Assembly: GCF_003002875.1 (NCBI RefSeq)
Contig: NZ_PVTH01000003.1
Span: forward strand, 1-64,000
DNA length: 64,000 nt
Reading direction: 5' to 3'
Source: Arcticibacter pallidicorallinus
GTDB lineage: Bacteria > Bacteroidota > Bacteroidia > Sphingobacteriales > Sphingobacteriaceae
The notes beneath the pieces were generated by a model. That model ran no database searches. It was not told the DNA's origin and saw only the letters and a list, made by a program, of their open reading frames with translations. Shown here piece after piece: positions 1-64,000 of this stretch. Each line of letters opens with the position of its first letter. Within the stretch, counting starts at the first letter, position 1. The position numbers and the translations under genes were made by a program.

Positions 1-3000
1 GGACAGATCTTGAAGCTGGTTACAGCCGGGCTATAAGAAGTGCCTTCGCTGTTGGTAGCATAAGCACGGACGTAGTAAGTCGGACCTTCGCGAAGACTTC
101 CCAGGATACCTTCAAAAGACCCTATACCGCTACCTGCAGGTACGCATATATCTGAAGTCGTAGGTGTGCCGGTAGTATTAAAACATAGTCCGCGTGATGT
201 AACCAGGGCTCCTCCATCAAGACTAACGGTAGCTGAACCAAGGGCCGTTTGTGGGGTCATCTCTCCAATTACTACATCGCTGACTGAAGGCACGCTCTTT
301 ACAATAGTGTCCCGAACGCAGCGTAAAGGGAAAGCATAAGCCTTATCTGCATAACTAACTGAACTACCGTTAAGCAGGTCCAGAAAATATCCATAACTCG
401 TGCTGCTATACTGGGTGGCAGTCCAATAACGGCCATACACACCGCGACCCTCCAGGGTTCCTCCACCCTGCGTCAGCATTCCCGCCGAGTGAAGTTTCAG
501 CACAGAAGCGTAAGCATTCGCGGCATTCGTCCAGTTTTGAGGTGCAGCATCCGCGGCTATCCACTCTGCCGATGTCGGAATACGCCAACCGAGACCCAGA
601 AGTAAATTACAAGGATCATTATCAGGTTGCCATGACCGATTTTCTGAAATACTCGTAATCCAGGGTGTCCAGGCATTGGACGGTGCGCGAACCCCATTCT
701 CCGATCTATAGCCCTTAGAACGATTGAACTGCCAGTACCAACCGGCTGAAGCTTCTGTTGCGTCGTTTACAGCTGTAGCTTGCTGATCAGCTCCCAAATT
801 CTGGGTTAACCAACAGAGTAGGTTTCCGGATAAATTGGAACTGACATTTCCATAGTTTACTGTTTTACTTACAGGCGCGCCGTTCAATCCGGCAGTATGA
901 ATACTGGTAAATGGTTTACAGATCTTGAAGCTTGTTACCTCTTTGCTGAAAGCTATCCCGACACTATTCGTTGCGTAAGCGCGGATATAATAGGTAGGAC
1001 CTTCGGCAAGGTTCTCGATGGTACCCTCAAAACTTCCCGTTCCACCGGCGGAATCTTGAATGACATTATCCGACAAGGTCGGCATCCCTTTAGTTGCCCA
1101 GACGAAGCCTCTAACGGTAACCTCTGCTCCCCCATCATCAGTAACCTCCACCGTTCCAACAGCTGTAGAATCACTCAGAGAAAGGATCGACACGACACCT
1201 ACTGATGGAACAATGGGTTGCGTTCTAACGGTATCTATATCGCCGTAAGCGGTACCGAGATTGTTCGTCGCATAAGCCCTAATGTAATAGGTGGTAATAT
1301 GCTTGAGGCCTGTTATTGTACTGACGAAAGGTCCGGTTCCAGTGCCATTGGTAGTTTTGGCAGCTAAGGCAACGGTTGGAATATCGGTGCTACTCCAGCA
1401 CACACCTCTGGCGGTTACAGCCAGACCTCCATCCTTCAGAACATCGCCTCCACTCGTCAGTCCTGAGCTTAATATATCGCCGGCTTTAATGGTGATCACT
1501 GTAGGCGTGGTCGGCGTAGTGATACTATCTAAATTACCATAGGCTGTACCCATGGCGTTTGTAGCATAGGCTCTTACATAATAGGTCCTGCCCTGCAGCA
1601 GATTAGTAAGACCAACACTGAAGTTCCCGATGCCACCATTCGCATGGGCTGCTTTTAAGCTATCTAAAGTAGGAGTACCTGAGAGACTGTAGACCACGCC
1701 GCGTGCTGTAACCGGCAGACCTCCGTCTTTGGATATATTCCCGCCTGTAGTGGCTGTATTTTTAGTGATAGCCGTTGCCTTGTTGGTCGTGAGCGAAGGC
1801 AGTGTAGGAGTGGTGACAACAGTAGCAGTTGCACTGAAGCGCGTGCCTGCCGCATTGGTCGCATACGCCCAAACATAATACTTCGTTTCCGGTAACAACC
1901 GGATGATCGTTCCTGCTATCAGTGTTCCATTCTCAGTCACTGACAGCATGCTATCCTGAGGAACAGGATACACCGGACTTTTCCCGGAGGTATTCCAATA
2001 CAGACCCCGGTCTGTCACCGGTGACCCACCTGTGGAAATCACATTAGCGGTACCTTTGGCACTGACCATCGTGAGTTCAGAAAGCTGAACATTGCTTACG
2101 GAGGGCCTGATGATGGTTGTTACCAGACTCTCGAGATTTCCGTATGCCGTACCCTTGCTGTTGATGGCAAAAGCTTTCACATAATACTTAGTTCCGGGAA
2201 GCAAACCCGTCAGGTAATTGGTGTACTCGCCAACACTGCTCACGCTGTTATAGACTTTGGAATTGACGGTTATCGTAAAGTCGGGGGTAGTGCTCCAGCA
2301 GATTCCACGACCCGTAATAGGCATTCCGCCGTCGTCGCTGATATCACCGCCGCTGGTTGCTTTCACGCTATCGATTTCGGTTGGCGTCAGGGTTATAAGA
2401 GTAGGCAGCATTACCTGGTTGGTGGTGAACTGAACCTGACTGCCATATCCCGTGCCTACACCATTCGTTGCATATGCCCTGACGTAATAGGTCGTATTGG
2501 CTGCCAATCCTCTCATCGAAGCAATGAAGCTTCCGATGCTTCCGGAAGAACGATCTTCAGTTTTGGTGGACAGGGACACGTCGGGATTACTGTATCTGCT
2601 CCAGCAAAGTCCTCTAACCAGGATAGCCGTTCTGCCATCGTCCGTAATTTCACCTCCACTTTGAGCTGATGTAGCGAGAATATTGGTAACCGGAGCTGTA
2701 GCCGTAAGGGTTGGAATTCCGTTTGTCTGGAATGTCCTCTCAACCCCGTATGCCGTACCGATCTTATTGATTGCGTAGGCACGGACGTAATAGAGGGTAT
2801 TGGGCTTCAGGCCGGTCAGCAAAGCCGAGAATGCCTCGGTTCCCTCGCCGTTGTAGGTACGACTGTTGCTGATCGTTGGATTGGGTTGAGTGTTCCAGCA
2901 AATACCTTTAAGAGTAACCGGAGCTCCTCCGTCACTTGTAATGACACCACCGCTCTTTGCCGTTAATCCGGCGATATCAGTCAGTTCGTTCGTATTTAAT

Positions 3001-6000
3001 ATCGGAGCTGTAGGAAAAATAGTCACTGCTATTTGATTACCGTAGGCCGTTCCCGCAGCATTTGTAGCATAAGCCCGGATGTAATAGGTCGCGCTCAGCT
3101 CCATATTGGCTACGGTACTGCTAAATGATCCGGTTCCGACGCCGTCTATGGTCTTTGCTACGGTTACCGTATCCGGATCAAAGTCTTCGTCTGTACTCCA
3201 AACAACGCCCCTTTGTGTTATCGCGGCTCCGCCATCTGCACTGATAGTTCCTCCGGTCACCACTGTCGATTTGGAGGTCACTGTGGCATAAGTGGTAGTA
3301 ATGGTTGCCAGCGCAGGTAAGGTGGTGACTTCGACTTCCTCTCCGTAACCGGTTCCCTGGTTGTTGGTGGCATACGCACGGACATAATATTTCGTGACCG
3401 GATTCAGGCCTTGAAGAGAACTGCTAAAAGAGGCACCAGACCACGGATCGTAAGTTGTTTTGCTATGGAGGTTAACAGTCGGTTGAGGACTGGTACTCCA
3501 GCAAACACCCTGATTGTACACAGAGGCCCCGCCGTCATGGATGAGCTTTCCGCCACTGGCTGCAGACTTCCCGTCTGTTCCGGCAACAGTCGTCAATGTA
3601 TTCAGTTTCGGAATGTCGAGCGTAATGAATGTTATCTCATCGCCGTAGCCAGTACCCACGCTGTTGACTGCGTAAGCCCTGACGTAGTAGGTAGTACCCC
3701 GGCTCAAACCAGTCATGCCGGTCGAGAATGATCCGTTTCCTGAACCGACCTGAACTGTTTTATTGTTCACGACCGTATCGGGATTGAAACCGGATACTGT
3801 GCTCCAGACCACGCCCCGCGTGGTGACCGGTTCTCCGCCGTTATCGGTGATGATTCCTCCCGTAGAAGCGCTAAGGCCGTTGATGTTCCAGGCATCCCGG
3901 GTGCTGAGGGTTGGAAGAGTGGCCGGATCTGTGATAAAGCTAAGCAGGTTACCGTAGCTGGTTCCGGCAATGGTTGTTGCAAAGGCACGGATATAATAGG
4001 TTGTGCTTGCTTTCAGGTCAGTCAGCCTGCTCACGAAAACGCCTGCTCCACTGCCACTGCTTAGCTTATTGGCAACGACCGTATCCGGAATAAAATCAAC
4101 TGACAGACTCCAGACCACACCCCTTTGAGTGACATCTGCACCACCGTCATCAGTAATATTTCCGCCGCTATTGGCCTTGGTCGGACCGGTAGCCGTTGTA
4201 TATGCTGTGGATATGGTCGCCAGCGTAGGTGTTCTGAAGCTCATCTCTTCACCAAAAGAAGTTCCTACTCCGTTTACGACGTATGCCTTAACATAGTAGG
4301 TGGTGTTAGGAACCAGCCCGGTAAGATCTGCGGTAAATGTTCCTTTGAAGTAACCGGTCTGAGCGGTTTTATTAATGGTGATCGTATCAGGATTAAAGTT
4401 CCGTTCGGTGCTCCAGTAGATACCTCTTGTCGTGACTGCGGACCCCCCGTGGCTGACAATATTACCTCCGCTGACTGCTGTTACAGAAGATGTTGCGGTT
4501 GGCTTAGTCGTTATTATGGTCGCCAGAACAGGCGCTTTGGTGCTGAAGGTTTCTACATTTCCATAACCTGTTCCTACAGTGTTCGTTGCGTAAGCCCTGA
4601 CATAGTAAAGAGTACTTCCCATAAGCTCTGTAAGCGTAGTGACGAAGCTACCTGAGCCATATCCGTTGGTGGTGTGCTCATCAGCGATGGCCGGCAATGG
4701 ATCTGTGCTCCAGCAAAGACCGCTTTGAATGATATCCGTTCCTCCGTTGGAGATTATCGTACCTCCAGTTTTGACCGAAACGCTGGTAAGGGTAGCAGGG
4801 TCTGGTGTTATGGTAACGATTGAAGGGACATCAAACGTTTTGAACATCACTTCATTACTTGCATACCCTGTACCTACGGAATTGGCAGCATAAGCCCGCA
4901 CATAATAGGTAGTGCCGGGTTTAAGACCTCTGAGGGTTGAGGTGAAATTGGCAGTGCCGGCCTGGACCGTCTTATTGACTACAACCGTGTCGGGTTTGAA
5001 TCCTGAAGCGGTACTCCACACCAGTCCCTCCGTATGAATCAGCGCTCCGCCATCACTTAATATCGTACCGCCTGAAAGTGCGGTGGTTCCCGTCACGCCG
5101 CTTCGGCCCTCCATTGTAGTCAGGGTTGGAATTACCGGCGGACCGGTTACGAATTCTTCCACGTTTCCGTAGGCGACACCAGCGCTGTTAATAGCATAGG
5201 CTCTGACATAATACTTGGTACTTCCGAGAAGCTTCGTCAGACTATGAATGAAATTACCTACGCCTATTCCGCTGGTGGTGCGGGTATCGTTTATGTTCGG
5301 ATCGCCAGTCGTGTTCCAGCATATACCACTTGAAGTAACCGTAGACCCCCCATCGCTTACAATGTCGCCTCCGCTCTTTGCATCTGTAGCGGTGATTGAA
5401 TAGGCAGGAGTGGTGATGATGGTCGGGATGGTAAAGGTCAGGAAGCTGACACTTTCTCCATAGGCCACACCCGCACTGTTGATTGCGTATGCGCGGGCGT
5501 AGTATTTGGTGTTAGGCGTCAGATTCGTCAGCTGGGCAGAATAGCCTCCGGTACCATCGCCTGAAGTTGCTTTGGAATCAAGTATGGTCGGATTGTCGCC
5601 TGTGCTCCAGCAAATCCCACGTTCGGTAACTAATGCTCCTCCATGATTGCTCACCGTTCCTCTTCCAAGGGCTGTCTTTCCGCCGATGTTGATCACGTCC
5701 CGGGTTATAACCAGTGCTGGTTGAGGATCAGCAGTGCTGAAAGATTCCTGATTACCATAGCCCGTACCCACATCGTTTACCGCATACGCGCGAACATAGT
5801 AGGTGGTAGCACCGAGTAGCCCCGTCATCTTGATGGAGAATGTTCCCACACCTGAACCGCTTGACCAATAGGTATCGGCGGTGGTAGGATTAGGACTCGT
5901 ACTCCAACAGATACCTCTGCTATAGACTGTCGAATTACCGTCGTTAGGGATATATCCGCCGCTGACCGCCGTCATATTGGTTATCGAATGAGCAGGCGCA

Positions 6001-9000
6001 GTAGTGATCTCTGCTGTAGATGCGGTCGTGAGGCTGTCCAGATTCCCGTAAGCTGTTCCGAAGCTGTTTACAGCATAGGCTCTGATATAGTAGGTTGTAC
6101 CAGGGGTCAGGTCGCGGAGGCGGCTGACGAAGGTTCCCGTTCCGATGCCGTTGACCGGTTCGGAGGTTCTAGTTTCCAGATCAACGGTTGGTATCCTTTC
6201 CGTACTCCAGCAGACGCCTTTTGCAGAGATCACATCATCGCCGGTGGAAGTGATGTCGCCACCACTATAAGCGGAGAACCCGGTTACGTAAGATGGTGGC
6301 GTAGTCGTTAGTACGGCCAGAGAAGATGTACGGAAACTTGCCTCAGCACTTATGGCCGTACCTACTTCATTGGTAGCATAAGCCTGCGCATAATAAGTGG
6401 AGTTTGGCGTAAGGCCGGTGAGCGAGGCGAGGAAAGTACCTATATCTGTCTTATTCAGCGTAGTTGAAGAGACATAAATATAATTTTTCCTGTCCTTACT
6501 GTAGCGGATACCTCTGTCGGTAACCGGTGCTCCTCCATTGTTGACGACCAGGAACGTACCCGATGCACTGGTATTGGTGATGCTGGCGATCTCAAAAGCC
6601 GGCGGCAGCACAGACGGCAATATAGGAGGAAGCGTTTGAAAGATCTTCAGGTCGCCATAGGATTTGCCGTAGCTGTTGACAGCGTAGGCCCTTACGTAAT
6701 AAGTGGTATTACCCAGCAGATGCTCCATCTTACTTGGGAAATAGCCTACTCCGGAGCCATCATTCGACACGATGTTGGCATTTGGATCTGTTATAGGGTC
6801 GCCGGCTGTGCCCCATATGATACCCCGCAGAGTTATCGAAGCACCACCGCTACTGGTGATATCACCGCCGCTAAGAGCAGACATACTGGTAATCTCAGTG
6901 ACATTCAGGGTAATAATAACCGGTGCTTCCGGCACGATCTTGAACGTAAGATCTTCTCCGTAGGAAACGCCTGCTTTATTCACCGCATAGGCTCTGAAAT
7001 GGTAAGTTACGTTAGAGGTCAGACCTTTGAGGACGGCGCTAAACCAACCCAGTCCACTACCCTGTGCTGAACGGGAATTCGCTATTGTCGGGTTTTCGGC
7101 GGTACTCCAGCAGACTCCTCTTTCGGTTACGGACGCGCCGCCATCTGCTGACACATGTCCGCCAACGGTTGCCGTAGTTTGGTACAGCGAAGATGCAGCG
7201 ACCGTGTGAACGGTTGCTAAATCGGGAACATGGAGACTGTCGAGATTCCCGTAAGAAACACCCGCACTGTTCACTGCATAGGCACGCACATAGTAAGTAG
7301 TACCCGGAAGCAGCTCCTTCATGGTGCTGGTAAAGGCTCCGGAACCGTTGGAGCCCAGTGGTTCAGAGGTTGTGGTAGGAAGAGCTATCGTAGGGTCTCT
7401 GTCCGTACTCCAGCAAATTCCTCTCTTGCTGATTACAGAGAAGCCGGTGTTACTGATAGTGCCCCCACTTAATGCGGTGGTACCGGAATAGTCGTATGGC
7501 TTAATAGTGGTAATGGTAGCAAGCGCGGCGGTAATAAAACTTGTTTCGCTGCTATAGCCTGTACCTGCGCTATTGGTGGCGTATGCTTTTGCGTAGTATG
7601 TCGTTCCTGGCTCTAAGCCGCTCAGCAGGGTCGTAAACGCCCCTATATCCGTAGGCGTCGCTGTAGCAGATGGAACGTATATGTAGTTGATCTGGTCTTT
7701 ACTGTAGCAGACACCCTTTTCGGTTACGATAGCTCCACCATTGTTAATGATCAGGGCAGAGCCGGTGGCGGAGTCTCCGGTAATATCTGTAATGGAAAGA
7801 GAGGGATTAAGCACTGGCGGTACGGGGGCCGGTGTCGTGAATTCGACCAGGTTGCCGTAGGCTATTCCTACGACGTTAACGGCGTACGCGCGAATGTAAT
7901 AGGTGGTATTGCCGAGAAGTCCTTCCAATGTACTCGGGAAGGGGCCCACGCCTGAACCATCGTCTGTACTGGTATGAGTCGGAACGTTAAGCGGATCGGT
8001 GATACTGCTCCAGATGATGCCACGCTTGGTTACCGGGCTTCCGCCGTCTGCTGTGATGCTTCCTCCGCTTTCTGCCGAGATACTGGTGATATGAATTGCC
8101 GGAAGGGTGATGATTTCGGGAGTGGAGACAGGGGTTTTAAACACGACATCTTCGCCGTAGACAACACCCTGGCCATTTATTGCGTAAGCCCGAACATAAT
8201 AGGTCGTATTCGGCATCAGAGCAGTTATTGCGCTCTGGAATGTGCCTATTCCACTACCGGTGGCCGGGAATTGCGTAGTGGTAGGAAGGAAGATATCGGG
8301 GTTTGGATTGGTATTCCAGCAGAGACCGGTCAGGGTAACGGGGGAACCTCCATTTACGAGAACCTCTCCTCCGCCAAGTGCGGTCTTTGACGTGATATCC
8401 TCAACAGGCAGTGTCTTAACGATAGCGCGACAGGCAAGTGATTTCCAATTATAACCATCATAATATTTGATGGTTCTGGTGTCGGAATTGATATAGAGTG
8501 CTCCGGCAGAAAGCCCGTTTGGACTGGGGTCTTTGTCGAGGACGGGGAATTTACAGGTATTGGCATCACGACCAGCACTAAAGCCTTTGCTTTGGGCAAT
8601 AGTGGCGGTACTCATCTCGGCAACTTTCAACCAGGAACCGCCGTTGAAGATCATAACAGCATTACTTGCGGTTGAATAATAGATCGTGCCCGGGAGCAGT
8701 ATTCCCACAGGGGCGTCATTTAGTGCGGGCAGGAAGGGAATACCTTCTTTGACCAGGAAGAAGTCATGAGTAGACGTCCCTGAGATATTACCTGTACAGA
8801 GACTTTCCCAATCAGAGCCGGTATAGATAAATGGCTCTGCGTTGGCGCTACTGTAAACCAGCATGCCTTTCTGAGGAGAAATCACAGCAGCAGGATCCAG
8901 CACCGGAAGGTGTGGAACGCCGTCCATTACCCGAAAGTAGTCTTGTCCTGAAGCGGTCTTCAGTACCGCAAAGAGGACGAAAAGGACGATTTTAGCTATG

Positions 9001-9017
9001 TGTGATAATTTTCTCAA
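1..9017 (-). CDS. Giant secreted repeat protein with Fn3-like repeats and a FISUMP domain (partial, C-terminus beyond window)
   Basis: The frame is open from position 9017 to the left edge, so at least 3005 residues are encoded and no stop is seen. I chose TTG at 9017: an in-frame stop lies at 9027-9029, no ATG comes earlier, and this start gives a clean signal peptide (MRKLSHIAKIVLFVLFAVL then TASG-QDYF). After it come three short modules of the type G-x-x-YYST...FNGxxW. From about residue 195 to 2710 there are 25 tandem repeats of about 100 residues, each ending in a TTYYVRAYAxN-like strand. A FISUMP-type domain follows at about residues 2710-2905 (LGADQQA, then DNDPCNLLLGLGWRIPTSAEW-like, then LRCV), then another repeat. 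It starts 21 nt after the preceding gene's stop. Export through Sec is likely. Its anchoring or sorting domain is outside the window, so T9SS targeting is unknown. Confidence 0.85.
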   Translation of the reverse strand, partial: MRKLSHIAKIVLFVLFAVLKTASGQDYFRVMDGVPHLPVLDPAAVISPQKGMLVYSSANAEPFIYTGSDWESLCTGNISGTSTHDFFLVKEGIPFLPALNDAPVGILLPGTIYYSTASNAVMIFNGGSWLKVAEMSTATIAQSKGFSAGRDANTCKFPVLDKDPSPNGLSAGALYINSDTRTIKYYDGYNWKSLACRAIVKTLPVEDITSKTALGGGEVLVNGGSPVTLTGLCWNTNPNPDIFLPTTTQFPATGSGIGTFQSAITALMPNTTYYVRAYAINGQGVVYGEDVVFKTPVSTPEIITLPAIHITSISAESGGSITADGGSPVTKRGIIWSSITDPLNVPTHTSTDDGSGVGPFPSTLEGLLGNTTYYIRAYAVNVVGIAYGNLVEFTTPAPVPPVLNPSLSITDITGDSATGSALIINNGGAIVTEKGVCYSKDQINYIYVPSATATPTDIGAFTTLLSGLEPGTTYYAKAYATNSAGTGYSSETSFITAALATITTIKPYDYSGTTALSGGTISNTGFSVISKRGICWSTDRDPTIALPTTTSEPLGSNGSGAFTSTMKELLPGTTYYVRAYAVNSAGVSYGNLDSLHVPDLATVHTVAASSLYQTTATVGGHVSADGGASVTERGVCWSTAENPTIANSRSAQGSGLGWFSAVLKGLTSNVTYHFRAYAVNKAGVSYGEDLTFKIVPEAPVIITLNVTEITSMSALSGGDITSSGGASITLRGIIWGTAGDPITDPNANIVSNDGSGVGYFPSKMEHLLGNTTYYVRAYAVNSYGKSYGDLKIFQTLPPILPSVLPPAFEIASITNTSASGTFLVVNNGGAPVTDRGIRYSKDRKNYIYVSSTTLNKTDIGTFLASLTGLTPNSTYYAQAYATNEVGTAISAEASFRTSSLAVLTTTPPSYVTGFSAYSGGDITSTGDDVISAKGVCWSTERIPTVDLETRTSEPVNGIGTGTFVSRLRDLTPGTTYYIRAYAVNSFGTAYGNLDSLTTASTAEITTAPAHSITNMTAVSGGYIPNDGNSTVYSRGICWSTSPNPTTADTYWSSGSGVGTFSIKMTGLLGATTYYVRAYAVNDVGTGYGNQESFSTADPQPALVITRDVINIGGKTALGRGTVSNHGGALVTERGICWSTGDNPTILDSKATSGDGTGGYSAQLTNLTPNTKYYARAYAINSAGVAYGESVSFLTFTIPTIITTPAYSITATDAKSGGDIVSDGGSTVTSSGICWNTTGDPNINDTRTTSGIGVGNFIHSLTKLLGSTKYYVRAYAINSAGVAYGNVEEFVTGPPVIPTLTTMEGRSGVTGTTALSGGTILSDGGALIHTEGLVWSTASGFKPDTVVVNKTVQAGTANFTSTLRGLKPGTTYYVRAYAANSVGTGYASNEVMFKTFDVPSIVTITPDPATLTSVSVKTGGTIISNGGTDIIQSGLCWSTDPLPAIADEHTTNGYGSGSFVTTLTELMGSTLYYVRAYATNTVGTGYGNVETFSTKAPVLATIITTKPTATSSVTAVSGGNIVSHGGSAVTTRGIYWSTERNFNPDTITINKTAQTGYFKGTFTADLTGLVPNTTYYVKAYVVNGVGTSFGEEMSFRTPTLATISTAYTTATGPTKANSGGNITDDGGADVTQRGVVWSLSVDFIPDTVVANKLSSGSGAGVFVSRLTDLKASTTYYIRAFATTIAGTSYGNLLSFITDPATLPTLSTRDAWNINGLSASTGGIITDNGGEPVTTRGVVWSTVSGFNPDTVVNNKTVQVGSGNGSFSTGMTGLSRGTTYYVRAYAVNSVGTGYGDEITFITLDIPKLNTLTTVAGTDGKSAASGGKLIHDGGASVYNQGVCWSTSPQPTVNLHSKTTYDPWSGASFSSSLQGLNPVTKYYVRAYATNNQGTGYGEEVEVTTLPALATITTTYATVTSKSTVVTGGTISADGGAAITQRGVVWSTDEDFDPDTVTVAKTIDGVGTGSFSSTVANMELSATYYIRAYATNAAGTAYGNQIAVTIFPTAPILNTNELTDIAGLTAKSGGVITSDGGAPVTLKGICWNTQPNPTISNSRTYNGEGTEAFSALLTGLKPNTLYYVRAYAINKIGTAYGVERTFQTNGIPTLTATAPVTNILATSAQSGGEITDDGRTAILVRGLCWSRYSNPDVSLSTKTEDRSSGSIGSFIASMRGLAANTTYYVRAYATNGVGTGYGSQVQFTTNQVMLPTLITLTPTEIDSVKATSGGDISDDGGMPITGRGICWSTTPDFTITVNSKVYNSVSSVGEYTNYLTGLLPGTKYYVKAFAINSKGTAYGNLESLVTTIIRPSVSNVQLSELTMVSAKGTANVISTGGSPVTDRGLYWNTSGKSPVYPVPQDSMLSVTENGTLIAGTIIRLLPETKYYVWAYATNAAGTRFSATATVVTTPTLPSLTTNKATAITKNTATTGGNISKDGGLPVTARGVVYSLSGTPTLDSLKAAHANGGIGNFSVGLTNLLQGRTYYVRAYATNAMGTAYGNLDSITTPTTPTVITIKAGDILSSGLTSGGDVLKDGGLAVTARGVCWSSTDIPTVALAAKTTNGTGTGPFVSTITGLKHITTYYIRAYATNNLGTAYGDIDTVRTQPIVPSVGVVSILSLSDSTAVGTVEVTDDGGAEVTVRGFVWATKGMPTLSDNVIQDSAGGTGSFEGTIENLAEGPTYYIRAYATNSVGIAFSKEVTSFKICKPFTSIHTAGLNGAPVSKTVNYGNVSSNLSGNLLCWLTQNLGADQQATAVNDATEASAGWYWQFNRSKGYRSENGVRAPSNAWTPWITSISENRSWQPDNDPCNLLLGLGWRIPTSAEWIAADAAPQNWTNAANAYASVLKLHSAGMLTQGGGTLEGRGVYGRYWTATQYSSTSYGYFLDLLNGSSVSYADKAYAFPLRCVRDTIVKSVPSVSDVVIGEMTPQTALGSATVSLDGGALVTSRGLCFNTTGTPTTSDICVPAGSGIGSFEGILGSLREGPTYYVRAYATNSEGTSYSPAVTSFKIC
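890..8430 (-). repeat. 25 tandem ~300-bp protein-coding repeats
   Basis: The conserved YYVRAYA-coding segment recurs about every 300 bp from near 8182 down to near 973 (24 intervals averaging about 300 bp). Each unit encodes an Fn3-like fold with a shared pattern: SGGxI, then DGGxxVTxRGxCWST, then GxGxFxSxLxxL, then TTYYVRAYAxN, then YG. DNA copies are clearly diverged, but the frame is kept at every unit checked. Units 3 and 7 (near 7560 and 6360) share an aberrant YSKDxxNYIYV segment in place of CWST. Confidence 0.85.
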
Positions 9018-9038
9018 TACCGTTGCTCAAATACCATC

Positions 9039-12000
9039 TTACTTCATCTTGTCAAGTATCAAATCGATCTGCCGCTGCTGGCTTTCAATTCTATCTTTCA
9101 GGTCGTTGATTTCCGTTTGCTGATTCTTCAAAAGCACGTGCTGCTCTTTAACGGCCTGAATCAGGAGGCCGGAGAGCTGTGTATAGTCCACTTTCAAAAA
9201 GCCATCGCTATCCCGGGTGACCATTTCAGGGAAAAGTTTTTGAAGTTCCTGTGCGATCAGCCCTATCTTAGGACCGCTTGCGAAGCGTTTCTGATCCTTA
9301 TATTCGAAGCGGACGCCGCGCATCTGATCAATAGCTTGCAGTGCATTTGCAAGGGTTTCTATTTTGGTTTTCAGTTTTCGATCTGAGGGTGTATAAAGGT
9401 TACCTCTCACAGTAAGATCCTGAGCGAGAACTGCGCTACCTGTTGATTCAAAGCTGAGACCGCGATTTGCGGCACCGTCGCTGCTGATCGAATAAGATAA
9501 AGTTTTAATGTTTTGCGTTGCTGTGTGGTTACCGAGGTGATCGCCTGGGATAGTAATGTTTGAGGACCCGTCGAACGGAATTCCATTTATAGTAATGGCA
9601 TTGGTTAGCTTGGTGGCCGCCAGTACCGTCTTAGAAGCGTCGGCGGTGTTATCAACATTATTCAGGGCCAGCATTGCTTTTACCTGCGCAGGGCTTAAGG
9701 ACTGTGCGGCAGATTCAACCGCAGAGTTATTTCCGAGCAGGGTATTTGGAGCCACTTTATTGATACCTGACGCATCCAGTTTGGTGTCTACGTAATTCTT
9801 TGTGGCTGCATCCTGATCTGCGGAAGGGTTTGCCAGGTTGATAATTTTGTAATTATTGCTACCACTCCCCATGGATATGTTTGCCTCAGCATCACCAAAT
9901 CCGCTTAAGGTAATAGCACTCTTCGCTGTAGACGACGCTTTTCCGTTTGCGTCGCCTACCAGCATATTCCCTCTGGGAAGAGAGAGAGTAGTATTGATAT
10001 TAGCAAGCAGGCTGTCGACGTATCTTTTATTTACTGCATCGCGTTCTGCTGTGGGAGTTGCGAGGTTTATTATTTTATAGTTTTCGAGGGGCAAATCTTT
10101 GGTGGGCTTGCCGAAGTCCGTTAAGGGTATGGAAGTTTTCTGAGCAGCAGCGGCCCTATTGCTGGCATCTCCTACAAAAAGCTGCCCCATAGGTAAAGCG
10201 TTATCAACAGGTACCCATTGATTGCCATCAAAAACATAGAACACCTTTTCAGTAGTATTGTAATAGGTACTGCCCGCTGTAGGATTTAACGGCGGGGTGG
10301 TCCCTCCGGGGATAGTGCCCGACTTACTGTCAACATACTTTTTAGTGGCTGCGTCCTGGTCGCTTGACGGATCCTGAAGTCCGGTTAACTTATGATTTGA
10401 AAAACTGATATCAGTTTCTGGTGCGCCAAAGCCGCTAAGAAGAATGGTGTTCTTAGCGACTCCCACAGCTTTTCCGGAAGCATTACCGACAAACAATTGG
10501 CCCGTAGGCAATGAGAGCTGGGAGGTAATTCCCGACAGTTGTGCGGCAAGATATTTTTTATTGACAGCATCCTGATCTTGAGTGGGATCTGCGAGGTTGG
10601 TAAGTTTGTAATTAGATAGCGACAGATTTTCTATGACAGCTCCGAATCGGCTTAACGAGACGTTTCCTATGGATATCGCTTCAGCGATATTAGCCGGACT
10701 TCCCAGCAGGATATGATCCGCTGACAAAGATATAGATGAGGGGTTACTCACCTTCTGATCTACGTAATTCTTTGTAGCTGCATCCTTTGGCTGCAACGGT
10801 TCGGCGAGATTACTGATATTGAACTGGCTGGATGCGTCTCCCATAAATACTGTTTCGGTCGCTTTTCCAAAACCACTTAGGGGTATTGCACTTTTCAGAC
10901 TGGGCGCGGCTTTTCCGTAAGTATTTCCGACAAAGAAGTTACCCGCAGGGAGGGCAAGCGTGTTGACAGGGTTTAAAAGCAGGTCATCCACATATTTTTT
11001 AGTGGAGGCATCGCTATCGGTAAGGGGCGCGGCCAGATTAGTAATCTTGTGATTTCCCATAGAAATCTCCGTTGCTGCGGGGCCGAAACCGCTTAGCGGA
11101 ATATCTGCTTTTGCTGTCGACACTGCCTTTCCTGAAGCATTACCGACAAACAATTGGCCCGATGAAAGGGCAAGATTGGTCGGAGCAAACACCTTATTGT
11201 CTACATAGTTTTTTGTGGCGGCATCCTGGAGTGCTGCAGGTTCTGCGAGGTTGGTAATCTTAAAACCACCAAGAGACACCTCTGCGATAGCCGCACCAAA
11301 CTCACTAAAAGCAATGTCCTTCTTTTCTACCATTCCGGCCTGTCCCTGATCGTTTCCCATCAATAGCATGTTACGATAGAGGCTGATGTTAATGGGATAA
11401 ACCGGTCGGGTATCTACATACAACTTATTAGCGGCATCGCCGTCATTGGAAGGACTAGCCAAACCAGTGATCAGCTTATTGTTCATGGCGATATTAGTAG
11501 CAGGAAGCCCGAAACCACTTAGCGGGATAGCACTTTTCAGGGTTGCTACTGCTTTATTAGATGCGTTTCCGACGAAGAAATTTCCTGAGGGGAGGGTAAG
11601 GAGACTTGTGGGGTTAAGGAAGAGCACATCTACGTAAGACTTGGTGACGGCATCCTGTGCTGCTGATGGATTTGCCAGGTTGACGATCTTATAGTTGGTT
11701 GTTCCGTCGCCGAGGGATACATGATCCGTTGGTGTTGCGAAACCGCTTAATGGTATATTTTCTTTATCTAATTTTTCGTCTGATATTGCTTTCGCTTTCA
11801 CCGTAAGCTTGCCGCTGTTGGTTATGGTGGCATCGCCCGACATGCTTACTGCCGCCGCGACGTTGGATGGGTTTCCGACGAAGATCTGGCCGCTGGAGAG
11901 GGCATTGCCTACCGGCATCCAGGTGCTGCCATTATAGACATAGAGCTGTTTTTCTGTTGTATTGTAGAAAAGGCGACCTTCGGTTATGGGTGCACTAGCA

Positions 12001-12974
12001 GGGTCGGGGTTAAGTACGCCACCGGGTGTGGATCCGTTGATGGAGACTTCGAGCCACTGGTTGTTGATATCGTAGACGAAGAGTTTGTTTTCGTCGGTAT
12101 TGAAGAAAAGGTCTCCGGGGTTGGGAGACGTTGGGAGGTCTGCACTTCCGCCACCGGGAATGGAGGAGGAGGAGATGGGGAGCCATTGGGGGGTGCTGGT
12201 TGCTCCGCCATCTGCCATCATGTACAACTTTTGTTCGCCGGTTTGGTAGTAAACGTCGCCGAATTTGGGCATGGAGGGAAGGGATGAAACAACGGGAATT
12301 TCTATCCATGAGGAGCCATTAGAGATGTAGTTCTTATTGGTTCTGAGCAAATAAACGATTGACCCTTCAGCGTTGACTGGAACGGAAGATATTGAAGTGG
12401 CAAAGCTTGTCATTGGAGTTACTACGAGCTCCTGCCAATTCGTTGCCAATAATTTGTAGAAACTGTTTGTTATAGCGTATAGGACAACATCTCCTGACTT
12501 TGATGAAATGTTTGGCAAAGATGTTCCCGATAAAAACTTCGGGATGTCAGAACTTATAGCTATAGTAGAAGTATTCAGAACTGTGTTTAAGACATTTGAG
12601 GGAGTACTATTTGCAATTAATGGGTATCCACTTACTGTCGGCCGGTAGATTATACCTTGCCCCATTGTAGGATAATTACTATTGAATCCTTTTGTTTCAA
12701 CACTAATAACACTGCCACTTACTGAGGTTATTTTTTGTATCGCATATGTATTCCCATTTGCGTCTACTACTTGGTCGCCAACCACGACATTTGAAGCGGT
12801 GAAAATGTTACTCAGGTCCGAAAATGTCCCCGACATATCATATCCCCCGTTGATTGATTTTATCAAACTAATGTTATAGAGCCCATTAAATTGCCTTACA
12901 GTCTGTGCTGTGGTAGATACAATGGGCATAGTCAGCAGCAGAAAAGTTAAATACCAAGGAGTACAAGCTTTCAT
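9039..12974 (-). CDS. Phage-tail-fibre-like surface protein with C-terminal S74 chaperone domain
   Basis: A 1311-residue protein. An N-terminal signal peptide (hydrophobic stretch ending STTAQ) is followed by a unique beta-rich region and four copies of a small GxxYYNTxEKxLYVYDGxxW module. Nine repeats of 60-68 residues follow, with the pattern [17 protein letters not shown], KITNLAxP, DAATKxYVD. That pattern is typical of trimeric phage tail fibres. The last ~115 residues match the peptidase S74 / endosialidase intramolecular chaperone: Ser-Asp in PSDRKLKTKIE, IGLIAQELQKLFPEMV, VDYTQLSGLLIQAVKE, then a coiled coil. In known S74 proteins this domain drives trimerisation and is released by self-cleavage. 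The gene starts 6 nt after the upstream stop. No T9SS sorting domain is visible, so how it reaches the surface is unknown. Confidence 0.88.
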   Translation of the reverse strand: MKACTPWYLTFLLLTMPIVSTTAQTVRQFNGLYNISLIKSINGGYDMSGTFSDLSNIFTASNVVVGDQVVDANGNTYAIQKITSVSGSVISVETKGFNSNYPTMGQGIIYRPTVSGYPLIANSTPSNVLNTVLNTSTIAISSDIPKFLSGTSLPNISSKSGDVVLYAITNSFYKLLATNWQELVVTPMTSFATSISSVPVNAEGSIVYLLRTNKNYISNGSSWIEIPVVSSLPSMPKFGDVYYQTGEQKLYMMADGGATSTPQWLPISSSSIPGGGSADLPTSPNPGDLFFNTDENKLFVYDINNQWLEVSINGSTPGGVLNPDPASAPITEGRLFYNTTEKQLYVYNGSTWMPVGNALSSGQIFVGNPSNVAAAVSMSGDATITNSGKLTVKAKAISDEKLDKENIPLSGFATPTDHVSLGDGTTNYKIVNLANPSAAQDAVTKSYVDVLFLNPTSLLTLPSGNFFVGNASNKAVATLKSAIPLSGFGLPATNIAMNNKLITGLASPSNDGDAANKLYVDTRPVYPINISLYRNMLLMGNDQGQAGMVEKKDIAFSEFGAAIAEVSLGGFKITNLAEPAALQDAATKNYVDNKVFAPTNLALSSGQLFVGNASGKAVSTAKADIPLSGFGPAATEISMGNHKITNLAAPLTDSDASTKKYVDDLLLNPVNTLALPAGNFFVGNTYGKAAPSLKSAIPLSGFGKATETVFMGDASSQFNISNLAEPLQPKDAATKNYVDQKVSNPSSISLSADHILLGSPANIAEAISIGNVSLSRFGAVIENLSLSNYKLTNLADPTQDQDAVNKKYLAAQLSGITSQLSLPTGQLFVGNASGKAVGVAKNTILLSGFGAPETDISFSNHKLTGLQDPSSDQDAATKKYVDSKSGTIPGGTTPPLNPTAGSTYYNTTEKVFYVFDGNQWVPVDNALPMGQLFVGDASNRAAAAQKTSIPLTDFGKPTKDLPLENYKIINLATPTAERDAVNKRYVDSLLANINTTLSLPRGNMLVGDANGKASSTAKSAITLSGFGDAEANISMGSGSNNYKIINLANPSADQDAATKNYVDTKLDASGINKVAPNTLLGNNSAVESAAQSLSPAQVKAMLALNNVDNTADASKTVLAATKLTNAITINGIPFDGSSNITIPGDHLGNHTATQNIKTLSYSISSDGAANRGLSFESTGSAVLAQDLTVRGNLYTPSDRKLKTKIETLANALQAIDQMRGVRFEYKDQKRFASGPKIGLIAQELQKLFPEMVTRDSDGFLKVDYTQLSGLLIQAVKEQHVLLKNQQTEINDLKDRIESQQRQIDLILDKMK
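9790..11900 (-). repeat. Nine tandem ~190-bp fibre repeats (LSGFG...DAATKxYVD)
   Basis: Nine in-frame units inside the 1311-residue protein. Each has LFVGNAxGKA, then IPLSGFG, then a short variable strand, KITNLAxP and DAATKxYVD. The seventh and eighth units are separated by an inserted YYNTTEKVFYVFDG module near 10220-10300. Single copies of the same unit occur in the neighbouring 2113-residue protein. Confidence 0.8.
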
Positions 12975-12980
12975 AGGAAA

Positions 12981-15900
12981 TCAATAAGTCAGACTAACAG
13001 AAAAACCGGGTCCGTCACCACTTAATCCACATCCATCAGTAACAGCGGCGACACCTCCTATCTCAATCATTAGAATACCAGTATTGCCTAAGGACATACT
13101 CGACTCTAAAGCTATGTTCCCGTTAGTATTTCTGTCTACTTTAATAGGAGCGCCGAGATTTAGAAAAGAAAAAACTGGCATAAAGATGTCGTCTATCGTA
13201 TTATTTGTCCTTTTCGAGAGGTCAATGATTTTTAGATAAAATTTATAATTTCCTGCACGGCTATTCTTTATTGCACTTGTTTTACTCTGTTCAGTTACGT
13301 TTATTCGACAAGAAGCCAAATTTGCATTTGCTGGAATCGTGATAACAAAACCAGGAATCTCGATTCCCATTCCCGTTATGTCTGTTGACCAATCACAAGT
13401 GATATGAGCACCCCAACCCTTAACTAAAACATCTTTCGCCCCAAGTCCCGATCCTGTCGCAAAGTATTGCTCGGGTCCTGCGCTACTTCCTCCCCCTCCA
13501 GTTGTTGGAGTTTTCCATTCTGCTCTTCCAGTTGTTCCGTTTAGGGTGAGCACCTGTCCATCAATTGCCGGATTAGGTATATCAGCTATCTTATCTAACT
13601 TTGTCTTATCATCCGGTAGCATTAGACCAGCCACGCCACGTGTGGTTGCTGTACCGCTTATAATATTAGGGGTTACGGAACCAACCGGACTAATATTCCC
13701 GCCGGTTATGGATATGGCACCAGCGACATCTGTAGCCGAATAGGATATAGAAGGCGCTTGCCAAGAAGCCGTACCGCCACCAGCTAATACAGTTAATACA
13801 TTGCCTTCAAGCGCAGTATTTGTTATAGTGGGTATCTTATCGATTTTTAACTTGTCGATCGGAGCCATTAAGCCCGCTAAATTACTTCCACTCAGAGGAG
13901 TTACTAATGGAATGGTCGCTACTCCCCCATTCCCAGCTTGCATCTGTCCAGATGTCGGCAGCGGAGAATATGTTAGATTAACATCATTCCCGCTTCCGGT
14001 TATTGCAGCCCACGTACCATCTCCACGAAGGTAGGAACTGGATGTGGCTGTACCTCCGGCGGCGATTGCACCGATTGGTATAGTCAAAGCATCAAAAAGA
14101 GTCGAAGATATCTTCCCGGTTGTTATATTACTTGCATTTGTTTGATCAACGTTTTTAACGTTGTCGAGTGCAAGTAGGGACTTTGTTTGAATAGCGCTTA
14201 ATGCAACAGGCGTAGCGCTCCCAGCTGTATTATTTCCCAAAATAGTAGATGCTCCAATTGGCGGTATTCCACCAGACGGCAGGACCCAAGACGCCGCAGT
14301 ACCATTCGTTTGCAAGACTTTTCCAGAGTTACCTGCTTGACCTGGCAATAAAGCATTTATTGCCTCCGCAGCTGTTGTTGCCCCAGTCCCTCCCTTACTA
14401 ACAGGTATTGTGCTACCTCCCCATACTCCATTCGAAATAGTTCCAAGGGTAGTAATACTAGATGAGCCTATCCATGTCGAAAGTTTTGTATTTTCCACAT
14501 TTCCCAGGCCTAGAATAGTTTTAACAGTCGCAGCGTCCAATGCGGTTGGGACAGCGTTTGAACCTGAGCTATTCCCTAATAACGTCTTATCGGCTATTGC
14601 TGGCAAAGTTGCGCCAGTCGCCGATACTATTCCTGAAGCGTCAATAGCCAAGCCTGTTCCTATCTTTATACCACCTAAGGCACTAGCAGAAGCTGTTGGT
14701 AATGTATAATTATTAGCGCCAGCGGCAATTGCATCAAGTTTGGTTTTGTATTCCGGAAGCATTAAGCCAGCATTCGTTGAGGAGGCAGCAGTGATAGTGG
14801 CGGCTGAGCCATTGCTATTCGTAATAGTTCCTGACAACGGGCTTGCTGTGTAAGAGAGGTTCGTTGCCCCGCCCGTGCTCCAGGCAAAGCCTCCCGCAAC
14901 AGCCGTTAGTACTTGACCTGGTGTCCCCGCAGCACCTGTAATTTGGAGTTTAGATGGAGTGATAACACCGTCTGCTATATCGACTGCTGCAATCGTTCCG
15001 TCCAGAATTTTAGAGGAAGTGATCTTGCTATCTCCTATTGTTGTAGCAATCGTTGTAGTAGGGGTATTTCCTGCTCCAGTAATATCCCCCGTCAGAGATA
15101 TCGTCTGATCACCTGTATTTGTTCCAGATAAGTTAGCTCCTGGAGATATATTGGAACCGGTTATTGCACCTGCTGCGGCAATAGTGGTTCCTGCTTTGAT
15201 CGCTCCTGTGGTAGTGACCGATGTGGGGGTAATATCACCTAAGCTAAGCTTGATCTCAGGCGTTGTTGTTGCATTAGTAACGACCCCTTTTATACCCGCG
15301 TTATCTAAAACAGATACGGATTCAACGGTACCGCCTCCACCAAGTGCTGGAGTACTCCAGACTGCCTTACCGGCAGCATTTATTGTTAATACCTGGTTGA
15401 CAGTTCCAGGATCGGGAACCAGTGTTTTAACATAAGCTACTACCGCATTTGCAGAAGGGTATTTCTCGGGCGCTTGAGTTGTGGCTATAACATTTACTTT
15501 ATTCGACTTATCCTCTTTATTCTGTATAGTGGAGTTTGCTGCGACATTAGCGTCAGTGAAAAATTTGTTACTAGCTCCCGTATTCTCCTTAATTAAATCT
15601 GTATGATAATCGCCGTTAGCGGCAACAATAGCACCTGTCCGTCCGAATACAGATGAAACAGTACTACTGCTGGCAACTTTGCCCCAGTCTACGCCATTCG
15701 AAATAACCCAGTCCCCAATATTATATGGGGTACCGCCAATAGTGCCTGCTGTATTTATGATGTAATACGACCCTTTCTCTGTTGAAGCCGGAGGTAGAGT
15801 ACCCGATGCTGGATTATATGTACCTTGGTAAGTCACGGCACCCAGTAACGATTCAGGCAGGAACTTACTGTCAATCTTCGCAGACAGGTCTAACGGGACG

Positions 15901-18900
15901 ACACCTGAAGCTACGCCTATTTCATTTTTACTGATCTTTGTATCTGCATACTCCTTGTTCGCAGCATCCGTAGCGGCGACAGGAGAATTGAGGTTAGTAA
16001 TCCTATTTCCTCCCATATCCACTTCAGCGGTAGCTGCTCCAAAGCCGCTTAACGGTATTGCCTGCTTGGACGTTGCGGCAGCCTTTCCGGCAGCATTACC
16101 GATATAAAGTTGCCCCTCGCCTAGAGATAATGTTGAAGGATCCGCTGAGACTCCCCCCGAAATGTCCATCCACGAAAACGTGCCATTCCCATTTGATTTG
16201 AGAATATGACCAGCGGTACCATTAGTAAGCGGTCCACTGCCGCCTTTCAAATTCTTTGCTGCAATGCCGTCATCTGCAACACTAAGGCTTACAGTTCCTG
16301 TTGTTCCTCCTCCCAAGAGTCCGGCTCCGGCCGTTACTCCCGTGATACTGCCTATGCCACTGACGCTATTTCCGGCAGCACCTGAGATTGTCAGGGTCCC
16401 GGCAGTCAGGCTTAAGGTCTGATCTCCGGTGTTAGTGCCTGCTGTATTTGTCAGGGTGCTCAGCTGCGTATCTGTTACATATCTTTTATCAGTTGACGGG
16501 GCTATATCTGCGGTGGTAGCATCCTCTCCCTTTGTAACCAATCCTTTTGTATCGTACGAAATTTTTGTCTTTGTTCCGGCTACTATAAGTGGATTGCCGG
16601 TGACTTTACCACTGACGTCCGAAGAGTTGTCTCCTATCTTGGTCAGTAATTCTGTTATCGCTTCCTGAACGGTTGAACCGGTTATTCCGGTAATGGAGGG
16701 TGCTAAAGAAACTGTGCTTGCGTTCTGATCGCCGGTATTATCTCCGGAAACAATAGCGTTATCAGTTAATGTCAGCGTTTTCGCATTGGTTCCCCCACCG
16801 ATACTGAAGCCTGTCGGTAAGGAAGCGAAAGTCAGACCGTTTAAACCGACAATATCCGTCAGCATCTTGGGTATATTAGCAATTGGCAATATCCCGATGA
16901 CTTTCGTCGTTAAATCGATTCCTCCGGCCAGCATATCATTAGTGACCTTACCCGTACCAATTTTTAAGGTAGGAGTTAAAGACGTGGAGCCCGATGCGGC
17001 GCCTGTTACATCACCTGACACAGCTGGGGCGAAGTTTATAGACTGGTTCGTGGAGGTTAACGGTTTATTTTCCCATTTACCGGTAGTGACATTCCATTGC
17101 AAGATATCTCCACCAGCCTTCGTTCCTACTGAGAGGTCTGAAAGAGCTTCCAGCGAGTGTGTGTGACCTGTTGCCGCTGCATCAGTAATCCCGTATCCAG
17201 CTAAAGTTGTAGGATTGGTACCCGCTATTACCCGACCCTGGGCATCGGTAGTTACCGACCGATACGTGCCGGCTGTACCTACTGACTTGAGCGTTGTTGT
17301 CAGCGTTCCTGCAACATTGGTGACGTCACCTTTAAGAGCCGGAAACCGACCTTCGGCTAAGATACCCTTTGCATGACTTCCTGAAAGGTCGACCGCCCCG
17401 GCAGTTAGCGTCTGGTTGGTAAGCGTCAGATAGCTTTCTCCTGCCAAGGTCACATCACCACCATTTTCACCGGCTATCCCCCCGTTTGCAGATAATACAC
17501 CTGCGTTTAAAGACAGTCCAGTACCGATTGAAATAGGTTGGGGGTGTCCCGCATTTATAGTGCTGTTCCCTAACAACGACTTTGCGGGAAGAGCAGCCAG
17601 CTTGCTCATAGCAATTTTACCATCTCCAATGGTCAGATTGGTGGAATTACCATCTCCTGAAAATATGGAAGCATCGTGTTTTACACCAGTCATTCCTCCG
17701 CTTGACGCGGTTGTAATCTTGCCTTGCAGTTCTTCCAAAGCTGCCTGTACGTTGGTAGATATTAATGCGCCGGATGGTGTAACTGCAACTTCTGCGGCTG
17801 TTTGATCGTCTGAGAGGCCAGCTATGGCTCCCCATGTGCCGTCTCCTCTCAGATAATTGTTTACAAGTCCATTTCCAATTATCGAGGATGCTGGGATGCT
17901 GGCAGTCCCGTATCTTCCTGAAGGAATGGTTCCAGTAGTCAAATTAGCAGCATTGGTTTGATCGAGGTTTTTTACGTTCCCCAGGCCAACATCTGAAGCG
18001 GTTAAGGCCAGCAAGTTCTTTAGCTGCGGCATCGTCATGGCGGATGGGCTGGAAGAAGCGGGAGACGGATTACCTAAAATGGTGGATGACGGGATAGTAG
18101 CCAACTTACCCAGACCAATTCCATTATCGGTGATACCAAGCGAAATAGTACCCGACGTTCCACCACCGGATAAGCCTCCTGAAGTTGTAATTCCTGTAAT
18201 GGTACCCTGTCCTGTGCCTGACGCGGCGTCCACCCAGTTAAATCCGCCAGTCCCGTTAGAAGAAAGCACTTGCCCACTAACGCCACTGCCGGTTAAGCCT
18301 TTCATCTTCAAAGCGTCAATCGCCTGACTGGATATACCTAATGGGCTCGTGGAAACGCCGCTGCCTGTTAAGGTTGCATCATGGATAACAACACCGCCTG
18401 GCCCTGTTGATCCTCCACCGTTCAGAAGTCCTGCTAAATCAACGTGACTACCTCTCGGGCCGGATATGGAAAGCACGGATCCGGCCAGGCTCAAGGTTTG
18501 ATTAAGATCTGCCAGACTAATAGAGTTTCCTCCTTTAAGCGACAAATTGTGAGCGGCATCAAGGCTAAGAACTGGATCAAAAGACGCAACCTGAGCAAAC
18601 AGGTCATCTACATATTTCTTGGTGGCAGCGTCTTTACTGGCTGTTGGCAATGCCATGTTTGTAATTCTGTAACCACCCATTGCGATGTTGCCTGTTGGAG
18701 GAGCAAATCCACTAAGAGGTATATTCGCTTTGTCGAGTGCCTTGTTTGATACTGCTCCGTCCGCAATTTTTGATGCTGAAACGGCCTTATCTGCAAGATC
18801 CAAACTTAAGGGGGTTAAAGCCGCTTTTGCTCCATTGGTTATAAGTATCGTTCCGGAGGAACTTACATCTTGACCGGATACCGTCATCGGCACCCCATTA

Positions 18901-19322
18901 GCCGGCCAGGCATTAGACTGTTTCGGGCCAAACAGCATATGAGTGGTGGTATTGATATAGAAGTCGCCATTTGATCCGACGGTGGAAGCCGGATTCGTTG
19001 TACCACTCAACATCGCGTTACCCGTGGCCCCTCCTCCAGTAGTTAACTCTGTATTCTTAACCAGTCGCTGCCATCCGTTATCGTAAAAATAGAATCCTGC
19101 AGATCCGTCTGTCTGGTAGACAAGTAAACCTGTAGCAGGGCTGTTTATTCCGCTGCGCTGGGAAGCTGTTATTCTGGGTATCAACACCCCTTTAGATGTT
19201 GATGCTACGTCTAACTGGGCGCTTTGGTCTGGGGTTAGCGTGCCTATTCCTACCTGAGCATTCGATTTTAATGCGACGAAAACGATGATAAGTACGCCTA
19301 AATACTTGACGAATTTATTCAT
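12981..19322 (-). CDS. Giant fibre-like repeat surface protein
   Basis: 2113 residues from the ATG at 19322, chosen because it begins a clean signal peptide ([23 protein letters not shown]). A longer frame from 19439 would overlap the preceding gene by 59 nt. The N-terminus has the Bacteroidota motif [17 protein letters not shown], then GVLIPRIT and GLLVYQTDG. Most of the protein is low-complexity, Gly/Thr/Ser-rich and beta-prone: STILGN, SGDVTG, NTGDQ, LGNVxNxDQTNA and GGTGATT motifs recur, as in phage fibre proteins. Two LSGF...DAATKKYVD units match those of the downstream 1311-residue protein. The last ~150 residues are a non-repetitive domain I do not recognise. Function is inferred only: a surface fibre or adhesin. 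Confidence 0.83.
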
Positions 19323-19380
19323 GAGGGAATGTTTATGGTTTATTGGTTTAGCTGGCATGGTATATATTCTTGAACGGGGT

Positions 19381-20409
19381 TTAGTAAAAATCATAGCATC
19401 TTCGGCTGTCGCTTCGGCGTCTTGCTCCTGAAGCACCATTCGATCTGCCCGGGAATGTGGTTTCGTAACTTAATGCAGCTTCTGAAGTGCCTGATGTGTT
19501 TCCATACTGCATTTTAGACAGGGTTGCATCGTGACTAAGACCGAGTCGAACTTTATCATACATATCTTTTCTGATGAACAAATCGAAGATGAGAGAAACA
19601 ACAAGGGCATCCCGACCTCCTTTTGAATCACTGCGATACCAGAGTCCTACATTTGCTCCTTTATATTTGTACTGGCATCCCGCACTGATGAGGTTGGCAT
19701 TTGCCTGATTATAAACTACCAGCGAGGGAATAAGACTCGAACCATCATCGTCTCCATATGGATTTAATGGCAGACGATAACTCGCATGGGCATTAAGACG
19801 AACGGGCAATGTTGATTTTGAACCGGTGAAGGACTCATTAGGCCTGTTTATATGCTGTGCCGACAGTCCTGACATGAAATTGCCTACCACCAGGTTGACG
19901 CCTGCTCCGGCATCGAAAAAGTATTTGTTATTATATTCTGGAAGGGTTGCATCGGATACCGCACCTGGAATGATTCCATCGATCGCATCAATCTGATCGC
20001 CAAAAACAATTTTACCGTAATCTATTTCCCGCTGAGTAAAGCCGGCTTGTAGACCGAAAGAAAGGACTGCATTATCAAAGTCAACGCTGTAAGAATAAAT
20101 TCCCGAGATATTAAGCTTGCGGAGGTAGGCTGTTCCTTCATTTGAGCTGGTAACCAGCAAGCCCAGACCGCCGTTTAAGGCTGGCATATTATAGTCGGCT
20201 GAAAAAGTCAGATAGTTTTGATTGCCGGGAAGGGCACTCCACTGATTCCTGTACACCAGATTCATTCTCAGGTCACCATCAAACTGGCCGTTTAAGGCCG
20301 GATTCAAATAATTGGGGGCGTTATAGAATTGCGAATAAATATGATCCTGCGCCTGTGAATTAAGTGCAAACAGCAGTGAAAAGATTATATATAGTAGCTT
20401 TTGTTTCAT
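19381..20409 (-). CDS. PorP/SprF family type IX secretion outer-membrane protein
   Basis: 342 residues. The signal peptide (ends NSQA) is followed by the family's opening pattern [21 protein letters not shown], then beta-barrel-like alternation. The C-terminus is Arg-rich and ends RRCYDFY, similar to the basic tails of PorP/SprF proteins. Members of this family partner with T9SS substrates that carry type-B C-terminal domains. In Flavobacterium johnsoniae sprF lies directly after the adhesin gene sprB. Here it starts 3 nt after the stop of a 2792-residue type-B substrate, so I infer that it serves that protein. Whether it also helps the three downstream giants is open. Confidence 0.87.
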
Positions 20410-20412
20410 ATC

Positions 20413-23400
20413 CTAGCGTATCAGATTTATAGAACCGACTGTACGTCTCGGCCCGGTTTTATATTTCATCCCTTTCCATTCAGATCCTTCTATGAACCTG
20501 GCTTCGATTCTCCAGACATAAACACCTTGAGGTGCAGGTGAACCCCCAATATTTCCGTCCCATCCTTCCGTTGGAGTTCCCTGATCGTCCAGCTTATCTG
20601 TTTGCCAAATAAGCTGTCCCCATTTATTGAAGACCTTCAGTGAGTAGGTTGCTATTCCGGATCCCTTAGGGAGAAATGTCTTTAGATCCTGCTTCATGTT
20701 TGCTGGCTCAAATCCGCTGGGGACGTAGAGATAGCCGGGCACGCCCTCTATGCGGGCTACCTTTCTCAGGGTATCGGCACATCCGGCTTCGGTGGTCACG
20801 ATCAAACTAACCGTATATTCTCCCGGTTCTCTGTAGGTATGTGAGGGGCTTTCTTCTGAAGATATCGAGCCGTCGCCAAGATCCCATTCATAGCGCTTGG
20901 GTTTTCCTTCACTGGTGTTTTTAAACGAAAAAGTGAAGTCCGGAACTTTGATAACATCATTCGGTAGGATTTCAAAGTTTGCAACCGGTGGCTGTGACAC
21001 GGTGATGTATTGAGTTTGGACGGTTACGTCGTAACATCCAAACTCTCCGTAGGCCGTAAGCTTGACGTTATAAGGTGATTTCTCAGAAGTGTATCGATGC
21101 GTTGGATTCTTTTCTGTAGAAAACGTTCCGTCCCCAAAATCCCAGAGATAGCAACTTGCATTAATGGAGAGATTTTCGAAGGTCACACCCGTGAGAGAAC
21201 AACCCTTCTGAACATCCGATGTAAAAGCGGCCTGTGGCAGGGCTGAGATCCTTATGGTACGCTTGAATACGTCACTGCATTGACCGTCGAAAGCAGTAAG
21301 CCGCAAGTAATAGGTGCCGGGTTTACCATAGATGTGCGCCGGTGAAGGATCTGTACTTAGCGGACTTCCATCGCCGAAATCCCACTGGTACCGGATTGCT
21401 CGTTCGCTTAGGTTCTTAGGTTTGACTTCCAGCTTCCCGTTACAACTCAGGCTGTCTGTAATCGTAAAATATGCCTCGGGTTTTGGATGTGTTCTCAGGA
21501 TCTTATCAGTGGTATCCACCTTACATCCGTAAGTATTGGAAACGATAAGTCTTACCGAATAAGTTGTATCCTGAAGACTGGCAACGATAGTAGAAGGTTC
21601 TTTTTCGTTGGAAACAAGTTTCCCATTAAGATACCAGAGGAAACTGTCTGCATGTTCTGAAGTATTTTTGATATCAAGCGTTAAAGGAGCACAGCCGGGA
21701 TTGGACTTCAACTCAAACCGAGCTACCGGTAGTGGATTATGCCTTATTACAACCTCGGTAGTATCAGAACATCCCAAAATATTCACGGCCACCAATTTTA
21801 CTTTCGACACATAAGGCATCGATGAGCCGGCCGGTACAACAAAGCGATGGCTTAAGTTCTCCTGTGTCGAGATTGGCTTATCGTTAACTATCCATTTATA
21901 GGTAAGGGCTTCGGCACCGTCACCCGTTGATTTGTTAGTGAAGAGGATGGTCCCGGAAGTGCCGCATATTAAGGTGTCGGAAGCACTAAACGCTGCCGTA
22001 GGTTTCCCGACAACTTTAATTGTCCTCACCATGCTATCGATACATCCGGATTCATTATAGGCGAACTCAGTTACTTTATAGATTCCGGGCTTCGTGTAAA
22101 TATGCTCTGCATTATAACCCGAGGCATTGTTATAGGGACTTTGAATGTCACCAAAGTTCCAACGTACGGTTGCTGCGTTTGAAGGTGTGGTAGTAACCTG
22201 CAGTTTGAACGGTACGCAATTCAGATTTGCGGAATTGCTTGTGAACAGCGCAACGGGAAGGGCTAATATTTTCACTTGCTGGCTGGAAACATTACTGCAG
22301 ACGCTTCCGTCCGGATGAGACTGCAGGACTGTAAGCTTTACATTGTAGACTCCTTCGTTTAAAAATGTATGCTTGGGATTCGCCTCATTGCTTTTCGTTC
22401 CATCTCCAAAGTCCCAGGCATACGTGCTGGACGGAGTAGGTTGCGATTGAAACGTGACAGGATCATTTTTACAATATTGCTGACTGTCGAATGTGAACCT
22501 TGCATCTGGCACAGGATAGACGGTTATGGTTTCAGTTGTCACACCAGATGAACACCCGTTCGTCGCCAGCAAACTTACCTCGTAAACTCCGGGCTCTAGG
22601 AAAGTATGATCCAGGAATGCGGGCGATGTCGTTGTCGTCGTTTGACTTCCGTCCTTAAAGTCCCAATGGAAACGATTTGCTCCCAGAGAATTGTTATTGA
22701 ACCTGACAGTGAAAGGAGCGCAACCAAACTTACGGTTCCCATCGACAACCAGCTCTGGTGTAACGGTATTTGGATAAACAACAATATTATGACTGGTGGT
22801 ATCCGTTCCGCATTCATTCTCTGCAAGTAATGTTACTACGATGGTGTCTGTCTTTGTTACATAGAATGTATGCGTTAAAGAGGTATTATCGGTCGTTACT
22901 ACCTTATCGCCGTCTCCGAAATCAAAAGTGTATTTGTTGGGGCCTCCTGCCGATTGATTGCTGAAATTTACGGTGAGAGGCGAGCAGCCTACCACAACGT
23001 CTGGGGAGAATACCGCTTTTGGTTGGGGACGTACAAGCACGGAATCGCGGTATTCTGTTGTCTCGCATCCGGAGTTGGCCCTAAGTGTGATAATATAAGT
23101 GGTGTCGCGATGTGCCGGATGGGGTTGAAATACGATTGCTCCTGGCTGAGCTTCGGTTGAAGTTTGCCCGTTTCCAAAATCCCATATATAATTTCCTCCT
23201 GCAATTGGTGTGGAGGTGTTTGTAAAACTCACGCTTAGAGGTCCACAGTCCTGAACTTTGTCTTTCGTAAAGGAAGCAACAACATTTTTGACGGTGTAAA
23301 ACTCTTTCTCCAGGATGTCCTGCCCACATCCAAACTTACTTTTTGCGATTAGCTTGATGATGACTTTTTCGCCGTCCCTAACAATCGTATATCCGGGAAA

Positions 23401-26400
23401 CTCTCTTCCCCTGCCTATCAGGACATCATCTGCATACCATTCAAAGTCGCCGTTGCGGTCTTCATATGGCTCCAGCATTATCGCCTTCTTCAAATCAAAC
23501 GGAGTACATGAAATATAGGTGGTCGAAGAAAACTCGGCTTTAGCCAAAGGGTTAATAAGGATGCGTACAGGCTCACTAACGTTTTTTTGGGCGCCTTTAC
23601 ACAAAGCGGTAGTTACAATTCTTCTATACCAGGATGTATGCGTTAGAACAGGAGGAGCATAGTCTTTTTTTATTTCATCTGGAAGATCTGTCCAATCAGA
23701 TCCGTTTTCACTGATTTGCCATTGAAAAAAGAAATTACCGTCGCCTCCGGTAGGAATCGTTCCTGCGATTACCGCAGAGGCTTCACCTAAGCACAGAACC
23801 TGATCTTGTGAGATGGAGTTATTAGCCACAGCTGGCTGCACCGTGATTTTTACAGAATTGCTGACGGATGAACATGGTCCTGATGTTATTTTCCGCCTTA
23901 AGTAAGAGGTGGCAGTAAAAACATTCGTGTAATCTTTCAGAACTGCAGCAGTCAGTAACGTCCAGTTTATTTCATCTGTACTGACCTCCCACGAGTATTG
24001 ATAAGTCCCATTTCCCCCACTAAGTTGGTCGTTGAACAGTTGCACGTGCTGTCCGGAACACACTGTAGTCGTTCCTGTAATGGCATTCACAATAGCTGGG
24101 TAATTGAAAATTCTTACTTCGGCTATACTCGGATCACAGATACCGTTGGAGATACTCCACCTGAATACATATTCACCCGGTGATGCACCGCTGACCGTAG
24201 TCCGATAACCGGATGGATCATCAAGCCGGCATACTGGGCCGCTCACCTGAGTCCATGATCCGAGGCCTTTTTCAGCTTGGTTAGCGGTTAGAGAAAATTC
24301 AGTTTCATTGCATAGATACTGATCTGCTCCTACTTTGGCGATTGTTACGTTCGGAAGCACTTCTATCAGGAATTCCGAGGAACGGACCTCATCGCAAGTA
24401 CCATTCCTGACTACTGCCCTAAACCGGCTGGTCTGTTGCGGAATGTGATTAGTGAGTTCTTCAGAAGAGACGTTTAAAGGAGTCCAGTCTCCTCCATCGG
24501 TTGACACCTCCCATCTAACTATGCTCCCCCTATGTCCGCTAACCTTTAGACGTACGGCATCCCCAATACAAACTCTCGATTTGGCACTTGTGATTTCGCC
24601 ACCTATCGAAGGTTCATCAACTGTTATCTTTACTCCTTCAGTAAAAACGAATGTTTGGCACCCTCCGCCCTGAGTAATCTTTACTCTGTACCATGTTGTG
24701 CTGGCCAAAGCCGGTGCGGAATAGTCTGACAGAGTGACGCCCGGAAGATCATCGTAGCTTTTTCCATCCGTTGATATCTGCCATTGAAGAATATCGGCCG
24801 GAGAGTAACCGGAAAGCTTTAACAGTCCAGGTGAACTCCCCTTGCAAATAGAAAGAGCAACTGGATGGATCGTTCCTAAGGTTGGATAATCTACTACTGA
24901 AATGATCAGTTGGGCACTGCTCGTCTTGCATGACGCGTCGGCTGAGCTGGCGTCACTGGAGATGTTCCACTCGAGCTTGTAAACACCACCTTTAAGGTTA
25001 CTTACCTTTGTCTTCGCCTGATTTGCATCTTCGAAGATTAGTCCCTCTGGACCCGATAACAACTTCCAGAAACCCTTCTCTCCGTTCGATATATCAGGCA
25101 GGTTCCCGGTTAGAACAGTATGGTTATTTGAGTTGTCTTTAAGGATACAGATTTCCTGCTTTTCACCTACGGTTGCTTGGGTAACAGGTTTGCGAACGGT
25201 GAGGGTTACCGCTGATCTCTCATCGGGACATGGGCTGACGCCAGAAATAACCCATTCCAATACATACGTTTTACCGGCCACAAGGTTACTCACCGTAGCG
25301 TTATGCGCATGGTTATCCGGAGAAAATGAAAGCTTGCTCAGCGGGTCAGAATCCCTCCATGTTCCTGTGAAATGTCCGGCATCATTTGCGTTCAGCTTAT
25401 ATGAGGTTTCATTACACAATATCTGACTTTCTCCGGCTTTGGATTCTGGAGTCGGGTCGTTGACGACGATCTCTATTTCCGGACTTACCACTTCACATTT
25501 TCCATGGCTTTTAGCTATACGGCGGTACTTGGTTGTTGCGATTGGAAATACTTCTATGTTTTCTTTTGTACCGTTGACTACAGGTGTCCAGACGCCCATA
25601 GTGCCGACTAACTGTTCCCATCTGAACGTATACTTAGCCGAATGAACACTGCTTGCTCCTCCAGTTAATAATGCTGTCGTTAGTTTCACAGCTTCGTTTT
25701 TACATGATATCAGTCTGTCGGCCTTTATCGTGTTTTGGATCGCTGAGATAACTTCAATGGAAATTTTATCAGGTTCACTACGACATATACCATTGGATAT
25801 TTCCCAGGTAAACTCATAATGGGCGCCGGTTTGTAATCCAGCTATTGTAGCGTCGTGCCTGTTTGCATCATCAAACGAAACCGTGGGACCAGCAGTTTGC
25901 TTCCATAACCCAGAGCCAACTTCAGGTCTGTTGCCCTTTAGCGTAAATGTTGTCGTGCCTTCACACAAGATTTCATTCTCACCTGCATAGGGTTCAGTAG
26001 GCAACGGGAGAATCTGAACACTTGTAACCGACGACGACGCTTCAGAGCAAGATCCACTTTTGACTATCGCACGAAATTGTGTCGTGAACTTAAGTTTACT
26101 ATAGCTATAACTTGTTGCAGTCGACTGAATCAGATTCCATGTATGCCCGTCGTCTGTTGAGCTTTCCCATCTCACAACATTCCCGGTGTGACCGGTCAAA
26201 TCTATCTTTCCACTTTCAGAAGTTACGCAGTAGGTGGCTGCTCCGGATGTAGTACCACCCTTTGTTTCCGGATCGACATCTACAACAAATATCTCAGATT
26301 TAACTACAGAGGAACATCCGGCAGCTTGACCCAAGCTGGCCACATTTACTCTGAAAAACGTCTTTTTACTTATAGGGAGGAAAGCGTATTCTTCCAAGGT

Positions 26401-28791
26401 ATGGGATATTCCTGTCCAGGTGATTTGGTCTGTTGACGATTCCCAGCTCAGGATCTTTCCCGAATAATCAGTTAACTTCAACGTTCCTCCATTGCCAACA
26501 CAAACACTTTGACTACCCGATAATTGTCCGCCTACAGGTTTTGCATAGACTTCTAAGGTCATATCATCAAACTCATCGCAACCGGCATCATTACTTATTG
26601 TCCACCGCAAATGGTAAGTGCCAGGAATAAGGCCAGAGATAATGGCGTTGGGACTTGCTTCTCCACTAATGAACGCATTTGGAGGACCGTCTACTACGCT
26701 CCACCTTCCGGACTCTTGAGGTTGAGGTGTATTTCCCTTCAGTTGGAAGGTTGTCTGGTGCTCTCCCGGAATATTATCGCAGACAAAAGCATCCGCACCT
26801 GCGTCTTTAATAATCGGTCCATAAAGGGTGACCATTCTTGTCTCAGTAACCGGATGGTCGCATTCGCTATTGTAAGTTACACTCACCCTATAAACTCCGG
26901 AAGCATTAAAGGAGATAATCGGAAAAGGATCAGACGCTCCATGTTCCTCGAAATGATAATCGCCGCCGCTGACTTCCCACTTGTAAATTTTATTTTTCGC
27001 GAACCCCGTATAGGTCGGTTTGAGGTTTTTGTCTTCGGCAAAATTGACGATGACCGGATAATCGCGGCAATACTTCGGATTGATATCAGGCAAAGCAACA
27101 GTTAAGGGGCCGGCCACGGTAAACGGCTTTTCAAGGATAAGAGTCTTGCAAGAATTGGTCGATTCAAGACGAAGTAAATAGTCTCCTGGAACAGAAATCT
27201 CAATACCTGGATGCAAATCTTCCCGTGACCCTAAAAATTTGACGCCGTCTAAAACTTCTGTTCCCGTTGCAGCGTCCATAATCTTCCAGAGCCAGGCAAT
27301 GCCACATGATCCCTTCACTTTAGTTTTATTTTCTAAGGACATCCTCACGGGGCTGGATCCGGATAGATAACAATCGGCTGACTGCGTAAAGCTAAAGTCA
27401 AGCTCAGGATCAGCCTCAATGCATATGTCTGAAATCTTTTCGGAGGGAGGGCAGCTATTATTGCTTGCAACAAGCTTTACACTGTACACGCCGACTTCTT
27501 TAAAACGATATGAGAGGTTAGTTTCGTCAGAAATTAATTTCCAGGAACTTTCTGGTTCAGATTTTTTCTTTACATACCACAGATAAGAGGTGTAGTCTGT
27601 ACAAGCTGTACCTTCGGAATTCTCGGACATTCCTGGAATAGTTTCGTTTATAATAGTAACAGGTTCGTTCAAACAGCCGCGTCCTCCGGATATATCAAAA
27701 CTTGCAACAGGAGCGCTGAAAACTTTTGAATACGTTTGTATTGGAAAGCTAGCCCCTGTACAGAAGGGAGCATTGACAGATATGCTCACCTGATAGGCGT
27801 TATAGACTGGCTGATTAGGGTTAGCGACTGGTTGATTACAAGATGGTTTACTGTACTTATGGCTGGCAATTCCGTTTAAGGCAATTAGTTCGCTCTGACT
27901 GATCAGATCTATATTGCCATCGCCCCAGTCGAATTGATACGCCAATCCGGGGTAGTTTGTTAAAATGCTTCCCTTATTAGATGAGGACGGGATACCTATA
28001 TTCATGGAAAACTTAACGGATCCCGTATCTTCGGCATCCGCGTTTGAAATACACGCCGTCTGTGCACCCTCTGACTGCAGGCTATTGTTATTAGTCGAAC
28101 TCAAGATGACGTAGCTTTTTGTTGAGACTACCCCTTCTCTTTCAGACCTAAATGTTGCGGTGTAATAGCTGTCTTTCAGTTTAAGTGTCTGGAGATTTGA
28201 TTCCTCAAAATCAAACTGTAGATTTGGCGTGCCGGTATTATAATCGTCCTTTAATACACCGGAGAGACTCGCATTTGGAGCTGTTGAGTTTCTAACTACA
28301 AGTTCCTGATAATCTTTGCCTTTATCCTTGATATTCGAGCAAAAGCCCCATATCTGATCTACCACCAAAACTCTACTATTATCTGATGGGGCGACATGAA
28401 TGACAGGGGCTACCCCTCCGACAATTTTTATGGGCGTATTGAGTACTTTATGTGGGATATCCCCTGAGTTCTTAACCTCAATTTTTAATCTATAAAAACC
28501 ACTTAATATGCCCTCGGGAATCTTTCCGTTTACAAACGTTGCAAAATGACTTTTAAATACTCCGATCGGATCTGACGCAATAAAATTTCCATCCCTATCA
28601 GACAGATATAACTCGAACACACATCCCTTCTTAAAACTTCCACTTAAACTAATAGGCACAGAGATGTCACTCCCTGGCCCATAAGGACCAGAATCCACCT
28701 CTCCTATCGTTATAACCTGAGCGGTGGCTGAAAAACTTATTAGAATTAATAAAAAAACAAATAGTCGGTTTAAGAAGAATTTCCTATACAT
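20413..28791 (-). CDS. Giant Ig/PKD-repeat adhesin with T9SS type-B sorting domain (SprB-like)
   Basis: 2792 residues. Signal peptide at 1-25 (ends FSATAQ). Residues of about 650-1780 hold two alternating Ig-like module types: one with RWESSTDxGxxW, the other with AGxxxxLC, LKGNxP and EWxISNGxC. From about 1840 to 2690 there are about ten PKD domains (WDFGDG cores, C-P-L-T-V-x-F openings, HTF / GxYxVxL ends). The last ~100 residues are a variant type-B C-terminal domain: LYVPSGFEP, FLPKGSG, LKVFNKWGQLIWQT, GWDGNIGG, PQGVYVWRIEA and a terminal INLIR. Type-B domains direct export by T9SS with a PorP/SprF partner, and that partner is encoded next. SprB-like gliding adhesin is the best analogy, but other surface roles are possible. 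Confidence 0.9.
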   Translation of the reverse strand: MYRKFFLNRLFVFLLILISFSATAQVITIGEVDSGPYGPGSDISVPISLSGSFKKGCVFELYLSDRDGNFIASDPIGVFKSHFATFVNGKIPEGILSGFYRLKIEVKNSGDIPHKVLNTPIKIVGGVAPVIHVAPSDNSRVLVVDQIWGFCSNIKDKGKDYQELVVRNSTAPNASLSGVLKDDYNTGTPNLQFDFEESNLQTLKLKDSYYTATFRSEREGVVSTKSYVILSSTNNNSLQSEGAQTACISNADAEDTGSVKFSMNIGIPSSSNKGSILTNYPGLAYQFDWGDGNIDLISQSELIALNGIASHKYSKPSCNQPVANPNQPVYNAYQVSISVNAPFCTGASFPIQTYSKVFSAPVASFDISGGRGCLNEPVTIINETIPGMSENSEGTACTDYTSYLWYVKKKSEPESSWKLISDETNLSYRFKEVGVYSVKLVASNNSCPPSEKISDICIEADPELDFSFTQSADCYLSGSSPVRMSLENKTKVKGSCGIAWLWKIMDAATGTEVLDGVKFLGSREDLHPGIEISVPGDYLLRLESTNSCKTLILEKPFTVAGPLTVALPDINPKYCRDYPVIVNFAEDKNLKPTYTGFAKNKIYKWEVSGGDYHFEEHGASDPFPIISFNASGVYRVSVTYNSECDHPVTETRMVTLYGPIIKDAGADAFVCDNIPGEHQTTFQLKGNTPQPQESGRWSVVDGPPNAFISGEASPNAIISGLIPGTYHLRWTISNDAGCDEFDDMTLEVYAKPVGGQLSGSQSVCVGNGGTLKLTDYSGKILSWESSTDQITWTGISHTLEEYAFLPISKKTFFRVNVASLGQAAGCSSVVKSEIFVVDVDPETKGGTTSGAATYCVTSESGKIDLTGHTGNVVRWESSTDDGHTWNLIQSTATSYSYSKLKFTTQFRAIVKSGSCSEASSSVTSVQILPLPTEPYAGENEILCEGTTTFTLKGNRPEVGSGLWKQTAGPTVSFDDANRHDATIAGLQTGAHYEFTWEISNGICRSEPDKISIEVISAIQNTIKADRLISCKNEAVKLTTALLTGGASSVHSAKYTFRWEQLVGTMGVWTPVVNGTKENIEVFPIATTKYRRIAKSHGKCEVVSPEIEIVVNDPTPESKAGESQILCNETSYKLNANDAGHFTGTWRDSDPLSKLSFSPDNHAHNATVSNLVAGKTYVLEWVISGVSPCPDERSAVTLTVRKPVTQATVGEKQEICILKDNSNNHTVLTGNLPDISNGEKGFWKLLSGPEGLIFEDANQAKTKVSNLKGGVYKLEWNISSDASSADASCKTSSAQLIISVVDYPTLGTIHPVALSICKGSSPGLLKLSGYSPADILQWQISTDGKSYDDLPGVTLSDYSAPALASTTWYRVKITQGGGCQTFVFTEGVKITVDEPSIGGEITSAKSRVCIGDAVRLKVSGHRGSIVRWEVSTDGGDWTPLNVSSEELTNHIPQQTSRFRAVVRNGTCDEVRSSEFLIEVLPNVTIAKVGADQYLCNETEFSLTANQAEKGLGSWTQVSGPVCRLDDPSGYRTTVSGASPGEYVFRWSISNGICDPSIAEVRIFNYPAIVNAITGTTTVCSGQHVQLFNDQLSGGNGTYQYSWEVSTDEINWTLLTAAVLKDYTNVFTATSYLRRKITSGPCSSVSNSVKITVQPAVANNSISQDQVLCLGEASAVIAGTIPTGGDGNFFFQWQISENGSDWTDLPDEIKKDYAPPVLTHTSWYRRIVTTALCKGAQKNVSEPVRILINPLAKAEFSSTTYISCTPFDLKKAIMLEPYEDRNGDFEWYADDVLIGRGREFPGYTIVRDGEKVIIKLIAKSKFGCGQDILEKEFYTVKNVVASFTKDKVQDCGPLSVSFTNTSTPIAGGNYIWDFGNGQTSTEAQPGAIVFQPHPAHRDTTYIITLRANSGCETTEYRDSVLVRPQPKAVFSPDVVVGCSPLTVNFSNQSAGGPNKYTFDFGDGDKVVTTDNTSLTHTFYVTKTDTIVVTLLAENECGTDTTSHNIVVYPNTVTPELVVDGNRKFGCAPFTVRFNNNSLGANRFHWDFKDGSQTTTTTSPAFLDHTFLEPGVYEVSLLATNGCSSGVTTETITVYPVPDARFTFDSQQYCKNDPVTFQSQPTPSSTYAWDFGDGTKSNEANPKHTFLNEGVYNVKLTVLQSHPDGSVCSNVSSQQVKILALPVALFTSNSANLNCVPFKLQVTTTPSNAATVRWNFGDIQSPYNNASGYNAEHIYTKPGIYKVTEFAYNESGCIDSMVRTIKVVGKPTAAFSASDTLICGTSGTILFTNKSTGDGAEALTYKWIVNDKPISTQENLSHRFVVPAGSSMPYVSKVKLVAVNILGCSDTTEVVIRHNPLPVARFELKSNPGCAPLTLDIKNTSEHADSFLWYLNGKLVSNEKEPSTIVASLQDTTYSVRLIVSNTYGCKVDTTDKILRTHPKPEAYFTITDSLSCNGKLEVKPKNLSERAIRYQWDFGDGSPLSTDPSPAHIYGKPGTYYLRLTAFDGQCSDVFKRTIRISALPQAAFTSDVQKGCSLTGVTFENLSINASCYLWDFGDGTFSTEKNPTHRYTSEKSPYNVKLTAYGEFGCYDVTVQTQYITVSQPPVANFEILPNDVIKVPDFTFSFKNTSEGKPKRYEWDLGDGSISSEESPSHTYREPGEYTVSLIVTTEAGCADTLRKVARIEGVPGYLYVPSGFEPANMKQDLKTFLPKGSGIATYSLKVFNKWGQLIWQTDKLDDQGTPTEGWDGNIGGSPAPQGVYVWRIEARFIEGSEWKGMKYKTGPRRTVGSINLIR

Positions 28792-28836
28792 AGTAGGACT
28801 TGGGATGGCCGTTTATAGCCGATAAGTGCTGCTTGA

Positions 28837-29094
28837 TTATAAAACTGCATAGATAGTCAGCCCCAAGATTACTTGTCCCACAATGATTGCCAACCATACA
28901 AACCTGCTCTCCTTCGATGATAAAGGAACTCCGTCATTTTCGTCCAGAGCATGCGCCGGCACTTCGCTTAAGTCATGAAAGAATTTTTTCCTTCCTTCCG
29001 AAGATTGATTGAAACGCGCTTTCTTTCCTGATGCAGCTGTACTTATGTATTCAGGGAGTGCATGTGTTTGCGGATGACTGGTTATTAGGTTCAT
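28837..29094 (-). CDS. Small tail-anchored membrane protein, unknown function
   Basis: 85 residues: a polar, basic N-terminal part (GKKARF, EGRKKFF) and one C-terminal membrane segment (FVWLAIIVGQVILGLTIYAVL region). It ends 45 nt before the start of the giant PKD gene on the same strand and could be the first gene of that operon. I do not recognise a family. Coding status rests on the sensible amino-acid composition, the well-formed membrane segment and its position. Confidence 0.6.
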   Translation of the reverse strand: MNLITSHPQTHALPEYISTAASGKKARFNQSSEGRKKFFHDLSEVPAHALDENDGVPLSSKESRFVWLAIIVGQVILGLTIYAVL

Positions 29095-29360
29095 AAAATA
29101 AGTTCAAGCTACAATAGTACCCAAAGGAATACTCTCAAAATATGATGTAAGTCATCATTAAATGTGATATATTTTTAACTAATAGATAAAAGTTTAAACA
29201 TCATTATACATTTCTTCCCATTAGCGTGGATTAATGCACGGTTACCAGAATAGAAGACAAGGAATGGGAATGGGAATGGGTAAAATGGCCCGAAACTTAG
29301 AAATAATAGTGCGAGGAAGTGGACTAAGATGAATTCTTCAGGAAAATCTTATAAAAGCAA
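29095..29360. other. Intergenic region, mostly unassigned
   Basis: About 270 bp with no clear gene. It holds a 17-bp dyad (ATGATG-TAAGT-CATCAT, 29142-29158) and, on the minus strand, a weak -7-like TACTATTG upstream of the 85-aa gene. A short plus-strand reading frame of 32 codons (29234-29332) contains a small GGGAAT tandem repeat (Met-Gly repeats). None is strong enough to call. Confidence 0.4.
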
Positions 29361-29392
29361 AAAGCTCCTTAGACATATATCTAAGGAGCTTT
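29361..29392 (-). terminator. Perfect 13-bp hairpin terminator after tRNA-Val
   Basis: AAAGCTCCTTAGA and its exact complement flank a 6-nt loop. On the minus strand this follows the tRNA's CCA end immediately and is followed by TTGCTTTTAT, a moderate U-rich tract. It most likely ends the tRNA transcript. Confidence 0.75.
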
Positions 29393-29469
29393 GGTGGAAG
29401 CTACTGGGTTCGAACCAGTGACCCTCTGCTTGTAAGGCAGATGCTCTGAACCAGCTGAGCTAAGCCTCC
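29392..29469 (-). tRNA. tRNA-Val (anticodon TAC)
   Basis: Read on the minus strand, the acceptor GGAGGCT pairs with AGCTTCC (one G-T pair), with discriminator A and an encoded CCA end (29392-29394). The D-arm has AGCTCAGCTGGTTCAGAGC. The anticodon stem TCTGC/GCAGA encloses the loop CTTACAA, giving anticodon TAC (valine, GUA codons). The T-arm contains GGTTCGAACC. A strong promoter lies upstream and a hairpin terminator directly downstream, so it is an independent single-tRNA unit. Confidence 0.96.
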
Positions 29470-29498
29470 ATTTCCTCGCCTTGTTCGGTTTGGGATTG

Positions 29499-29529
29499 CA
29501 AATATATCATCCTCTGCACAGTTTCCAAA
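29499..29529 (-). promoter_or_regulatory. Bacteroidota-type promoter for tRNA-Val
   Basis: On the minus strand TTTG (29526-29529), a 19-bp spacer and TATATTTG (29499-29506) match the Bacteroidota consensus TTTG-N19-TAnnTTTG exactly. The tRNA 5' end is 30 nt downstream of the -7 box, a normal leader length. Confidence 0.8.
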
Positions 29530-29561
29530 GAATAAATTAAAAAAATATTTATAAGGCTGAC

Positions 29562-30071
29562 TTACAGGTATTTTGTTATTTCCGTGGAGAGCGGTTCAAC
29601 CTTTGATCGGAAACGATGAATCAGCTTACCGTTCTCATCGATAAGAAACTTCTCAAAGTTCCACTTAATATCGCCTGTAAAATCCGGGTTGTCAGTGTTA
29701 GTTAGATACTTAAATAAAGCAGCCTGTCCCTCGCCTTTAACTGTTACTACATCACTTAGAAGGAAGCTGACACCATAATTGGCCTCGCAAAATTCTTTTA
29801 TCAATTCAGTTGAGCTTAGCTCTTGTTTGAAGTCATCTGCGGGAAAACCGATCACTACCAACTTATCTTTGTACTGTTTGGAAAGGGTTTCTAATCCAGC
29901 ATATTGCTTGGTATAACCGCATTTCGACGCAGTATTAACGATAAGGATCTTTTTGCCCTTAAAGGCCTTAAGGTCAATATTCTTCCCGTCAATCGACTGT
30001 ATCTTGAAGTTGTGAACCGACTTTGGCGGTGCAAAGAACAGCGTCATGAAAAGTAAAGCTAATATCTTCAT
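29562..30071 (-). CDS. Glutathione peroxidase family thiol peroxidase
   Basis: 169 residues with a short hydrophobic N-terminus (MKILALLFMTLFFA) that may be a signal peptide or anchor. It has the GPx fold's key motifs: peroxidatic Cys51 in NTASKCGYTKQY, a probable resolving Cys95 in EFCEANYGVSF, and W137-N138 in KWNFEKFLID. The usual FPCNQF is FPADDF, so the Gln of the catalytic tetrad is replaced by Asp80. Cys-type family members reduce peroxides with thioredoxin rather than glutathione, which is the likely role here. It lies 29 nt after nadE and is probably co-transcribed with it. Confidence 0.87.
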   Translation of the reverse strand: MKILALLFMTLFFAPPKSVHNFKIQSIDGKNIDLKAFKGKKILIVNTASKCGYTKQYAGLETLSKQYKDKLVVIGFPADDFKQELSSTELIKEFCEANYGVSFLLSDVVTVKGEGQAALFKYLTNTDNPDFTGDIKWNFEKFLIDENGKLIHRFRSKVEPLSTEITKYL

Positions 30072-30100
30072 TGTATATAATATTTAAAATTTCTACGACA

Positions 30101-31741
30101 TTAAGAAAGATACTTACCTACAAGCGGCATTCTTCTTCCCATACCAAACGCTTTAGGTGACACTCTAAGTATCGGAGCTGTCTGATATCTTTTAAACTCA
30201 GCCATATTTACCATTTTGAGGGTTTTTCTAACTAATTCCGCCTCAAACCCTTGTGCTATAATCTCTTTAGAGCTCTTTCTCAGCTCAATATACTGGTAAA
30301 GAAATGCATCCAATGTATCATAGTCTGGCAACGAATCGCTATCTTTCTGATCAGGTCTCAACTCTGCTGAAGGAGGTTTTACGATACTGTTTACAGGAAT
30401 AATTTCACGATCCCGATTGATATACTCAGCTAACTTATAAACCTGCGTTTTGTAAACATCACCGAGCACGGAGATGGCACCTGCCATGTCTCCATATAAC
30501 GTTCCATAACCTACAGCACACTCGCTTTTATTAGAGGTATTCAGAAGTATGTAACCAAACTTATTCGAAAAGGCCATCACCACTATTGCTCTGCTTCTTG
30601 CCTGAATATTCTCCTCAGTCGTGTTAAACGGAAGTCCTTTAAATGCAGGTTTAAGCATGCTTTCAAAGGCATCTGTAGCATCTTTGATCGCAATAGTATA
30701 ATGTTGGCATCCCAGGTTATTGACCAGACCCATAGCGTCACTAACCGAATGATCGGTCGAATACTTCGACGGCATCAGAACCGCCATTACATTGTCGGGA
30801 CCAAGAGCCTCGGCTGCCAACGCACATACTACGGCTGAATCGATCCCCCCGGAAAGGCCAAGAACTGCCTTACTGAATCCCGACTTACCAAAATAATCTT
30901 TGATACCCAAGAGTAATGCTTGATGAATCTGCTCTATGTCAGAAGGAGGCTGATAGCTTATTGGCTCTAATCCCTGGATTTCTCCGTCGTTAAATTCAAA
31001 TATCCGGAAGTCTTCTTCAAAATACTTCATATGATGAAGCAGGTTGCCTTTTTTATCAAATGCGAACGATCCTCCATCGAAGACTATTTCCGTCTGCGCA
31101 CCTACCTGGTTAACATACAGCAGCGGAAGCTCATACTTTTTGCAATTCTCGCTCAAGACCTTTACCCGATTATCATCATGCACGTATGAAAAGGGTGAAG
31201 CCGCAATATTGAGCATTAAAGAAGGCTTCTCTTTGATAAGCTCATCCATCGGTGACATCAAATACAATGGATTATCCTTCATATTCCACAAGTCCTCACA
31301 AATGGTGAGGGCGATGCGGAGCCCCTTAACTTCAATACATTTGAATACTAGCCCAGGCTCGAAATACCGATACTCGTCAAATACATCATAATTGGGCAAC
31401 AGGGCTTTATTTACTTTTGATACCACCCGTCCATCTTCCATTACATAGGCCGAGTTGAAAAGATCCTTACCCTCTAAACGATCATTGCGTGTCGGTGCTC
31501 CAAGCACACAGACGATCCCCGTACAGGCTTTGGCAATCCGATTGACAGACTCTTCACACAGGTCTATAAACTCTGAAAACTCAAGGAAATCTCGCGGCGG
31601 ATATCCACAAACAGCCAGCTCTGCAAAAGCAACTAAGTCGGCGCCCTCCGATTTGGCTTTGTTAATTGACTCAATAATTTTTGTGGTATTTGCTTCGAAG
31701 TTGCCTATATGATAGTTTAACTGCGCAAGAGCTATCTTCAT
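30101..31741 (-). CDS. nadE: Glutamine-dependent NAD+ synthase
   Basis: 546 residues in two domains. The N-terminal nitrilase-like glutaminase domain has its Glu41 (AFAELAVCGYPPRD), Lys112 (NKALLPNYD) and Cys148 (ICEDLW) triad. The C-terminal synthetase domain has the PP-loop SGGIDS at 297-302. The enzyme makes NAD+ from deamido-NAD+, ATP and glutamine-derived ammonia in the cytoplasm. It follows an outer-membrane protein gene by 33 nt. A nadE next to gldB is, as I recall, a familiar Bacteroidota neighbourhood, and gldB is encoded divergently just beyond. Confidence 0.96.
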   Translation of the reverse strand: MKIALAQLNYHIGNFEANTTKIIESINKAKSEGADLVAFAELAVCGYPPRDFLEFSEFIDLCEESVNRIAKACTGIVCVLGAPTRNDRLEGKDLFNSAYVMEDGRVVSKVNKALLPNYDVFDEYRYFEPGLVFKCIEVKGLRIALTICEDLWNMKDNPLYLMSPMDELIKEKPSLMLNIAASPFSYVHDDNRVKVLSENCKKYELPLLYVNQVGAQTEIVFDGGSFAFDKKGNLLHHMKYFEEDFRIFEFNDGEIQGLEPISYQPPSDIEQIHQALLLGIKDYFGKSGFSKAVLGLSGGIDSAVVCALAAEALGPDNVMAVLMPSKYSTDHSVSDAMGLVNNLGCQHYTIAIKDATDAFESMLKPAFKGLPFNTTEENIQARSRAIVVMAFSNKFGYILLNTSNKSECAVGYGTLYGDMAGAISVLGDVYKTQVYKLAEYINRDREIIPVNSIVKPPSAELRPDQKDSDSLPDYDTLDAFLYQYIELRKSSKEIIAQGFEAELVRKTLKMVNMAEFKRYQTAPILRVSPKAFGMGRRMPLVGKYLS

Positions 31742-31774
31742 GTGTATGAGTTTTAAACGTGGTAAGTAAGGGTT

Positions 31775-32395
31775 CTAGAAAAAGACACCAAGTGTTAAGG
31801 CGACGTATGAATTCTTTAATTTTTCGCCTCGCTTGTTCATCGTGGTAAAACCATTGTTATAGGTAACACCTGTTATAACATTTAAGTTTCCGTTAACTTC
31901 CCATTCTACACCGGCGCCCGCAATCATACTAAGTCTGAAGAAGTTAACCTCTGACGAAATATCAACATCATTTTTCTTAGGAATGCCAGGTCCTTCGCTG
32001 ATATCCCCCTTCGCGCCAATTTTAAATCCTGTACCTAAGCCAAACTGTCCGTAATAACGTCCCATAGTTGTCGGTGCACTTTTCAGCTTTAATGTAAGCG
32101 GAACTTCGATGTACCGAACCTTGTAATTTATTGAGTTCAGATCAGAAGCAGCAGGACTGTTGACAGATGTTATGGTGAATCCCGAGGCAAAGTAGTAATT
32201 GGAGCTAAAGGCAAAGTCTGCCAATACACCGTACGCAATACCCGCGCTAGTGCCATCTCCCGGAGAACCCTCTCCTGTGACCCATCCCAGGTTCGGCGAA
32301 ACCGTAAAGCCAAGCTGTGTGTTGTCTCCCGCAATTTGGGCCGAAGAAACAAAGGGCAGTAAGAAGCATACCAGCGCAAAAAAAAGATTTTTCAT
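31775..32395 (-). CDS. Outer-membrane beta-barrel protein (PorT-like family)
   Basis: 206 residues from the ATG at 32395, which begins a signal peptide (MKNLFFALVCFLLPFVSSAQ); a longer frame from 32443 would run into gldB's start. The mature part has alternating beta-strand character, with GLGTGFKIG, GAGVEWEVNG and a terminal aromatic (TLGVFF) typical of barrels folded by the BAM machinery. It looks like the small outer-membrane beta-barrel (PorT-type) family, but I cannot claim it is PorT itself. It is first in a likely operon with nadE and the peroxidase, and its start codon lies only 24 nt from that of divergent gldB. Confidence 0.75.
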   Translation of the reverse strand: MKNLFFALVCFLLPFVSSAQIAGDNTQLGFTVSPNLGWVTGEGSPGDGTSAGIAYGVLADFAFSSNYYFASGFTITSVNSPAASDLNSINYKVRYIEVPLTLKLKSAPTTMGRYYGQFGLGTGFKIGAKGDISEGPGIPKKNDVDISSEVNFFRLSMIAGAGVEWEVNGNLNVITGVTYNNGFTTMNKRGEKLKNSYVALTLGVFF

Positions 32396-32419
32396 ATTTT
32401 CGTTTTTCTCATTTAAACT

Positions 32420-33448
32420 ATGTCCTGCAAAAGCATTGTCCAAATCTACTTGTTTTTTTTTACAGCGTTAATTTTAACGAGCTGCCAGAATAAAAAAGCA
32501 GTTGATGTAAGCCACATAGATGTCGACATCCGCATCGAACGGTTTGATCAAGACCTGAAGACTCTACAACCCGACAACATTACTAAAAGGTTGCCTGTTT
32601 TAGAAAAGAAATATTCTACATTTTATCAGGATTACATGGAGCAAATGCTAAGTGCCGGAAGCACTTCGGACACTGCATACTATGCCAATATGCGTTTGAT
32701 ACTTACAAACGACGACTTCCACGCACTAAAGACTGAAGTTGGCGCTGCATTCAAAGATCTTAGTAACAAAGAGGGTGAACTCCGCGACGCGTTCAAACAT
32801 ATTAAATACTTCTACCCTGACGTTCAAATACCGCGGATTATATCCTTCTACTCTGGCTTCACGGTTCAGGTTCCCTTAGGCAAAAACTACCTGGGAATAG
32901 GTCTGGACATGTTTTTAGGAGCTGATTCCAAATTCTACCCTGCTTTACGTCAGAGCATACCACAATATATCTCGAGACGATTTACTCCTGAGAATATCAC
33001 TCCAAGGCTTATTGAGACCTTTGTGAGAGAAGAGATGTTTCCGGAACCGGACGACTTAAATTCGCTCCTAGACAGGATGATTTACAATGGCAAAGTGATG
33101 TATTTCATGCAATCCGTGCTTCCCGAAGTGCCTGATTCTCTCATCATTAACTACACATCTGATCAGCAGCAATGGGCAGAAAATCATCAGTCGGACATCT
33201 GGGGCTACTTTCTTGAGAATAACTTGTTATATGAGAGCGACTACATGAAGATACAGAAGTTCCTGACGGAGGCTCCGTTTACTCCGGGTATAGGAAACAG
33301 GAACGAATCCGCTCCGAAGCTCGCATTATATACGGGATGGCAAATCATAAGGGAATATATGGAAAGGAACCAAAATGTAGATCTGCCGGCACTTATGAAA
33401 AACACCGATTACCAACAGATCTTAACCGATTCCCGGTATAAGCCCTAA
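32420..33448 (+). CDS. gldB: Gliding motility lipoprotein GldB
   Basis: 342 residues. Lipoprotein signal with lipobox ILTSC (Cys22), then the family's conserved start (VDVDIRIERFDQDL-like) and motifs such as FYQDYMEQML, FYPDVQIP and FYSGFTVQVPLGKNYLGIGLDMFLG. GldB is required for gliding in Flavobacterium, but its exact biochemical role is not known. The usual partner gldC does not follow; an unknown gene on the other strand does, overlapping the stop codon by 4 bp. Confidence 0.9.
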   Translation: MSCKSIVQIYLFFFTALILTSCQNKKAVDVSHIDVDIRIERFDQDLKTLQPDNITKRLPVLEKKYSTFYQDYMEQMLSAGSTSDTAYYANMRLILTNDDFHALKTEVGAAFKDLSNKEGELRDAFKHIKYFYPDVQIPRIISFYSGFTVQVPLGKNYLGIGLDMFLGADSKFYPALRQSIPQYISRRFTPENITPRLIETFVREEMFPEPDDLNSLLDRMIYNGKVMYFMQSVLPEVPDSLIINYTSDQQQWAENHQSDIWGYFLENNLLYESDYMKIQKFLTEAPFTPGIGNRNESAPKLALYTGWQIIREYMERNQNVDLPALMKNTDYQQILTDSRYKP

Positions 33449-34113
33449 TTTACCGTGCCTAAACTTGTAATTGGGTTGATAGTAGTTTTTCCATCTGATC
33501 CGTACCCTCCAGAGTATACTCTTCCATTTGCCAGCTGTCCCAAAGGCCTACCAGGGGATCCTGACCTGATCTGTCCGAAGATAACGGCAAGATCAGACTG
33601 TGGGTTAGTACGATACCCCCCGCCGCGATTTTCAATTTCAATATAGGCAGACTGCTTCGAAGTCTGGATTTGGGGTGTAACACCTGAAGACAAATAGTTT
33701 ATAACCACGTTTCCGCCATTTCCGTTATCAAATTTCCGATTAGCAGATTTCGCATCTTGCCCTGCCACATTGATAGTGAGATTTTTGAGCGCGGCGAAGT
33801 TTATATTTAGTTTGATATTGGTTCCGTTATTCCTCCCATCATTACCTCCTATCCATGCTCCTTTTTCAATAACAGCATGGCGGACGACCATCTGCGCTTC
33901 CTTCTTGTTGAAGAAACTGATCTTAGCGCCGGGACGCATAACAAGTGTATCTATAAACACAGATACACTTGAGTCCCTCGAGGAAAATTCATATGATTCT
34001 CGCTTGTCGATTACAAGCTTCTTTATTTCGATAACTTTCGGTTTCAGCTTAGTTTGAGAACCAGCAAGAAACGGGGCAAGCAGGCCCATCAATACTACTA
34101 ATCGCTTCATCAT
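33445..34113 (-). CDS. Secreted protein of unknown function
   Basis: 222 residues with a signal peptide (MMKRLVVLMGLLAPFLAGSQ). The mature protein is beta-prone and rich in Asn, Gly and Ser (WIGGNDGRNNGTNIKLNI, GGGYRTNPQ, VYSGGYGSDGKT), without Cys. The C-terminal ~40 residues are Gly-rich. I do not recognise a family. It converges with gldB and the two stop codons overlap by 4 bp. It follows a small membrane protein gene on the same strand by about 70 nt. Confidence 0.72.
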   Translation of the reverse strand: MMKRLVVLMGLLAPFLAGSQTKLKPKVIEIKKLVIDKRESYEFSSRDSSVSVFIDTLVMRPGAKISFFNKKEAQMVVRHAVIEKGAWIGGNDGRNNGTNIKLNINFAALKNLTINVAGQDAKSANRKFDNGNGGNVVINYLSSGVTPQIQTSKQSAYIEIENRGGGYRTNPQSDLAVIFGQIRSGSPGRPLGQLANGRVYSGGYGSDGKTTINPITSLGTVN

Positions 34114-34183
34114 AAAATCATTAACGATTAAATGATGCAGTTCGTTTAGTCATTCCATAAACATGGAAAATAAAAGTTGTTTT

Positions 34184-34405
34184 TTATTGAAGCACCTTGT
34201 AAACTGCTCTTAAGCATATACCGACTCCCACAACGAGAATCAAATTGGAAACAGCGTCAATTAGCGACCAATCCCCAAAAAAACGTAGAAGTACACCTAT
34301 CATGGTGATGATGATACCAATGGTTAATAATTGGTAATGAGCCGGATTATTCGCGTTGTCGTTTTGTTCGCCTAGATTACGGGTAGTTCTGTCTGTATTT
34401 TCCAT
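34184..34405 (-). CDS. Small two-helix membrane protein
   Basis: 73 residues. A polar N-terminus rich in Asn and Asp is followed by two hydrophobic segments (around LLTIGIIITMIGVLLRFF and AVSNLILVVGVGICLRAVY). Function unknown. It sits 66 nt after the aldo/keto reductase stop in the same direction, so it may share its transcript. Confidence 0.6.
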   Translation of the reverse strand: MENTDRTTRNLGEQNDNANNPAHYQLLTIGIIITMIGVLLRFFGDWSLIDAVSNLILVVGVGICLRAVYKVLQ

Positions 34406-34471
34406 TCTTTTATAATGCTGTGCTAAGTTACAAACTTAGATAAAATAAATCTAATGCTTTCTACAAAAGGG

Positions 34472-35464
34472 TCAAACCAGCTTGAGTTCGTCGAGCCTTT
34501 CGTTTATAAATGCCATTTCATCCACAGAGATTTTGACGTTGACCGCTCTCGCGTTTTGAACTGCTTGCTCAGCATTCCTGGCTCCCGCCAGGGCAATCGT
34601 TATACCAGGCTTGTCTACCGTCCACCTGAGCACCAACTGTCCTAAGCTCACACCTTTGTCCTCAGCTATTGGTTTAATGCTCTCCAGAAAAGCATTTACC
34701 AAGACTATATTGGCGGCCTGATAATACTTCAGATCGGCCCGATGGTCGCCGGCAGCGAAAGTATGTCCCGGTTTAATCTTTCCAGTCAGCAATCCTCGCT
34801 CAAGAGGACTGTATGCGATTATAGATCTTTTATTGGCAAGCGCAAAGGGAATGACGACCTCTTCTATACCTCTGTTTACCATACTGTAGGGAACTTGATT
34901 GGATACCAGTCCCGGTGCTTTCATTGCTTCGGCCATTTGCACTTCGTCATAATTACAAACGCCGGCATAACGGACCTTGCCTTGCTCGATTAAACGCTGC
35001 ACGGCCTCCATACTCTCACTAATAGGCGTAGTGATATCCGGCCAGTGTATTTGATACAAGTCAATATAATCAGTACCTAACCGTCGAAGACTATCCTCAC
35101 ATTCTTTGATGATACTGTCTTTTCCCGCATACTTATAAACATTTATTGCCTCACCTTGGTTGTTTTCAGACTTGAATCCAAAATCCCCTTTCTTCAAATC
35201 CCACCTCATCCCATACTTGGTCAGTATTTGTACCTTATCTCTGGGGATCCCTTTAATAGCTTCCCCTACGATCTCCTCACTAAGACCCTGACCGTAAATC
35301 GGAGCCGTATCTATTGACGTTACGCCTTCCTCATAGCAGGCACGGATCGCCTTTACCGATTCGCTTCTCTCCGTTCCTCCCCACATCCAGCCTCCGGCAG
35401 CCCAGGCACCGAATGTAATTACCGAAACTTCCAGATCTGATTCTCCCAATTTTCTAAATTCCAT
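34472..35464 (-). CDS. Aldo/keto reductase
   Basis: 330 residues from the ATG at 35464, where homology-like sequence starts (MEFRKLGESDLEVSVITFGAW). An upstream extension to 35539 adds 25 atypical residues. The AKR catalytic set is visible: Asp and Tyr in SIDTAPIYGQG, Lys in ILTKYGMRW and His in YQIHWPD, on a TIM barrel that binds NADPH. The C-terminal cofactor segment is recognisable (TIALAGARNAEQ). Substrate unknown. The region upstream, shared with a divergent lipoprotein gene, has a 13-bp dyad (GAGTG-TCG-CACTC, 35529-35541). Confidence 0.92.
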   Translation of the reverse strand: MEFRKLGESDLEVSVITFGAWAAGGWMWGGTERSESVKAIRACYEEGVTSIDTAPIYGQGLSEEIVGEAIKGIPRDKVQILTKYGMRWDLKKGDFGFKSENNQGEAINVYKYAGKDSIIKECEDSLRRLGTDYIDLYQIHWPDITTPISESMEAVQRLIEQGKVRYAGVCNYDEVQMAEAMKAPGLVSNQVPYSMVNRGIEEVVIPFALANKRSIIAYSPLERGLLTGKIKPGHTFAAGDHRADLKYYQAANIVLVNAFLESIKPIAEDKGVSLGQLVLRWTVDKPGITIALAGARNAEQAVQNARAVNVKISVDEMAFINERLDELKLV

Positions 35465-35611
35465 ATTTCCAATTTCTGTGTTAACAACGCCAGGGAAAAT
35501 AAGTTTAGCGGATGATATTTGATCTGACGAGTGTCGCACTCATACAATGATCTGCGTATTAAATTACTAATAGTCCTGTTTATAACTAGTTGCAGGTTCT
35601 TAGTACGATCC

Positions 35612-36067
35612 ATGATAGCGAAAAAATCTCTTTTATTTCTGATACTCGGCTTGGCCTTATCCGGCTGCCGGATAGACGATACATTGTGTGAGGCAGCAGA
35701 CTGCATCGCTCCAGTGGTCACACTTAAAATAAAACTCGTTGATAAGGTTAGCAATGTCAATTTGCTTAGCAGAAACAGCTCTTTCAAACTTTCAGACTTA
35801 ACTATCACCAGCACAGCCTACAGTTCAAACCTGGCGTTAAAAATAGACAGCACGGAACTGAACAACAGGTATGTCACCATTTTATCCTCAGGCACGGAGA
35901 CATTTACCGTAAAATATAAAGACTCCGCACCAGATCAGATAGACATCCGTTCAAAACTAGTAAAAAGCGGCTGCTGTAAAATACTGAATGTTCAATCGAT
36001 AACACTCAATGGCAATCCCGTGTGTCCAAAATGCAGCGGGGTGGAGGTAATTGAAATTCGCAAGTAG
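35612..36067 (+). CDS. Small lipoprotein of unknown function
   Basis: 151 residues from the ATG at 35612, which gives a lipoprotein signal MIAKKSLLFLILGLALSGC (lipobox Cys19); a frame upstream from 35531 lacks a better signal. The mature part is beta-prone (SFKLSDLTITSTAYSS, TETFTVKYKDSAP) and ends with a Cys-rich stretch: CC in SGCCKIL and CxxC in NPVCPKCSG. No family recognised. It converges on atpG, with a strong bidirectional terminator between. Confidence 0.72.
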   Translation: MIAKKSLLFLILGLALSGCRIDDTLCEAADCIAPVVTLKIKLVDKVSNVNLLSRNSSFKLSDLTITSTAYSSNLALKIDSTELNNRYVTILSSGTETFTVKYKDSAPDQIDIRSKLVKSGCCKILNVQSITLNGNPVCPKCSGVEVIEIRK

Positions 36068-36079
36068 TAAAAGTCTATC

Positions 36080-36122
36080 CATGAAAAAGGTCCCAACGCA
36101 TCACGCTGGGACCTTTTTCATG
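36080..36122. terminator. Bidirectional 16-bp perfect hairpin terminator
   Basis: CATGAAAAAGGTCCCA and its exact complement flank an 11-nt loop. The stem itself carries a U-run on either strand (TTTTTCATG), so it can end transcription of the small lipoprotein gene (plus) and the ATP synthase operon (minus). Both genes end within 16 nt of it. Confidence 0.88.
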
Positions 36123-36137
36123 AATATTATACTCGTA

Positions 36138-37028
36138 TTAACCGTTTGAAAGTGCTGCAGCACCACTTACTATCTCTGTAAGCTCTGTTGTAATAGCAGC
36201 CTGACGGGCCTGATTATACGATAACTTTAGTGATCTTAAAAGCTCTCCTGCGTTATCTGTAGCCTTATCCATTGCAGTCATACGCGCTCCATGCTCAGAA
36301 GCATGAGAATCAAGCACTGCCTTATATAATTGAATCTTAATCGACTTCGGAATCAAGCTGCTCACAATCTCCTCCTGAACGGGTTCCAGTATGTAATCAA
36401 CTTTAGATCCCACCGATCCCTTCCCAACAGTCGGAGCTGGCTTCGGCAATGGCAGTAACTGCTCTGCTGTCAGAATCTGCATCGCTGCGTTTTTGAACTG
36501 ATTGTAAACGACTTCAACACGATCGTAGTCTCCGTTAACAAATCCGTCCATGATAGACTGCGTTACAGTAGAAACGTTCGCGAATGACAGATCTGCAAAT
36601 AGTTCGGAGTGATTTCCAATCGTTTTGTATTTACGGCGTTCGTAGAAATCCTGCCCTTTCTTTCCAATAGCTAAGATGCTTACATTACCATTGCGAAATT
36701 GTTCAGCATACTTCTCTGCAATGAGAACATTGGCAGTTTTGATAGCATTCGCATTAAACGCTCCGGCTAGGCCTCTGTTTGAAGATACTACAACAATTAA
36801 CACCCGAACAGGTTCACGCTCCTGGATGAATGGAGAATTTGAGTTCTCAAGACTTGCAGATAAATTGCCCAGAATGTCCTTTAATTTAGTTGCATAAGGA
36901 CGCATCTGAACAATTGCATTCGTAGCCCGCTTAAGCTTAGCAGCAGATACCATTTTCATGGCCTTTGTAATCTGCTGAGTTGAACTTACAGACGCAATCC
37001 TGTTTCTTACTTCTTTTAAATTAGCCAT
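36138..37028 (-). CDS. atpG: ATP synthase F1 gamma subunit
   Basis: 296 residues. Conserved N-terminal helix (MANLKEVRNRIASVSSTQQITKAMKMVSAAKL) and C-terminal helix (AMDKATDNAGELL, YNQARQAAITTELTEIVSGA) together form the rotating shaft inside the F1 head. It is the last gene of the operon and ends just before a strong terminator. The usual next genes, atpD and atpC, are not here. Confidence 0.98.
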   Translation of the reverse strand: MANLKEVRNRIASVSSTQQITKAMKMVSAAKLKRATNAIVQMRPYATKLKDILGNLSASLENSNSPFIQEREPVRVLIVVVSSNRGLAGAFNANAIKTANVLIAEKYAEQFRNGNVSILAIGKKGQDFYERRKYKTIGNHSELFADLSFANVSTVTQSIMDGFVNGDYDRVEVVYNQFKNAAMQILTAEQLLPLPKPAPTVGKGSVGSKVDYILEPVQEEIVSSLIPKSIKIQLYKAVLDSHASEHGARMTAMDKATDNAGELLRSLKLSYNQARQAAITTELTEIVSGAAALSNG

Positions 37029-37045
37029 TTTTTAAAATTTAAACT

Positions 37046-37082
37046 TTAAGTCCAGAAGAACAAAAAGTACTTCTGAACTTAA
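37046..37082 (-). other. Intercistronic hairpin between atpA and atpG
   Basis: TTAAGTCCAGAAG (37046-37058) pairs with CTTCTGAACTTAA (37070-37082) with one mismatch, around an 11-nt loop. It lies in the 63-nt gap between the two genes. No U-run follows on the minus strand, so mRNA stability or processing is more likely than termination. Confidence 0.55.
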
Positions 37083-37091
37083 GAGCACGAA

Positions 37092-38666
37092 CTAGTAGTT
37101 CGCAGCAAGTTCTTTTGCTACAGTTTCAAGAACTCCGGTAATAGAATCATCGAACTTTCCAGCCTTCAGGCTTTTCAACACCTCAGGGTGTCTTACTTCC
37201 AGTTGCTGTGTATATTCCGCTTCAAATTGTTTCACCTTGTTCACAGGCACCTGACGCAACAGACCTTTAGATCCGGCGTAGATGATCGCTACCTGTTTTT
37301 CAACAGACACTGGTGAAAACTGACCTTGCTTCAAAATTTCAACGTTCCTCGCACCTTTATCAAGTACCGCTTTCGTAGCAGCATCAAGATCAGATCCAAA
37401 CTTAGAGAATGCCTCAAGCTCGCGATACTGAGCCTGGTCAAGCTTCAAGGTACCAGCAACTTTCTTCATTGACTTAATCTGCGCATTACCTCCAACACGA
37501 GACACAGAAATACCCACGTTGATCGCCGGTCTCACACCCGCATTGAACAAGTTAGACTCAAGGAAGATCTGACCGTCGGTAATCGAAATAACGTTTGTAG
37601 GGATATATGCCGATACGTCTCCTGCCTGAGTTTCAATAATCGGAAGCGCAGTTAAAGAACCACCACCTTTTACGACATCTTTAAGAGATTCCGGGAGATC
37701 ATTCATATCTCTTGCAATTGCATCAGATGAGTTGATCTTAGCAGCACGCTCCAATAGACGGCTATGCAGATAGAACACGTCACCAGGATATGCCTCGCGG
37801 CCCGGTGGACGACGAAGTAACAGCGATACCTCACGGTAGGCTACTGCTTGTTTTGACAAGTCATCATAGATAATCAATGCCGGACGTCCTGTATCACGGA
37901 AGAATTCACCGATTGCAGCACCTGCAAATGGCGCGAAAAACTGCATTGGAGCAGGATCAGCAGCAGAAGCGGCAACAACAATAGAGTAAGCCATTGCACC
38001 GTTCTCCTCAAGGGTACGAACGATATTTGCAACAGTTGAATTTTTCTGGCCAATAGCTACGTAAATACAATATACCGGCTTTCCTTCTTCGTAGAATTCT
38101 TTTTGGTTGATGATGGTATCGATACATACAGCTGTCTTACCAGTCTGACGGTCACCGATAACCAACTCTCGCTGACCGCGACCGATAGGAATCATCGCGT
38201 CGATAGCTTTGATACCCGTCTGAAGAGGCTCAGTTACAGGCTGACGGTAGATTACACCCGGAGCTTTACGCTCAATTGGCATTTCATAGGTCTTTCCTGT
38301 GATAGGTCCTTTTCCATCGATTGGCTGACCTAATGTATTAACAACACGGCCAAGCATTCCATCTCCAACTTGAATAGAAGCGATCCTTCTGGTGCGCCTC
38401 ATCGTATCACCTTCCTTTATCTCATCGTATGCACCAAGCAATACAACACCCACGTTGTCTTCTTCAAGGTTCAAAACAACACCTTGTAACCCATTGTCAA
38501 ATTCAACCAGCTCACCTGATTGAACTTTGGTTAGTCCGTAAACCCGGGCAATACCATCGCCCACCTGCAATACGGTACCTACTTCTTCAAGTTCAGCCTC
38601 TGATTTAAAGCCTGACAATTGCTGACGCAATATTGCCGAAACTTCATCTGGTCTTACCTCTACCAT
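37092..38666 (-). CDS. atpA: ATP synthase F1 alpha subunit
   Basis: 524 residues. Walker A-type P-loop GDRQTGKT at 171-178, catalytic-interface segment around [14 protein letters not shown], and the alpha-specific N-terminal crown with [11 protein letters not shown]. It forms the F1 hexamer with beta, whose gene is not in this operon. Length is normal for the family. It precedes atpG in the operon. Confidence 0.98.
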
Positions 38667-38736
38667 AGTTTTATATTAAATATTTTGTTTTTAACTCTGT
38701 TAATTATAATGCCTGTAATACTTGTCTGCAATCGGA

Positions 38737-39282
38737 TCAAACCACCTTTTGTATGAACTCTTTTTTGAGTTTGCTTAAACTGCTGGAAATACTCGCATCA
38801 AACTGCTTGTCGCCAACCGTTAGCACAAATCCACCAATGAGGTCAGGTTCTACAAGTGTCTTAAGCAAAACCTTCTTTTGTGTTGCTTCCTCCACTACCC
38901 GTTGCACTTCGGCCTTATTTTCATCTGTCAGCGGGATCGCTGATACGATCGAAGCTTTTATCACCCCATTGATCCTGTTGTAGCCGTTTACAAACTCTTT
39001 GGCTGTTTCATACAGGACTTCTGCACGCCCTTTGCTGATCACTATCTTGAAAAAGCGAATAACAATCTCATTAACGGATGGGCTGAACACTTCCTTAACA
39101 ATCGAGAATTTTTTATCCGGACTAATAATCGGATTTCTCAAGACAGCCTTTAACTCAGGCGTCGCCTTTAAAACAGCTAAGAAAGACTCCAGATCAGACT
39201 TTATGGCGTCAAGTGTATTTCTCTCCTGCGCCAGGTCAAGTAATGAATTTGCGTACCTTGATGCTACTTGTATTTCAGACAT
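38737..39282 (-). CDS. atpH: ATP synthase F1 delta subunit
   Basis: 181 residues, the usual length. The N-terminal helical domain opens with VASRYANSLLDLAQE, and the C-terminal region has VEPDLIGGFVLTVGDKQFDASISSSLSKLKK, the OSCP/delta signature. It links the peripheral stalk (AtpF) to the top of F1. It lies between atpF and atpA, as expected. Confidence 0.97.
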   Translation of the reverse strand: MSEIQVASRYANSLLDLAQERNTLDAIKSDLESFLAVLKATPELKAVLRNPIISPDKKFSIVKEVFSPSVNEIVIRFFKIVISKGRAEVLYETAKEFVNGYNRINGVIKASIVSAIPLTDENKAEVQRVVEEATQKKVLLKTLVEPDLIGGFVLTVGDKQFDASISSSLSKLKKEFIQKVV

Positions 39283-39307
39283 CTTATGTTATGATTTGGA
39301 AAGCTAA

Positions 39308-39817
39308 TTAATTTAACTTTACTTCTTTTAATAGATCAGAAACCAATGCTTGCTGCTTGTTCCGGTCTTCAAACTGATTACGAAGAATCTTTTCAGCGAT
39401 TTCTATGGAAAGCGTTGCAACCTGATCCTTCACTTCATTAAGAGCGGCAACCTTCTGGCTATCGATTTCCTGCTTCGCCTTTTCTATCATCTTTGCACCT
39501 TCAGTTTGGGCACTAGTACGGGCTTCAGCAACAATCTTATCTTTTAATTCTTTCGCTTCTTTTAAAATCAAATCACGCTCAGCACGTGCTTCTTTTAATA
39601 AACTTTCGTTCTCATTGGTAAGGCGCGCCATCTCTTCCTTGGCTTTTTCAGCAGATGCAAGTGCATTCTCGATGAACCGCTCACGTTCTGAAATCATTCC
39701 AAGGATCGGCTGCCACGCTAGTTTTTTCAATATGATAAGCAGTAGCAGGAACGCTACAGATGCCCAAACTACAAAACCGAGGTGGTGATTAAGTATTCCC
39801 TCAAATAATTCTCCCAT
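39308..39817 (-). CDS. atpF: ATP synthase Fo b subunit
   Basis: 169 residues. One N-terminal membrane helix (VVWASVAFLLLLIILKKLAW) is followed by a long Glu/Lys/Ala-rich coiled coil (ASAEKAKEEMARL, LKEARAERDLILKEAKEL), the classic peripheral stalk. It precedes atpH in the operon and is separated from atpE by 88 nt that contain a hairpin. Confidence 0.97.
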   Translation of the reverse strand: MGELFEGILNHHLGFVVWASVAFLLLLIILKKLAWQPILGMISERERFIENALASAEKAKEEMARLTNENESLLKEARAERDLILKEAKELKDKIVAEARTSAQTEGAKMIEKAKQEIDSQKVAALNEVKDQVATLSIEIAEKILRNQFEDRNKQQALVSDLLKEVKLN

Positions 39818-39849
39818 TTTCTATCAATATTTTTTTGATTGCAAAATAC

Positions 39850-39888
39850 AAGGACCGGAAAATAACCAATCGTTAATCTCCGGTCCTT
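39850..39888 (-). other. Intercistronic hairpin after atpE
   Basis: AAGGACCGGA and its exact complement TCCGGTCCTT form a 10-bp stem with a 19-nt loop in the atpE-atpF gap. On the minus strand the next bases are GTATTTTGC, a poor U-run. It may act as a leaky terminator or a 3' stabiliser that raises atpE expression, since c subunits are needed in many copies. Confidence 0.6.
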
Positions 39889-39905
39889 AGACCGAAGTCC
39901 CTTGT

Positions 39906-40139
<234 letters not shown>

Positions 40140-40156
40140 TTAAAAAAAGTTTCTAA

Positions 40157-41290
40157 TTAATGGTGATGCTCATCAACCGCCGTTCCAATGAAGAGGGCCG
40201 TTAGCATCGTAAAAATAAAGGCCTGTAAAAACGCTACCAGAAGCTCGAGTACGTTCATGAACAATACAAACGCAACCGATACAGGCGCTATAGCCAGGGA
40301 CTTGAAAATGAAAATAAGGGATATTAAACTCAAGATGATGATGTGACCGGCTGATATGTTGGCATAAAGACGGATCATCAATGCAAACGGCTTGGAAATA
40401 ACACCGATAAGCTCAACAGGAATCATAATCGGATACAACCACCATGGCACATCAGGTAGCAAAATATGCTTCCAGTAGTACTTGTTACCATTCAGATTCA
40501 CAACAAGCAAAACAATGAATGAAAGTACAAATGTCAGAAATATGTTCCCCGTTACATTCGCTCCTCCCGGAAATATCGGAATCAATCCTAACAAATTGTT
40601 GATCCAGATAAAGAAGAACATGGTCAACAACAAAGGCATGAATTTAGCGTACTTGTAGCCGATATTTGGAATAGCGATATCGTCTCTTACAAACATAATG
40701 AAAGGCTCGATAACAGACTGTAATCCCTTAGGTGCCTTACCTTGTCTTTTCTTATAAGAAGATGATACCGATGTGAAGATCAAAATAAGTACAATAACCG
40801 CGATCCAGAGAGATGCAATATTCTTTGTAATCGAGAAGTCGTATATCTTTGATGAAGCCTCTTTGTCAACGTTTCCTTGTGCGTCTACAACAAACAACTT
40901 ATCTTCAATAAGCTTATAAGTATAATGGGTTCCCTCGTAGGCATCCTCTCCATGGTGAAACTTTGCAGACGAAAAAGCCTCCACACCTTTATCCGTAATA
41001 ATAATAACCGGCAATGGTAGCGACGTGTGTCCCCACAAATGCCAATAATGTGAGTCAGCAATGTGCTCCATGATAGCCTTGGTAGGGTCAAACTTTTCTT
41101 CCCCATGACTGTTTTCTACATGCTCAACACCTGGGATGTGGCTATCGCTTTCGACGGTAGAACTTGCTGCAGAGTCACTGGTGTGATGCTGAGCTACTAA
41201 AGAGGGACTAATACTGAAGAGAGTGAAAAAAAAAGCGCAAACTACAAAGAGTCTAACTTTTCCTGAACTCAAAATACGCGTAGAGATCAT
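40157..41290 (-). CDS. atpB: ATP synthase Fo a subunit with long periplasmic N-terminal extension
   Basis: 377 residues, about 100 more than the E. coli subunit. A signal-peptide-like segment (FVVCAFFFTLFSISPSLVAQ) and a His- and acid-rich region of about 130 residues precede the first core helix (SLWIAVIVLILIFTSV). The essential stator Arg is in LMIRLYANISAGH. The C-terminus ends DEHHH. The extended N-terminus is, to my knowledge, usual in Bacteroidota, and its role is not known. Proton translocation occurs at its interface with the c ring. Confidence 0.97.
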   Translation of the reverse strand: MISTRILSSGKVRLFVVCAFFFTLFSISPSLVAQHHTSDSAASSTVESDSHIPGVEHVENSHGEEKFDPTKAIMEHIADSHYWHLWGHTSLPLPVIIITDKGVEAFSSAKFHHGEDAYEGTHYTYKLIEDKLFVVDAQGNVDKEASSKIYDFSITKNIASLWIAVIVLILIFTSVSSSYKKRQGKAPKGLQSVIEPFIMFVRDDIAIPNIGYKYAKFMPLLLTMFFFIWINNLLGLIPIFPGGANVTGNIFLTFVLSFIVLLVVNLNGNKYYWKHILLPDVPWWLYPIMIPVELIGVISKPFALMIRLYANISAGHIIILSLISLIFIFKSLAIAPVSVAFVLFMNVLELLVAFLQAFIFTMLTALFIGTAVDEHHH

Positions 41291-41310
41291 CTAATTGGAG
41301 ATTTTACTAT

Positions 41311-41685
41311 TTATTTTGGTGGGCGCAAGTTAAGTAACAATGATTTAACTTCAAAGGCAGTAAATAAGAAATATAAAGAAAAAAACTCCAGGGCGAAGAA
41401 TGTACCGTTTACCCGGTGTTTTTGAAGGTAAATGACCACAAATAATAAACTGACTATCAGTTTAATAAATATAGCGGCCATAAGTACATAAACAGACAAT
41501 TCACCTCCCGTTTTGATTCCGGCGTACGAAGCTATATATGCTACTATTGTAAGGCCGGCGAGGAAGCCGAAGATCAACCAGAATTGAGGTACAAGAAGAG
41601 AGTAATACGCATCTAACGCCAATGCAAGAACCGATGCGGCGATAAGTACTCCGCAGAACTGAAATAGAAATTTTTTAATGCTCAA
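41311..41685 (-). CDS. Small membrane protein of the ATP synthase operon
   Basis: 124 residues with four hydrophobic segments (FQFCGVLIAASVLALAL, FWLIFGFLAGLTIVAYI, YVLMAAIFIKLIVSLLFVVIY, FFALEFFSLYFLFTAF). I prefer TTG at 41685, whose bases overlap the previous gene's TGA (TTGA), a typical coupled arrangement. An ATG at 41733 would overlap by 52 nt and add 16 polar residues. The position before atpB fits an AtpI-like assembly or Mg2+ role, but the family is not certain. Confidence 0.78.
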   Translation of the reverse strand: MSIKKFLFQFCGVLIAASVLALALDAYYSLLVPQFWLIFGFLAGLTIVAYIASYAGIKTGGELSVYVLMAAIFIKLIVSLLFVVIYLQKHRVNGTFFALEFFSLYFLFTAFEVKSLLLNLRPPK

Positions 41686-41957
41686 TTTTTGTTTTTGTTT
41701 ACTGATCGTATGACCAAATACATGGAAGCACATACCCCGACAAGACTAAGAAATGCTGTAAATATAGGCGTACCACTGTCGCGGCCCTCATCAATCTGGT
41801 AGCCGATGAACGCAAATATCCCAATTACCGCAATCATTTGAAACCCCATACCCGAATAGTAGGCATAACTGTTCAATGCTCTTTTACCTTTGTCTTTATC
41901 TTCTTTTTCGTCCGATGGCTTCAACTTGGATCTTTTAGGTTGTCGACTAGGGATCAA
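41682..41957 (-). CDS. AtpZ/AtpI-like ATP synthase accessory protein
   Basis: 91 residues. A Lys/Asp-rich N-terminal tail is followed by two membrane helices of the AtpZ pattern (YYSGMGFQMIAVIGIFAFIGYQID, then TPIFTAFLSLVGVCASMYLVIR). The apparent start is TTG at 41957; no ATG is available before the first helix. AtpI/AtpZ proteins assist c-ring assembly or ion supply. It is the first gene of the minus-strand atp operon, and porW/sprE diverges from it 118 nt away. Confidence 0.8.
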   Translation of the reverse strand: MIPSRQPKRSKLKPSDEKEDKDKGKRALNSYAYYSGMGFQMIAVIGIFAFIGYQIDEGRDSGTPIFTAFLSLVGVCASMYLVIRSVNKNKN

Positions 41958-42075
41958 AATTAGTAAATCATTTTCCTATTATCGTCGTAATCTCTTTTGT
42001 TTTTATTGCCTCACCACAATCTGATTCTGGATAAAATATTGTAAAATTGCTCCTTACGCAAAATGATATCTCCAA

Positions 42076-44724
42076 TTGGATAATCGCCGTTCCTCTCTGC
42101 TTTCTTGTTTGCTCTCCTTCCTGATGCTGATGGCTGCGGGGTGTGCTTCCAGCCAAAATCCGACTTTGCAAAATGTAACGGCCCGGTTTAATATCCTATA
42201 TAATGCTGAAAGGTTGCTGGATGATTACTTAAAAAGGGAAGATGTCTTTATTGCGGACGATTACACCGAACTTTTACCGGTTTTTAGGAAGCTAAGAAAC
42301 GATACAGACACTCAGCTTCTGGACTCTGTAATTTTTAAGGCCAATAAAATTATCAATAGTAAAGCGCAGAGCGATTTCCTGAACGATGCATACTTCCTGA
42401 TTGCCGAAGCTAATTTTCTAAAAGGCAACTTTTTCGATGCTGCGGAATTTTACACCTATGTCTACGCTAATTTTCCCGGCGAACAGGACTTAGCCCAGCG
42501 CGCGAGGATCAACAAAGCGCGGGCCCTGCTGTCCCTGAACAACGTTCGGGGAGCGACCGCAATGCTAGACACTGCACTGAAGTATGACAGGATATCTGAA
42601 AATACTAAGGCCGATCTTTTTGCATTAAAAACGCAGATCCTAATTTCACAAAACAGATTCGAGGAGGCCGAACTGAGCCTCAGCCAAACGCTTTCTGCCA
42701 GACCTCCGAGGTCAGGCAAACAACGATGGACCTTTCTACTGGCTCAGTTGCATGATAAGAACAATAAGAAAAGTCTGGCTTTACGCAACTATAAAAAGCT
42801 CAAAAAAAACATCGCACCTTCAGTACTGAACTTCTACGCAGATGTAAAGCAGTCGGCCATACATAATGAAATCTATCAAAGGGATGTTGATGTCATTACT
42901 CAATTGAAAACACTTTTAGAGAATGACCTGTACGTAGATTTTAAAGACCGCATACTTTACATGATAGGAAAAGTGCAGGAACAGAGGCATCTGACAACAG
43001 ACGCCTTGATAAGCTATAAAAACTCGGTAAGGGCAAGCCTGCCAAATAGCGATCAGAAAGGTCTTGCCTACAACTCCCTGGCCGATATCTATTTCACAAG
43101 CGGACTTTATAAACCCGCACTTTCATACTACGATAGCAGTCTGGCTTCTCTTCCCCCTTCCCATCCCCGATATGCAGACATCAACAAAAAAGGGGAAAGT
43201 CTCCGTCATCTTGCGGACAAATTCGAAGCGGTAAATTTTGAAGAAGCTCTTCAAAGAATTGCGGAACTGCCTGAAGATGGGCGGCAACAAGCAATTACAG
43301 AGCTAATCCGGAAAAGAAATGAGGAAGAAGCGGAACATCTGACTTCGAGTATATTGCTGGAAAGAGACACAGAGCCCGGGCAGACCGACTTCTTCTATTT
43401 CAACAATCCAAGAGCGCTAAGACAGGGAGCTCTTGAGTTCAGGGAGAAGTGGGGAAGCAAACTTCTGAAGGACGGCTGGCGGTACGAGATCTCCGGAACC
43501 TCAACATCAGAACTCATACCATTACCTGCAAACGCTGCGCAAGGAAATGAAGCTACTGCTACCCATCCAGAAACTACTCGAAGATTTGAAGATTACTTGA
43601 ATAATCTTCCACTCAGCCCAGATGCGATCAAAGCATCAAACGAACGAATCGCAGCCTCTGTATACGAAATCGGAGTATTTTATCTTAACAAACTGCATGA
43701 TGATTATCAGGCCTCTGCCAGCTTTGAAAAGTTGGCGGGTCGTTTTTCAGAAACGAGTTACGCTCTTCCCGCATATTATCGCTTGTACTTAATGAAACGT
43801 AAAACCGACTCCGCATCGGCCAGGAGATACGAACAAATCATTCTTACAAAGTATCCGGAATCTGAAATTGCCAGCACAATCCGGTATGCTTCGTCTCCAC
43901 TTAAAGATAATTCCCCGGATGCAGCTTACACGAATATCTACAACCTTTTCGCCAACAAACAGTTCGAAGAGGTTATTAAGCAGGTTGAAGAAGAACGTAA
44001 AACCAAAGAATCAGATATTTTCGCCCCACAACTCGACTACTTCTACACCATCTCCATGGGGCATAATCAAAACCCGCGCGCATTCGAAGATTCCCTTTTG
44101 TCGTTTACCTCCAAATATTCCCAGGACTCACTTGTAACACCACTCGTTCGACAGCATATCGAATATATTAGATTAAACAGAGAATCTTTTTCGCAAAGAT
44201 CAGTTGCCCTGTTAGTCGATGAAGAGAGCGCATCCGGACACAGCCCTACAGAACTTTCCATTGACCAGACACTCCCTGAAACCAGGAAAATCGACCCGCT
44301 GCCCCAGACACCCGATATGCATGCCGATGTTCAACATGCTACTCCATCGCCGGAAGCTGCTATAGCCCCCCGTACACCTATACCGCATTATTTCGTGATA
44401 AACATCCTCAGCGCAACAGCAAATCTAAGCCCATCACGGTTTGCAATAGGGCAATTCAACCGTTCCAGATACCCGGGAGTTGCAATAAAACATCAATTAA
44501 AAGTGGTGAATAAAGAAAATCAACTGATATTTGTAGGTCCCTTCCAGGATAAGGAAGAAGCCGTGTCATATGAAGCCCGAATTCTTCCTATGATGAAAGA
44601 AATAATGAAGATACCTGCGGAGAGGTATAACACCTTTATTATTTCCGGGGAGGGGCTCGGTCAATTGAATACGCGTGAGCAAATTCAATCGCACATAGAA
44701 CATACTACTAAGAATATTAAGTAA
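42076..44724 (+). CDS. porW/sprE: T9SS periplasmic lipoprotein PorW/SprE family (TPR protein)
   Basis: 882 residues, similar in size to Flavobacterium SprE. The start is TTG at 42076 (in-frame stop at 42064); it yields a lipoprotein signal MDNRRSSLLSCLLSFLMLMAAGC (Cys23). The opening NVTARFNILYNAERLLDDYL, multiple TPR-like helical pairs through the middle and a C-terminal HYFVINIL...QLIFVGPFQDKEEA domain fit the PorW/SprE family. These proteins are needed for T9SS secretion and gliding, linking the outer-membrane translocon to the periplasmic rings. It overlaps no gene and PBP1A begins 4 nt after its stop. Confidence 0.82.
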   Translation: MDNRRSSLLSCLLSFLMLMAAGCASSQNPTLQNVTARFNILYNAERLLDDYLKREDVFIADDYTELLPVFRKLRNDTDTQLLDSVIFKANKIINSKAQSDFLNDAYFLIAEANFLKGNFFDAAEFYTYVYANFPGEQDLAQRARINKARALLSLNNVRGATAMLDTALKYDRISENTKADLFALKTQILISQNRFEEAELSLSQTLSARPPRSGKQRWTFLLAQLHDKNNKKSLALRNYKKLKKNIAPSVLNFYADVKQSAIHNEIYQRDVDVITQLKTLLENDLYVDFKDRILYMIGKVQEQRHLTTDALISYKNSVRASLPNSDQKGLAYNSLADIYFTSGLYKPALSYYDSSLASLPPSHPRYADINKKGESLRHLADKFEAVNFEEALQRIAELPEDGRQQAITELIRKRNEEEAEHLTSSILLERDTEPGQTDFFYFNNPRALRQGALEFREKWGSKLLKDGWRYEISGTSTSELIPLPANAAQGNEATATHPETTRRFEDYLNNLPLSPDAIKASNERIAASVYEIGVFYLNKLHDDYQASASFEKLAGRFSETSYALPAYYRLYLMKRKTDSASARRYEQIILTKYPESEIASTIRYASSPLKDNSPDAAYTNIYNLFANKQFEEVIKQVEEERKTKESDIFAPQLDYFYTISMGHNQNPRAFEDSLLSFTSKYSQDSLVTPLVRQHIEYIRLNRESFSQRSVALLVDEESASGHSPTELSIDQTLPETRKIDPLPQTPDMHADVQHATPSPEAAIAPRTPIPHYFVINILSATANLSPSRFAIGQFNRSRYPGVAIKHQLKVVNKENQLIFVGPFQDKEEAVSYEARILPMMKEIMKIPAERYNTFIISGEGLGQLNTREQIQSHIEHTTKNIK

Positions 44725-44728
44725 TCAT

Positions 44729-46987
44729 ATGCCACAAAAAAAGACTTCACTTACAAAGCAGGAGATCACTAAATACACCATAACATTCTGGAAAATAGTC
44801 ATCGGTGCTATCGCCTTCGGCATCATCCTTATATTTAGTATCGGCCTCGGGCTTTTTGGCAAACTACCATCTTTCAGAGATCTTGAAAATCCGAAGAGCA
44901 ACCTCTCATCAGACGTCATCTCGGATGACGGAGTCGTCCTCGGCTCCTACTTTGTTCAAAACCGGTCGAACGTCCGTTATGACGAGATCTCTCCAAACGT
45001 CATTAACGCCCTTATTGCAACAGAGGATATCCGCTTTTACAGCCACTCCGGTATAGACTTCAAACGAATCTTCACCATTGTTTTTTACAACCTGATGGGA
45101 AATAAGCAAGGTGCGAGTACGATCACTCAGCAGCTGGCGAAAAACCTTTTTCCGCGCGAGGGTGTCAACGGATTCTTCAGCATTGTAATTGTCAAATTTA
45201 AAGAGTGGATCATCGCATTAAAGCTCGAAAGAAATTATACCAAAGAAGAGATCATCACCATGTATCTAAACACGGTCGACTTTGGATCTTACAACAGTTT
45301 CGGCATTAAATCTGCTGCTCAGACTTATTTCAACACGACTCCCGACAAGTTAAATCCTGAGCAGGCTGCTGTATTGATCGGTATGCTGAAAGGTCCCTCA
45401 TGGTATAACCCTGTACGTAACCCGGAGCGGTCTCTTGCCAGAAGAAATACGGTTCTTGAAAACATGGGAAAGGCAGGATATCTCTCAGACCCTGAAACAG
45501 AAGAATTGAAACAAAAGCCCCTTGTTCTGTCTTTCAAGGCTACCCATCACTTTGATGGATATGCAGCCTACTTCAGGGCGGTGCTAAAAAAAGAAATACA
45601 AAAAATCTTTGAAGATCAAGAGATCGTAAAAGCCGATGGCACACCCTATGATCTGGATCGCGACGGATTGAAAATCTACACAACAATCAACGCCAGAATG
45701 CAGAAGTACGCCGAGCAGGCTCAGCGGGAATATATGAAGACTCTCCAGACTGACTTCAACAGGGAATGGAAGAATCGCAACCCGTTTATGGGCGAGGCTG
45801 CTAAACTGCTTAAAATCGGCATGATGAGGTCTGACCGCTACCGCCAGCTTAAAGACGAAGGCATCTCTGAAGAGGAAATAACGAAGAACTTCAACACACC
45901 CGTAAAGATGTCCATTTTCTCCTGGAATGGCGAGGTAGAAAAAACCATGACCCCAATGGACTCCATCAAATATTACAAGCTGCTGCTCCGCAATTCCATG
46001 ATGTCCATGGAACCGCATACCGGATTTGTCCGCGCATGGGTAGGAGGAATAAGCTTTGAGCATTTCAAGTACGATCAGGTAAAAACGGGTGCGCGCCAGG
46101 TCGGTTCTACTGCAAAACCTTTTACCTACGCTGTCGCTATAGAGAATCAGGGATATTCTCCTTGCTATATGGCCCCCAATGAGCCGGTAGAAATTGAAGG
46201 ATACAGACCCCGAGCTTATAAACCAATACCCGGCTATATTTCATTAAAAACTGCGTTGGCATACTCTCAGAACTATGTTACCGTATTCCTGATGAAGCAA
46301 GTCGGCGCTACAGCAGTCTCCACGCTGATAAAAAAGATGGGTATTACCACCGACGTACCTGCCTATCCCTCCATTTCCCTGGGAAGCTTCGAGGCCTCTG
46401 TGTACGACATGGTAGGTGCTTATTCAGCGTTTGCCAACCAGGGCATCTGGACAGAGCCTACCTACCTGACCCGCATTGAAGATAAGAACGGAAATGTCCT
46501 GTATGAAAGAAAGGCGAGAGTTGTGGTTGCCCTAAACCCGCAGACGGCATACGCTATTACAGATATGCTGAAAGAAGTCGTAGATAGAGGTACAGGCCGA
46601 CGTCTGAGAACGAGATATAACCTGACAAATCCAATCGGCGGTAAGACCGGAACCACGCAGAACAATTCTGATGGATGGTTTATCGGCATCACCCCTCAGC
46701 TGGTAACCGGGGTGTGGACAGGAGCTGAAGACAGAGCTATCCACTTTGCCAACACCAGCCAGGGCGGGGGAGCAAACTCAGCCTTGCCAATCTTTGGCTT
46801 GTATATGAAAAAAGTGTATGCAGATCCGACGCTGAAATATACCAAAGGAGATTTCGAACCTCCAAAAGGGGGAAGTACCATAACCTTGAACTGTGATGCT
46901 TATACAAAAAAGCCAAGTAGCGACTCTACAACAACGACCGCACCTGCTGTTGAACCTGTAGTTCCCGTCACTGAGCCGGCTCCATAA
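44729..46987 (+). CDS. Penicillin-binding protein 1A (bifunctional transglycosylase/transpeptidase)
   Basis: 752 residues. One N-terminal membrane helix at about 20-43. The GT51 glycosyltransferase domain has catalytic Glu99 in ATEDIRFYSH and the GASTITQQLAKNL motif. The transpeptidase domain has the active Ser460 in GSTAK, SQN in AYSQNYVTV and KTGTT in GGKTGTTQNN. The C-terminus is Thr/Pro-rich. It polymerises and cross-links peptidoglycan. It starts 4 nt after the porW/sprE stop, so co-transcription is likely. Confidence 0.95.
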   Translation: MPQKKTSLTKQEITKYTITFWKIVIGAIAFGIILIFSIGLGLFGKLPSFRDLENPKSNLSSDVISDDGVVLGSYFVQNRSNVRYDEISPNVINALIATEDIRFYSHSGIDFKRIFTIVFYNLMGNKQGASTITQQLAKNLFPREGVNGFFSIVIVKFKEWIIALKLERNYTKEEIITMYLNTVDFGSYNSFGIKSAAQTYFNTTPDKLNPEQAAVLIGMLKGPSWYNPVRNPERSLARRNTVLENMGKAGYLSDPETEELKQKPLVLSFKATHHFDGYAAYFRAVLKKEIQKIFEDQEIVKADGTPYDLDRDGLKIYTTINARMQKYAEQAQREYMKTLQTDFNREWKNRNPFMGEAAKLLKIGMMRSDRYRQLKDEGISEEEITKNFNTPVKMSIFSWNGEVEKTMTPMDSIKYYKLLLRNSMMSMEPHTGFVRAWVGGISFEHFKYDQVKTGARQVGSTAKPFTYAVAIENQGYSPCYMAPNEPVEIEGYRPRAYKPIPGYISLKTALAYSQNYVTVFLMKQVGATAVSTLIKKMGITTDVPAYPSISLGSFEASVYDMVGAYSAFANQGIWTEPTYLTRIEDKNGNVLYERKARVVVALNPQTAYAITDMLKEVVDRGTGRRLRTRYNLTNPIGGKTGTTQNNSDGWFIGITPQLVTGVWTGAEDRAIHFANTSQGGGANSALPIFGLYMKKVYADPTLKYTKGDFEPPKGGSTITLNCDAYTKKPSSDSTTTTAPAVEPVVPVTEPAP

Positions 46988-46998
46988 AGTGCTAAAGA

Positions 46999-48825
46999 AT
47001 GAAGTTTGATTATCGTGAGGCGCTGAAGAAGATCCCGTCCAAACCGGGTGTCTACCAGTATTGGGATGCCGCAGGCGAATTGATCTATATAGGGAAAGCA
47101 AAAAACCTGAAAAACAGGGTTAGCTCTTACTTTAATAAGGATAATTATCGCATCAATTCCAAAACCAGAGTATTGGTCAGCAAGATTGCCGATATCACCT
47201 TTACGATCGTTGATACGGAAATAGATGCCTGGCTGCTAGAAAACAGCCTGATAAAGAAACATCAGCCAAGGTACAATGTCCTCCTTAAAGACGACAAAAC
47301 CTATCCCTGGATCGTTGTCAAGAATGAACCGTTTCCTAGAATTTACTGGACAAGGCGTATTATTAAGGATGGTTCCAAATATTTTGGGCCTTATGCTTCG
47401 ATCAGCATGATGCATACCATCCTTGATCTCATCAAAGAAATCTATCCATTAAGAACCTGCAATCTGCCTCTAAACCAGCCAAACATCGCTGCAGGCAAAT
47501 TTAAAGTTTGCCTCGAATACCAGATCGGTAATTGCAAGGGACCTTGCCAAGCTTACCAATCAGAGGAAGACTACAACCAAAGTATCGATAGCATACGCGA
47601 CATCCTGAATGGAAAAATTGGCCAGGTAGTGCGAAGCTTGAAGTCTCAACTGGAAACTGCTTCCATGGACTTGAACTTTGAACTTGCTCATAAGCTTAAA
47701 CGCCAGTACGATCTCCTGGAGAAATACCAGAGCAAATCCACGATCGTCAACTCTTCCATATCTGATGTCGATGTGTTTAGCATCGCCTCAGATGAAAAGC
47801 TCGCGTTCGTCAATTATCTAAAGGTGATGAATGGAACGGTCATCCAGACTCAGACTCTTGAACTTAAGAAGAGACTTGACGAAACGGATGAAGATCTGTT
47901 GAGTATTGCAATCTCTGAATTCCGGACCCGCTTCAATAGTACCTCCAGGGAAATCATTGTGCCATTTGAATTGGAGCTGGATGACCCTGCCCTGAAATTC
48001 ACGGTGCCTAAACTTGGCGAAAAAAGAAAATTACTTGATCTCTCGCAAAAGAATGTCAGCTTTTTCAAACGTGACAAGATAGATCAGTATGAAAAGCTCA
48101 ATCCGGAGGTACGAACGGAAAGATTGCTCAACCAGATGATGAAAGATCTTCGTCTGAATCAGCTACCACGACATATTGAGTGCTTCGACAACTCCAACTT
48201 TCAGGGAAAATATCCAGTATCGGCTATAGTAGTATTCAAGGATGCCAAGCCCTCAAAAAAGGACTACAGGCACTTCAATGTGAAAACTGTTGAAGGACCC
48301 AATGACTTTGCCACGATGGAGGAGGCCGTATACAGACGCTATAAAAGAATGCTGGACGAAGAAACGCCTCTTCCGCAGCTCGTAATCATCGATGGCGGAA
48401 AAGGGCAGCTCTCTGCCGCTATGAAAAGCCTGAAGCTCCTTGGCATTGAAAAACAACTAACGGTAATTGGTATCGCAAAAAGACTGGAAGAATTATTCTA
48501 TCCCGGCGATCAGTATCCATTGTATCTGGACAAAAAATCGGAAACACTCCGAATCATTCAGCAACTTCGCGACGAAGCTCACCGCTTCGGCATTACCTTC
48601 CACAGATTAAAACGCGATAAGGGGACCTTGGTAACGGAACTGAGCAACATCCCTGGCATTGGTAAAACGAGCGCCGACAAGCTGCTTTTACACTTTAAAT
48701 CAGTAAAGAAAATCCGTGAAGCAACAAAGGAGGAAATCAGGTCGGTCTTGAACACAAAACAAACTGAATCCCTCCTTAGCTATTTTGCCGGAGACAAAAA
48801 TAAACCTGGTCCTGATCTAATATGA
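46999..48825 (+). CDS. uvrC: Excinuclease ABC subunit C
   Basis: 608 residues. The N-terminal GIY-YIG nuclease (KPGVYQYWD, LIYIGKAKNLKNRV) makes the 3' incision. A Cys cluster follows (TCNLPL, KVCLEYQIGNCKGPC; family members bind an Fe-S cluster here), then the UVR motif (LNFELAHKLKRQYD), the RNase H-like second nuclease (HIECFDNSNFQG, VIIDGGKGQLSAA) and C-terminal helix-hairpin-helix motifs (IPGIGKTSADKLL). It begins 11 nt after PBP1A. Its last 9 nt overlap the convergent gldN. Confidence 0.98.
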   Translation: MKFDYREALKKIPSKPGVYQYWDAAGELIYIGKAKNLKNRVSSYFNKDNYRINSKTRVLVSKIADITFTIVDTEIDAWLLENSLIKKHQPRYNVLLKDDKTYPWIVVKNEPFPRIYWTRRIIKDGSKYFGPYASISMMHTILDLIKEIYPLRTCNLPLNQPNIAAGKFKVCLEYQIGNCKGPCQAYQSEEDYNQSIDSIRDILNGKIGQVVRSLKSQLETASMDLNFELAHKLKRQYDLLEKYQSKSTIVNSSISDVDVFSIASDEKLAFVNYLKVMNGTVIQTQTLELKKRLDETDEDLLSIAISEFRTRFNSTSREIIVPFELELDDPALKFTVPKLGEKRKLLDLSQKNVSFFKRDKIDQYEKLNPEVRTERLLNQMMKDLRLNQLPRHIECFDNSNFQGKYPVSAIVVFKDAKPSKKDYRHFNVKTVEGPNDFATMEEAVYRRYKRMLDEETPLPQLVIIDGGKGQLSAAMKSLKLLGIEKQLTVIGIAKRLEELFYPGDQYPLYLDKKSETLRIIQQLRDEAHRFGITFHRLKRDKGTLVTELSNIPGIGKTSADKLLLHFKSVKKIREATKEEIRSVLNTKQTESLLSYFAGDKNKPGPDLI

Positions 48826-49689
48826 CCAAAGGTCATGCTCATAGTCCATAAGCTCTTTCTTGACACGCTCAGACTCGTAAAGACGGTCAATACCTGATGC
48901 ATAGTCCTTAATTCGTAAATCGTCAGGATTCGACTCCTTCACGATATAGCTTGAAAACAGACGCTTCATAAATATATCGTCGTAGCTAAGTCCCGTCGCG
49001 TCGTTGTTTCGTGTGCTCACTGCTTTGGTTACAAAAATATGGCGGGCCTCAGGAAAATAGATCCAAAACGCTGGCTGCTCACCAAGATCCTGACCTGCTG
49101 CCTTTATCTTCACCATAGGAGCGATACCAATGATGCGGGGTTCGAAGACCGATCGTTGCTTATCAAATATCCAGTCTTCCTTAATCTGAAATTTCGTTAC
49201 GCTGTCCGGATTAAATTCGCCGCTTTCCATGTGCGAACCAATTTCTTCACCCATATCGTTGAATTCAGGAACTACTACGCTATCGGCAAACTTTGCCATC
49301 GCCTGGCCCGGAGGCAGGATCGTACCAAAAGAGTCTCCGTTAGGATCTGATTTCGTACTTACCGCATCATAAGCAGTCAATTCACCTGCCTGCACAGCCT
49401 CCATGATCACATCAATCAGCCGCGATTTAGGTGAAGCATAGATGTGATTCATTTTCTCACGCAGATCGATCTCCCTCCAAACACGTTTGGAAAACATCAC
49501 ATCAACATCCCTGACATTCGCATATGGGGTCACCCGGGCGCTTTCAATGTTCGCCTGCTTGAAGTAACCATCCACCGGTCTTTCCACTTCAACTGCCTGG
49601 GGAGTCTGTGAATTGTTTAAATTGGGACTCTGTGCGCTTGCTGCAGCAGCAAGCAAAGAGAACATTCCAATCATGCATAAGCTTCTCAT
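48817..49689 (-). CDS. gldN: Type IX secretion / gliding protein GldN (PorN)
   Basis: 290 residues with a signal peptide (MRSLCMIGMFSLLAAAASAQ). Conserved family blocks: DVMFSKRVWREIDLREKMNH, YDAVSTKSD, KFQIKEDWIFDKQRS, RIIGIAPM and AFWIYFPEAR. GldN/PorN forms, with lipoprotein GldK/PorK, the large periplasmic ring that faces the outer membrane. It is last in gldK-L-M-N and starts 6 nt after gldM. It converges with uvrC with a 9-bp overlap. Confidence 0.96.
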   Translation of the reverse strand: MRSLCMIGMFSLLAAAASAQSPNLNNSQTPQAVEVERPVDGYFKQANIESARVTPYANVRDVDVMFSKRVWREIDLREKMNHIYASPKSRLIDVIMEAVQAGELTAYDAVSTKSDPNGDSFGTILPPGQAMAKFADSVVVPEFNDMGEEIGSHMESGEFNPDSVTKFQIKEDWIFDKQRSVFEPRIIGIAPMVKIKAAGQDLGEQPAFWIYFPEARHIFVTKAVSTRNNDATGLSYDDIFMKRLFSSYIVKESNPDDLRIKDYASGIDRLYESERVKKELMDYEHDLWSY

Positions 49690-49695
49690 CTCAAT

Positions 49696-51219
49696 TTAAT
49701 TAGCTGTTAACGCAATAGAATTTAATGACCGTTGCGAACCATCAGGACCAACCGCAATAATATTATCAAATATGACTCTCGAGCCGGGACCGATCCCTGC
49801 AAGGGCCGATTTCATCGCGGCACTCAAAGTATTCCCGGTCGTGCTTAAAACAACAGCGTCCGCCCTTGGCTTGGCAATGATCAATGTAAAGCGTGTCACG
49901 TCAAACCGGGCGTCAAAATCGAAGTTCTCCAGCATCGCGAAGACTTTACTTTGAGACTTTATCGCTACAGAACTTGCAACGCCACCCGTTTTGCCAACAA
50001 ACTTCGCTACCGGATCAGGAATACGCTTTACGCGAAAATCGGTGGTTCCGACTGTCTGCACCTTACCCGGAGCAACTTCTGCAGATACAGACACCTTTGC
50101 CTGCCCCGGAGAACTTACTGTGACGATGTACTTGCCGCCAGCTCCTTTGATAGAACCGCCCTGCATACTTACACGCAGATTCTCTTTCGGAATACCGGGC
50201 GCCGATACAGAGACAGGATTTGCCACGCCGATATAAAATACGTTCATCTTATCAGGAGAGACCACTGCCGATGGCCGGGCAACCTGATATTTCTGTTCTG
50301 GAGTACGATATTCTTTTATCGTTCCATCTGTCTGCTTAACCTTCACGATTCCAGACCAGGAGAATACTCCCTCCCTTGTCGTTGGAACCGAATAAACTCC
50401 CTTCCCATCTCGTAGGGGCAGATTCGCTCCTCCAACGGTGATTGATGGACTTGTCCTTGAGTCATAAGCCGTCAGAAACACTTCAGCAGTATAAGGCTGT
50501 CCCTGAATCAAGTACGAAGTAGGTGCAACCGCAACTGCTGCAAACTTATCAAGATTAACTACCGCCTGATCCATCTTTCCAAGAATACGCTTGACCACGT
50601 CCGCTTCAGCATTCTTCGCATCGGTCTGAATTTTAGTCAGAATAGTCATCGCAGCTGTTAAAGGCGTACCTTCTCCAAAATTGACATCTTCCCAGCTACG
50701 ACGTCCCTTTACAGGGTCGTTTGCCTGTAGGGCAAGATTGAGACCTGTTTTGTCCTTCTCGTCCAGTAAGCTGCTCAGCTTTTCGCGTGTTTCATTGATT
50801 TTCGCTTTCAGGGCTGCCCCTTTCTTCTGATTGATCATGATTCCCGGAGAAATATCTGTGTTATCGCGCTGAACAAGATCACCTGTATCTTCACTATAAC
50901 CCTGTCCCGCAGTCACAAATTCCTTTTTCAATTGTTCAATGTACGCATTCAGCTCCTCCGATACCGCCTGAGCCTGCTTAGCCCGCTCGTAAATTGGTCG
51001 CGCGCGCTCAGGTTCCTCTTTTAGCTTGGTAGCCTCGAATGACGAAAATAGTTGCGTCACACTGGTATTAACGTTTGATCGGGACGTTTCTAAACTATCA
51101 TTAATGTTCTTAAATGCATTGAGTATACTATCTGACACATTCAACGCGAGCATAGCGAGCAATACCAAATACATGATATTGATCATCTTCTGTCTCGTCG
51201 TTTCTCTACCTGCAGCCAT
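49696..51219 (-). CDS. gldM: Type IX secretion / gliding motor protein GldM (PorM)
   Basis: 507 residues. One N-terminal membrane helix (MINIMYLVLLAMLALNVS) is followed by a helical periplasmic domain and three beta domains, the known GldM D1-D4 layout. Conserved stretches include KGRRSWEDVNFG, NVFYIGVANPVSVSAPG and GSRVIFDNIIAVGPDG. With GldL it forms the proton-driven rotary motor that powers secretion and gliding. Length matches the family. Operon context is exact. Confidence 0.97.
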   Translation of the reverse strand: MAAGRETTRQKMINIMYLVLLAMLALNVSDSILNAFKNINDSLETSRSNVNTSVTQLFSSFEATKLKEEPERARPIYERAKQAQAVSEELNAYIEQLKKEFVTAGQGYSEDTGDLVQRDNTDISPGIMINQKKGAALKAKINETREKLSSLLDEKDKTGLNLALQANDPVKGRRSWEDVNFGEGTPLTAAMTILTKIQTDAKNAEADVVKRILGKMDQAVVNLDKFAAVAVAPTSYLIQGQPYTAEVFLTAYDSRTSPSITVGGANLPLRDGKGVYSVPTTREGVFSWSGIVKVKQTDGTIKEYRTPEQKYQVARPSAVVSPDKMNVFYIGVANPVSVSAPGIPKENLRVSMQGGSIKGAGGKYIVTVSSPGQAKVSVSAEVAPGKVQTVGTTDFRVKRIPDPVAKFVGKTGGVASSVAIKSQSKVFAMLENFDFDARFDVTRFTLIIAKPRADAVVLSTTGNTLSAAMKSALAGIGPGSRVIFDNIIAVGPDGSQRSLNSIALTAN

Positions 51220-51256
51220 CTATTTGATTCTTGTATTGATACTGTCCATCATTAAC

Positions 51257-52075
51257 TTAGACCCGCGGCTGATTCATAGCCGAAAGCATATTACCATAAA
51301 TCGCGTTCAAAGAGGCCAGATTCTTAGCCAGACGACCAACCTCATCTTTAAACTGTTTAGAATCTTCCATCGACTCGTTGAAATTCTGCATGGTCAAAGA
51401 GACGTTCTGATAAAACTTATTCATCGACTTCAAGTGGGCACTTGAGTCCTGCAATTCCAGCTCATATACAGCATTTAATGCAGACAAGTTGCGAGCCAGA
51501 TTATTAACCTGCTCATGGTATGATTTCGTATCTGCATTGGTGTTACCAAGTTCAGCAAGATTCTCTGTAGCCTTAGAAAAAGCAACGTTCAGTTTGTCAA
51601 AACTACCTGAAGCACTCTTTACCTTAGAAGTATACTCATTTGTTGCAATGGAAGCGTCGGCAACGGTAGATATCGAGGCTACCTTATCACCGAAAGTCCT
51701 TAATCCATCACCCAGACTTTGGATCAGTTCAGGACCAACTTTCGCATCAGCAAGCATTTTATCTAATGCAGCAGATGTCGGTGCGGAGCTAGCTACCGGC
51801 GCCTGACGAGTTGCCTTCTGCGGTAACTCACCGCTGAAATCATCAGCAAGTTCCGGATAAACCCTGGCCCATTCCGGATCCTTGGCAGGAGGAACAAAGC
51901 CTGTTAAAAAGAAAAGGAACGCTTCCACCCCTAGTCCTATACCAATCATGTAGTTGCCCCAGACACCCCCTATATGAAGAATCTTAAACAATGCACCCAA
52001 AATAACAATACTCGCACCCCAGGATATCGCTTTATGCAGGAACCCCTCAAATCCTGTGCTTTTCTTCTCAGCCAT
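51257..52075 (-). CDS. gldL: Type IX secretion / gliding motor protein GldL (PorL)
   Basis: 272 residues. Two N-terminal membrane helices (AISWGASIVILGALFKILHIGG and YMIGIGLGVEAFLFFLTGFVPP) carry Lys31 and Glu51, the charged pair expected for the proton path of this motor. A long cytoplasmic, coiled-coil-rich tail follows, with two similar segments (ARNLSALNAVYELEL and AKNLASLNAIYGNML). It pairs with GldM. Start codon and spacing (27 nt after gldK) are normal. Confidence 0.96.
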   Translation of the reverse strand: MAEKKSTGFEGFLHKAISWGASIVILGALFKILHIGGVWGNYMIGIGLGVEAFLFFLTGFVPPAKDPEWARVYPELADDFSGELPQKATRQAPVASSAPTSAALDKMLADAKVGPELIQSLGDGLRTFGDKVASISTVADASIATNEYTSKVKSASGSFDKLNVAFSKATENLAELGNTNADTKSYHEQVNNLARNLSALNAVYELELQDSSAHLKSMNKFYQNVSLTMQNFNESMEDSKQFKDEVGRLAKNLASLNAIYGNMLSAMNQPRV

Positions 52076-52102
52076 CTTAAATATAATTTTTTGATTTTTT
52101 AA

Positions 52103-53419
52103 TTAGAATGTACTCTTATCCCTGATATCCCTTCCCGGATAGCGGGTTACACATCGAAAGCCTATGTAAGACTTGGATGTGTCCTGATATTCATATGTCC
52201 GGGTGGAATTTTGCAGAAAATATCCAATATCCTTCCAGGATCCGCCTCTTACGACTTTACGTTTCATCGTTTCAGGGTCGCCTGTTTTGGCCTCATAGCT
52301 GAAGACCGGGTTCATATCGTGTACAAAGGTTGAAGCCGACTCATCGTAGGCTGATGATGTCCATTCAGCAACGTTTCCAGCCATATTATATAATCCGAAA
52401 TCATTCGGAAAATAAGACTTCACATTCACTGTGGTTGCCCCTCCGTCATCATTATAGTTTCCTCTTCCCGGCTTAAAATTAGCCATCAGACATCCTTTTG
52501 CATTGCGGATATAAGGACCGCCCCAAGGGTAATCCGTACCTATCCTACCACCGCGGGCAGCATATTCAAACTCCGCTTCGGATGGTAAACCATAAGGCAG
52601 CCGCGGGCTTCGCTCCGCTTGTTTCGAATTTTGATAGAGCCTTGTACGCCACACGGTGAAGGCTCTCGCCTGTCTCCACGTAACGCCCACAACAGGATAA
52701 TTTGCATAGGAAGGGTGAGTGAAATATCCTTCTGTAAGCGGATCATTCTGTGCATAGGCAAAGTCTGCCAGCCAGGCAAGCGTATCAGGATAAACCGCTA
52801 CTGTATCGCGGAAAATAAAATCAGATCTCCTCTTCGTACGGTCAGCCCTGTGATTCGCTGCATCCTGTAGATTTACAAATGCAAAGTTGTATTTAAGAAG
52901 ACGTACGTCTATTTCGTTTTGGTCGAAGATCCTGTCCTCTCCCTGGTAGTACATTCCCTGAAGTTTGTTCGCATTTGCAGGACTCCGCTTATTGCTCCAT
53001 ATGATGGATCCATCTCCAACTTTCGCCCAGTCGATATAACGCTGACCCCCGCTACCGGATGCCTGGTTACCGGTCTGAACAAACAATTGAGGATCCTGAA
53101 GATAGTCGGTGATCGCAATGGAGTCTCGCACCCAGTTCACAAACTGTCTGTATTCACTGTTTGTAATCTCGGTTTCATCCATATAAAAAGCCTGGACAGT
53201 GACTTGCTTATTTTGTGCAATTTGTGAGAAAGTGATATCCTGGTCGGTTTGACCCATCACAAACGTGCCGGCAGGCACATAAACCATCCCGTAAGGGACC
53301 TGGCTTGTACTTACTTTCTTATTCTTTACCCCTACTAATTCTCCTCCTGCTCCATTGCGACCGCAACTCGCTGCCACTATGGAAAGTAGAGAAAAAGCAA
53401 TCATGTAAACTCTTCTCAT
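52103..53419 (-). CDS. gldK: Type IX secretion / gliding lipoprotein GldK (PorK)
   Basis: 438 residues. Lipoprotein signal MRRVYMIAFSLLSIVAASC (Cys19), then a formylglycine-generating-enzyme-like (SUMF1) fold: GMVYVPAGTFVMGQ, EITNSEYRQFVNWV, LPSEAEFEYAARGG, NVAEWTSSAYD and VRGGSWKD. GldK is thought to be structural, not catalytic: it forms the outer-membrane-linked ring with GldN. First gene of the gld operon; a candidate promoter is 113 nt upstream. Confidence 0.96.
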   Translation of the reverse strand: MRRVYMIAFSLLSIVAASCGRNGAGGELVGVKNKKVSTSQVPYGMVYVPAGTFVMGQTDQDITFSQIAQNKQVTVQAFYMDETEITNSEYRQFVNWVRDSIAITDYLQDPQLFVQTGNQASGSGGQRYIDWAKVGDGSIIWSNKRSPANANKLQGMYYQGEDRIFDQNEIDVRLLKYNFAFVNLQDAANHRADRTKRRSDFIFRDTVAVYPDTLAWLADFAYAQNDPLTEGYFTHPSYANYPVVGVTWRQARAFTVWRTRLYQNSKQAERSPRLPYGLPSEAEFEYAARGGRIGTDYPWGGPYIRNAKGCLMANFKPGRGNYNDDGGATTVNVKSYFPNDFGLYNMAGNVAEWTSSAYDESASTFVHDMNPVFSYEAKTGDPETMKRKVVRGGSWKDIGYFLQNSTRTYEYQDTSKSYIGFRCVTRYPGRDIRDKSTF

Positions 53420-53531
53420 CTATGCGCTGAACCTGGTTAAAAATTCTATTGAATTTGGGGCTAAGTTATTAAAACTCTTTACATCTGATTCAAATTTCGC
53501 ACAGATTTAACAAACTATGCCCCTCTTTAGA

Positions 53532-53562
53532 CAAACATATAAAAAAGGGGTTAGTTTGAAAG
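53532..53562 (-). promoter_or_regulatory. Candidate promoter of gldK-L-M-N
   Basis: TATGTTTG at 53532-53539 (minus) is a perfect TAnnTTTG -7 box. The -33 element is weaker (TTTC, 18-nt spacer). It lies in the 159-bp gap between hemD and gldK, leaving a leader of about 100 nt. hemD and genes before it might also read through. Confidence 0.5.
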
Positions 53563-53578
53563 AATAAAGTCTTCAAAT

Positions 53579-54343
53579 TTACTTGTTCGCGAGCTTTATA
53601 TATTGCTCAATAGCCATCGTCATACTTGGGGCAACGGGCGTCGGGGCCGGAATATCTAATATAAGATCACGCTCCTGAATCGCCTTTTGAGTACTTGCAC
53701 CAAATGCAGCGATACGTGTGTCATTTTGCACAAAATCTGGGAAGTTTTTGTATAGTGATTGTATACTGGACGGACTAAAGAAAGCTATTACATCATAAAA
53801 GACATCAGCAAGGTCTGACAGGTCACTGCACACCGTTCTGAATAGCACTGCCGGAGTAATATCATAGCCGTTGTCCTGCATAAACTTCAGGGTTTCTTCA
53901 GCCGCTACATCCGAACAAGGAAAAAGGAACTTTTCCGATGCATTCTTTTTCAGTACTTCCGCAAGATCAGATGCAGTTTGCTTTCCAAAAAAGATCTTCC
54001 GCTTACGATATTGAATGTATTTCTGCAGATATAAGGCAATATTCTCCGAAAGACAGAAATATTTCATCTCCGAAGGCACATCAAACCTCATTTCCTCACA
54101 TATTCTAAAAAAGTGATCTGCTGCATTTCTGCTAGTGAAAACCACAGCTGAAAAGTCAGCGAGGTTGATCCTGTCCTTACGAAAATCCTTTGCCGTAACA
54201 CCTTCTACGTGAATAAACGAGCGAAAATCAATTTTAACGTTATACTTTTTCGCTAATTCAAAGTAAGGTGACTTATCTGTTTCCGGTTTTGGCAAGGTTA
54301 CCAAAACGCTTTTAACCTTTTTCTTCCTGTCTGATAACTGCAT
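53579..54343 (-). CDS. hemD: Uroporphyrinogen-III synthase
   Basis: 254 residues. The two-lobed HemD pattern is visible: SVLVTLPKPE at the start, AVVFTSRNAADHFF, FLFPCSDVAAEETL, VIAFFSPSSIQSL and AFGASTQKAI. It closes hydroxymethylbilane to uroporphyrinogen III in haem synthesis. The family is very divergent in sequence, but these blocks are clear. It follows the DUF4271 gene by 6 nt and precedes gldK, an arrangement I recall from other Bacteroidota. Confidence 0.9.
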   Translation of the reverse strand: MQLSDRKKKVKSVLVTLPKPETDKSPYFELAKKYNVKIDFRSFIHVEGVTAKDFRKDRINLADFSAVVFTSRNAADHFFRICEEMRFDVPSEMKYFCLSENIALYLQKYIQYRKRKIFFGKQTASDLAEVLKKNASEKFLFPCSDVAAEETLKFMQDNGYDITPAVLFRTVCSDLSDLADVFYDVIAFFSPSSIQSLYKNFPDFVQNDTRIAAFGASTQKAIQERDLILDIPAPTPVAPSMTMAIEQYIKLANK

Positions 54344-54349
54344 CTTTAT

Positions 54350-55339
54350 TTAGAACCTGAGAGCTTTAATTAATACCAATATTGGGCAGATTTCAAGCGC
54401 ACAAAGATACAAAATTAAATACAGCTTAGGAAACTTGTAGCTAGACAAGATATTAGAGATAGCCCTTGTGAATTGAGAAAAAACGATGAAGAATATCAGT
54501 ACAAACGACAGATAAATATAGTAAGGAGCAAAACGCGTCGGCGTTAAACTAAACGCAATGACTATCGGAAGAAACAACAGGGCAGCGTTGAAGTAACTAA
54601 GGAATAAAATAGAAATATATTCTTTGACAAGCTTCACCGAGTCAAATAGAAAACCAAGGAACTTCAACAGGATGACTTTAAGTGTGAACACTCCAATAAC
54701 AATCATCGATAGCCGTAAAAACCATTGAAATCCACTATAGGAATAGGAAAGCTGGAAGTACTTCCCACACTGGTACAAGAACATTCCAATGGTAAATCCG
54801 AAAAGCAGATATAGAAATACAAACGGCCAGGAATTAAAAAACTTTTCCTCTTTATTGATCTGGCTGAGAACCCGATTGCTGAAGAAAGCGTGAATTATAG
54901 CTGATAGTTCATTAAAGAACATATGCCTTAATATGGCAAATAATATCAGGGAAACCAGTACAAATGCAATCACCCACAGCTCTCCCTTCTTTCTAAGCTT
55001 TCCGGAATCATACTGTTGCTCGGGCTTTTTCGATCTCGACTCCCATTCTGAAAAGTCAAGATTCGTTACGAGATTCGCCTTAAACAAGCTGTCACGAAAT
55101 CGGTTTTCCCTCCCGGGATCGGGTTTCTTAATCCATACCATGGACAAAGAATCGCCAATATGGCGTAGAGAATCATTAACCCGCTTCTTCTCCTCCTGTA
55201 ACAATCTCCATCTGTTTATTCTGGATTCTTTGAACCCCGCAGATGATTCAGCAACAGTGTCCACCTGTGCCTGTACAGCACCTGCAGACAAGCTTATCAG
55301 GAAGACGAATAGTAGACGGGCGAAGAAGTTCATATACAA
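54350..55339 (-). CDS. DUF4271 membrane protein
   Basis: 329 residues. Signal peptide (ends GAVQAQ), a polar Arg/Glu/Lys-rich region to about residue 115, then several membrane segments (ELWVIAFVLVSLILFAIL, FVFLYLLFGFTIGMFLY, FLRLSMIVIGVFTLKVILL and more). FFNELSAIIHAFFSNR and the sequence around NKEEKFFNSWPF fit DUF4271. Function is not known. The position just before hemD and gldK suggests an envelope role. Confidence 0.82.
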   Translation of the reverse strand: MYMNFFARLLFVFLISLSAGAVQAQVDTVAESSAGFKESRINRWRLLQEEKKRVNDSLRHIGDSLSMVWIKKPDPGRENRFRDSLFKANLVTNLDFSEWESRSKKPEQQYDSGKLRKKGELWVIAFVLVSLILFAILRHMFFNELSAIIHAFFSNRVLSQINKEEKFFNSWPFVFLYLLFGFTIGMFLYQCGKYFQLSYSYSGFQWFLRLSMIVIGVFTLKVILLKFLGFLFDSVKLVKEYISILFLSYFNAALLFLPIVIAFSLTPTRFAPYYIYLSFVLIFFIVFSQFTRAISNILSSYKFPKLYLILYLCALEICPILVLIKALRF

Positions 55340-55361
55340 TAAGAGGCAAAGGTAGCCATTT

Positions 55362-55763
55362 TCATTTCAGTTTCCTTGCTGTAACTCTTACAGCATCCGC
55401 TTCCATGGTCTGAAAAACAAGCACGCCATCTTCTAACTTTTTAATCAGAAATTTAATTTTCCTGCTGCCCTGTTCTTTTAAATTCTCTTCATAATTGATA
55501 ACAGGGTACTCGATATGATAGGTTCCTTCAGACAATGCCCTTCCTCCCCAAATCATTTCCAACTTCTTTCCCTTGCTGAACCGAATAGATGGGTTGTTCT
55601 CTTTTAGCTCCTCATCAGGTGTTACACTTCCTTGATTGGGATTCTCCACTTTTACATATTGCCAAACACCATAAAGATCCTCATCATTTACAGCCGGATT
55701 ACAAGCGGTCGATACGACCAGCAAAATAAAGATGCTTAAATAAAAAACCCTTGATAAACTCAT
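55362..55763 (-). CDS. Small lipoprotein, possibly lipocalin-like
   Basis: 133 residues. Lipoprotein signal MSLSRVFYLSIFILLVVSTAC (Cys21). The mature part starts DLYGVWQYVKVE, a G-x-W opening seen in lipocalin-like families, and is a run of predicted beta strands. The function is unknown. It lies 20 nt after the ndpA-like gene and 22 nt before the DUF4271 gene, so all three plus hemD probably form one operon. Confidence 0.72.
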   Translation of the reverse strand: MSLSRVFYLSIFILLVVSTACNPAVNDEDLYGVWQYVKVENPNQGSVTPDEELKENNPSIRFSKGKKLEMIWGGRALSEGTYHIEYPVINYEENLKEQGSRKIKFLIKKLEDGVLVFQTMEADAVRVTARKLK

Positions 55764-55783
55764 GACTTGTTATACTAATGAAA

Positions 55784-56845
55784 CTACTGCTCTTCCTTAA
55801 AAAAGACCTTGTAAAAATTCATCGATCTCCCCTCATCGAAACCCTTCTCTATTAACTCTCTGTCACCGTGGATATAGATATGAAAGTTTTTATCCAGCTT
55901 TAAAATACTTTTAAACTTCCTTGCCTGCGTCTTAACGGCGGCGGCAGAGATGTCGAACGAATCATTTATTTCCGTATCGAATTCCTGCTCATAATTGCTT
56001 TTATATGCTTTAAAGGATGCTATAGCGTCCGGATTGACGATGACCTCGTTTGAAAATTCGTCCAAATCAAAACTCTCTTTCTCTTTGAAATATTTCATTG
56101 ATTTGTTAAGCAAATCAATCTTATCCGCCTTGGTCAACTCAAACTCTTCATCCACCCTTGTAGTGATAAAGTCTTTATAAACACCAAGTGCCGCTGAAGT
56201 CTGATTATAACTATCATTACGAATCTGGAGTTTAAGGAAGTCATCTTTCCAGTAAACAGCCTCCGTGCTTCTGTTGGTCTGGTCGGTCACCAACACTTTA
56301 TACCCCTCGGATTTGTCAGTCTTAAAAATAAGAACGCCCTTATCAAGCTTTTGAATATTAATTCCTTCCTGTTCGTACTCCAGTCTGAAACCCGATTTCT
56401 CAGGAAAAACCTTTAAGTAGGTTTCCTTCGTTTCAGATTTAAACACACCAATCGCATCGAGCACTTCGCCCTCTATCTGGACATTTTTAAAGGATACCAC
56501 GTAAAGTTCGCCAGACTTGATCTTGGGATGGGTTGAGACATCGTACAGGAACTTAGCCATCATTTGAGAGTTTTCGTGAAAGCGAAGCGGATCGTCAAAT
56601 ATCTCCGTACAGAAGTGGAACATCTCATTGAGCTCCAGATTACCGCTCGAATGCATAAAGCGATAAACTTCATTAACCTTCTCAAAAGGTTTGAGATAAT
56701 ATTGCATCAATAAATTATTGAGTAACTCATCGTCTATCCGGAAAGGTTCCTCAGAAAGAACATAAAACTCTTCCTGCATCTTGTTCCCAATTCGGTGAAT
56801 AGACAGATGCTCCAGCGCTGCTTCGAAAAATGTGACCATAATCAA
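55784..56845 (-). CDS. Nucleoid-associated protein, NdpA/YejK family
   Basis: 353 residues. The opening EAALEHLSIHRIGNKMQEEFYVLSEEP is characteristic of the 37-kDa nucleoid-associated family, as are LYVVSFKNVQIEGEVLDAIGVFKSE, VNPDAIASFKAYKSNYEQ and FHIYIHGDRELIEKG. Homologues coat the nucleoid, and their function is not well defined. It is first in a probable operon running to hemD. A TATGTTTC -7-like box (56861-56868, minus) lies just upstream. Confidence 0.88.
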   Translation of the reverse strand: MIMVTFFEAALEHLSIHRIGNKMQEEFYVLSEEPFRIDDELLNNLLMQYYLKPFEKVNEVYRFMHSSGNLELNEMFHFCTEIFDDPLRFHENSQMMAKFLYDVSTHPKIKSGELYVVSFKNVQIEGEVLDAIGVFKSETKETYLKVFPEKSGFRLEYEQEGINIQKLDKGVLIFKTDKSEGYKVLVTDQTNRSTEAVYWKDDFLKLQIRNDSYNQTSAALGVYKDFITTRVDEEFELTKADKIDLLNKSMKYFKEKESFDLDEFSNEVIVNPDAIASFKAYKSNYEQEFDTEINDSFDISAAAVKTQARKFKSILKLDKNFHIYIHGDRELIEKGFDEGRSMNFYKVFFKEEQ

Positions 56846-56869
56846 TTTGTAAAAAGGCGTGAAACATAC

Positions 56870-56898
56870 TGAAATATTTCATCAATCGCCTACTTTTG
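56870..56898. promoter_or_regulatory. Divergent promoter region with a 12-bp palindrome
   Basis: TGAAATATTTCA (56870-56881) is a perfect palindrome between the divergent ndpA-like and AEC transporter genes. On the plus strand TACTTTTG (56891-56898) is a perfect TAnnTTTG -7 box for the transporter, 34 nt before its ATG. The palindrome covers its -33 region and would suit a repressor or activator site. Confidence 0.5.
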
Positions 56899-56932
56899 CT
56901 GATATTTCTAACACCCTCGGGGTTCAAATAAT

Positions 56933-57838
56933 ATGATCAACTTTATTTTGATAGCGGGCTCGCTTCTGATGGGGCTGCTGTTTAACATCTTTGGGTCATT
57001 ACCTAAAGATTCATACAAAGGAATCAATGCATGGGTCTTGTTCGTCGCTCTACCAGCCTTATCACTAAAGTATATTCCGGCTATTGAATGGAGTCCGGAA
57101 ATGATCTTCCCGGCTATGGCCCCGATCATCGGATGGGTGGCTGCATGGCTTGCAGTAACTGCCTATGCCTGGAAATTCAAGATTGACAGCGCTACCAAGG
57201 GATCATTAAAACTTTCTACGGGACTTGCCAACACATCGTTTCTGGGTTTCCCGCTGGTAATCGCTTACTTCGGCGAGGAAGCACTAAGTATAGCCATTAT
57301 TTCAGACCAGGTAACGTTTATGCTGCTGACAACGGTGGGTATCATCACCGCCTTGCGTGCGGCAGACGGCGAAACGGTATCTCCGGGAGTTATTATCCGG
57401 AAAGCTTTTAAGTTTCCTCCTTTCATAGCTTTCCTGATGGCTCTTATCCTTCCGCGATTCGTTGATCTAAGTCCCCTGAATCCCTTGCTCGATCGGCTTA
57501 TCGTCACCGTTGGCCCTCTTGCTTTGTTTTCTATTGGTCTGCAGCTGAAATTTTCTGAATGGAAAAGCGAGTGGAAAAACCTCTCCTTCGGACTGGTCTT
57601 CAAGCTTTTTATAACACCAGCATTGGTACTCACAACGGCTCTGATTTTTGGCATCAAAGGAACAATTCCGCAAGTAAGCATCTTACAGGCAGCCATGCCC
57701 ACCCTCGTTACAGGAAGTCTTCTGGCTGACGAATATAAGCTGAACCCTCAATTAGCGAACATGATGGTTGGCCTCGGAATCTTCATAGCATTCTTATCAA
57801 CCGCCTTTTGGTGGCATATTATGCAGTTGCTACTTTAA
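56933..57838 (+). CDS. AEC (auxin efflux carrier) family transporter
   Basis: 301 residues with about ten membrane segments in two sets of five (for example INFILIAGSLLMGLLFNIFG and FIAFLMALILPRFV). Family-like features include TGLANTSFLGFPLVIAYFG in the first half and QAAMPTLVTGSLLADEY in the second. AEC proteins move organic anions or related solutes through the inner membrane; the substrate cannot be told here. It stands alone on the plus strand. Confidence 0.88.
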   Translation: MINFILIAGSLLMGLLFNIFGSLPKDSYKGINAWVLFVALPALSLKYIPAIEWSPEMIFPAMAPIIGWVAAWLAVTAYAWKFKIDSATKGSLKLSTGLANTSFLGFPLVIAYFGEEALSIAIISDQVTFMLLTTVGIITALRAADGETVSPGVIIRKAFKFPPFIAFLMALILPRFVDLSPLNPLLDRLIVTVGPLALFSIGLQLKFSEWKSEWKNLSFGLVFKLFITPALVLTTALIFGIKGTIPQVSILQAAMPTLVTGSLLADEYKLNPQLANMMVGLGIFIAFLSTAFWWHIMQLLL

Positions 57839-57908
57839 GACTGAAAGGCAACCTGCGTACTGCAGCCACCCTCGAATATCGGAGAGAAAGTCTTAAGGAT
57901 ATAAATCA

Positions 57909-57925
57909 GACTGATACTATCAGTC
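57909..57925. terminator. Small hairpin between convergent genes
   Basis: GACTGAT-ACT-ATCAGTC, a 7-bp stem with a 3-nt loop, overlaps the stop codon of the zinc-ribbon gene. It is flanked by an A-run on the plus strand and only a weak T-rich stretch on the minus strand, so terminator function is uncertain. Confidence 0.35.
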
Positions 57926-58117
57926 AAAAAAGGCAGGTACGTCTTCTTCTTCTGTTAACAGACTCTCAATTTTCGATCCGCATTTTGGACATTCGAAATA
58001 ATCTTCCTGAATTCTTAATTCATCGTTTAAAACCTGAATATAATTTAGAGAAGCATCACAGCAATTGCAATTAAAAGCTGAAGCAGATACATTGGAGATT
58101 ACTTTATGTGTTTCCAT
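57920..58117 (-). CDS. Small zinc-ribbon-like protein
   Basis: 65 residues. Two Cys clusters (FNCNCCDASLNY and ECPKCGSK) resemble a small zinc ribbon; the rest is acidic (TEEEDVPAFFD end). No signal peptide or membrane segment. Function unknown; such proteins often bind nucleic acid or other proteins. It runs antiparallel to the AEC transporter and its start region is 227 nt from the divergent tetR gene. Confidence 0.68.
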   Translation of the reverse strand: METHKVISNVSASAFNCNCCDASLNYIQVLNDELRIQEDYFECPKCGSKIESLLTEEEDVPAFFD

Positions 58118-58344
58118 GACTGGGTAATTTTGCTACAAATCTAGTCGCAACAAGCAGATAAGGAACTGACGCAGATCATATTTGATATTGATCGTTAACA
58201 TGCATTATTTTAATAAGTTGATAGTATCATAATAAAAGACATCCGGAATTGAGTTTTTTGCAAGGAAAAGCAATTATCATTGAACTGTCATTATCAGCTT
58301 ACCCGATTATAGTTTAAGGTCAAACTACCTATCTTCGCGACCGA

Positions 58345-58926
58345 ATGAACGTTCAATTAGAAAATATTACCTGCAAGAAGACGGCGATACTGGAAAGCAC
58401 ACTGCGTCTTATAAAGGAGAATGGATTCCACGGAACGCCTATGAGTCAGATTGCAAAGAGCGCTGGCGTTGCCGCTGGCACGATATACCATTACTTCGAT
58501 AGCAAAGACACCTTAATCCAGTCCTTGTACCTGTACGTTAAAGAACGAATGAGTAATATCATCCCTCATCAGGAGGATGATAAGCCTTACAAAGAATTAT
58601 TTCTCTCGTTCTGGATTGCGCAATGTGAGTATTTCATTGAAAACGAGGACGTTTTGCACTTCATTGAACAATATATGACATCTCCTTACAGACACTGTAA
58701 TCCCGAAAACGAAAGCAAACTTTTATCCTCGGGAGTTGTTCCATTTTTTCAAAGAGGAATAAATTCAGGATATATAAAAAATCTTGACTATCAACTACTT
58801 GTACCCGTAATACATGGCAGCATCATAGCCGCAGCAAAATATCATTTATCAGGACGCTATGAGTTCACCAAAGACCGTTTACGCGAAACCGCTCTGGTCA
58901 TCTGGGACGGCATTAAACACCGATAA
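58345..58926 (+). CDS. TetR/AcrR family transcriptional regulator
   Basis: 193 residues. The N-terminal helix-turn-helix is clear (GTPMSQIAKSAGVAAGTIYHYFDSKDTLIQSL). The C-terminal ligand domain is divergent, as usual. It lies 104 nt before a TolC-adaptor-pump set on the same strand and very likely represses it. A 10-bp palindrome across its start codon suggests autoregulation. Confidence 0.94.
   Translation: MNVQLENITCKKTAILESTLRLIKENGFHGTPMSQIAKSAGVAAGTIYHYFDSKDTLIQSLYLYVKERMSNIIPHQEDDKPYKELFLSFWIAQCEYFIENEDVLHFIEQYMTSPYRHCNPENESKLLSSGVVPFFQRGINSGYIKNLDYQLLVPVIHGSIIAAAKYHLSGRYEFTKDRLRETALVIWDGIKHR
58346..58355. promoter_or_regulatory. Candidate TetR operator over the start codon
   Basis: TGAACGTTCA is a perfect palindrome beginning at the second base of the tetR ATG. 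A -7-like TATCTTCG lies just upstream (about 58329), so a protein bound here would block transcription start or early elongation. No second copy was seen in the 104-bp gap before the tolC gene. Confidence 0.45.
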
Positions 58927-59030
58927 ACAAATAACAATTCTCACACCCGAAATACGAAAATCATAACACGGTCTAATTTATTTAAGACATCTCTGTGATC
59001 TCTGTATCCAAGCTTAAAATAGAATTTTCA

Positions 59031-60380
59031 ATGAAAACAAGAAAGCTCATCTTTTCATTAGTATTAGGAATACCGCTGATGGTTCCCGGCACTCTTTCTG
59101 CGCAAACTACCACTGCCGATTCCACGTTGGGAAATGCAACTCTGGAACAATGCATCCAATATGCACTGAAAAATCAACCCTATATCAATCAGGCACTTAT
59201 TGATGAGGAAATTGGCGAACGCGATATCAAATCCGCTTTATCGGGCTGGCTTCCCCAAATCAATGCTAACGGAAGTTTCAATCACAACTTTAAGCAGCAG
59301 GTAAGTGTTCTGAACAACAACGGAGAAACATCTTTTCTAACAATAGGAGCCAAAAACACATCATTGTTTTCGCTTCAGGCAGATCAGAAGATACTGGATG
59401 CAGGTCTCATCCAGGCGTCCAAAACGGCGAAATACTTTAGAGAGCAATATAAGCAAAGCACGGAAAATACCAGGATTTCTACAGTCGTGGATGTCAGCAA
59501 GGCTTTTTACGACATCCTGACGAGCAGAGAGCAGCTTAATATTACTGACGAGAATATTGCACGTCTGGAAAAACAGCTGAAAGATGCTTTCGCACAGTAT
59601 GAAGGAGGCTTGGTCGATAAAACTGACTATAAGAGGGCACAAATCAGCTTAAGCAATTCACTGGCTGATAAAAAGAGAATCACGGAAATGCTTAAATATA
59701 AACACGCTTATTTGAAACAGCTTATCGGTTACCCCGTAACCCGCGATCTGACTATAAATGTGAATAACGCCAGCATGGAGAGTGAAATCTTGTTAGATAC
59801 TACCCAGCAGCTGAATTATAGAAACAGGATCGAATACAAACAGCTGGAAACACAACGGGAACTGCAACGCATTAACACCAGCTATAATAAGCTTGCTTAC
59901 CTTCCCACCCTTTCCGGTTTCATCAATTACAACTGGAACTACATGAACAAGGAGATCAGCAACCTCTACGACACCAGCTATCCAAGCTCCGTTGGAGGCC
60001 TGACCTTGAGAATACCCGTATTTCAAGGTACCAGACGTATCCAGGAGATCCGGAAGGCGCAGCTTCAGGAAAGAAGACTGGAGCTTGATCTCATAGATGT
60101 GCGTAATCAGATCCAGAGCCAGACAGAGGCTGCAATGGCTTCCTATAAAGCTAATCTGAACGACTGGAAAACTGCACGCCAGAATGTGGGACTCTCGCAA
60201 GAGGTCTACAACACGATCAAAGTTCAATACGACGAGGGAATAAAGACGTATCTGGAGCTGATGACAGCTGAAACAGATTTACGTACCTCCCAGATCAACT
60301 ATCTCAATGCATTATACAGTCTACTTTCCAGCAAATTAGATGTTCAACAAGCTTTAGGAACCATTACCTTTCAACAATAA
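59031..60380 (+). CDS. TolC-family outer-membrane efflux protein
   Basis: 449 residues from the ATG at 59031, which begins the signal peptide (MKTRKLIFSLVLGIPLMVPG, ends LSAQ); a frame from 58995 adds 12 residues before it. The repeat structure of the TolC family is clear: LEQCIQYALKNQPYINQA, an ALSGWLPQINANGSF strand, long helices, then a second half with VQYDEGIKTYLELMTAETDL. Trimers form the outer-membrane exit duct of the tripartite pump encoded with it. Confidence 0.94.
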   Translation: MKTRKLIFSLVLGIPLMVPGTLSAQTTTADSTLGNATLEQCIQYALKNQPYINQALIDEEIGERDIKSALSGWLPQINANGSFNHNFKQQVSVLNNNGETSFLTIGAKNTSLFSLQADQKILDAGLIQASKTAKYFREQYKQSTENTRISTVVDVSKAFYDILTSREQLNITDENIARLEKQLKDAFAQYEGGLVDKTDYKRAQISLSNSLADKKRITEMLKYKHAYLKQLIGYPVTRDLTINVNNASMESEILLDTTQQLNYRNRIEYKQLETQRELQRINTSYNKLAYLPTLSGFINYNWNYMNKEISNLYDTSYPSSVGGLTLRIPVFQGTRRIQEIRKAQLQERRLELDLIDVRNQIQSQTEAAMASYKANLNDWKTARQNVGLSQEVYNTIKVQYDEGIKTYLELMTAETDLRTSQINYLNALYSLLSSKLDVQQALGTITFQQ

Positions 60381-60386
60381 CCCATC

Positions 60387-61517
60387 ATGAATAATAAACT
60401 AACATTTGCTTCTATAATCTTTGGCTCTGCGTTACTTACAGCCTGCGGCGGATCTGATCAGAGTAAGCAGGCTCCTGCAGCACCTCCAGCGGTGACCGTC
60501 AGCACCTACACCGTACAAAAAGAACAGGTCAATGGTATTGATTCTTACCCCGGAACGATAGTTCCTCTAAACGAAGTCGAGCTTAGAGCTGAAGTCAACG
60601 GCTACATCACCAATATCTTTGTAAAAGATGGTCAGCAAGTATCAAAAGGTCAAAAATTGTATGAAATAGACAGGAGCAGATATCAGGCAGTCTACAACCA
60701 GGCCAATGCGCAGCTGCAAATTGCAAAAGCAAACCTGACCAAGACGCAAAAAGACGCAGAACGCTATACTCGCCTTGCCCAGCAAGACGCTATCGCAAAA
60801 CAACGTGTAGATTATGCTCAGGCAGACCTCCAGACGGCGCAGGCACAAGTCGCCTCCGCGCAGGCAACTCTTTCAAATGCAGCAACTGATCTTCGCCGTT
60901 CTACCATCATCGCTCCGTTTTCAGGAAAGATTGGTATCTCTATGGTAAGAAGAGGTGCATTGGTTACCGCGGGATCAACACTCATCAATACCGTATCTGC
61001 CCCCGATCCGATGGGTGTGGATATCAATATCAACGAAAGTGATATCGCCTACTTCTCGCAGCTTCAGCAGGGAAAAGCAGCTAGCTTCGATATTATCCTT
61101 CCGGATAATTCAAAATATAGTTCAAGCGGCAAGGTGCTCGCCGTAGATCGCGCAGTTGATCCTCAAACGGGAACCCTCCGTGTACGTGCAAGCTTCCCTA
61201 ATGCCAACGGAAAGCTGGTAGCAGGCATGAACTGTACCGTTCAGGTTGCCAACAAGCAATCAGGTGAGCAGATCACAGTGCCTTACCAGGCCGTTACCGA
61301 ACAATTGGGCGAGTTCACCGTGTATGTAGTTGGAGACAGCAATAAAGTTGCACAACGCCAGGTGAAGTTAGGGATCAAGGTAAACGATAGGATTGTTATA
61401 CGGGACGGCCTTAAAGAAGGCGAAGTGATCGTAAGCACCGGAACTCAAAACCTCAGAGAAGGCGCGGTAATCCAGACAGAAGCATCCGCTCAGCCGGCAG
61501 CCGCACCTAAACAATAA
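60387..61517 (+). CDS. RND efflux periplasmic adaptor (membrane fusion protein)
   Basis: 376 residues. Lipoprotein signal with lipobox LLTAC (Cys20). Lipoyl half (VELRAEVNGYITNIFVKDGQ), a helical hairpin rich in Ala and Gln (about residues 100-170), second lipoyl half (TIIAPFSGKIGISMVRRGA) and a beta-barrel domain follow in the AcrA order. It bridges the inner-membrane pump and TolC. It begins 6 nt after the tolC gene stop, and the pump follows by 24 nt. Confidence 0.95.
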   Translation: MNNKLTFASIIFGSALLTACGGSDQSKQAPAAPPAVTVSTYTVQKEQVNGIDSYPGTIVPLNEVELRAEVNGYITNIFVKDGQQVSKGQKLYEIDRSRYQAVYNQANAQLQIAKANLTKTQKDAERYTRLAQQDAIAKQRVDYAQADLQTAQAQVASAQATLSNAATDLRRSTIIAPFSGKIGISMVRRGALVTAGSTLINTVSAPDPMGVDININESDIAYFSQLQQGKAASFDIILPDNSKYSSSGKVLAVDRAVDPQTGTLRVRASFPNANGKLVAGMNCTVQVANKQSGEQITVPYQAVTEQLGEFTVYVVGDSNKVAQRQVKLGIKVNDRIVIRDGLKEGEVIVSTGTQNLREGAVIQTEASAQPAAAPKQ

Positions 61518-61541
61518 TTATTTCAAAGCAGACAAATCTAT

Positions 61542-64000
61542 ATGATCTCAGAAGTATTCATACGGCGACCAGTCACCGCTATTGTCATCTCCATTTTGAT
61601 TGTAATGGTAGGTGTTATCGTACTGACGACCCTACCGATCAGTCAGTATCCCAATATTGCTCCGCCAACTGTTACCGTAAGCGGTGTTTACACTGGCGCA
61701 GACGCAGAAACTGTTGAAAAAACAGTTACCACACCCATAGAAAGTCAGATTAATGGTACTCCCGGCATGTCTTACATGTCGTCAAACAGTACCTCTGACG
61801 GCCGTTCGGCTATTACAGTAACGTTCGATGTCGGTACCGATATCGATATCGCCACGCTGGATGTTCAGAACAGGGTCGGTATCGCTGAACCGGCACTTCC
61901 CGAAGCGGTACGACGTCTTGGAGTAACTACAAGAAAAGCCAATACCGATATCCTGGCGGTATTGGGACTTTACTCTCCAAATGGCACCCACGACATGAAA
62001 TTCATGTCCAACTACGTCAACCTCTATCTAAGAGACGCCATCATGCGTGTTGACGGAGTGGGTGACGTTCAGGCATTCGGGCAACCGTTCAGTATGAGGG
62101 TGTGGCTTGACGCAGGGAAACTGGCTCAGCTTAATCTAACTCCCGCAGATGTATCGGCGGCTATACAAGAGCAAAACGTACGTGTACCGGGTGGTAGTGT
62201 AGGTGGCCCTCCTCAGCAATCATCACAGGTATTTGAGTTCCCCGTAATCCTAGATGGTGATCTGGATACGGAAGAAGAGTTTGAAAATATCGTCATCAAG
62301 ACAGGCGCCGAGGGCTCTATCGTTTATCTTAAAGACGTAGCGCGAGTTGAGCTGGGGGAATTTTCTTACGCCACACGTTCCATGGTAAACGGGAAGACCG
62401 CATCCATGATGGCCATCAATCAGATGCCCGGTGGTAACGCGGTTCAAACCTATGAGGGTATCCAAAAGGCGCTTCAGGAATTAAAAAAATCGTTCCCTAA
62501 TGACCTTGATTACATCATCAGTTATGAAACGGTGTCCGTAATCAACGTATCCATCAATTCCGTTATTCACACGCTGATAGAGGCTCTGATCCTGGTAACC
62601 CTGGTGGTATTCCTCTTCCTGCAAAGCTGGAGAGCGACACTGATTCCCGTGCTCGCCATTCCGGTTTCGATTATCGGTACCTTCATTTTCTTCACACTCT
62701 TAGGATTTTCCATCAATACCCTTACTATGCTGGCCTTCGTACTGGCTATTGGTATTGTGGTGGATGATGCGATCGTGGTGGTGGAGGCCGTCCAGCACTA
62801 CATTGACCACGAGAAGCTGTCTGCCAAAGAAGCAACCAGGCGTGCAATGAAGGACATAACAGCGCCGGTAATAGCCATTGCCCTTATTCTTGCTGCGGTT
62901 TTCATACCGGTAGGATTCATCCCCGGCATGGTTGGCCAGCTATATCAGCAGTTTGCCATCACCATCGCGGTATCGGTAATCATATCTGCATTCGTGGCAC
63001 TTTCTCTAACCCCGGCCCTTTGTTCTCTCCTTCTCGTTCCAATGAACCTGAATAAGGAATCAAAAGGAATAAATAAATTCTTTTACAAGTTCAACAGCTG
63101 GTTCCACCGCGTTACAAACAGATATTCGGAAGGAGTGAAATGGTGTATCCGCAAAGCTCCTATGGTCATGATCATTCTGGTTTGTATCTATATAGGAACT
63201 GTGGGTTTGTTCAGCAATAAATCAGCAGGTTTCATACCTACTGAAGACGCTGGTATATTCCTGATGGGTATTACACTTCCTGAAGGAGCGTCTGCTTCCC
63301 GTACGGATGAATTCTTATCCTATGTTACGAAACGTGTTCAGAAAGAAATTCCGGAAGTAAAAAACATTACCTCAATAGCCGGAATCAACATCCTGAACAG
63401 ATCATTCAAATCGAATGCAGGAACGTACTTCGTACAAATGAATCATTGGGATGAACGTCAGCGTACCGTTGCGGAAATTCTCGGCCAGATTCAAGGGATG
63501 TTTGCAGGTGCGAAAGAGGGTAGCGTACTGGCAGTTGCTCCTCCTGCTATTCCCGGACTTGGTGTGAGTGGTGGTTTCAGCCTCCAGATTGAAGAACAGC
63601 AGGCCGGCGATATCAAAAATTTCCAGGCCGCAGTGTTCAAATTCCTCGGAGCCGCAAACCAGCGCCCGGAAATCGGAATGGCCTATACCTTGTTTAATGC
63701 TAACACACCAAACTATCAGCTGACTGTCAACAGAGAGCAGGCTAAAAAAATGGGCGTTTCGGTTGGTACGATATATAGTACTATTTCCAGTTATCTGGGA
63801 AGTGCGTATATCAATGACTTCACGCGCTACGGACGAAACTTCCGTGTAGTAACCCAGGCCGACACCACCTACCGTCAGCATATTGAAGACATCGGAAACC
63901 TGTATGTTAAAAACGTTTCCGGCAGTAACGTACCTTTGAGTGCTTTAGTGACTTATGAAATGGTACAAAAACCATCCATCATTAACCACTACAACCTTTT
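61542..64000 (+). CDS. RND multidrug efflux pump, AcrB type (partial at right edge)
   Basis: 819 complete codons are present; the family is usually about 1040-1060 residues, so the C-terminal fifth is outside the window. The first membrane helix follows the conserved FIRRPVTAIVISILIVM. Porter-domain motifs (LPISQYPNIAPPTVTV, FDVGTDIDIA) are clear, and the proton-relay pair Asp408-Asp409 lies in GIVVDDAIVVVE. The HAE1 / AcrB subfamily is the best fit; substrate range cannot be read. Third gene of a regulator-TolC-adaptor-pump set. Confidence 0.96.
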   Translation, partial: MISEVFIRRPVTAIVISILIVMVGVIVLTTLPISQYPNIAPPTVTVSGVYTGADAETVEKTVTTPIESQINGTPGMSYMSSNSTSDGRSAITVTFDVGTDIDIATLDVQNRVGIAEPALPEAVRRLGVTTRKANTDILAVLGLYSPNGTHDMKFMSNYVNLYLRDAIMRVDGVGDVQAFGQPFSMRVWLDAGKLAQLNLTPADVSAAIQEQNVRVPGGSVGGPPQQSSQVFEFPVILDGDLDTEEEFENIVIKTGAEGSIVYLKDVARVELGEFSYATRSMVNGKTASMMAINQMPGGNAVQTYEGIQKALQELKKSFPNDLDYIISYETVSVINVSINSVIHTLIEALILVTLVVFLFLQSWRATLIPVLAIPVSIIGTFIFFTLLGFSINTLTMLAFVLAIGIVVDDAIVVVEAVQHYIDHEKLSAKEATRRAMKDITAPVIAIALILAAVFIPVGFIPGMVGQLYQQFAITIAVSVIISAFVALSLTPALCSLLLVPMNLNKESKGINKFFYKFNSWFHRVTNRYSEGVKWCIRKAPMVMIILVCIYIGTVGLFSNKSAGFIPTEDAGIFLMGITLPEGASASRTDEFLSYVTKRVQKEIPEVKNITSIAGINILNRSFKSNAGTYFVQMNHWDERQRTVAEILGQIQGMFAGAKEGSVLAVAPPAIPGLGVSGGFSLQIEEQQAGDIKNFQAAVFKFLGAANQRPEIGMAYTLFNANTPNYQLTVNREQAKKMGVSVGTIYSTISSYLGSAYINDFTRYGRNFRVVTQADTTYRQHIEDIGNLYVKNVSGSNVPLSALVTYEMVQKPSIINHYNL

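Follow-up and report, generated by a model that had tools for sequence, protein, structure and literature searches.

The T9SS is thought to export proteins through their own C-terminal tails. In the SprB/SprF pair of F. johnsoniae, as described in PMC12635249 and PMC9143113, a very large repeat adhesin is directly followed by its PorP/SprF carrier. The C-terminal tail of SprF contains a Cys-Xaa-Cys motif that is disulfide-bonded to Cys343 of GldK, a residue invariant across GldK/PorK, and PorG of P. gingivalis makes the same kind of bond with one Cys (PMC12635249). According to PMC9143113 and PMC12618676, each type-B substrate is retained by its own cognate carrier of the PorP/SprF family. The locus described here combines a pair resembling SprB/SprF (module A) with a set of fibre-like genes accompanied by a small type-B substrate and a second carrier (module B). 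The component parts are already known; for their linkage, full-text searches of the open-access literature listed no paper on this gene set.

The window, which is the whole stretch of 64,000 nt analysed, comprises bases 1-64000 of contig C3 in a 23-contig assembly (G000). Its first 28,791 nt hold five ORFs, all on the minus strand, with consecutive gaps of 3, 58, 6 and 21 nt, and an ORF recount bore out this arrangement as given in the first-pass annotation. The Pfam-type families among them are PKD_4, PorP_SprF, Peptidase_S74 and Fn3-type repeats. Module A consists of a PKD/Ig-like giant with PKD_4 (P0001, 20413..28791, 2792 aa, 61 Cys) and SprF1 (19381..20409, 342 aa), a PorP/SprF-family outer-membrane carrier. 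Module B begins with P0003 (12981..19322), a tail-fibre-like protein with a Sec signal, no CTD and a GIGT head domain at 19050..19253; its length of 2113 aa is counted from the ATG at 19322, the longest ORF there being 2152 aa. The next fibre, P0004 (9039..12974, 1311 aa), contains T7-tail-fibre-like repeats and a C-terminal Pfam Peptidase_S74 domain (9219..9386), an intramolecular chaperone of the endosialidase type. The last ORF, gene 5 (P0005, 3..9017), encodes an Fn3-like repeat/FISUMP giant of at least 3005 aa and runs off the contig; base 1 is the contig end, and gene 5 is therefore cut there. Gene 5 opens with TTG (9015-9017), and the printed orthologous ORFs likewise open with a Leu-read start codon. 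The G+C content is 0.44-0.52 across the operon (window 1-28000) versus 0.39-0.47 in most of the remaining window.

Of 28 terminator-like sites (19.3 expected, s.d. 4.8), none falls within the four operon gaps, which lends weak support to one transcript. Sigma-70-like promoters occur at chance level (33 found, 31.6 expected). The Bacteroidota promoter pattern gave three window matches (1.59 expected), and within the operon the minus strand has none of these.

The operon continues on contig C13 of the same assembly. An open frame at the end of this contig overlaps the window end exactly over 29 bases and stays in frame. C3 and C13 probably join at this repeat-rich end, a junction backed by the uninterrupted loci of G002 and, with a gene 5 of 107 aa, of G003. 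On C13, all on the minus strand, the end of gene 5 (P0009, 100460-102013) carries FISUMP (TIGR02145 43.3 bits) and is followed by three further genes, encoding the redoxin P0008 (99007-100491, 494 aa; AhpC-TSA, ResA/TlpA-like), the mini type-B protein P0007 (97762-99003, 413 aa) and a second PorP/SprF, SprF2 (P0006, 96793-97740). The first-pass annotation described five surface proteins arranged around a single PorP/SprF. All five genes are confirmed, but the unit is longer and also includes, on C13, another PorP/SprF and another, clearer type-B substrate; the appearance of a single carrier arises because the window edge hides the other one.

In G002, a two-contig genome of the same genus, the whole gene order is unbroken over 44.9 kb, with products of 2784, 339, 1902, 2005, 6287 (gene 5), 477, 429, 329 (an IS982 transposase) and 336 aa. 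The IS982-type transposase gene (G002:C2:46089-47078; L083 14290-15279) lies between the mini type-B gene and SprF2. G003 shows the same order on one contig, with the PKD giant cut by the contig end and a gene 5 of only 107 aa. This short gene (L044 16381-16704) retains the signal and the first head beside an intact redoxin gene, representing either a true loss or an assembly collapse. G001, G004 and G005 show the same order as far as their contigs extend. The conservation of this order in five other same-genus genomes, contig reach permitting, is more than chance. Outside the genus, the order splits into the two modules, so that a search of relatives for the gene order, as suggested in the first-pass annotation, sustains the full arrangement at genus level only.

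By its sequence, module A is a SprB/SprF-like T9SS adhesin-carrier pair with a putative role in gliding. The SprF-type carrier lies directly 3' of the PKD giant at a gap of 3 nt (TIGR03519 171.6 bits; PF11751 150.4 bits). The giant had been taken for a type-B T9SS substrate; a divergent type-B-like C-terminal tail was indeed detected (20500..20649, minus strand), but it scores below the curated cut-offs (21.1 versus 35 bits for TIGR04131, 26.7 versus 27 bits for CHU_C of Pfam). The type-B-like tail is conserved ahead of SprF1 in relatives. In a sample of 23 SprF1-clade loci, of which six represent the operon, a P0001-like (PKD-like) partner was found at 15 of the 17 loci outside the operon (one partner on a second contig), and the head profile detected no head-domain fibre gene among the 407 ORFs in the fetched stretches of these non-operon loci. 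The pair of PKD giant and SprF1 occurs without fibres in seven genera besides that of the window. Compared with SprB, the giant is unrelated in detail, its type-B tail is below cut-off, and extra fibre genes lie downstream here.

Like SprF of F. johnsoniae, SprF1 possesses a cysteine in the C-terminal tail, but it has a single one, five residues from the end (CYDFY, 19384..19398, minus strand), whereas close homologues of SprF are described as invariably having Cys-Xaa-Cys (PMC12635249). The SprF1 C-terminus reads C(Y/S)(D/N)FY in all 23 clade members and exactly CYDFY in 21, and no Cys is present among the last 40 residues of SprF2 in 12 of 12 distinct sequences. The window's GldK retains the GC..NFKPG cysteine found in PorK, which, judging by length, probably occupies the Cys343 position. 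By analogy with F. johnsoniae, the C-terminal Cys of SprF1 may disulfide-link the carrier to GldK of the gliding/T9SS track. Given the Cys in the SprF1 tail and its absence from the SprF2 tail, it may be that only the former of the two carriers is anchored to the track. Cysteines number 61 in P0001 and 24 in P0005, mostly one per repeat, against three in P0003 and one in P0004.

The genes gldK, gldL, gldM, gldN and porW/sprE are located in the same window as the operon (48817-53419 and 42076-44724), and the best GldJ match scores 346 bits, under its cut-off of 458. The operon and gldK share a contig in G000 only; they are on different contigs in the two-contig G002 and in the drafts G001, G004 and G005, and G003 gave no match at 1e-50. 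This proximity was discarded as incidental, being unseen in other same-genus genomes.

Module B comprises the two tail-fibre-like proteins, the mini type-B protein and SprF2, usually together with the repeat giant and the redoxin. In G201, G231 and G273 of genus g14, it occurs in the order P0003-P0004-[P0008]-P0007-P0006 with no adjoining PKD/SprF1 pair; the giant is placed after SprF2 in G231 and is broken in G273. Five more g14 loci agree: G741 and G660 are arranged as G231, and G681 as G201 (without redoxin and giant), the absence of module A in these three being judged within 10-kb stretches; in G775 and G675 the giant precedes the redoxin as in the window's genus, and fibre genes, if any, lie beyond the 10 kb fetched. 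The G675 locus (L200) has two giants, one ahead of the redoxin and the other after SprF2. Family-wide, strong orthologues are rare (P0008 in 8 and P0004 in 9 of 251 genomes), the other matches being general redoxins (245/251 at E 0.001) for P0008 and S74 ends for P0004. Since a second genus has the fibre genes without module A, always together with P0007 and SprF2, the conserved partners of the fibres, by gene content, are the mini type-B protein and SprF2 and not the PKD protein.

P0007 has a type-B CTD above cut-off (TIGR04131 72 versus 35 bits), and the adjacent P0006 is likewise a clear PorP/SprF (TIGR03519 165.5 versus 90.55 bits). The two form a substrate-carrier pair like that of the PG1035-PorP-PorE complexes (PMC9143113, PMC12618676), and export of P0007 is predicted to depend on SprF2. 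Unlike in those complexes, no PorE gene was seen in the fibre module, and the substrate is a small protein encoded alongside Sec-only fibres. The third PorP of G000 (C6; L081 7414-10483) has as neighbours a PorE-like OmpA protein and a type-B protein of 836 aa, which together with it are likely a static T9SS anchor set.

The N-terminal domain of P0007, here called ELNGN, spans about 133 aa and has no Pfam or NCBIfam match. As a single-sequence query against 295 genomes, it found only G325 besides its own genome. An alignment-based profile reached further and finds T9SS substrates elsewhere in Bacteroidia, matching in 9 of 395 class genomes and, within the family, in 38 of 399 genomes (42 matches). 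Eighteen loci were fetched, namely all eight outside the seeds at class level and 10 of the 32 family matches new to the sample. At 16 of these 18 loci, which are partly independent as L196-L200 are orthologous loci of one genus and the heads of L188-L191 seeded the head profile, a gene for a fibre or giant is found no more than two genes away and on the same strand (12 detected by the head profile, three by Pfam fibre domains and one by BLAST). At class level, a head-domain gene adjoins on the same strand in six of eight loci (L188, L189, L190, L191, L192 and L195; L188 and L189 are paralogues in one genome, G488), and in L194 an S74 gene lies one gene away. In the family, the association holds for 9 of 10 loci (L196-L204). 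Besides the S74 gene of L194, Pfam detected BclA_C in L201 and a YadA head plus S74 in L202, and the giant of L198 was recognized by BLAST. No fibre is present near the ELNGN gene in L193 and L205. In G325, outside the 18 loci, the linkage was seen in two of two cases, one fibre having a BclA_C tail.

As a control, head genes numbered one among 267 ORFs of 18 PorP loci and none among 407 and 65 ORFs in two family locus sets; the lone control gene, in L177, belongs to a run of collagen fibre, 244-aa type-B protein and PorP. ELNGN proteins carry a type-B T9SS tail in G000, in genus g14 and in G743 and G026; those tested from distant loci (L168, L188 and L195) carry a type-A tail. The ELNGN-fibre linkage thus outlasts, as judged from these tails, a change of T9SS tail type, and SprF is not obligatory because the distant proteins end in type-A tails. 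In most Sphingobacteriaceae loci seen, the small T9SS substrate has its own SprF beside it.

A head profile matched P0003 at 102.9 bits, P0004 (head-like motifs) at 40.7 bits and, weakly, P0005 at 24.1 bits, with no match in any other operon protein; the search covered nine sequences, so that bits and not E-values are to be read. The profile also picks up the giants of G741, G660 and G675. P0003 is 56-62% identical to eight orthologues over its first 150 aa and 25-32% over its last 170 aa, which is the sequence pattern of a fibre whose base is conserved and whose tip varies. In P0004, the last 170 aa show 54-67% identity to orthologues, and the C-terminal Peptidase_S74 (59.7 bits, cut-off 22) is predicted to trimerise and cleave itself. 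Single-sequence structure prediction of the P0003 tip was unusable (mean pLDDT 34.6). No T9SS tail (TIGR04131 or TIGR04183) was found in P0003, P0004 or the gene 5 end P0009, and the seven head proteins tested have no T9SS tail. The distal domains of head proteins at these loci match the Pfam families of phage S74 fibres, BclA_C, YadA heads and collagen-type trimeric fibres; unlike those fibres, head proteins are bacterial and Sec-exported, share a head domain of Bacteroidota and are accompanied by a T9SS partner. Similarly, the giant ends in FISUMP as FISUMP (Fib_succ_major) surface proteins do, but has at least 20 Fn3-like repeats ahead of it and a linked redoxin.

S74 occurs in 97 of 149 Bacteroidia genomes; an in-house S74 profile that also matched sorting tails was left out of the counts. 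A general S74-PorP association was rejected, as PorP was present in 2 of 40 sampled S74 loci, approximately the chance expected from PorP density. Three loci, L144 and L154 from the S74 sample and L177 from the PorP sample, combine a fibre, a small or mid-size type-B protein and a PorP in one co-directional run. In L144 (3874-15012, G390), a type-B protein of 867 aa, a collagen-like S74 fibre of 1361 aa, a type-B protein of 249 aa and a PorP of 311 aa form one run that ends with a 900-aa protein, PorE-like by eye.

In 14 module loci, redoxin and giant are both intact in ten (G000, G001, G002, G004, G005, G231, G741, G660, G775 and G675, some of these giants running off a contig or stretch), both broken in G273, both missing from G201 and G681, and discordant in G003, with its 107-aa gene 5 and intact redoxin. 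The G273 locus (L109 13809-17851) contains a truncated redoxin and the giant in pieces. A distant cluster, L188 of G488, encodes an ELNGN protein, a head protein, a head+FISUMP protein and, 500 nt from the latter, a redoxin whose homology to P0008 extends for about 400 aa (21% identity, E 6e-11). No redoxin appears among the genes printed for L189, the other cluster of G488.

On balance, we lean towards a composite surface operon, in which module A is an adhesin-carrier pair and module B would display fibres via a small T9SS-exported docking protein. The gene linkage is observed in the genomes, whereas the mechanism is inferred. As with other type-B substrates and their PorP/SprF carriers, P0007 would be exported through the T9SS and then retained by SprF2, with the type-A route used in other cases. 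Its ELNGN domain would dock the heads of trimeric fibres outside the cell, or carry the fibres out, and the Sec-exported fibres would be displayed with their variable distal domains pointing outward. The redoxin, gained and lost with the Fn3/FISUMP giant, would handle the cysteines of that protein. The first-pass annotation suggested instead that the fibres and the PKD protein may together make up one cell-surface appendage around a single SprF. It rightly recognized Sec signals and a fibre-like surface look in the downstream proteins, and the run is co-directional, nearly gapless and genus-conserved. These features would also suit a single machine in which the PKD giant, the fibres and the repeat giant are subunits served by SprF1. 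We consider this quite unlikely, because each module occurs without the other, the PKD+SprF1 pair standing alone at many loci and the fibre genes elsewhere without it, and because SprF2 and a second type-B substrate lie within the operon. Scattering of orthologues over unrelated loci, which the first-pass annotation named as evidence against a common unit, is seen between modules A and B and is absent inside the fibre module.

The lack of T9SS tails on the fibres can also be read in other ways. Module B may be a variable adhesin locus that shares only expression with its neighbours, the fibres surfacing by a non-T9SS route and the ELNGN linkage reflecting joint regulation; S74 and head genes are indeed common in Bacteroidia, most of them away from PorP. 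However, the fibre-ELNGN linkage recurs in distant families, and we regard this explanation as unlikely. A Sec signal without a sorting tail would equally suit envelope proteins, with P0003, P0004 and P0005 remaining in the periplasm or inner leaflet. This is very unlikely, since variable C-terminal ends against a conserved head fit surface tips better and the partners bear T9SS tails. T7-tail-like repeats and S74, together with matches of P0004 to 781 of 50,697 phage records, raise the case of a prophage or tailocin remnant, whose structural genes the fibre genes would be. Yet the best phage matches span only the S74 end (approximately residues 1001-1293), none of the 781 covers 80% of the protein, and Sec-signal-bearing products are encoded between T9SS genes in two genera. 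A phage origin is extremely unlikely and was rejected, phage matches being confined to the S74 end in the best ones.

Beyond the composite operon that we favour here, a wider proposal is more tentative, and we hold it at somewhat less than even chance. Bacteroidia may possess an undescribed, class-wide form of fibre display, in which a T9SS-exported ELNGN adaptor, its tail being type A or type B, would dock or escort trimeric Sec-only fibres that share the head domain and have interchangeable distal domains (S74, BclA_C, YadA head, collagen or FISUMP). FISUMP giants that bear cysteines would have a dedicated redoxin, and the genus of the window would have fused this system into one operon behind a SprB/SprF-like pair. 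If tail-less trimeric fibres do reach the surface via a small tailed partner, they would constitute a class of T9SS clients that is invisible to tail-based prediction. Many Bacteroidota genes annotated as tail fibre or FISUMP would then gain a testable place and role.
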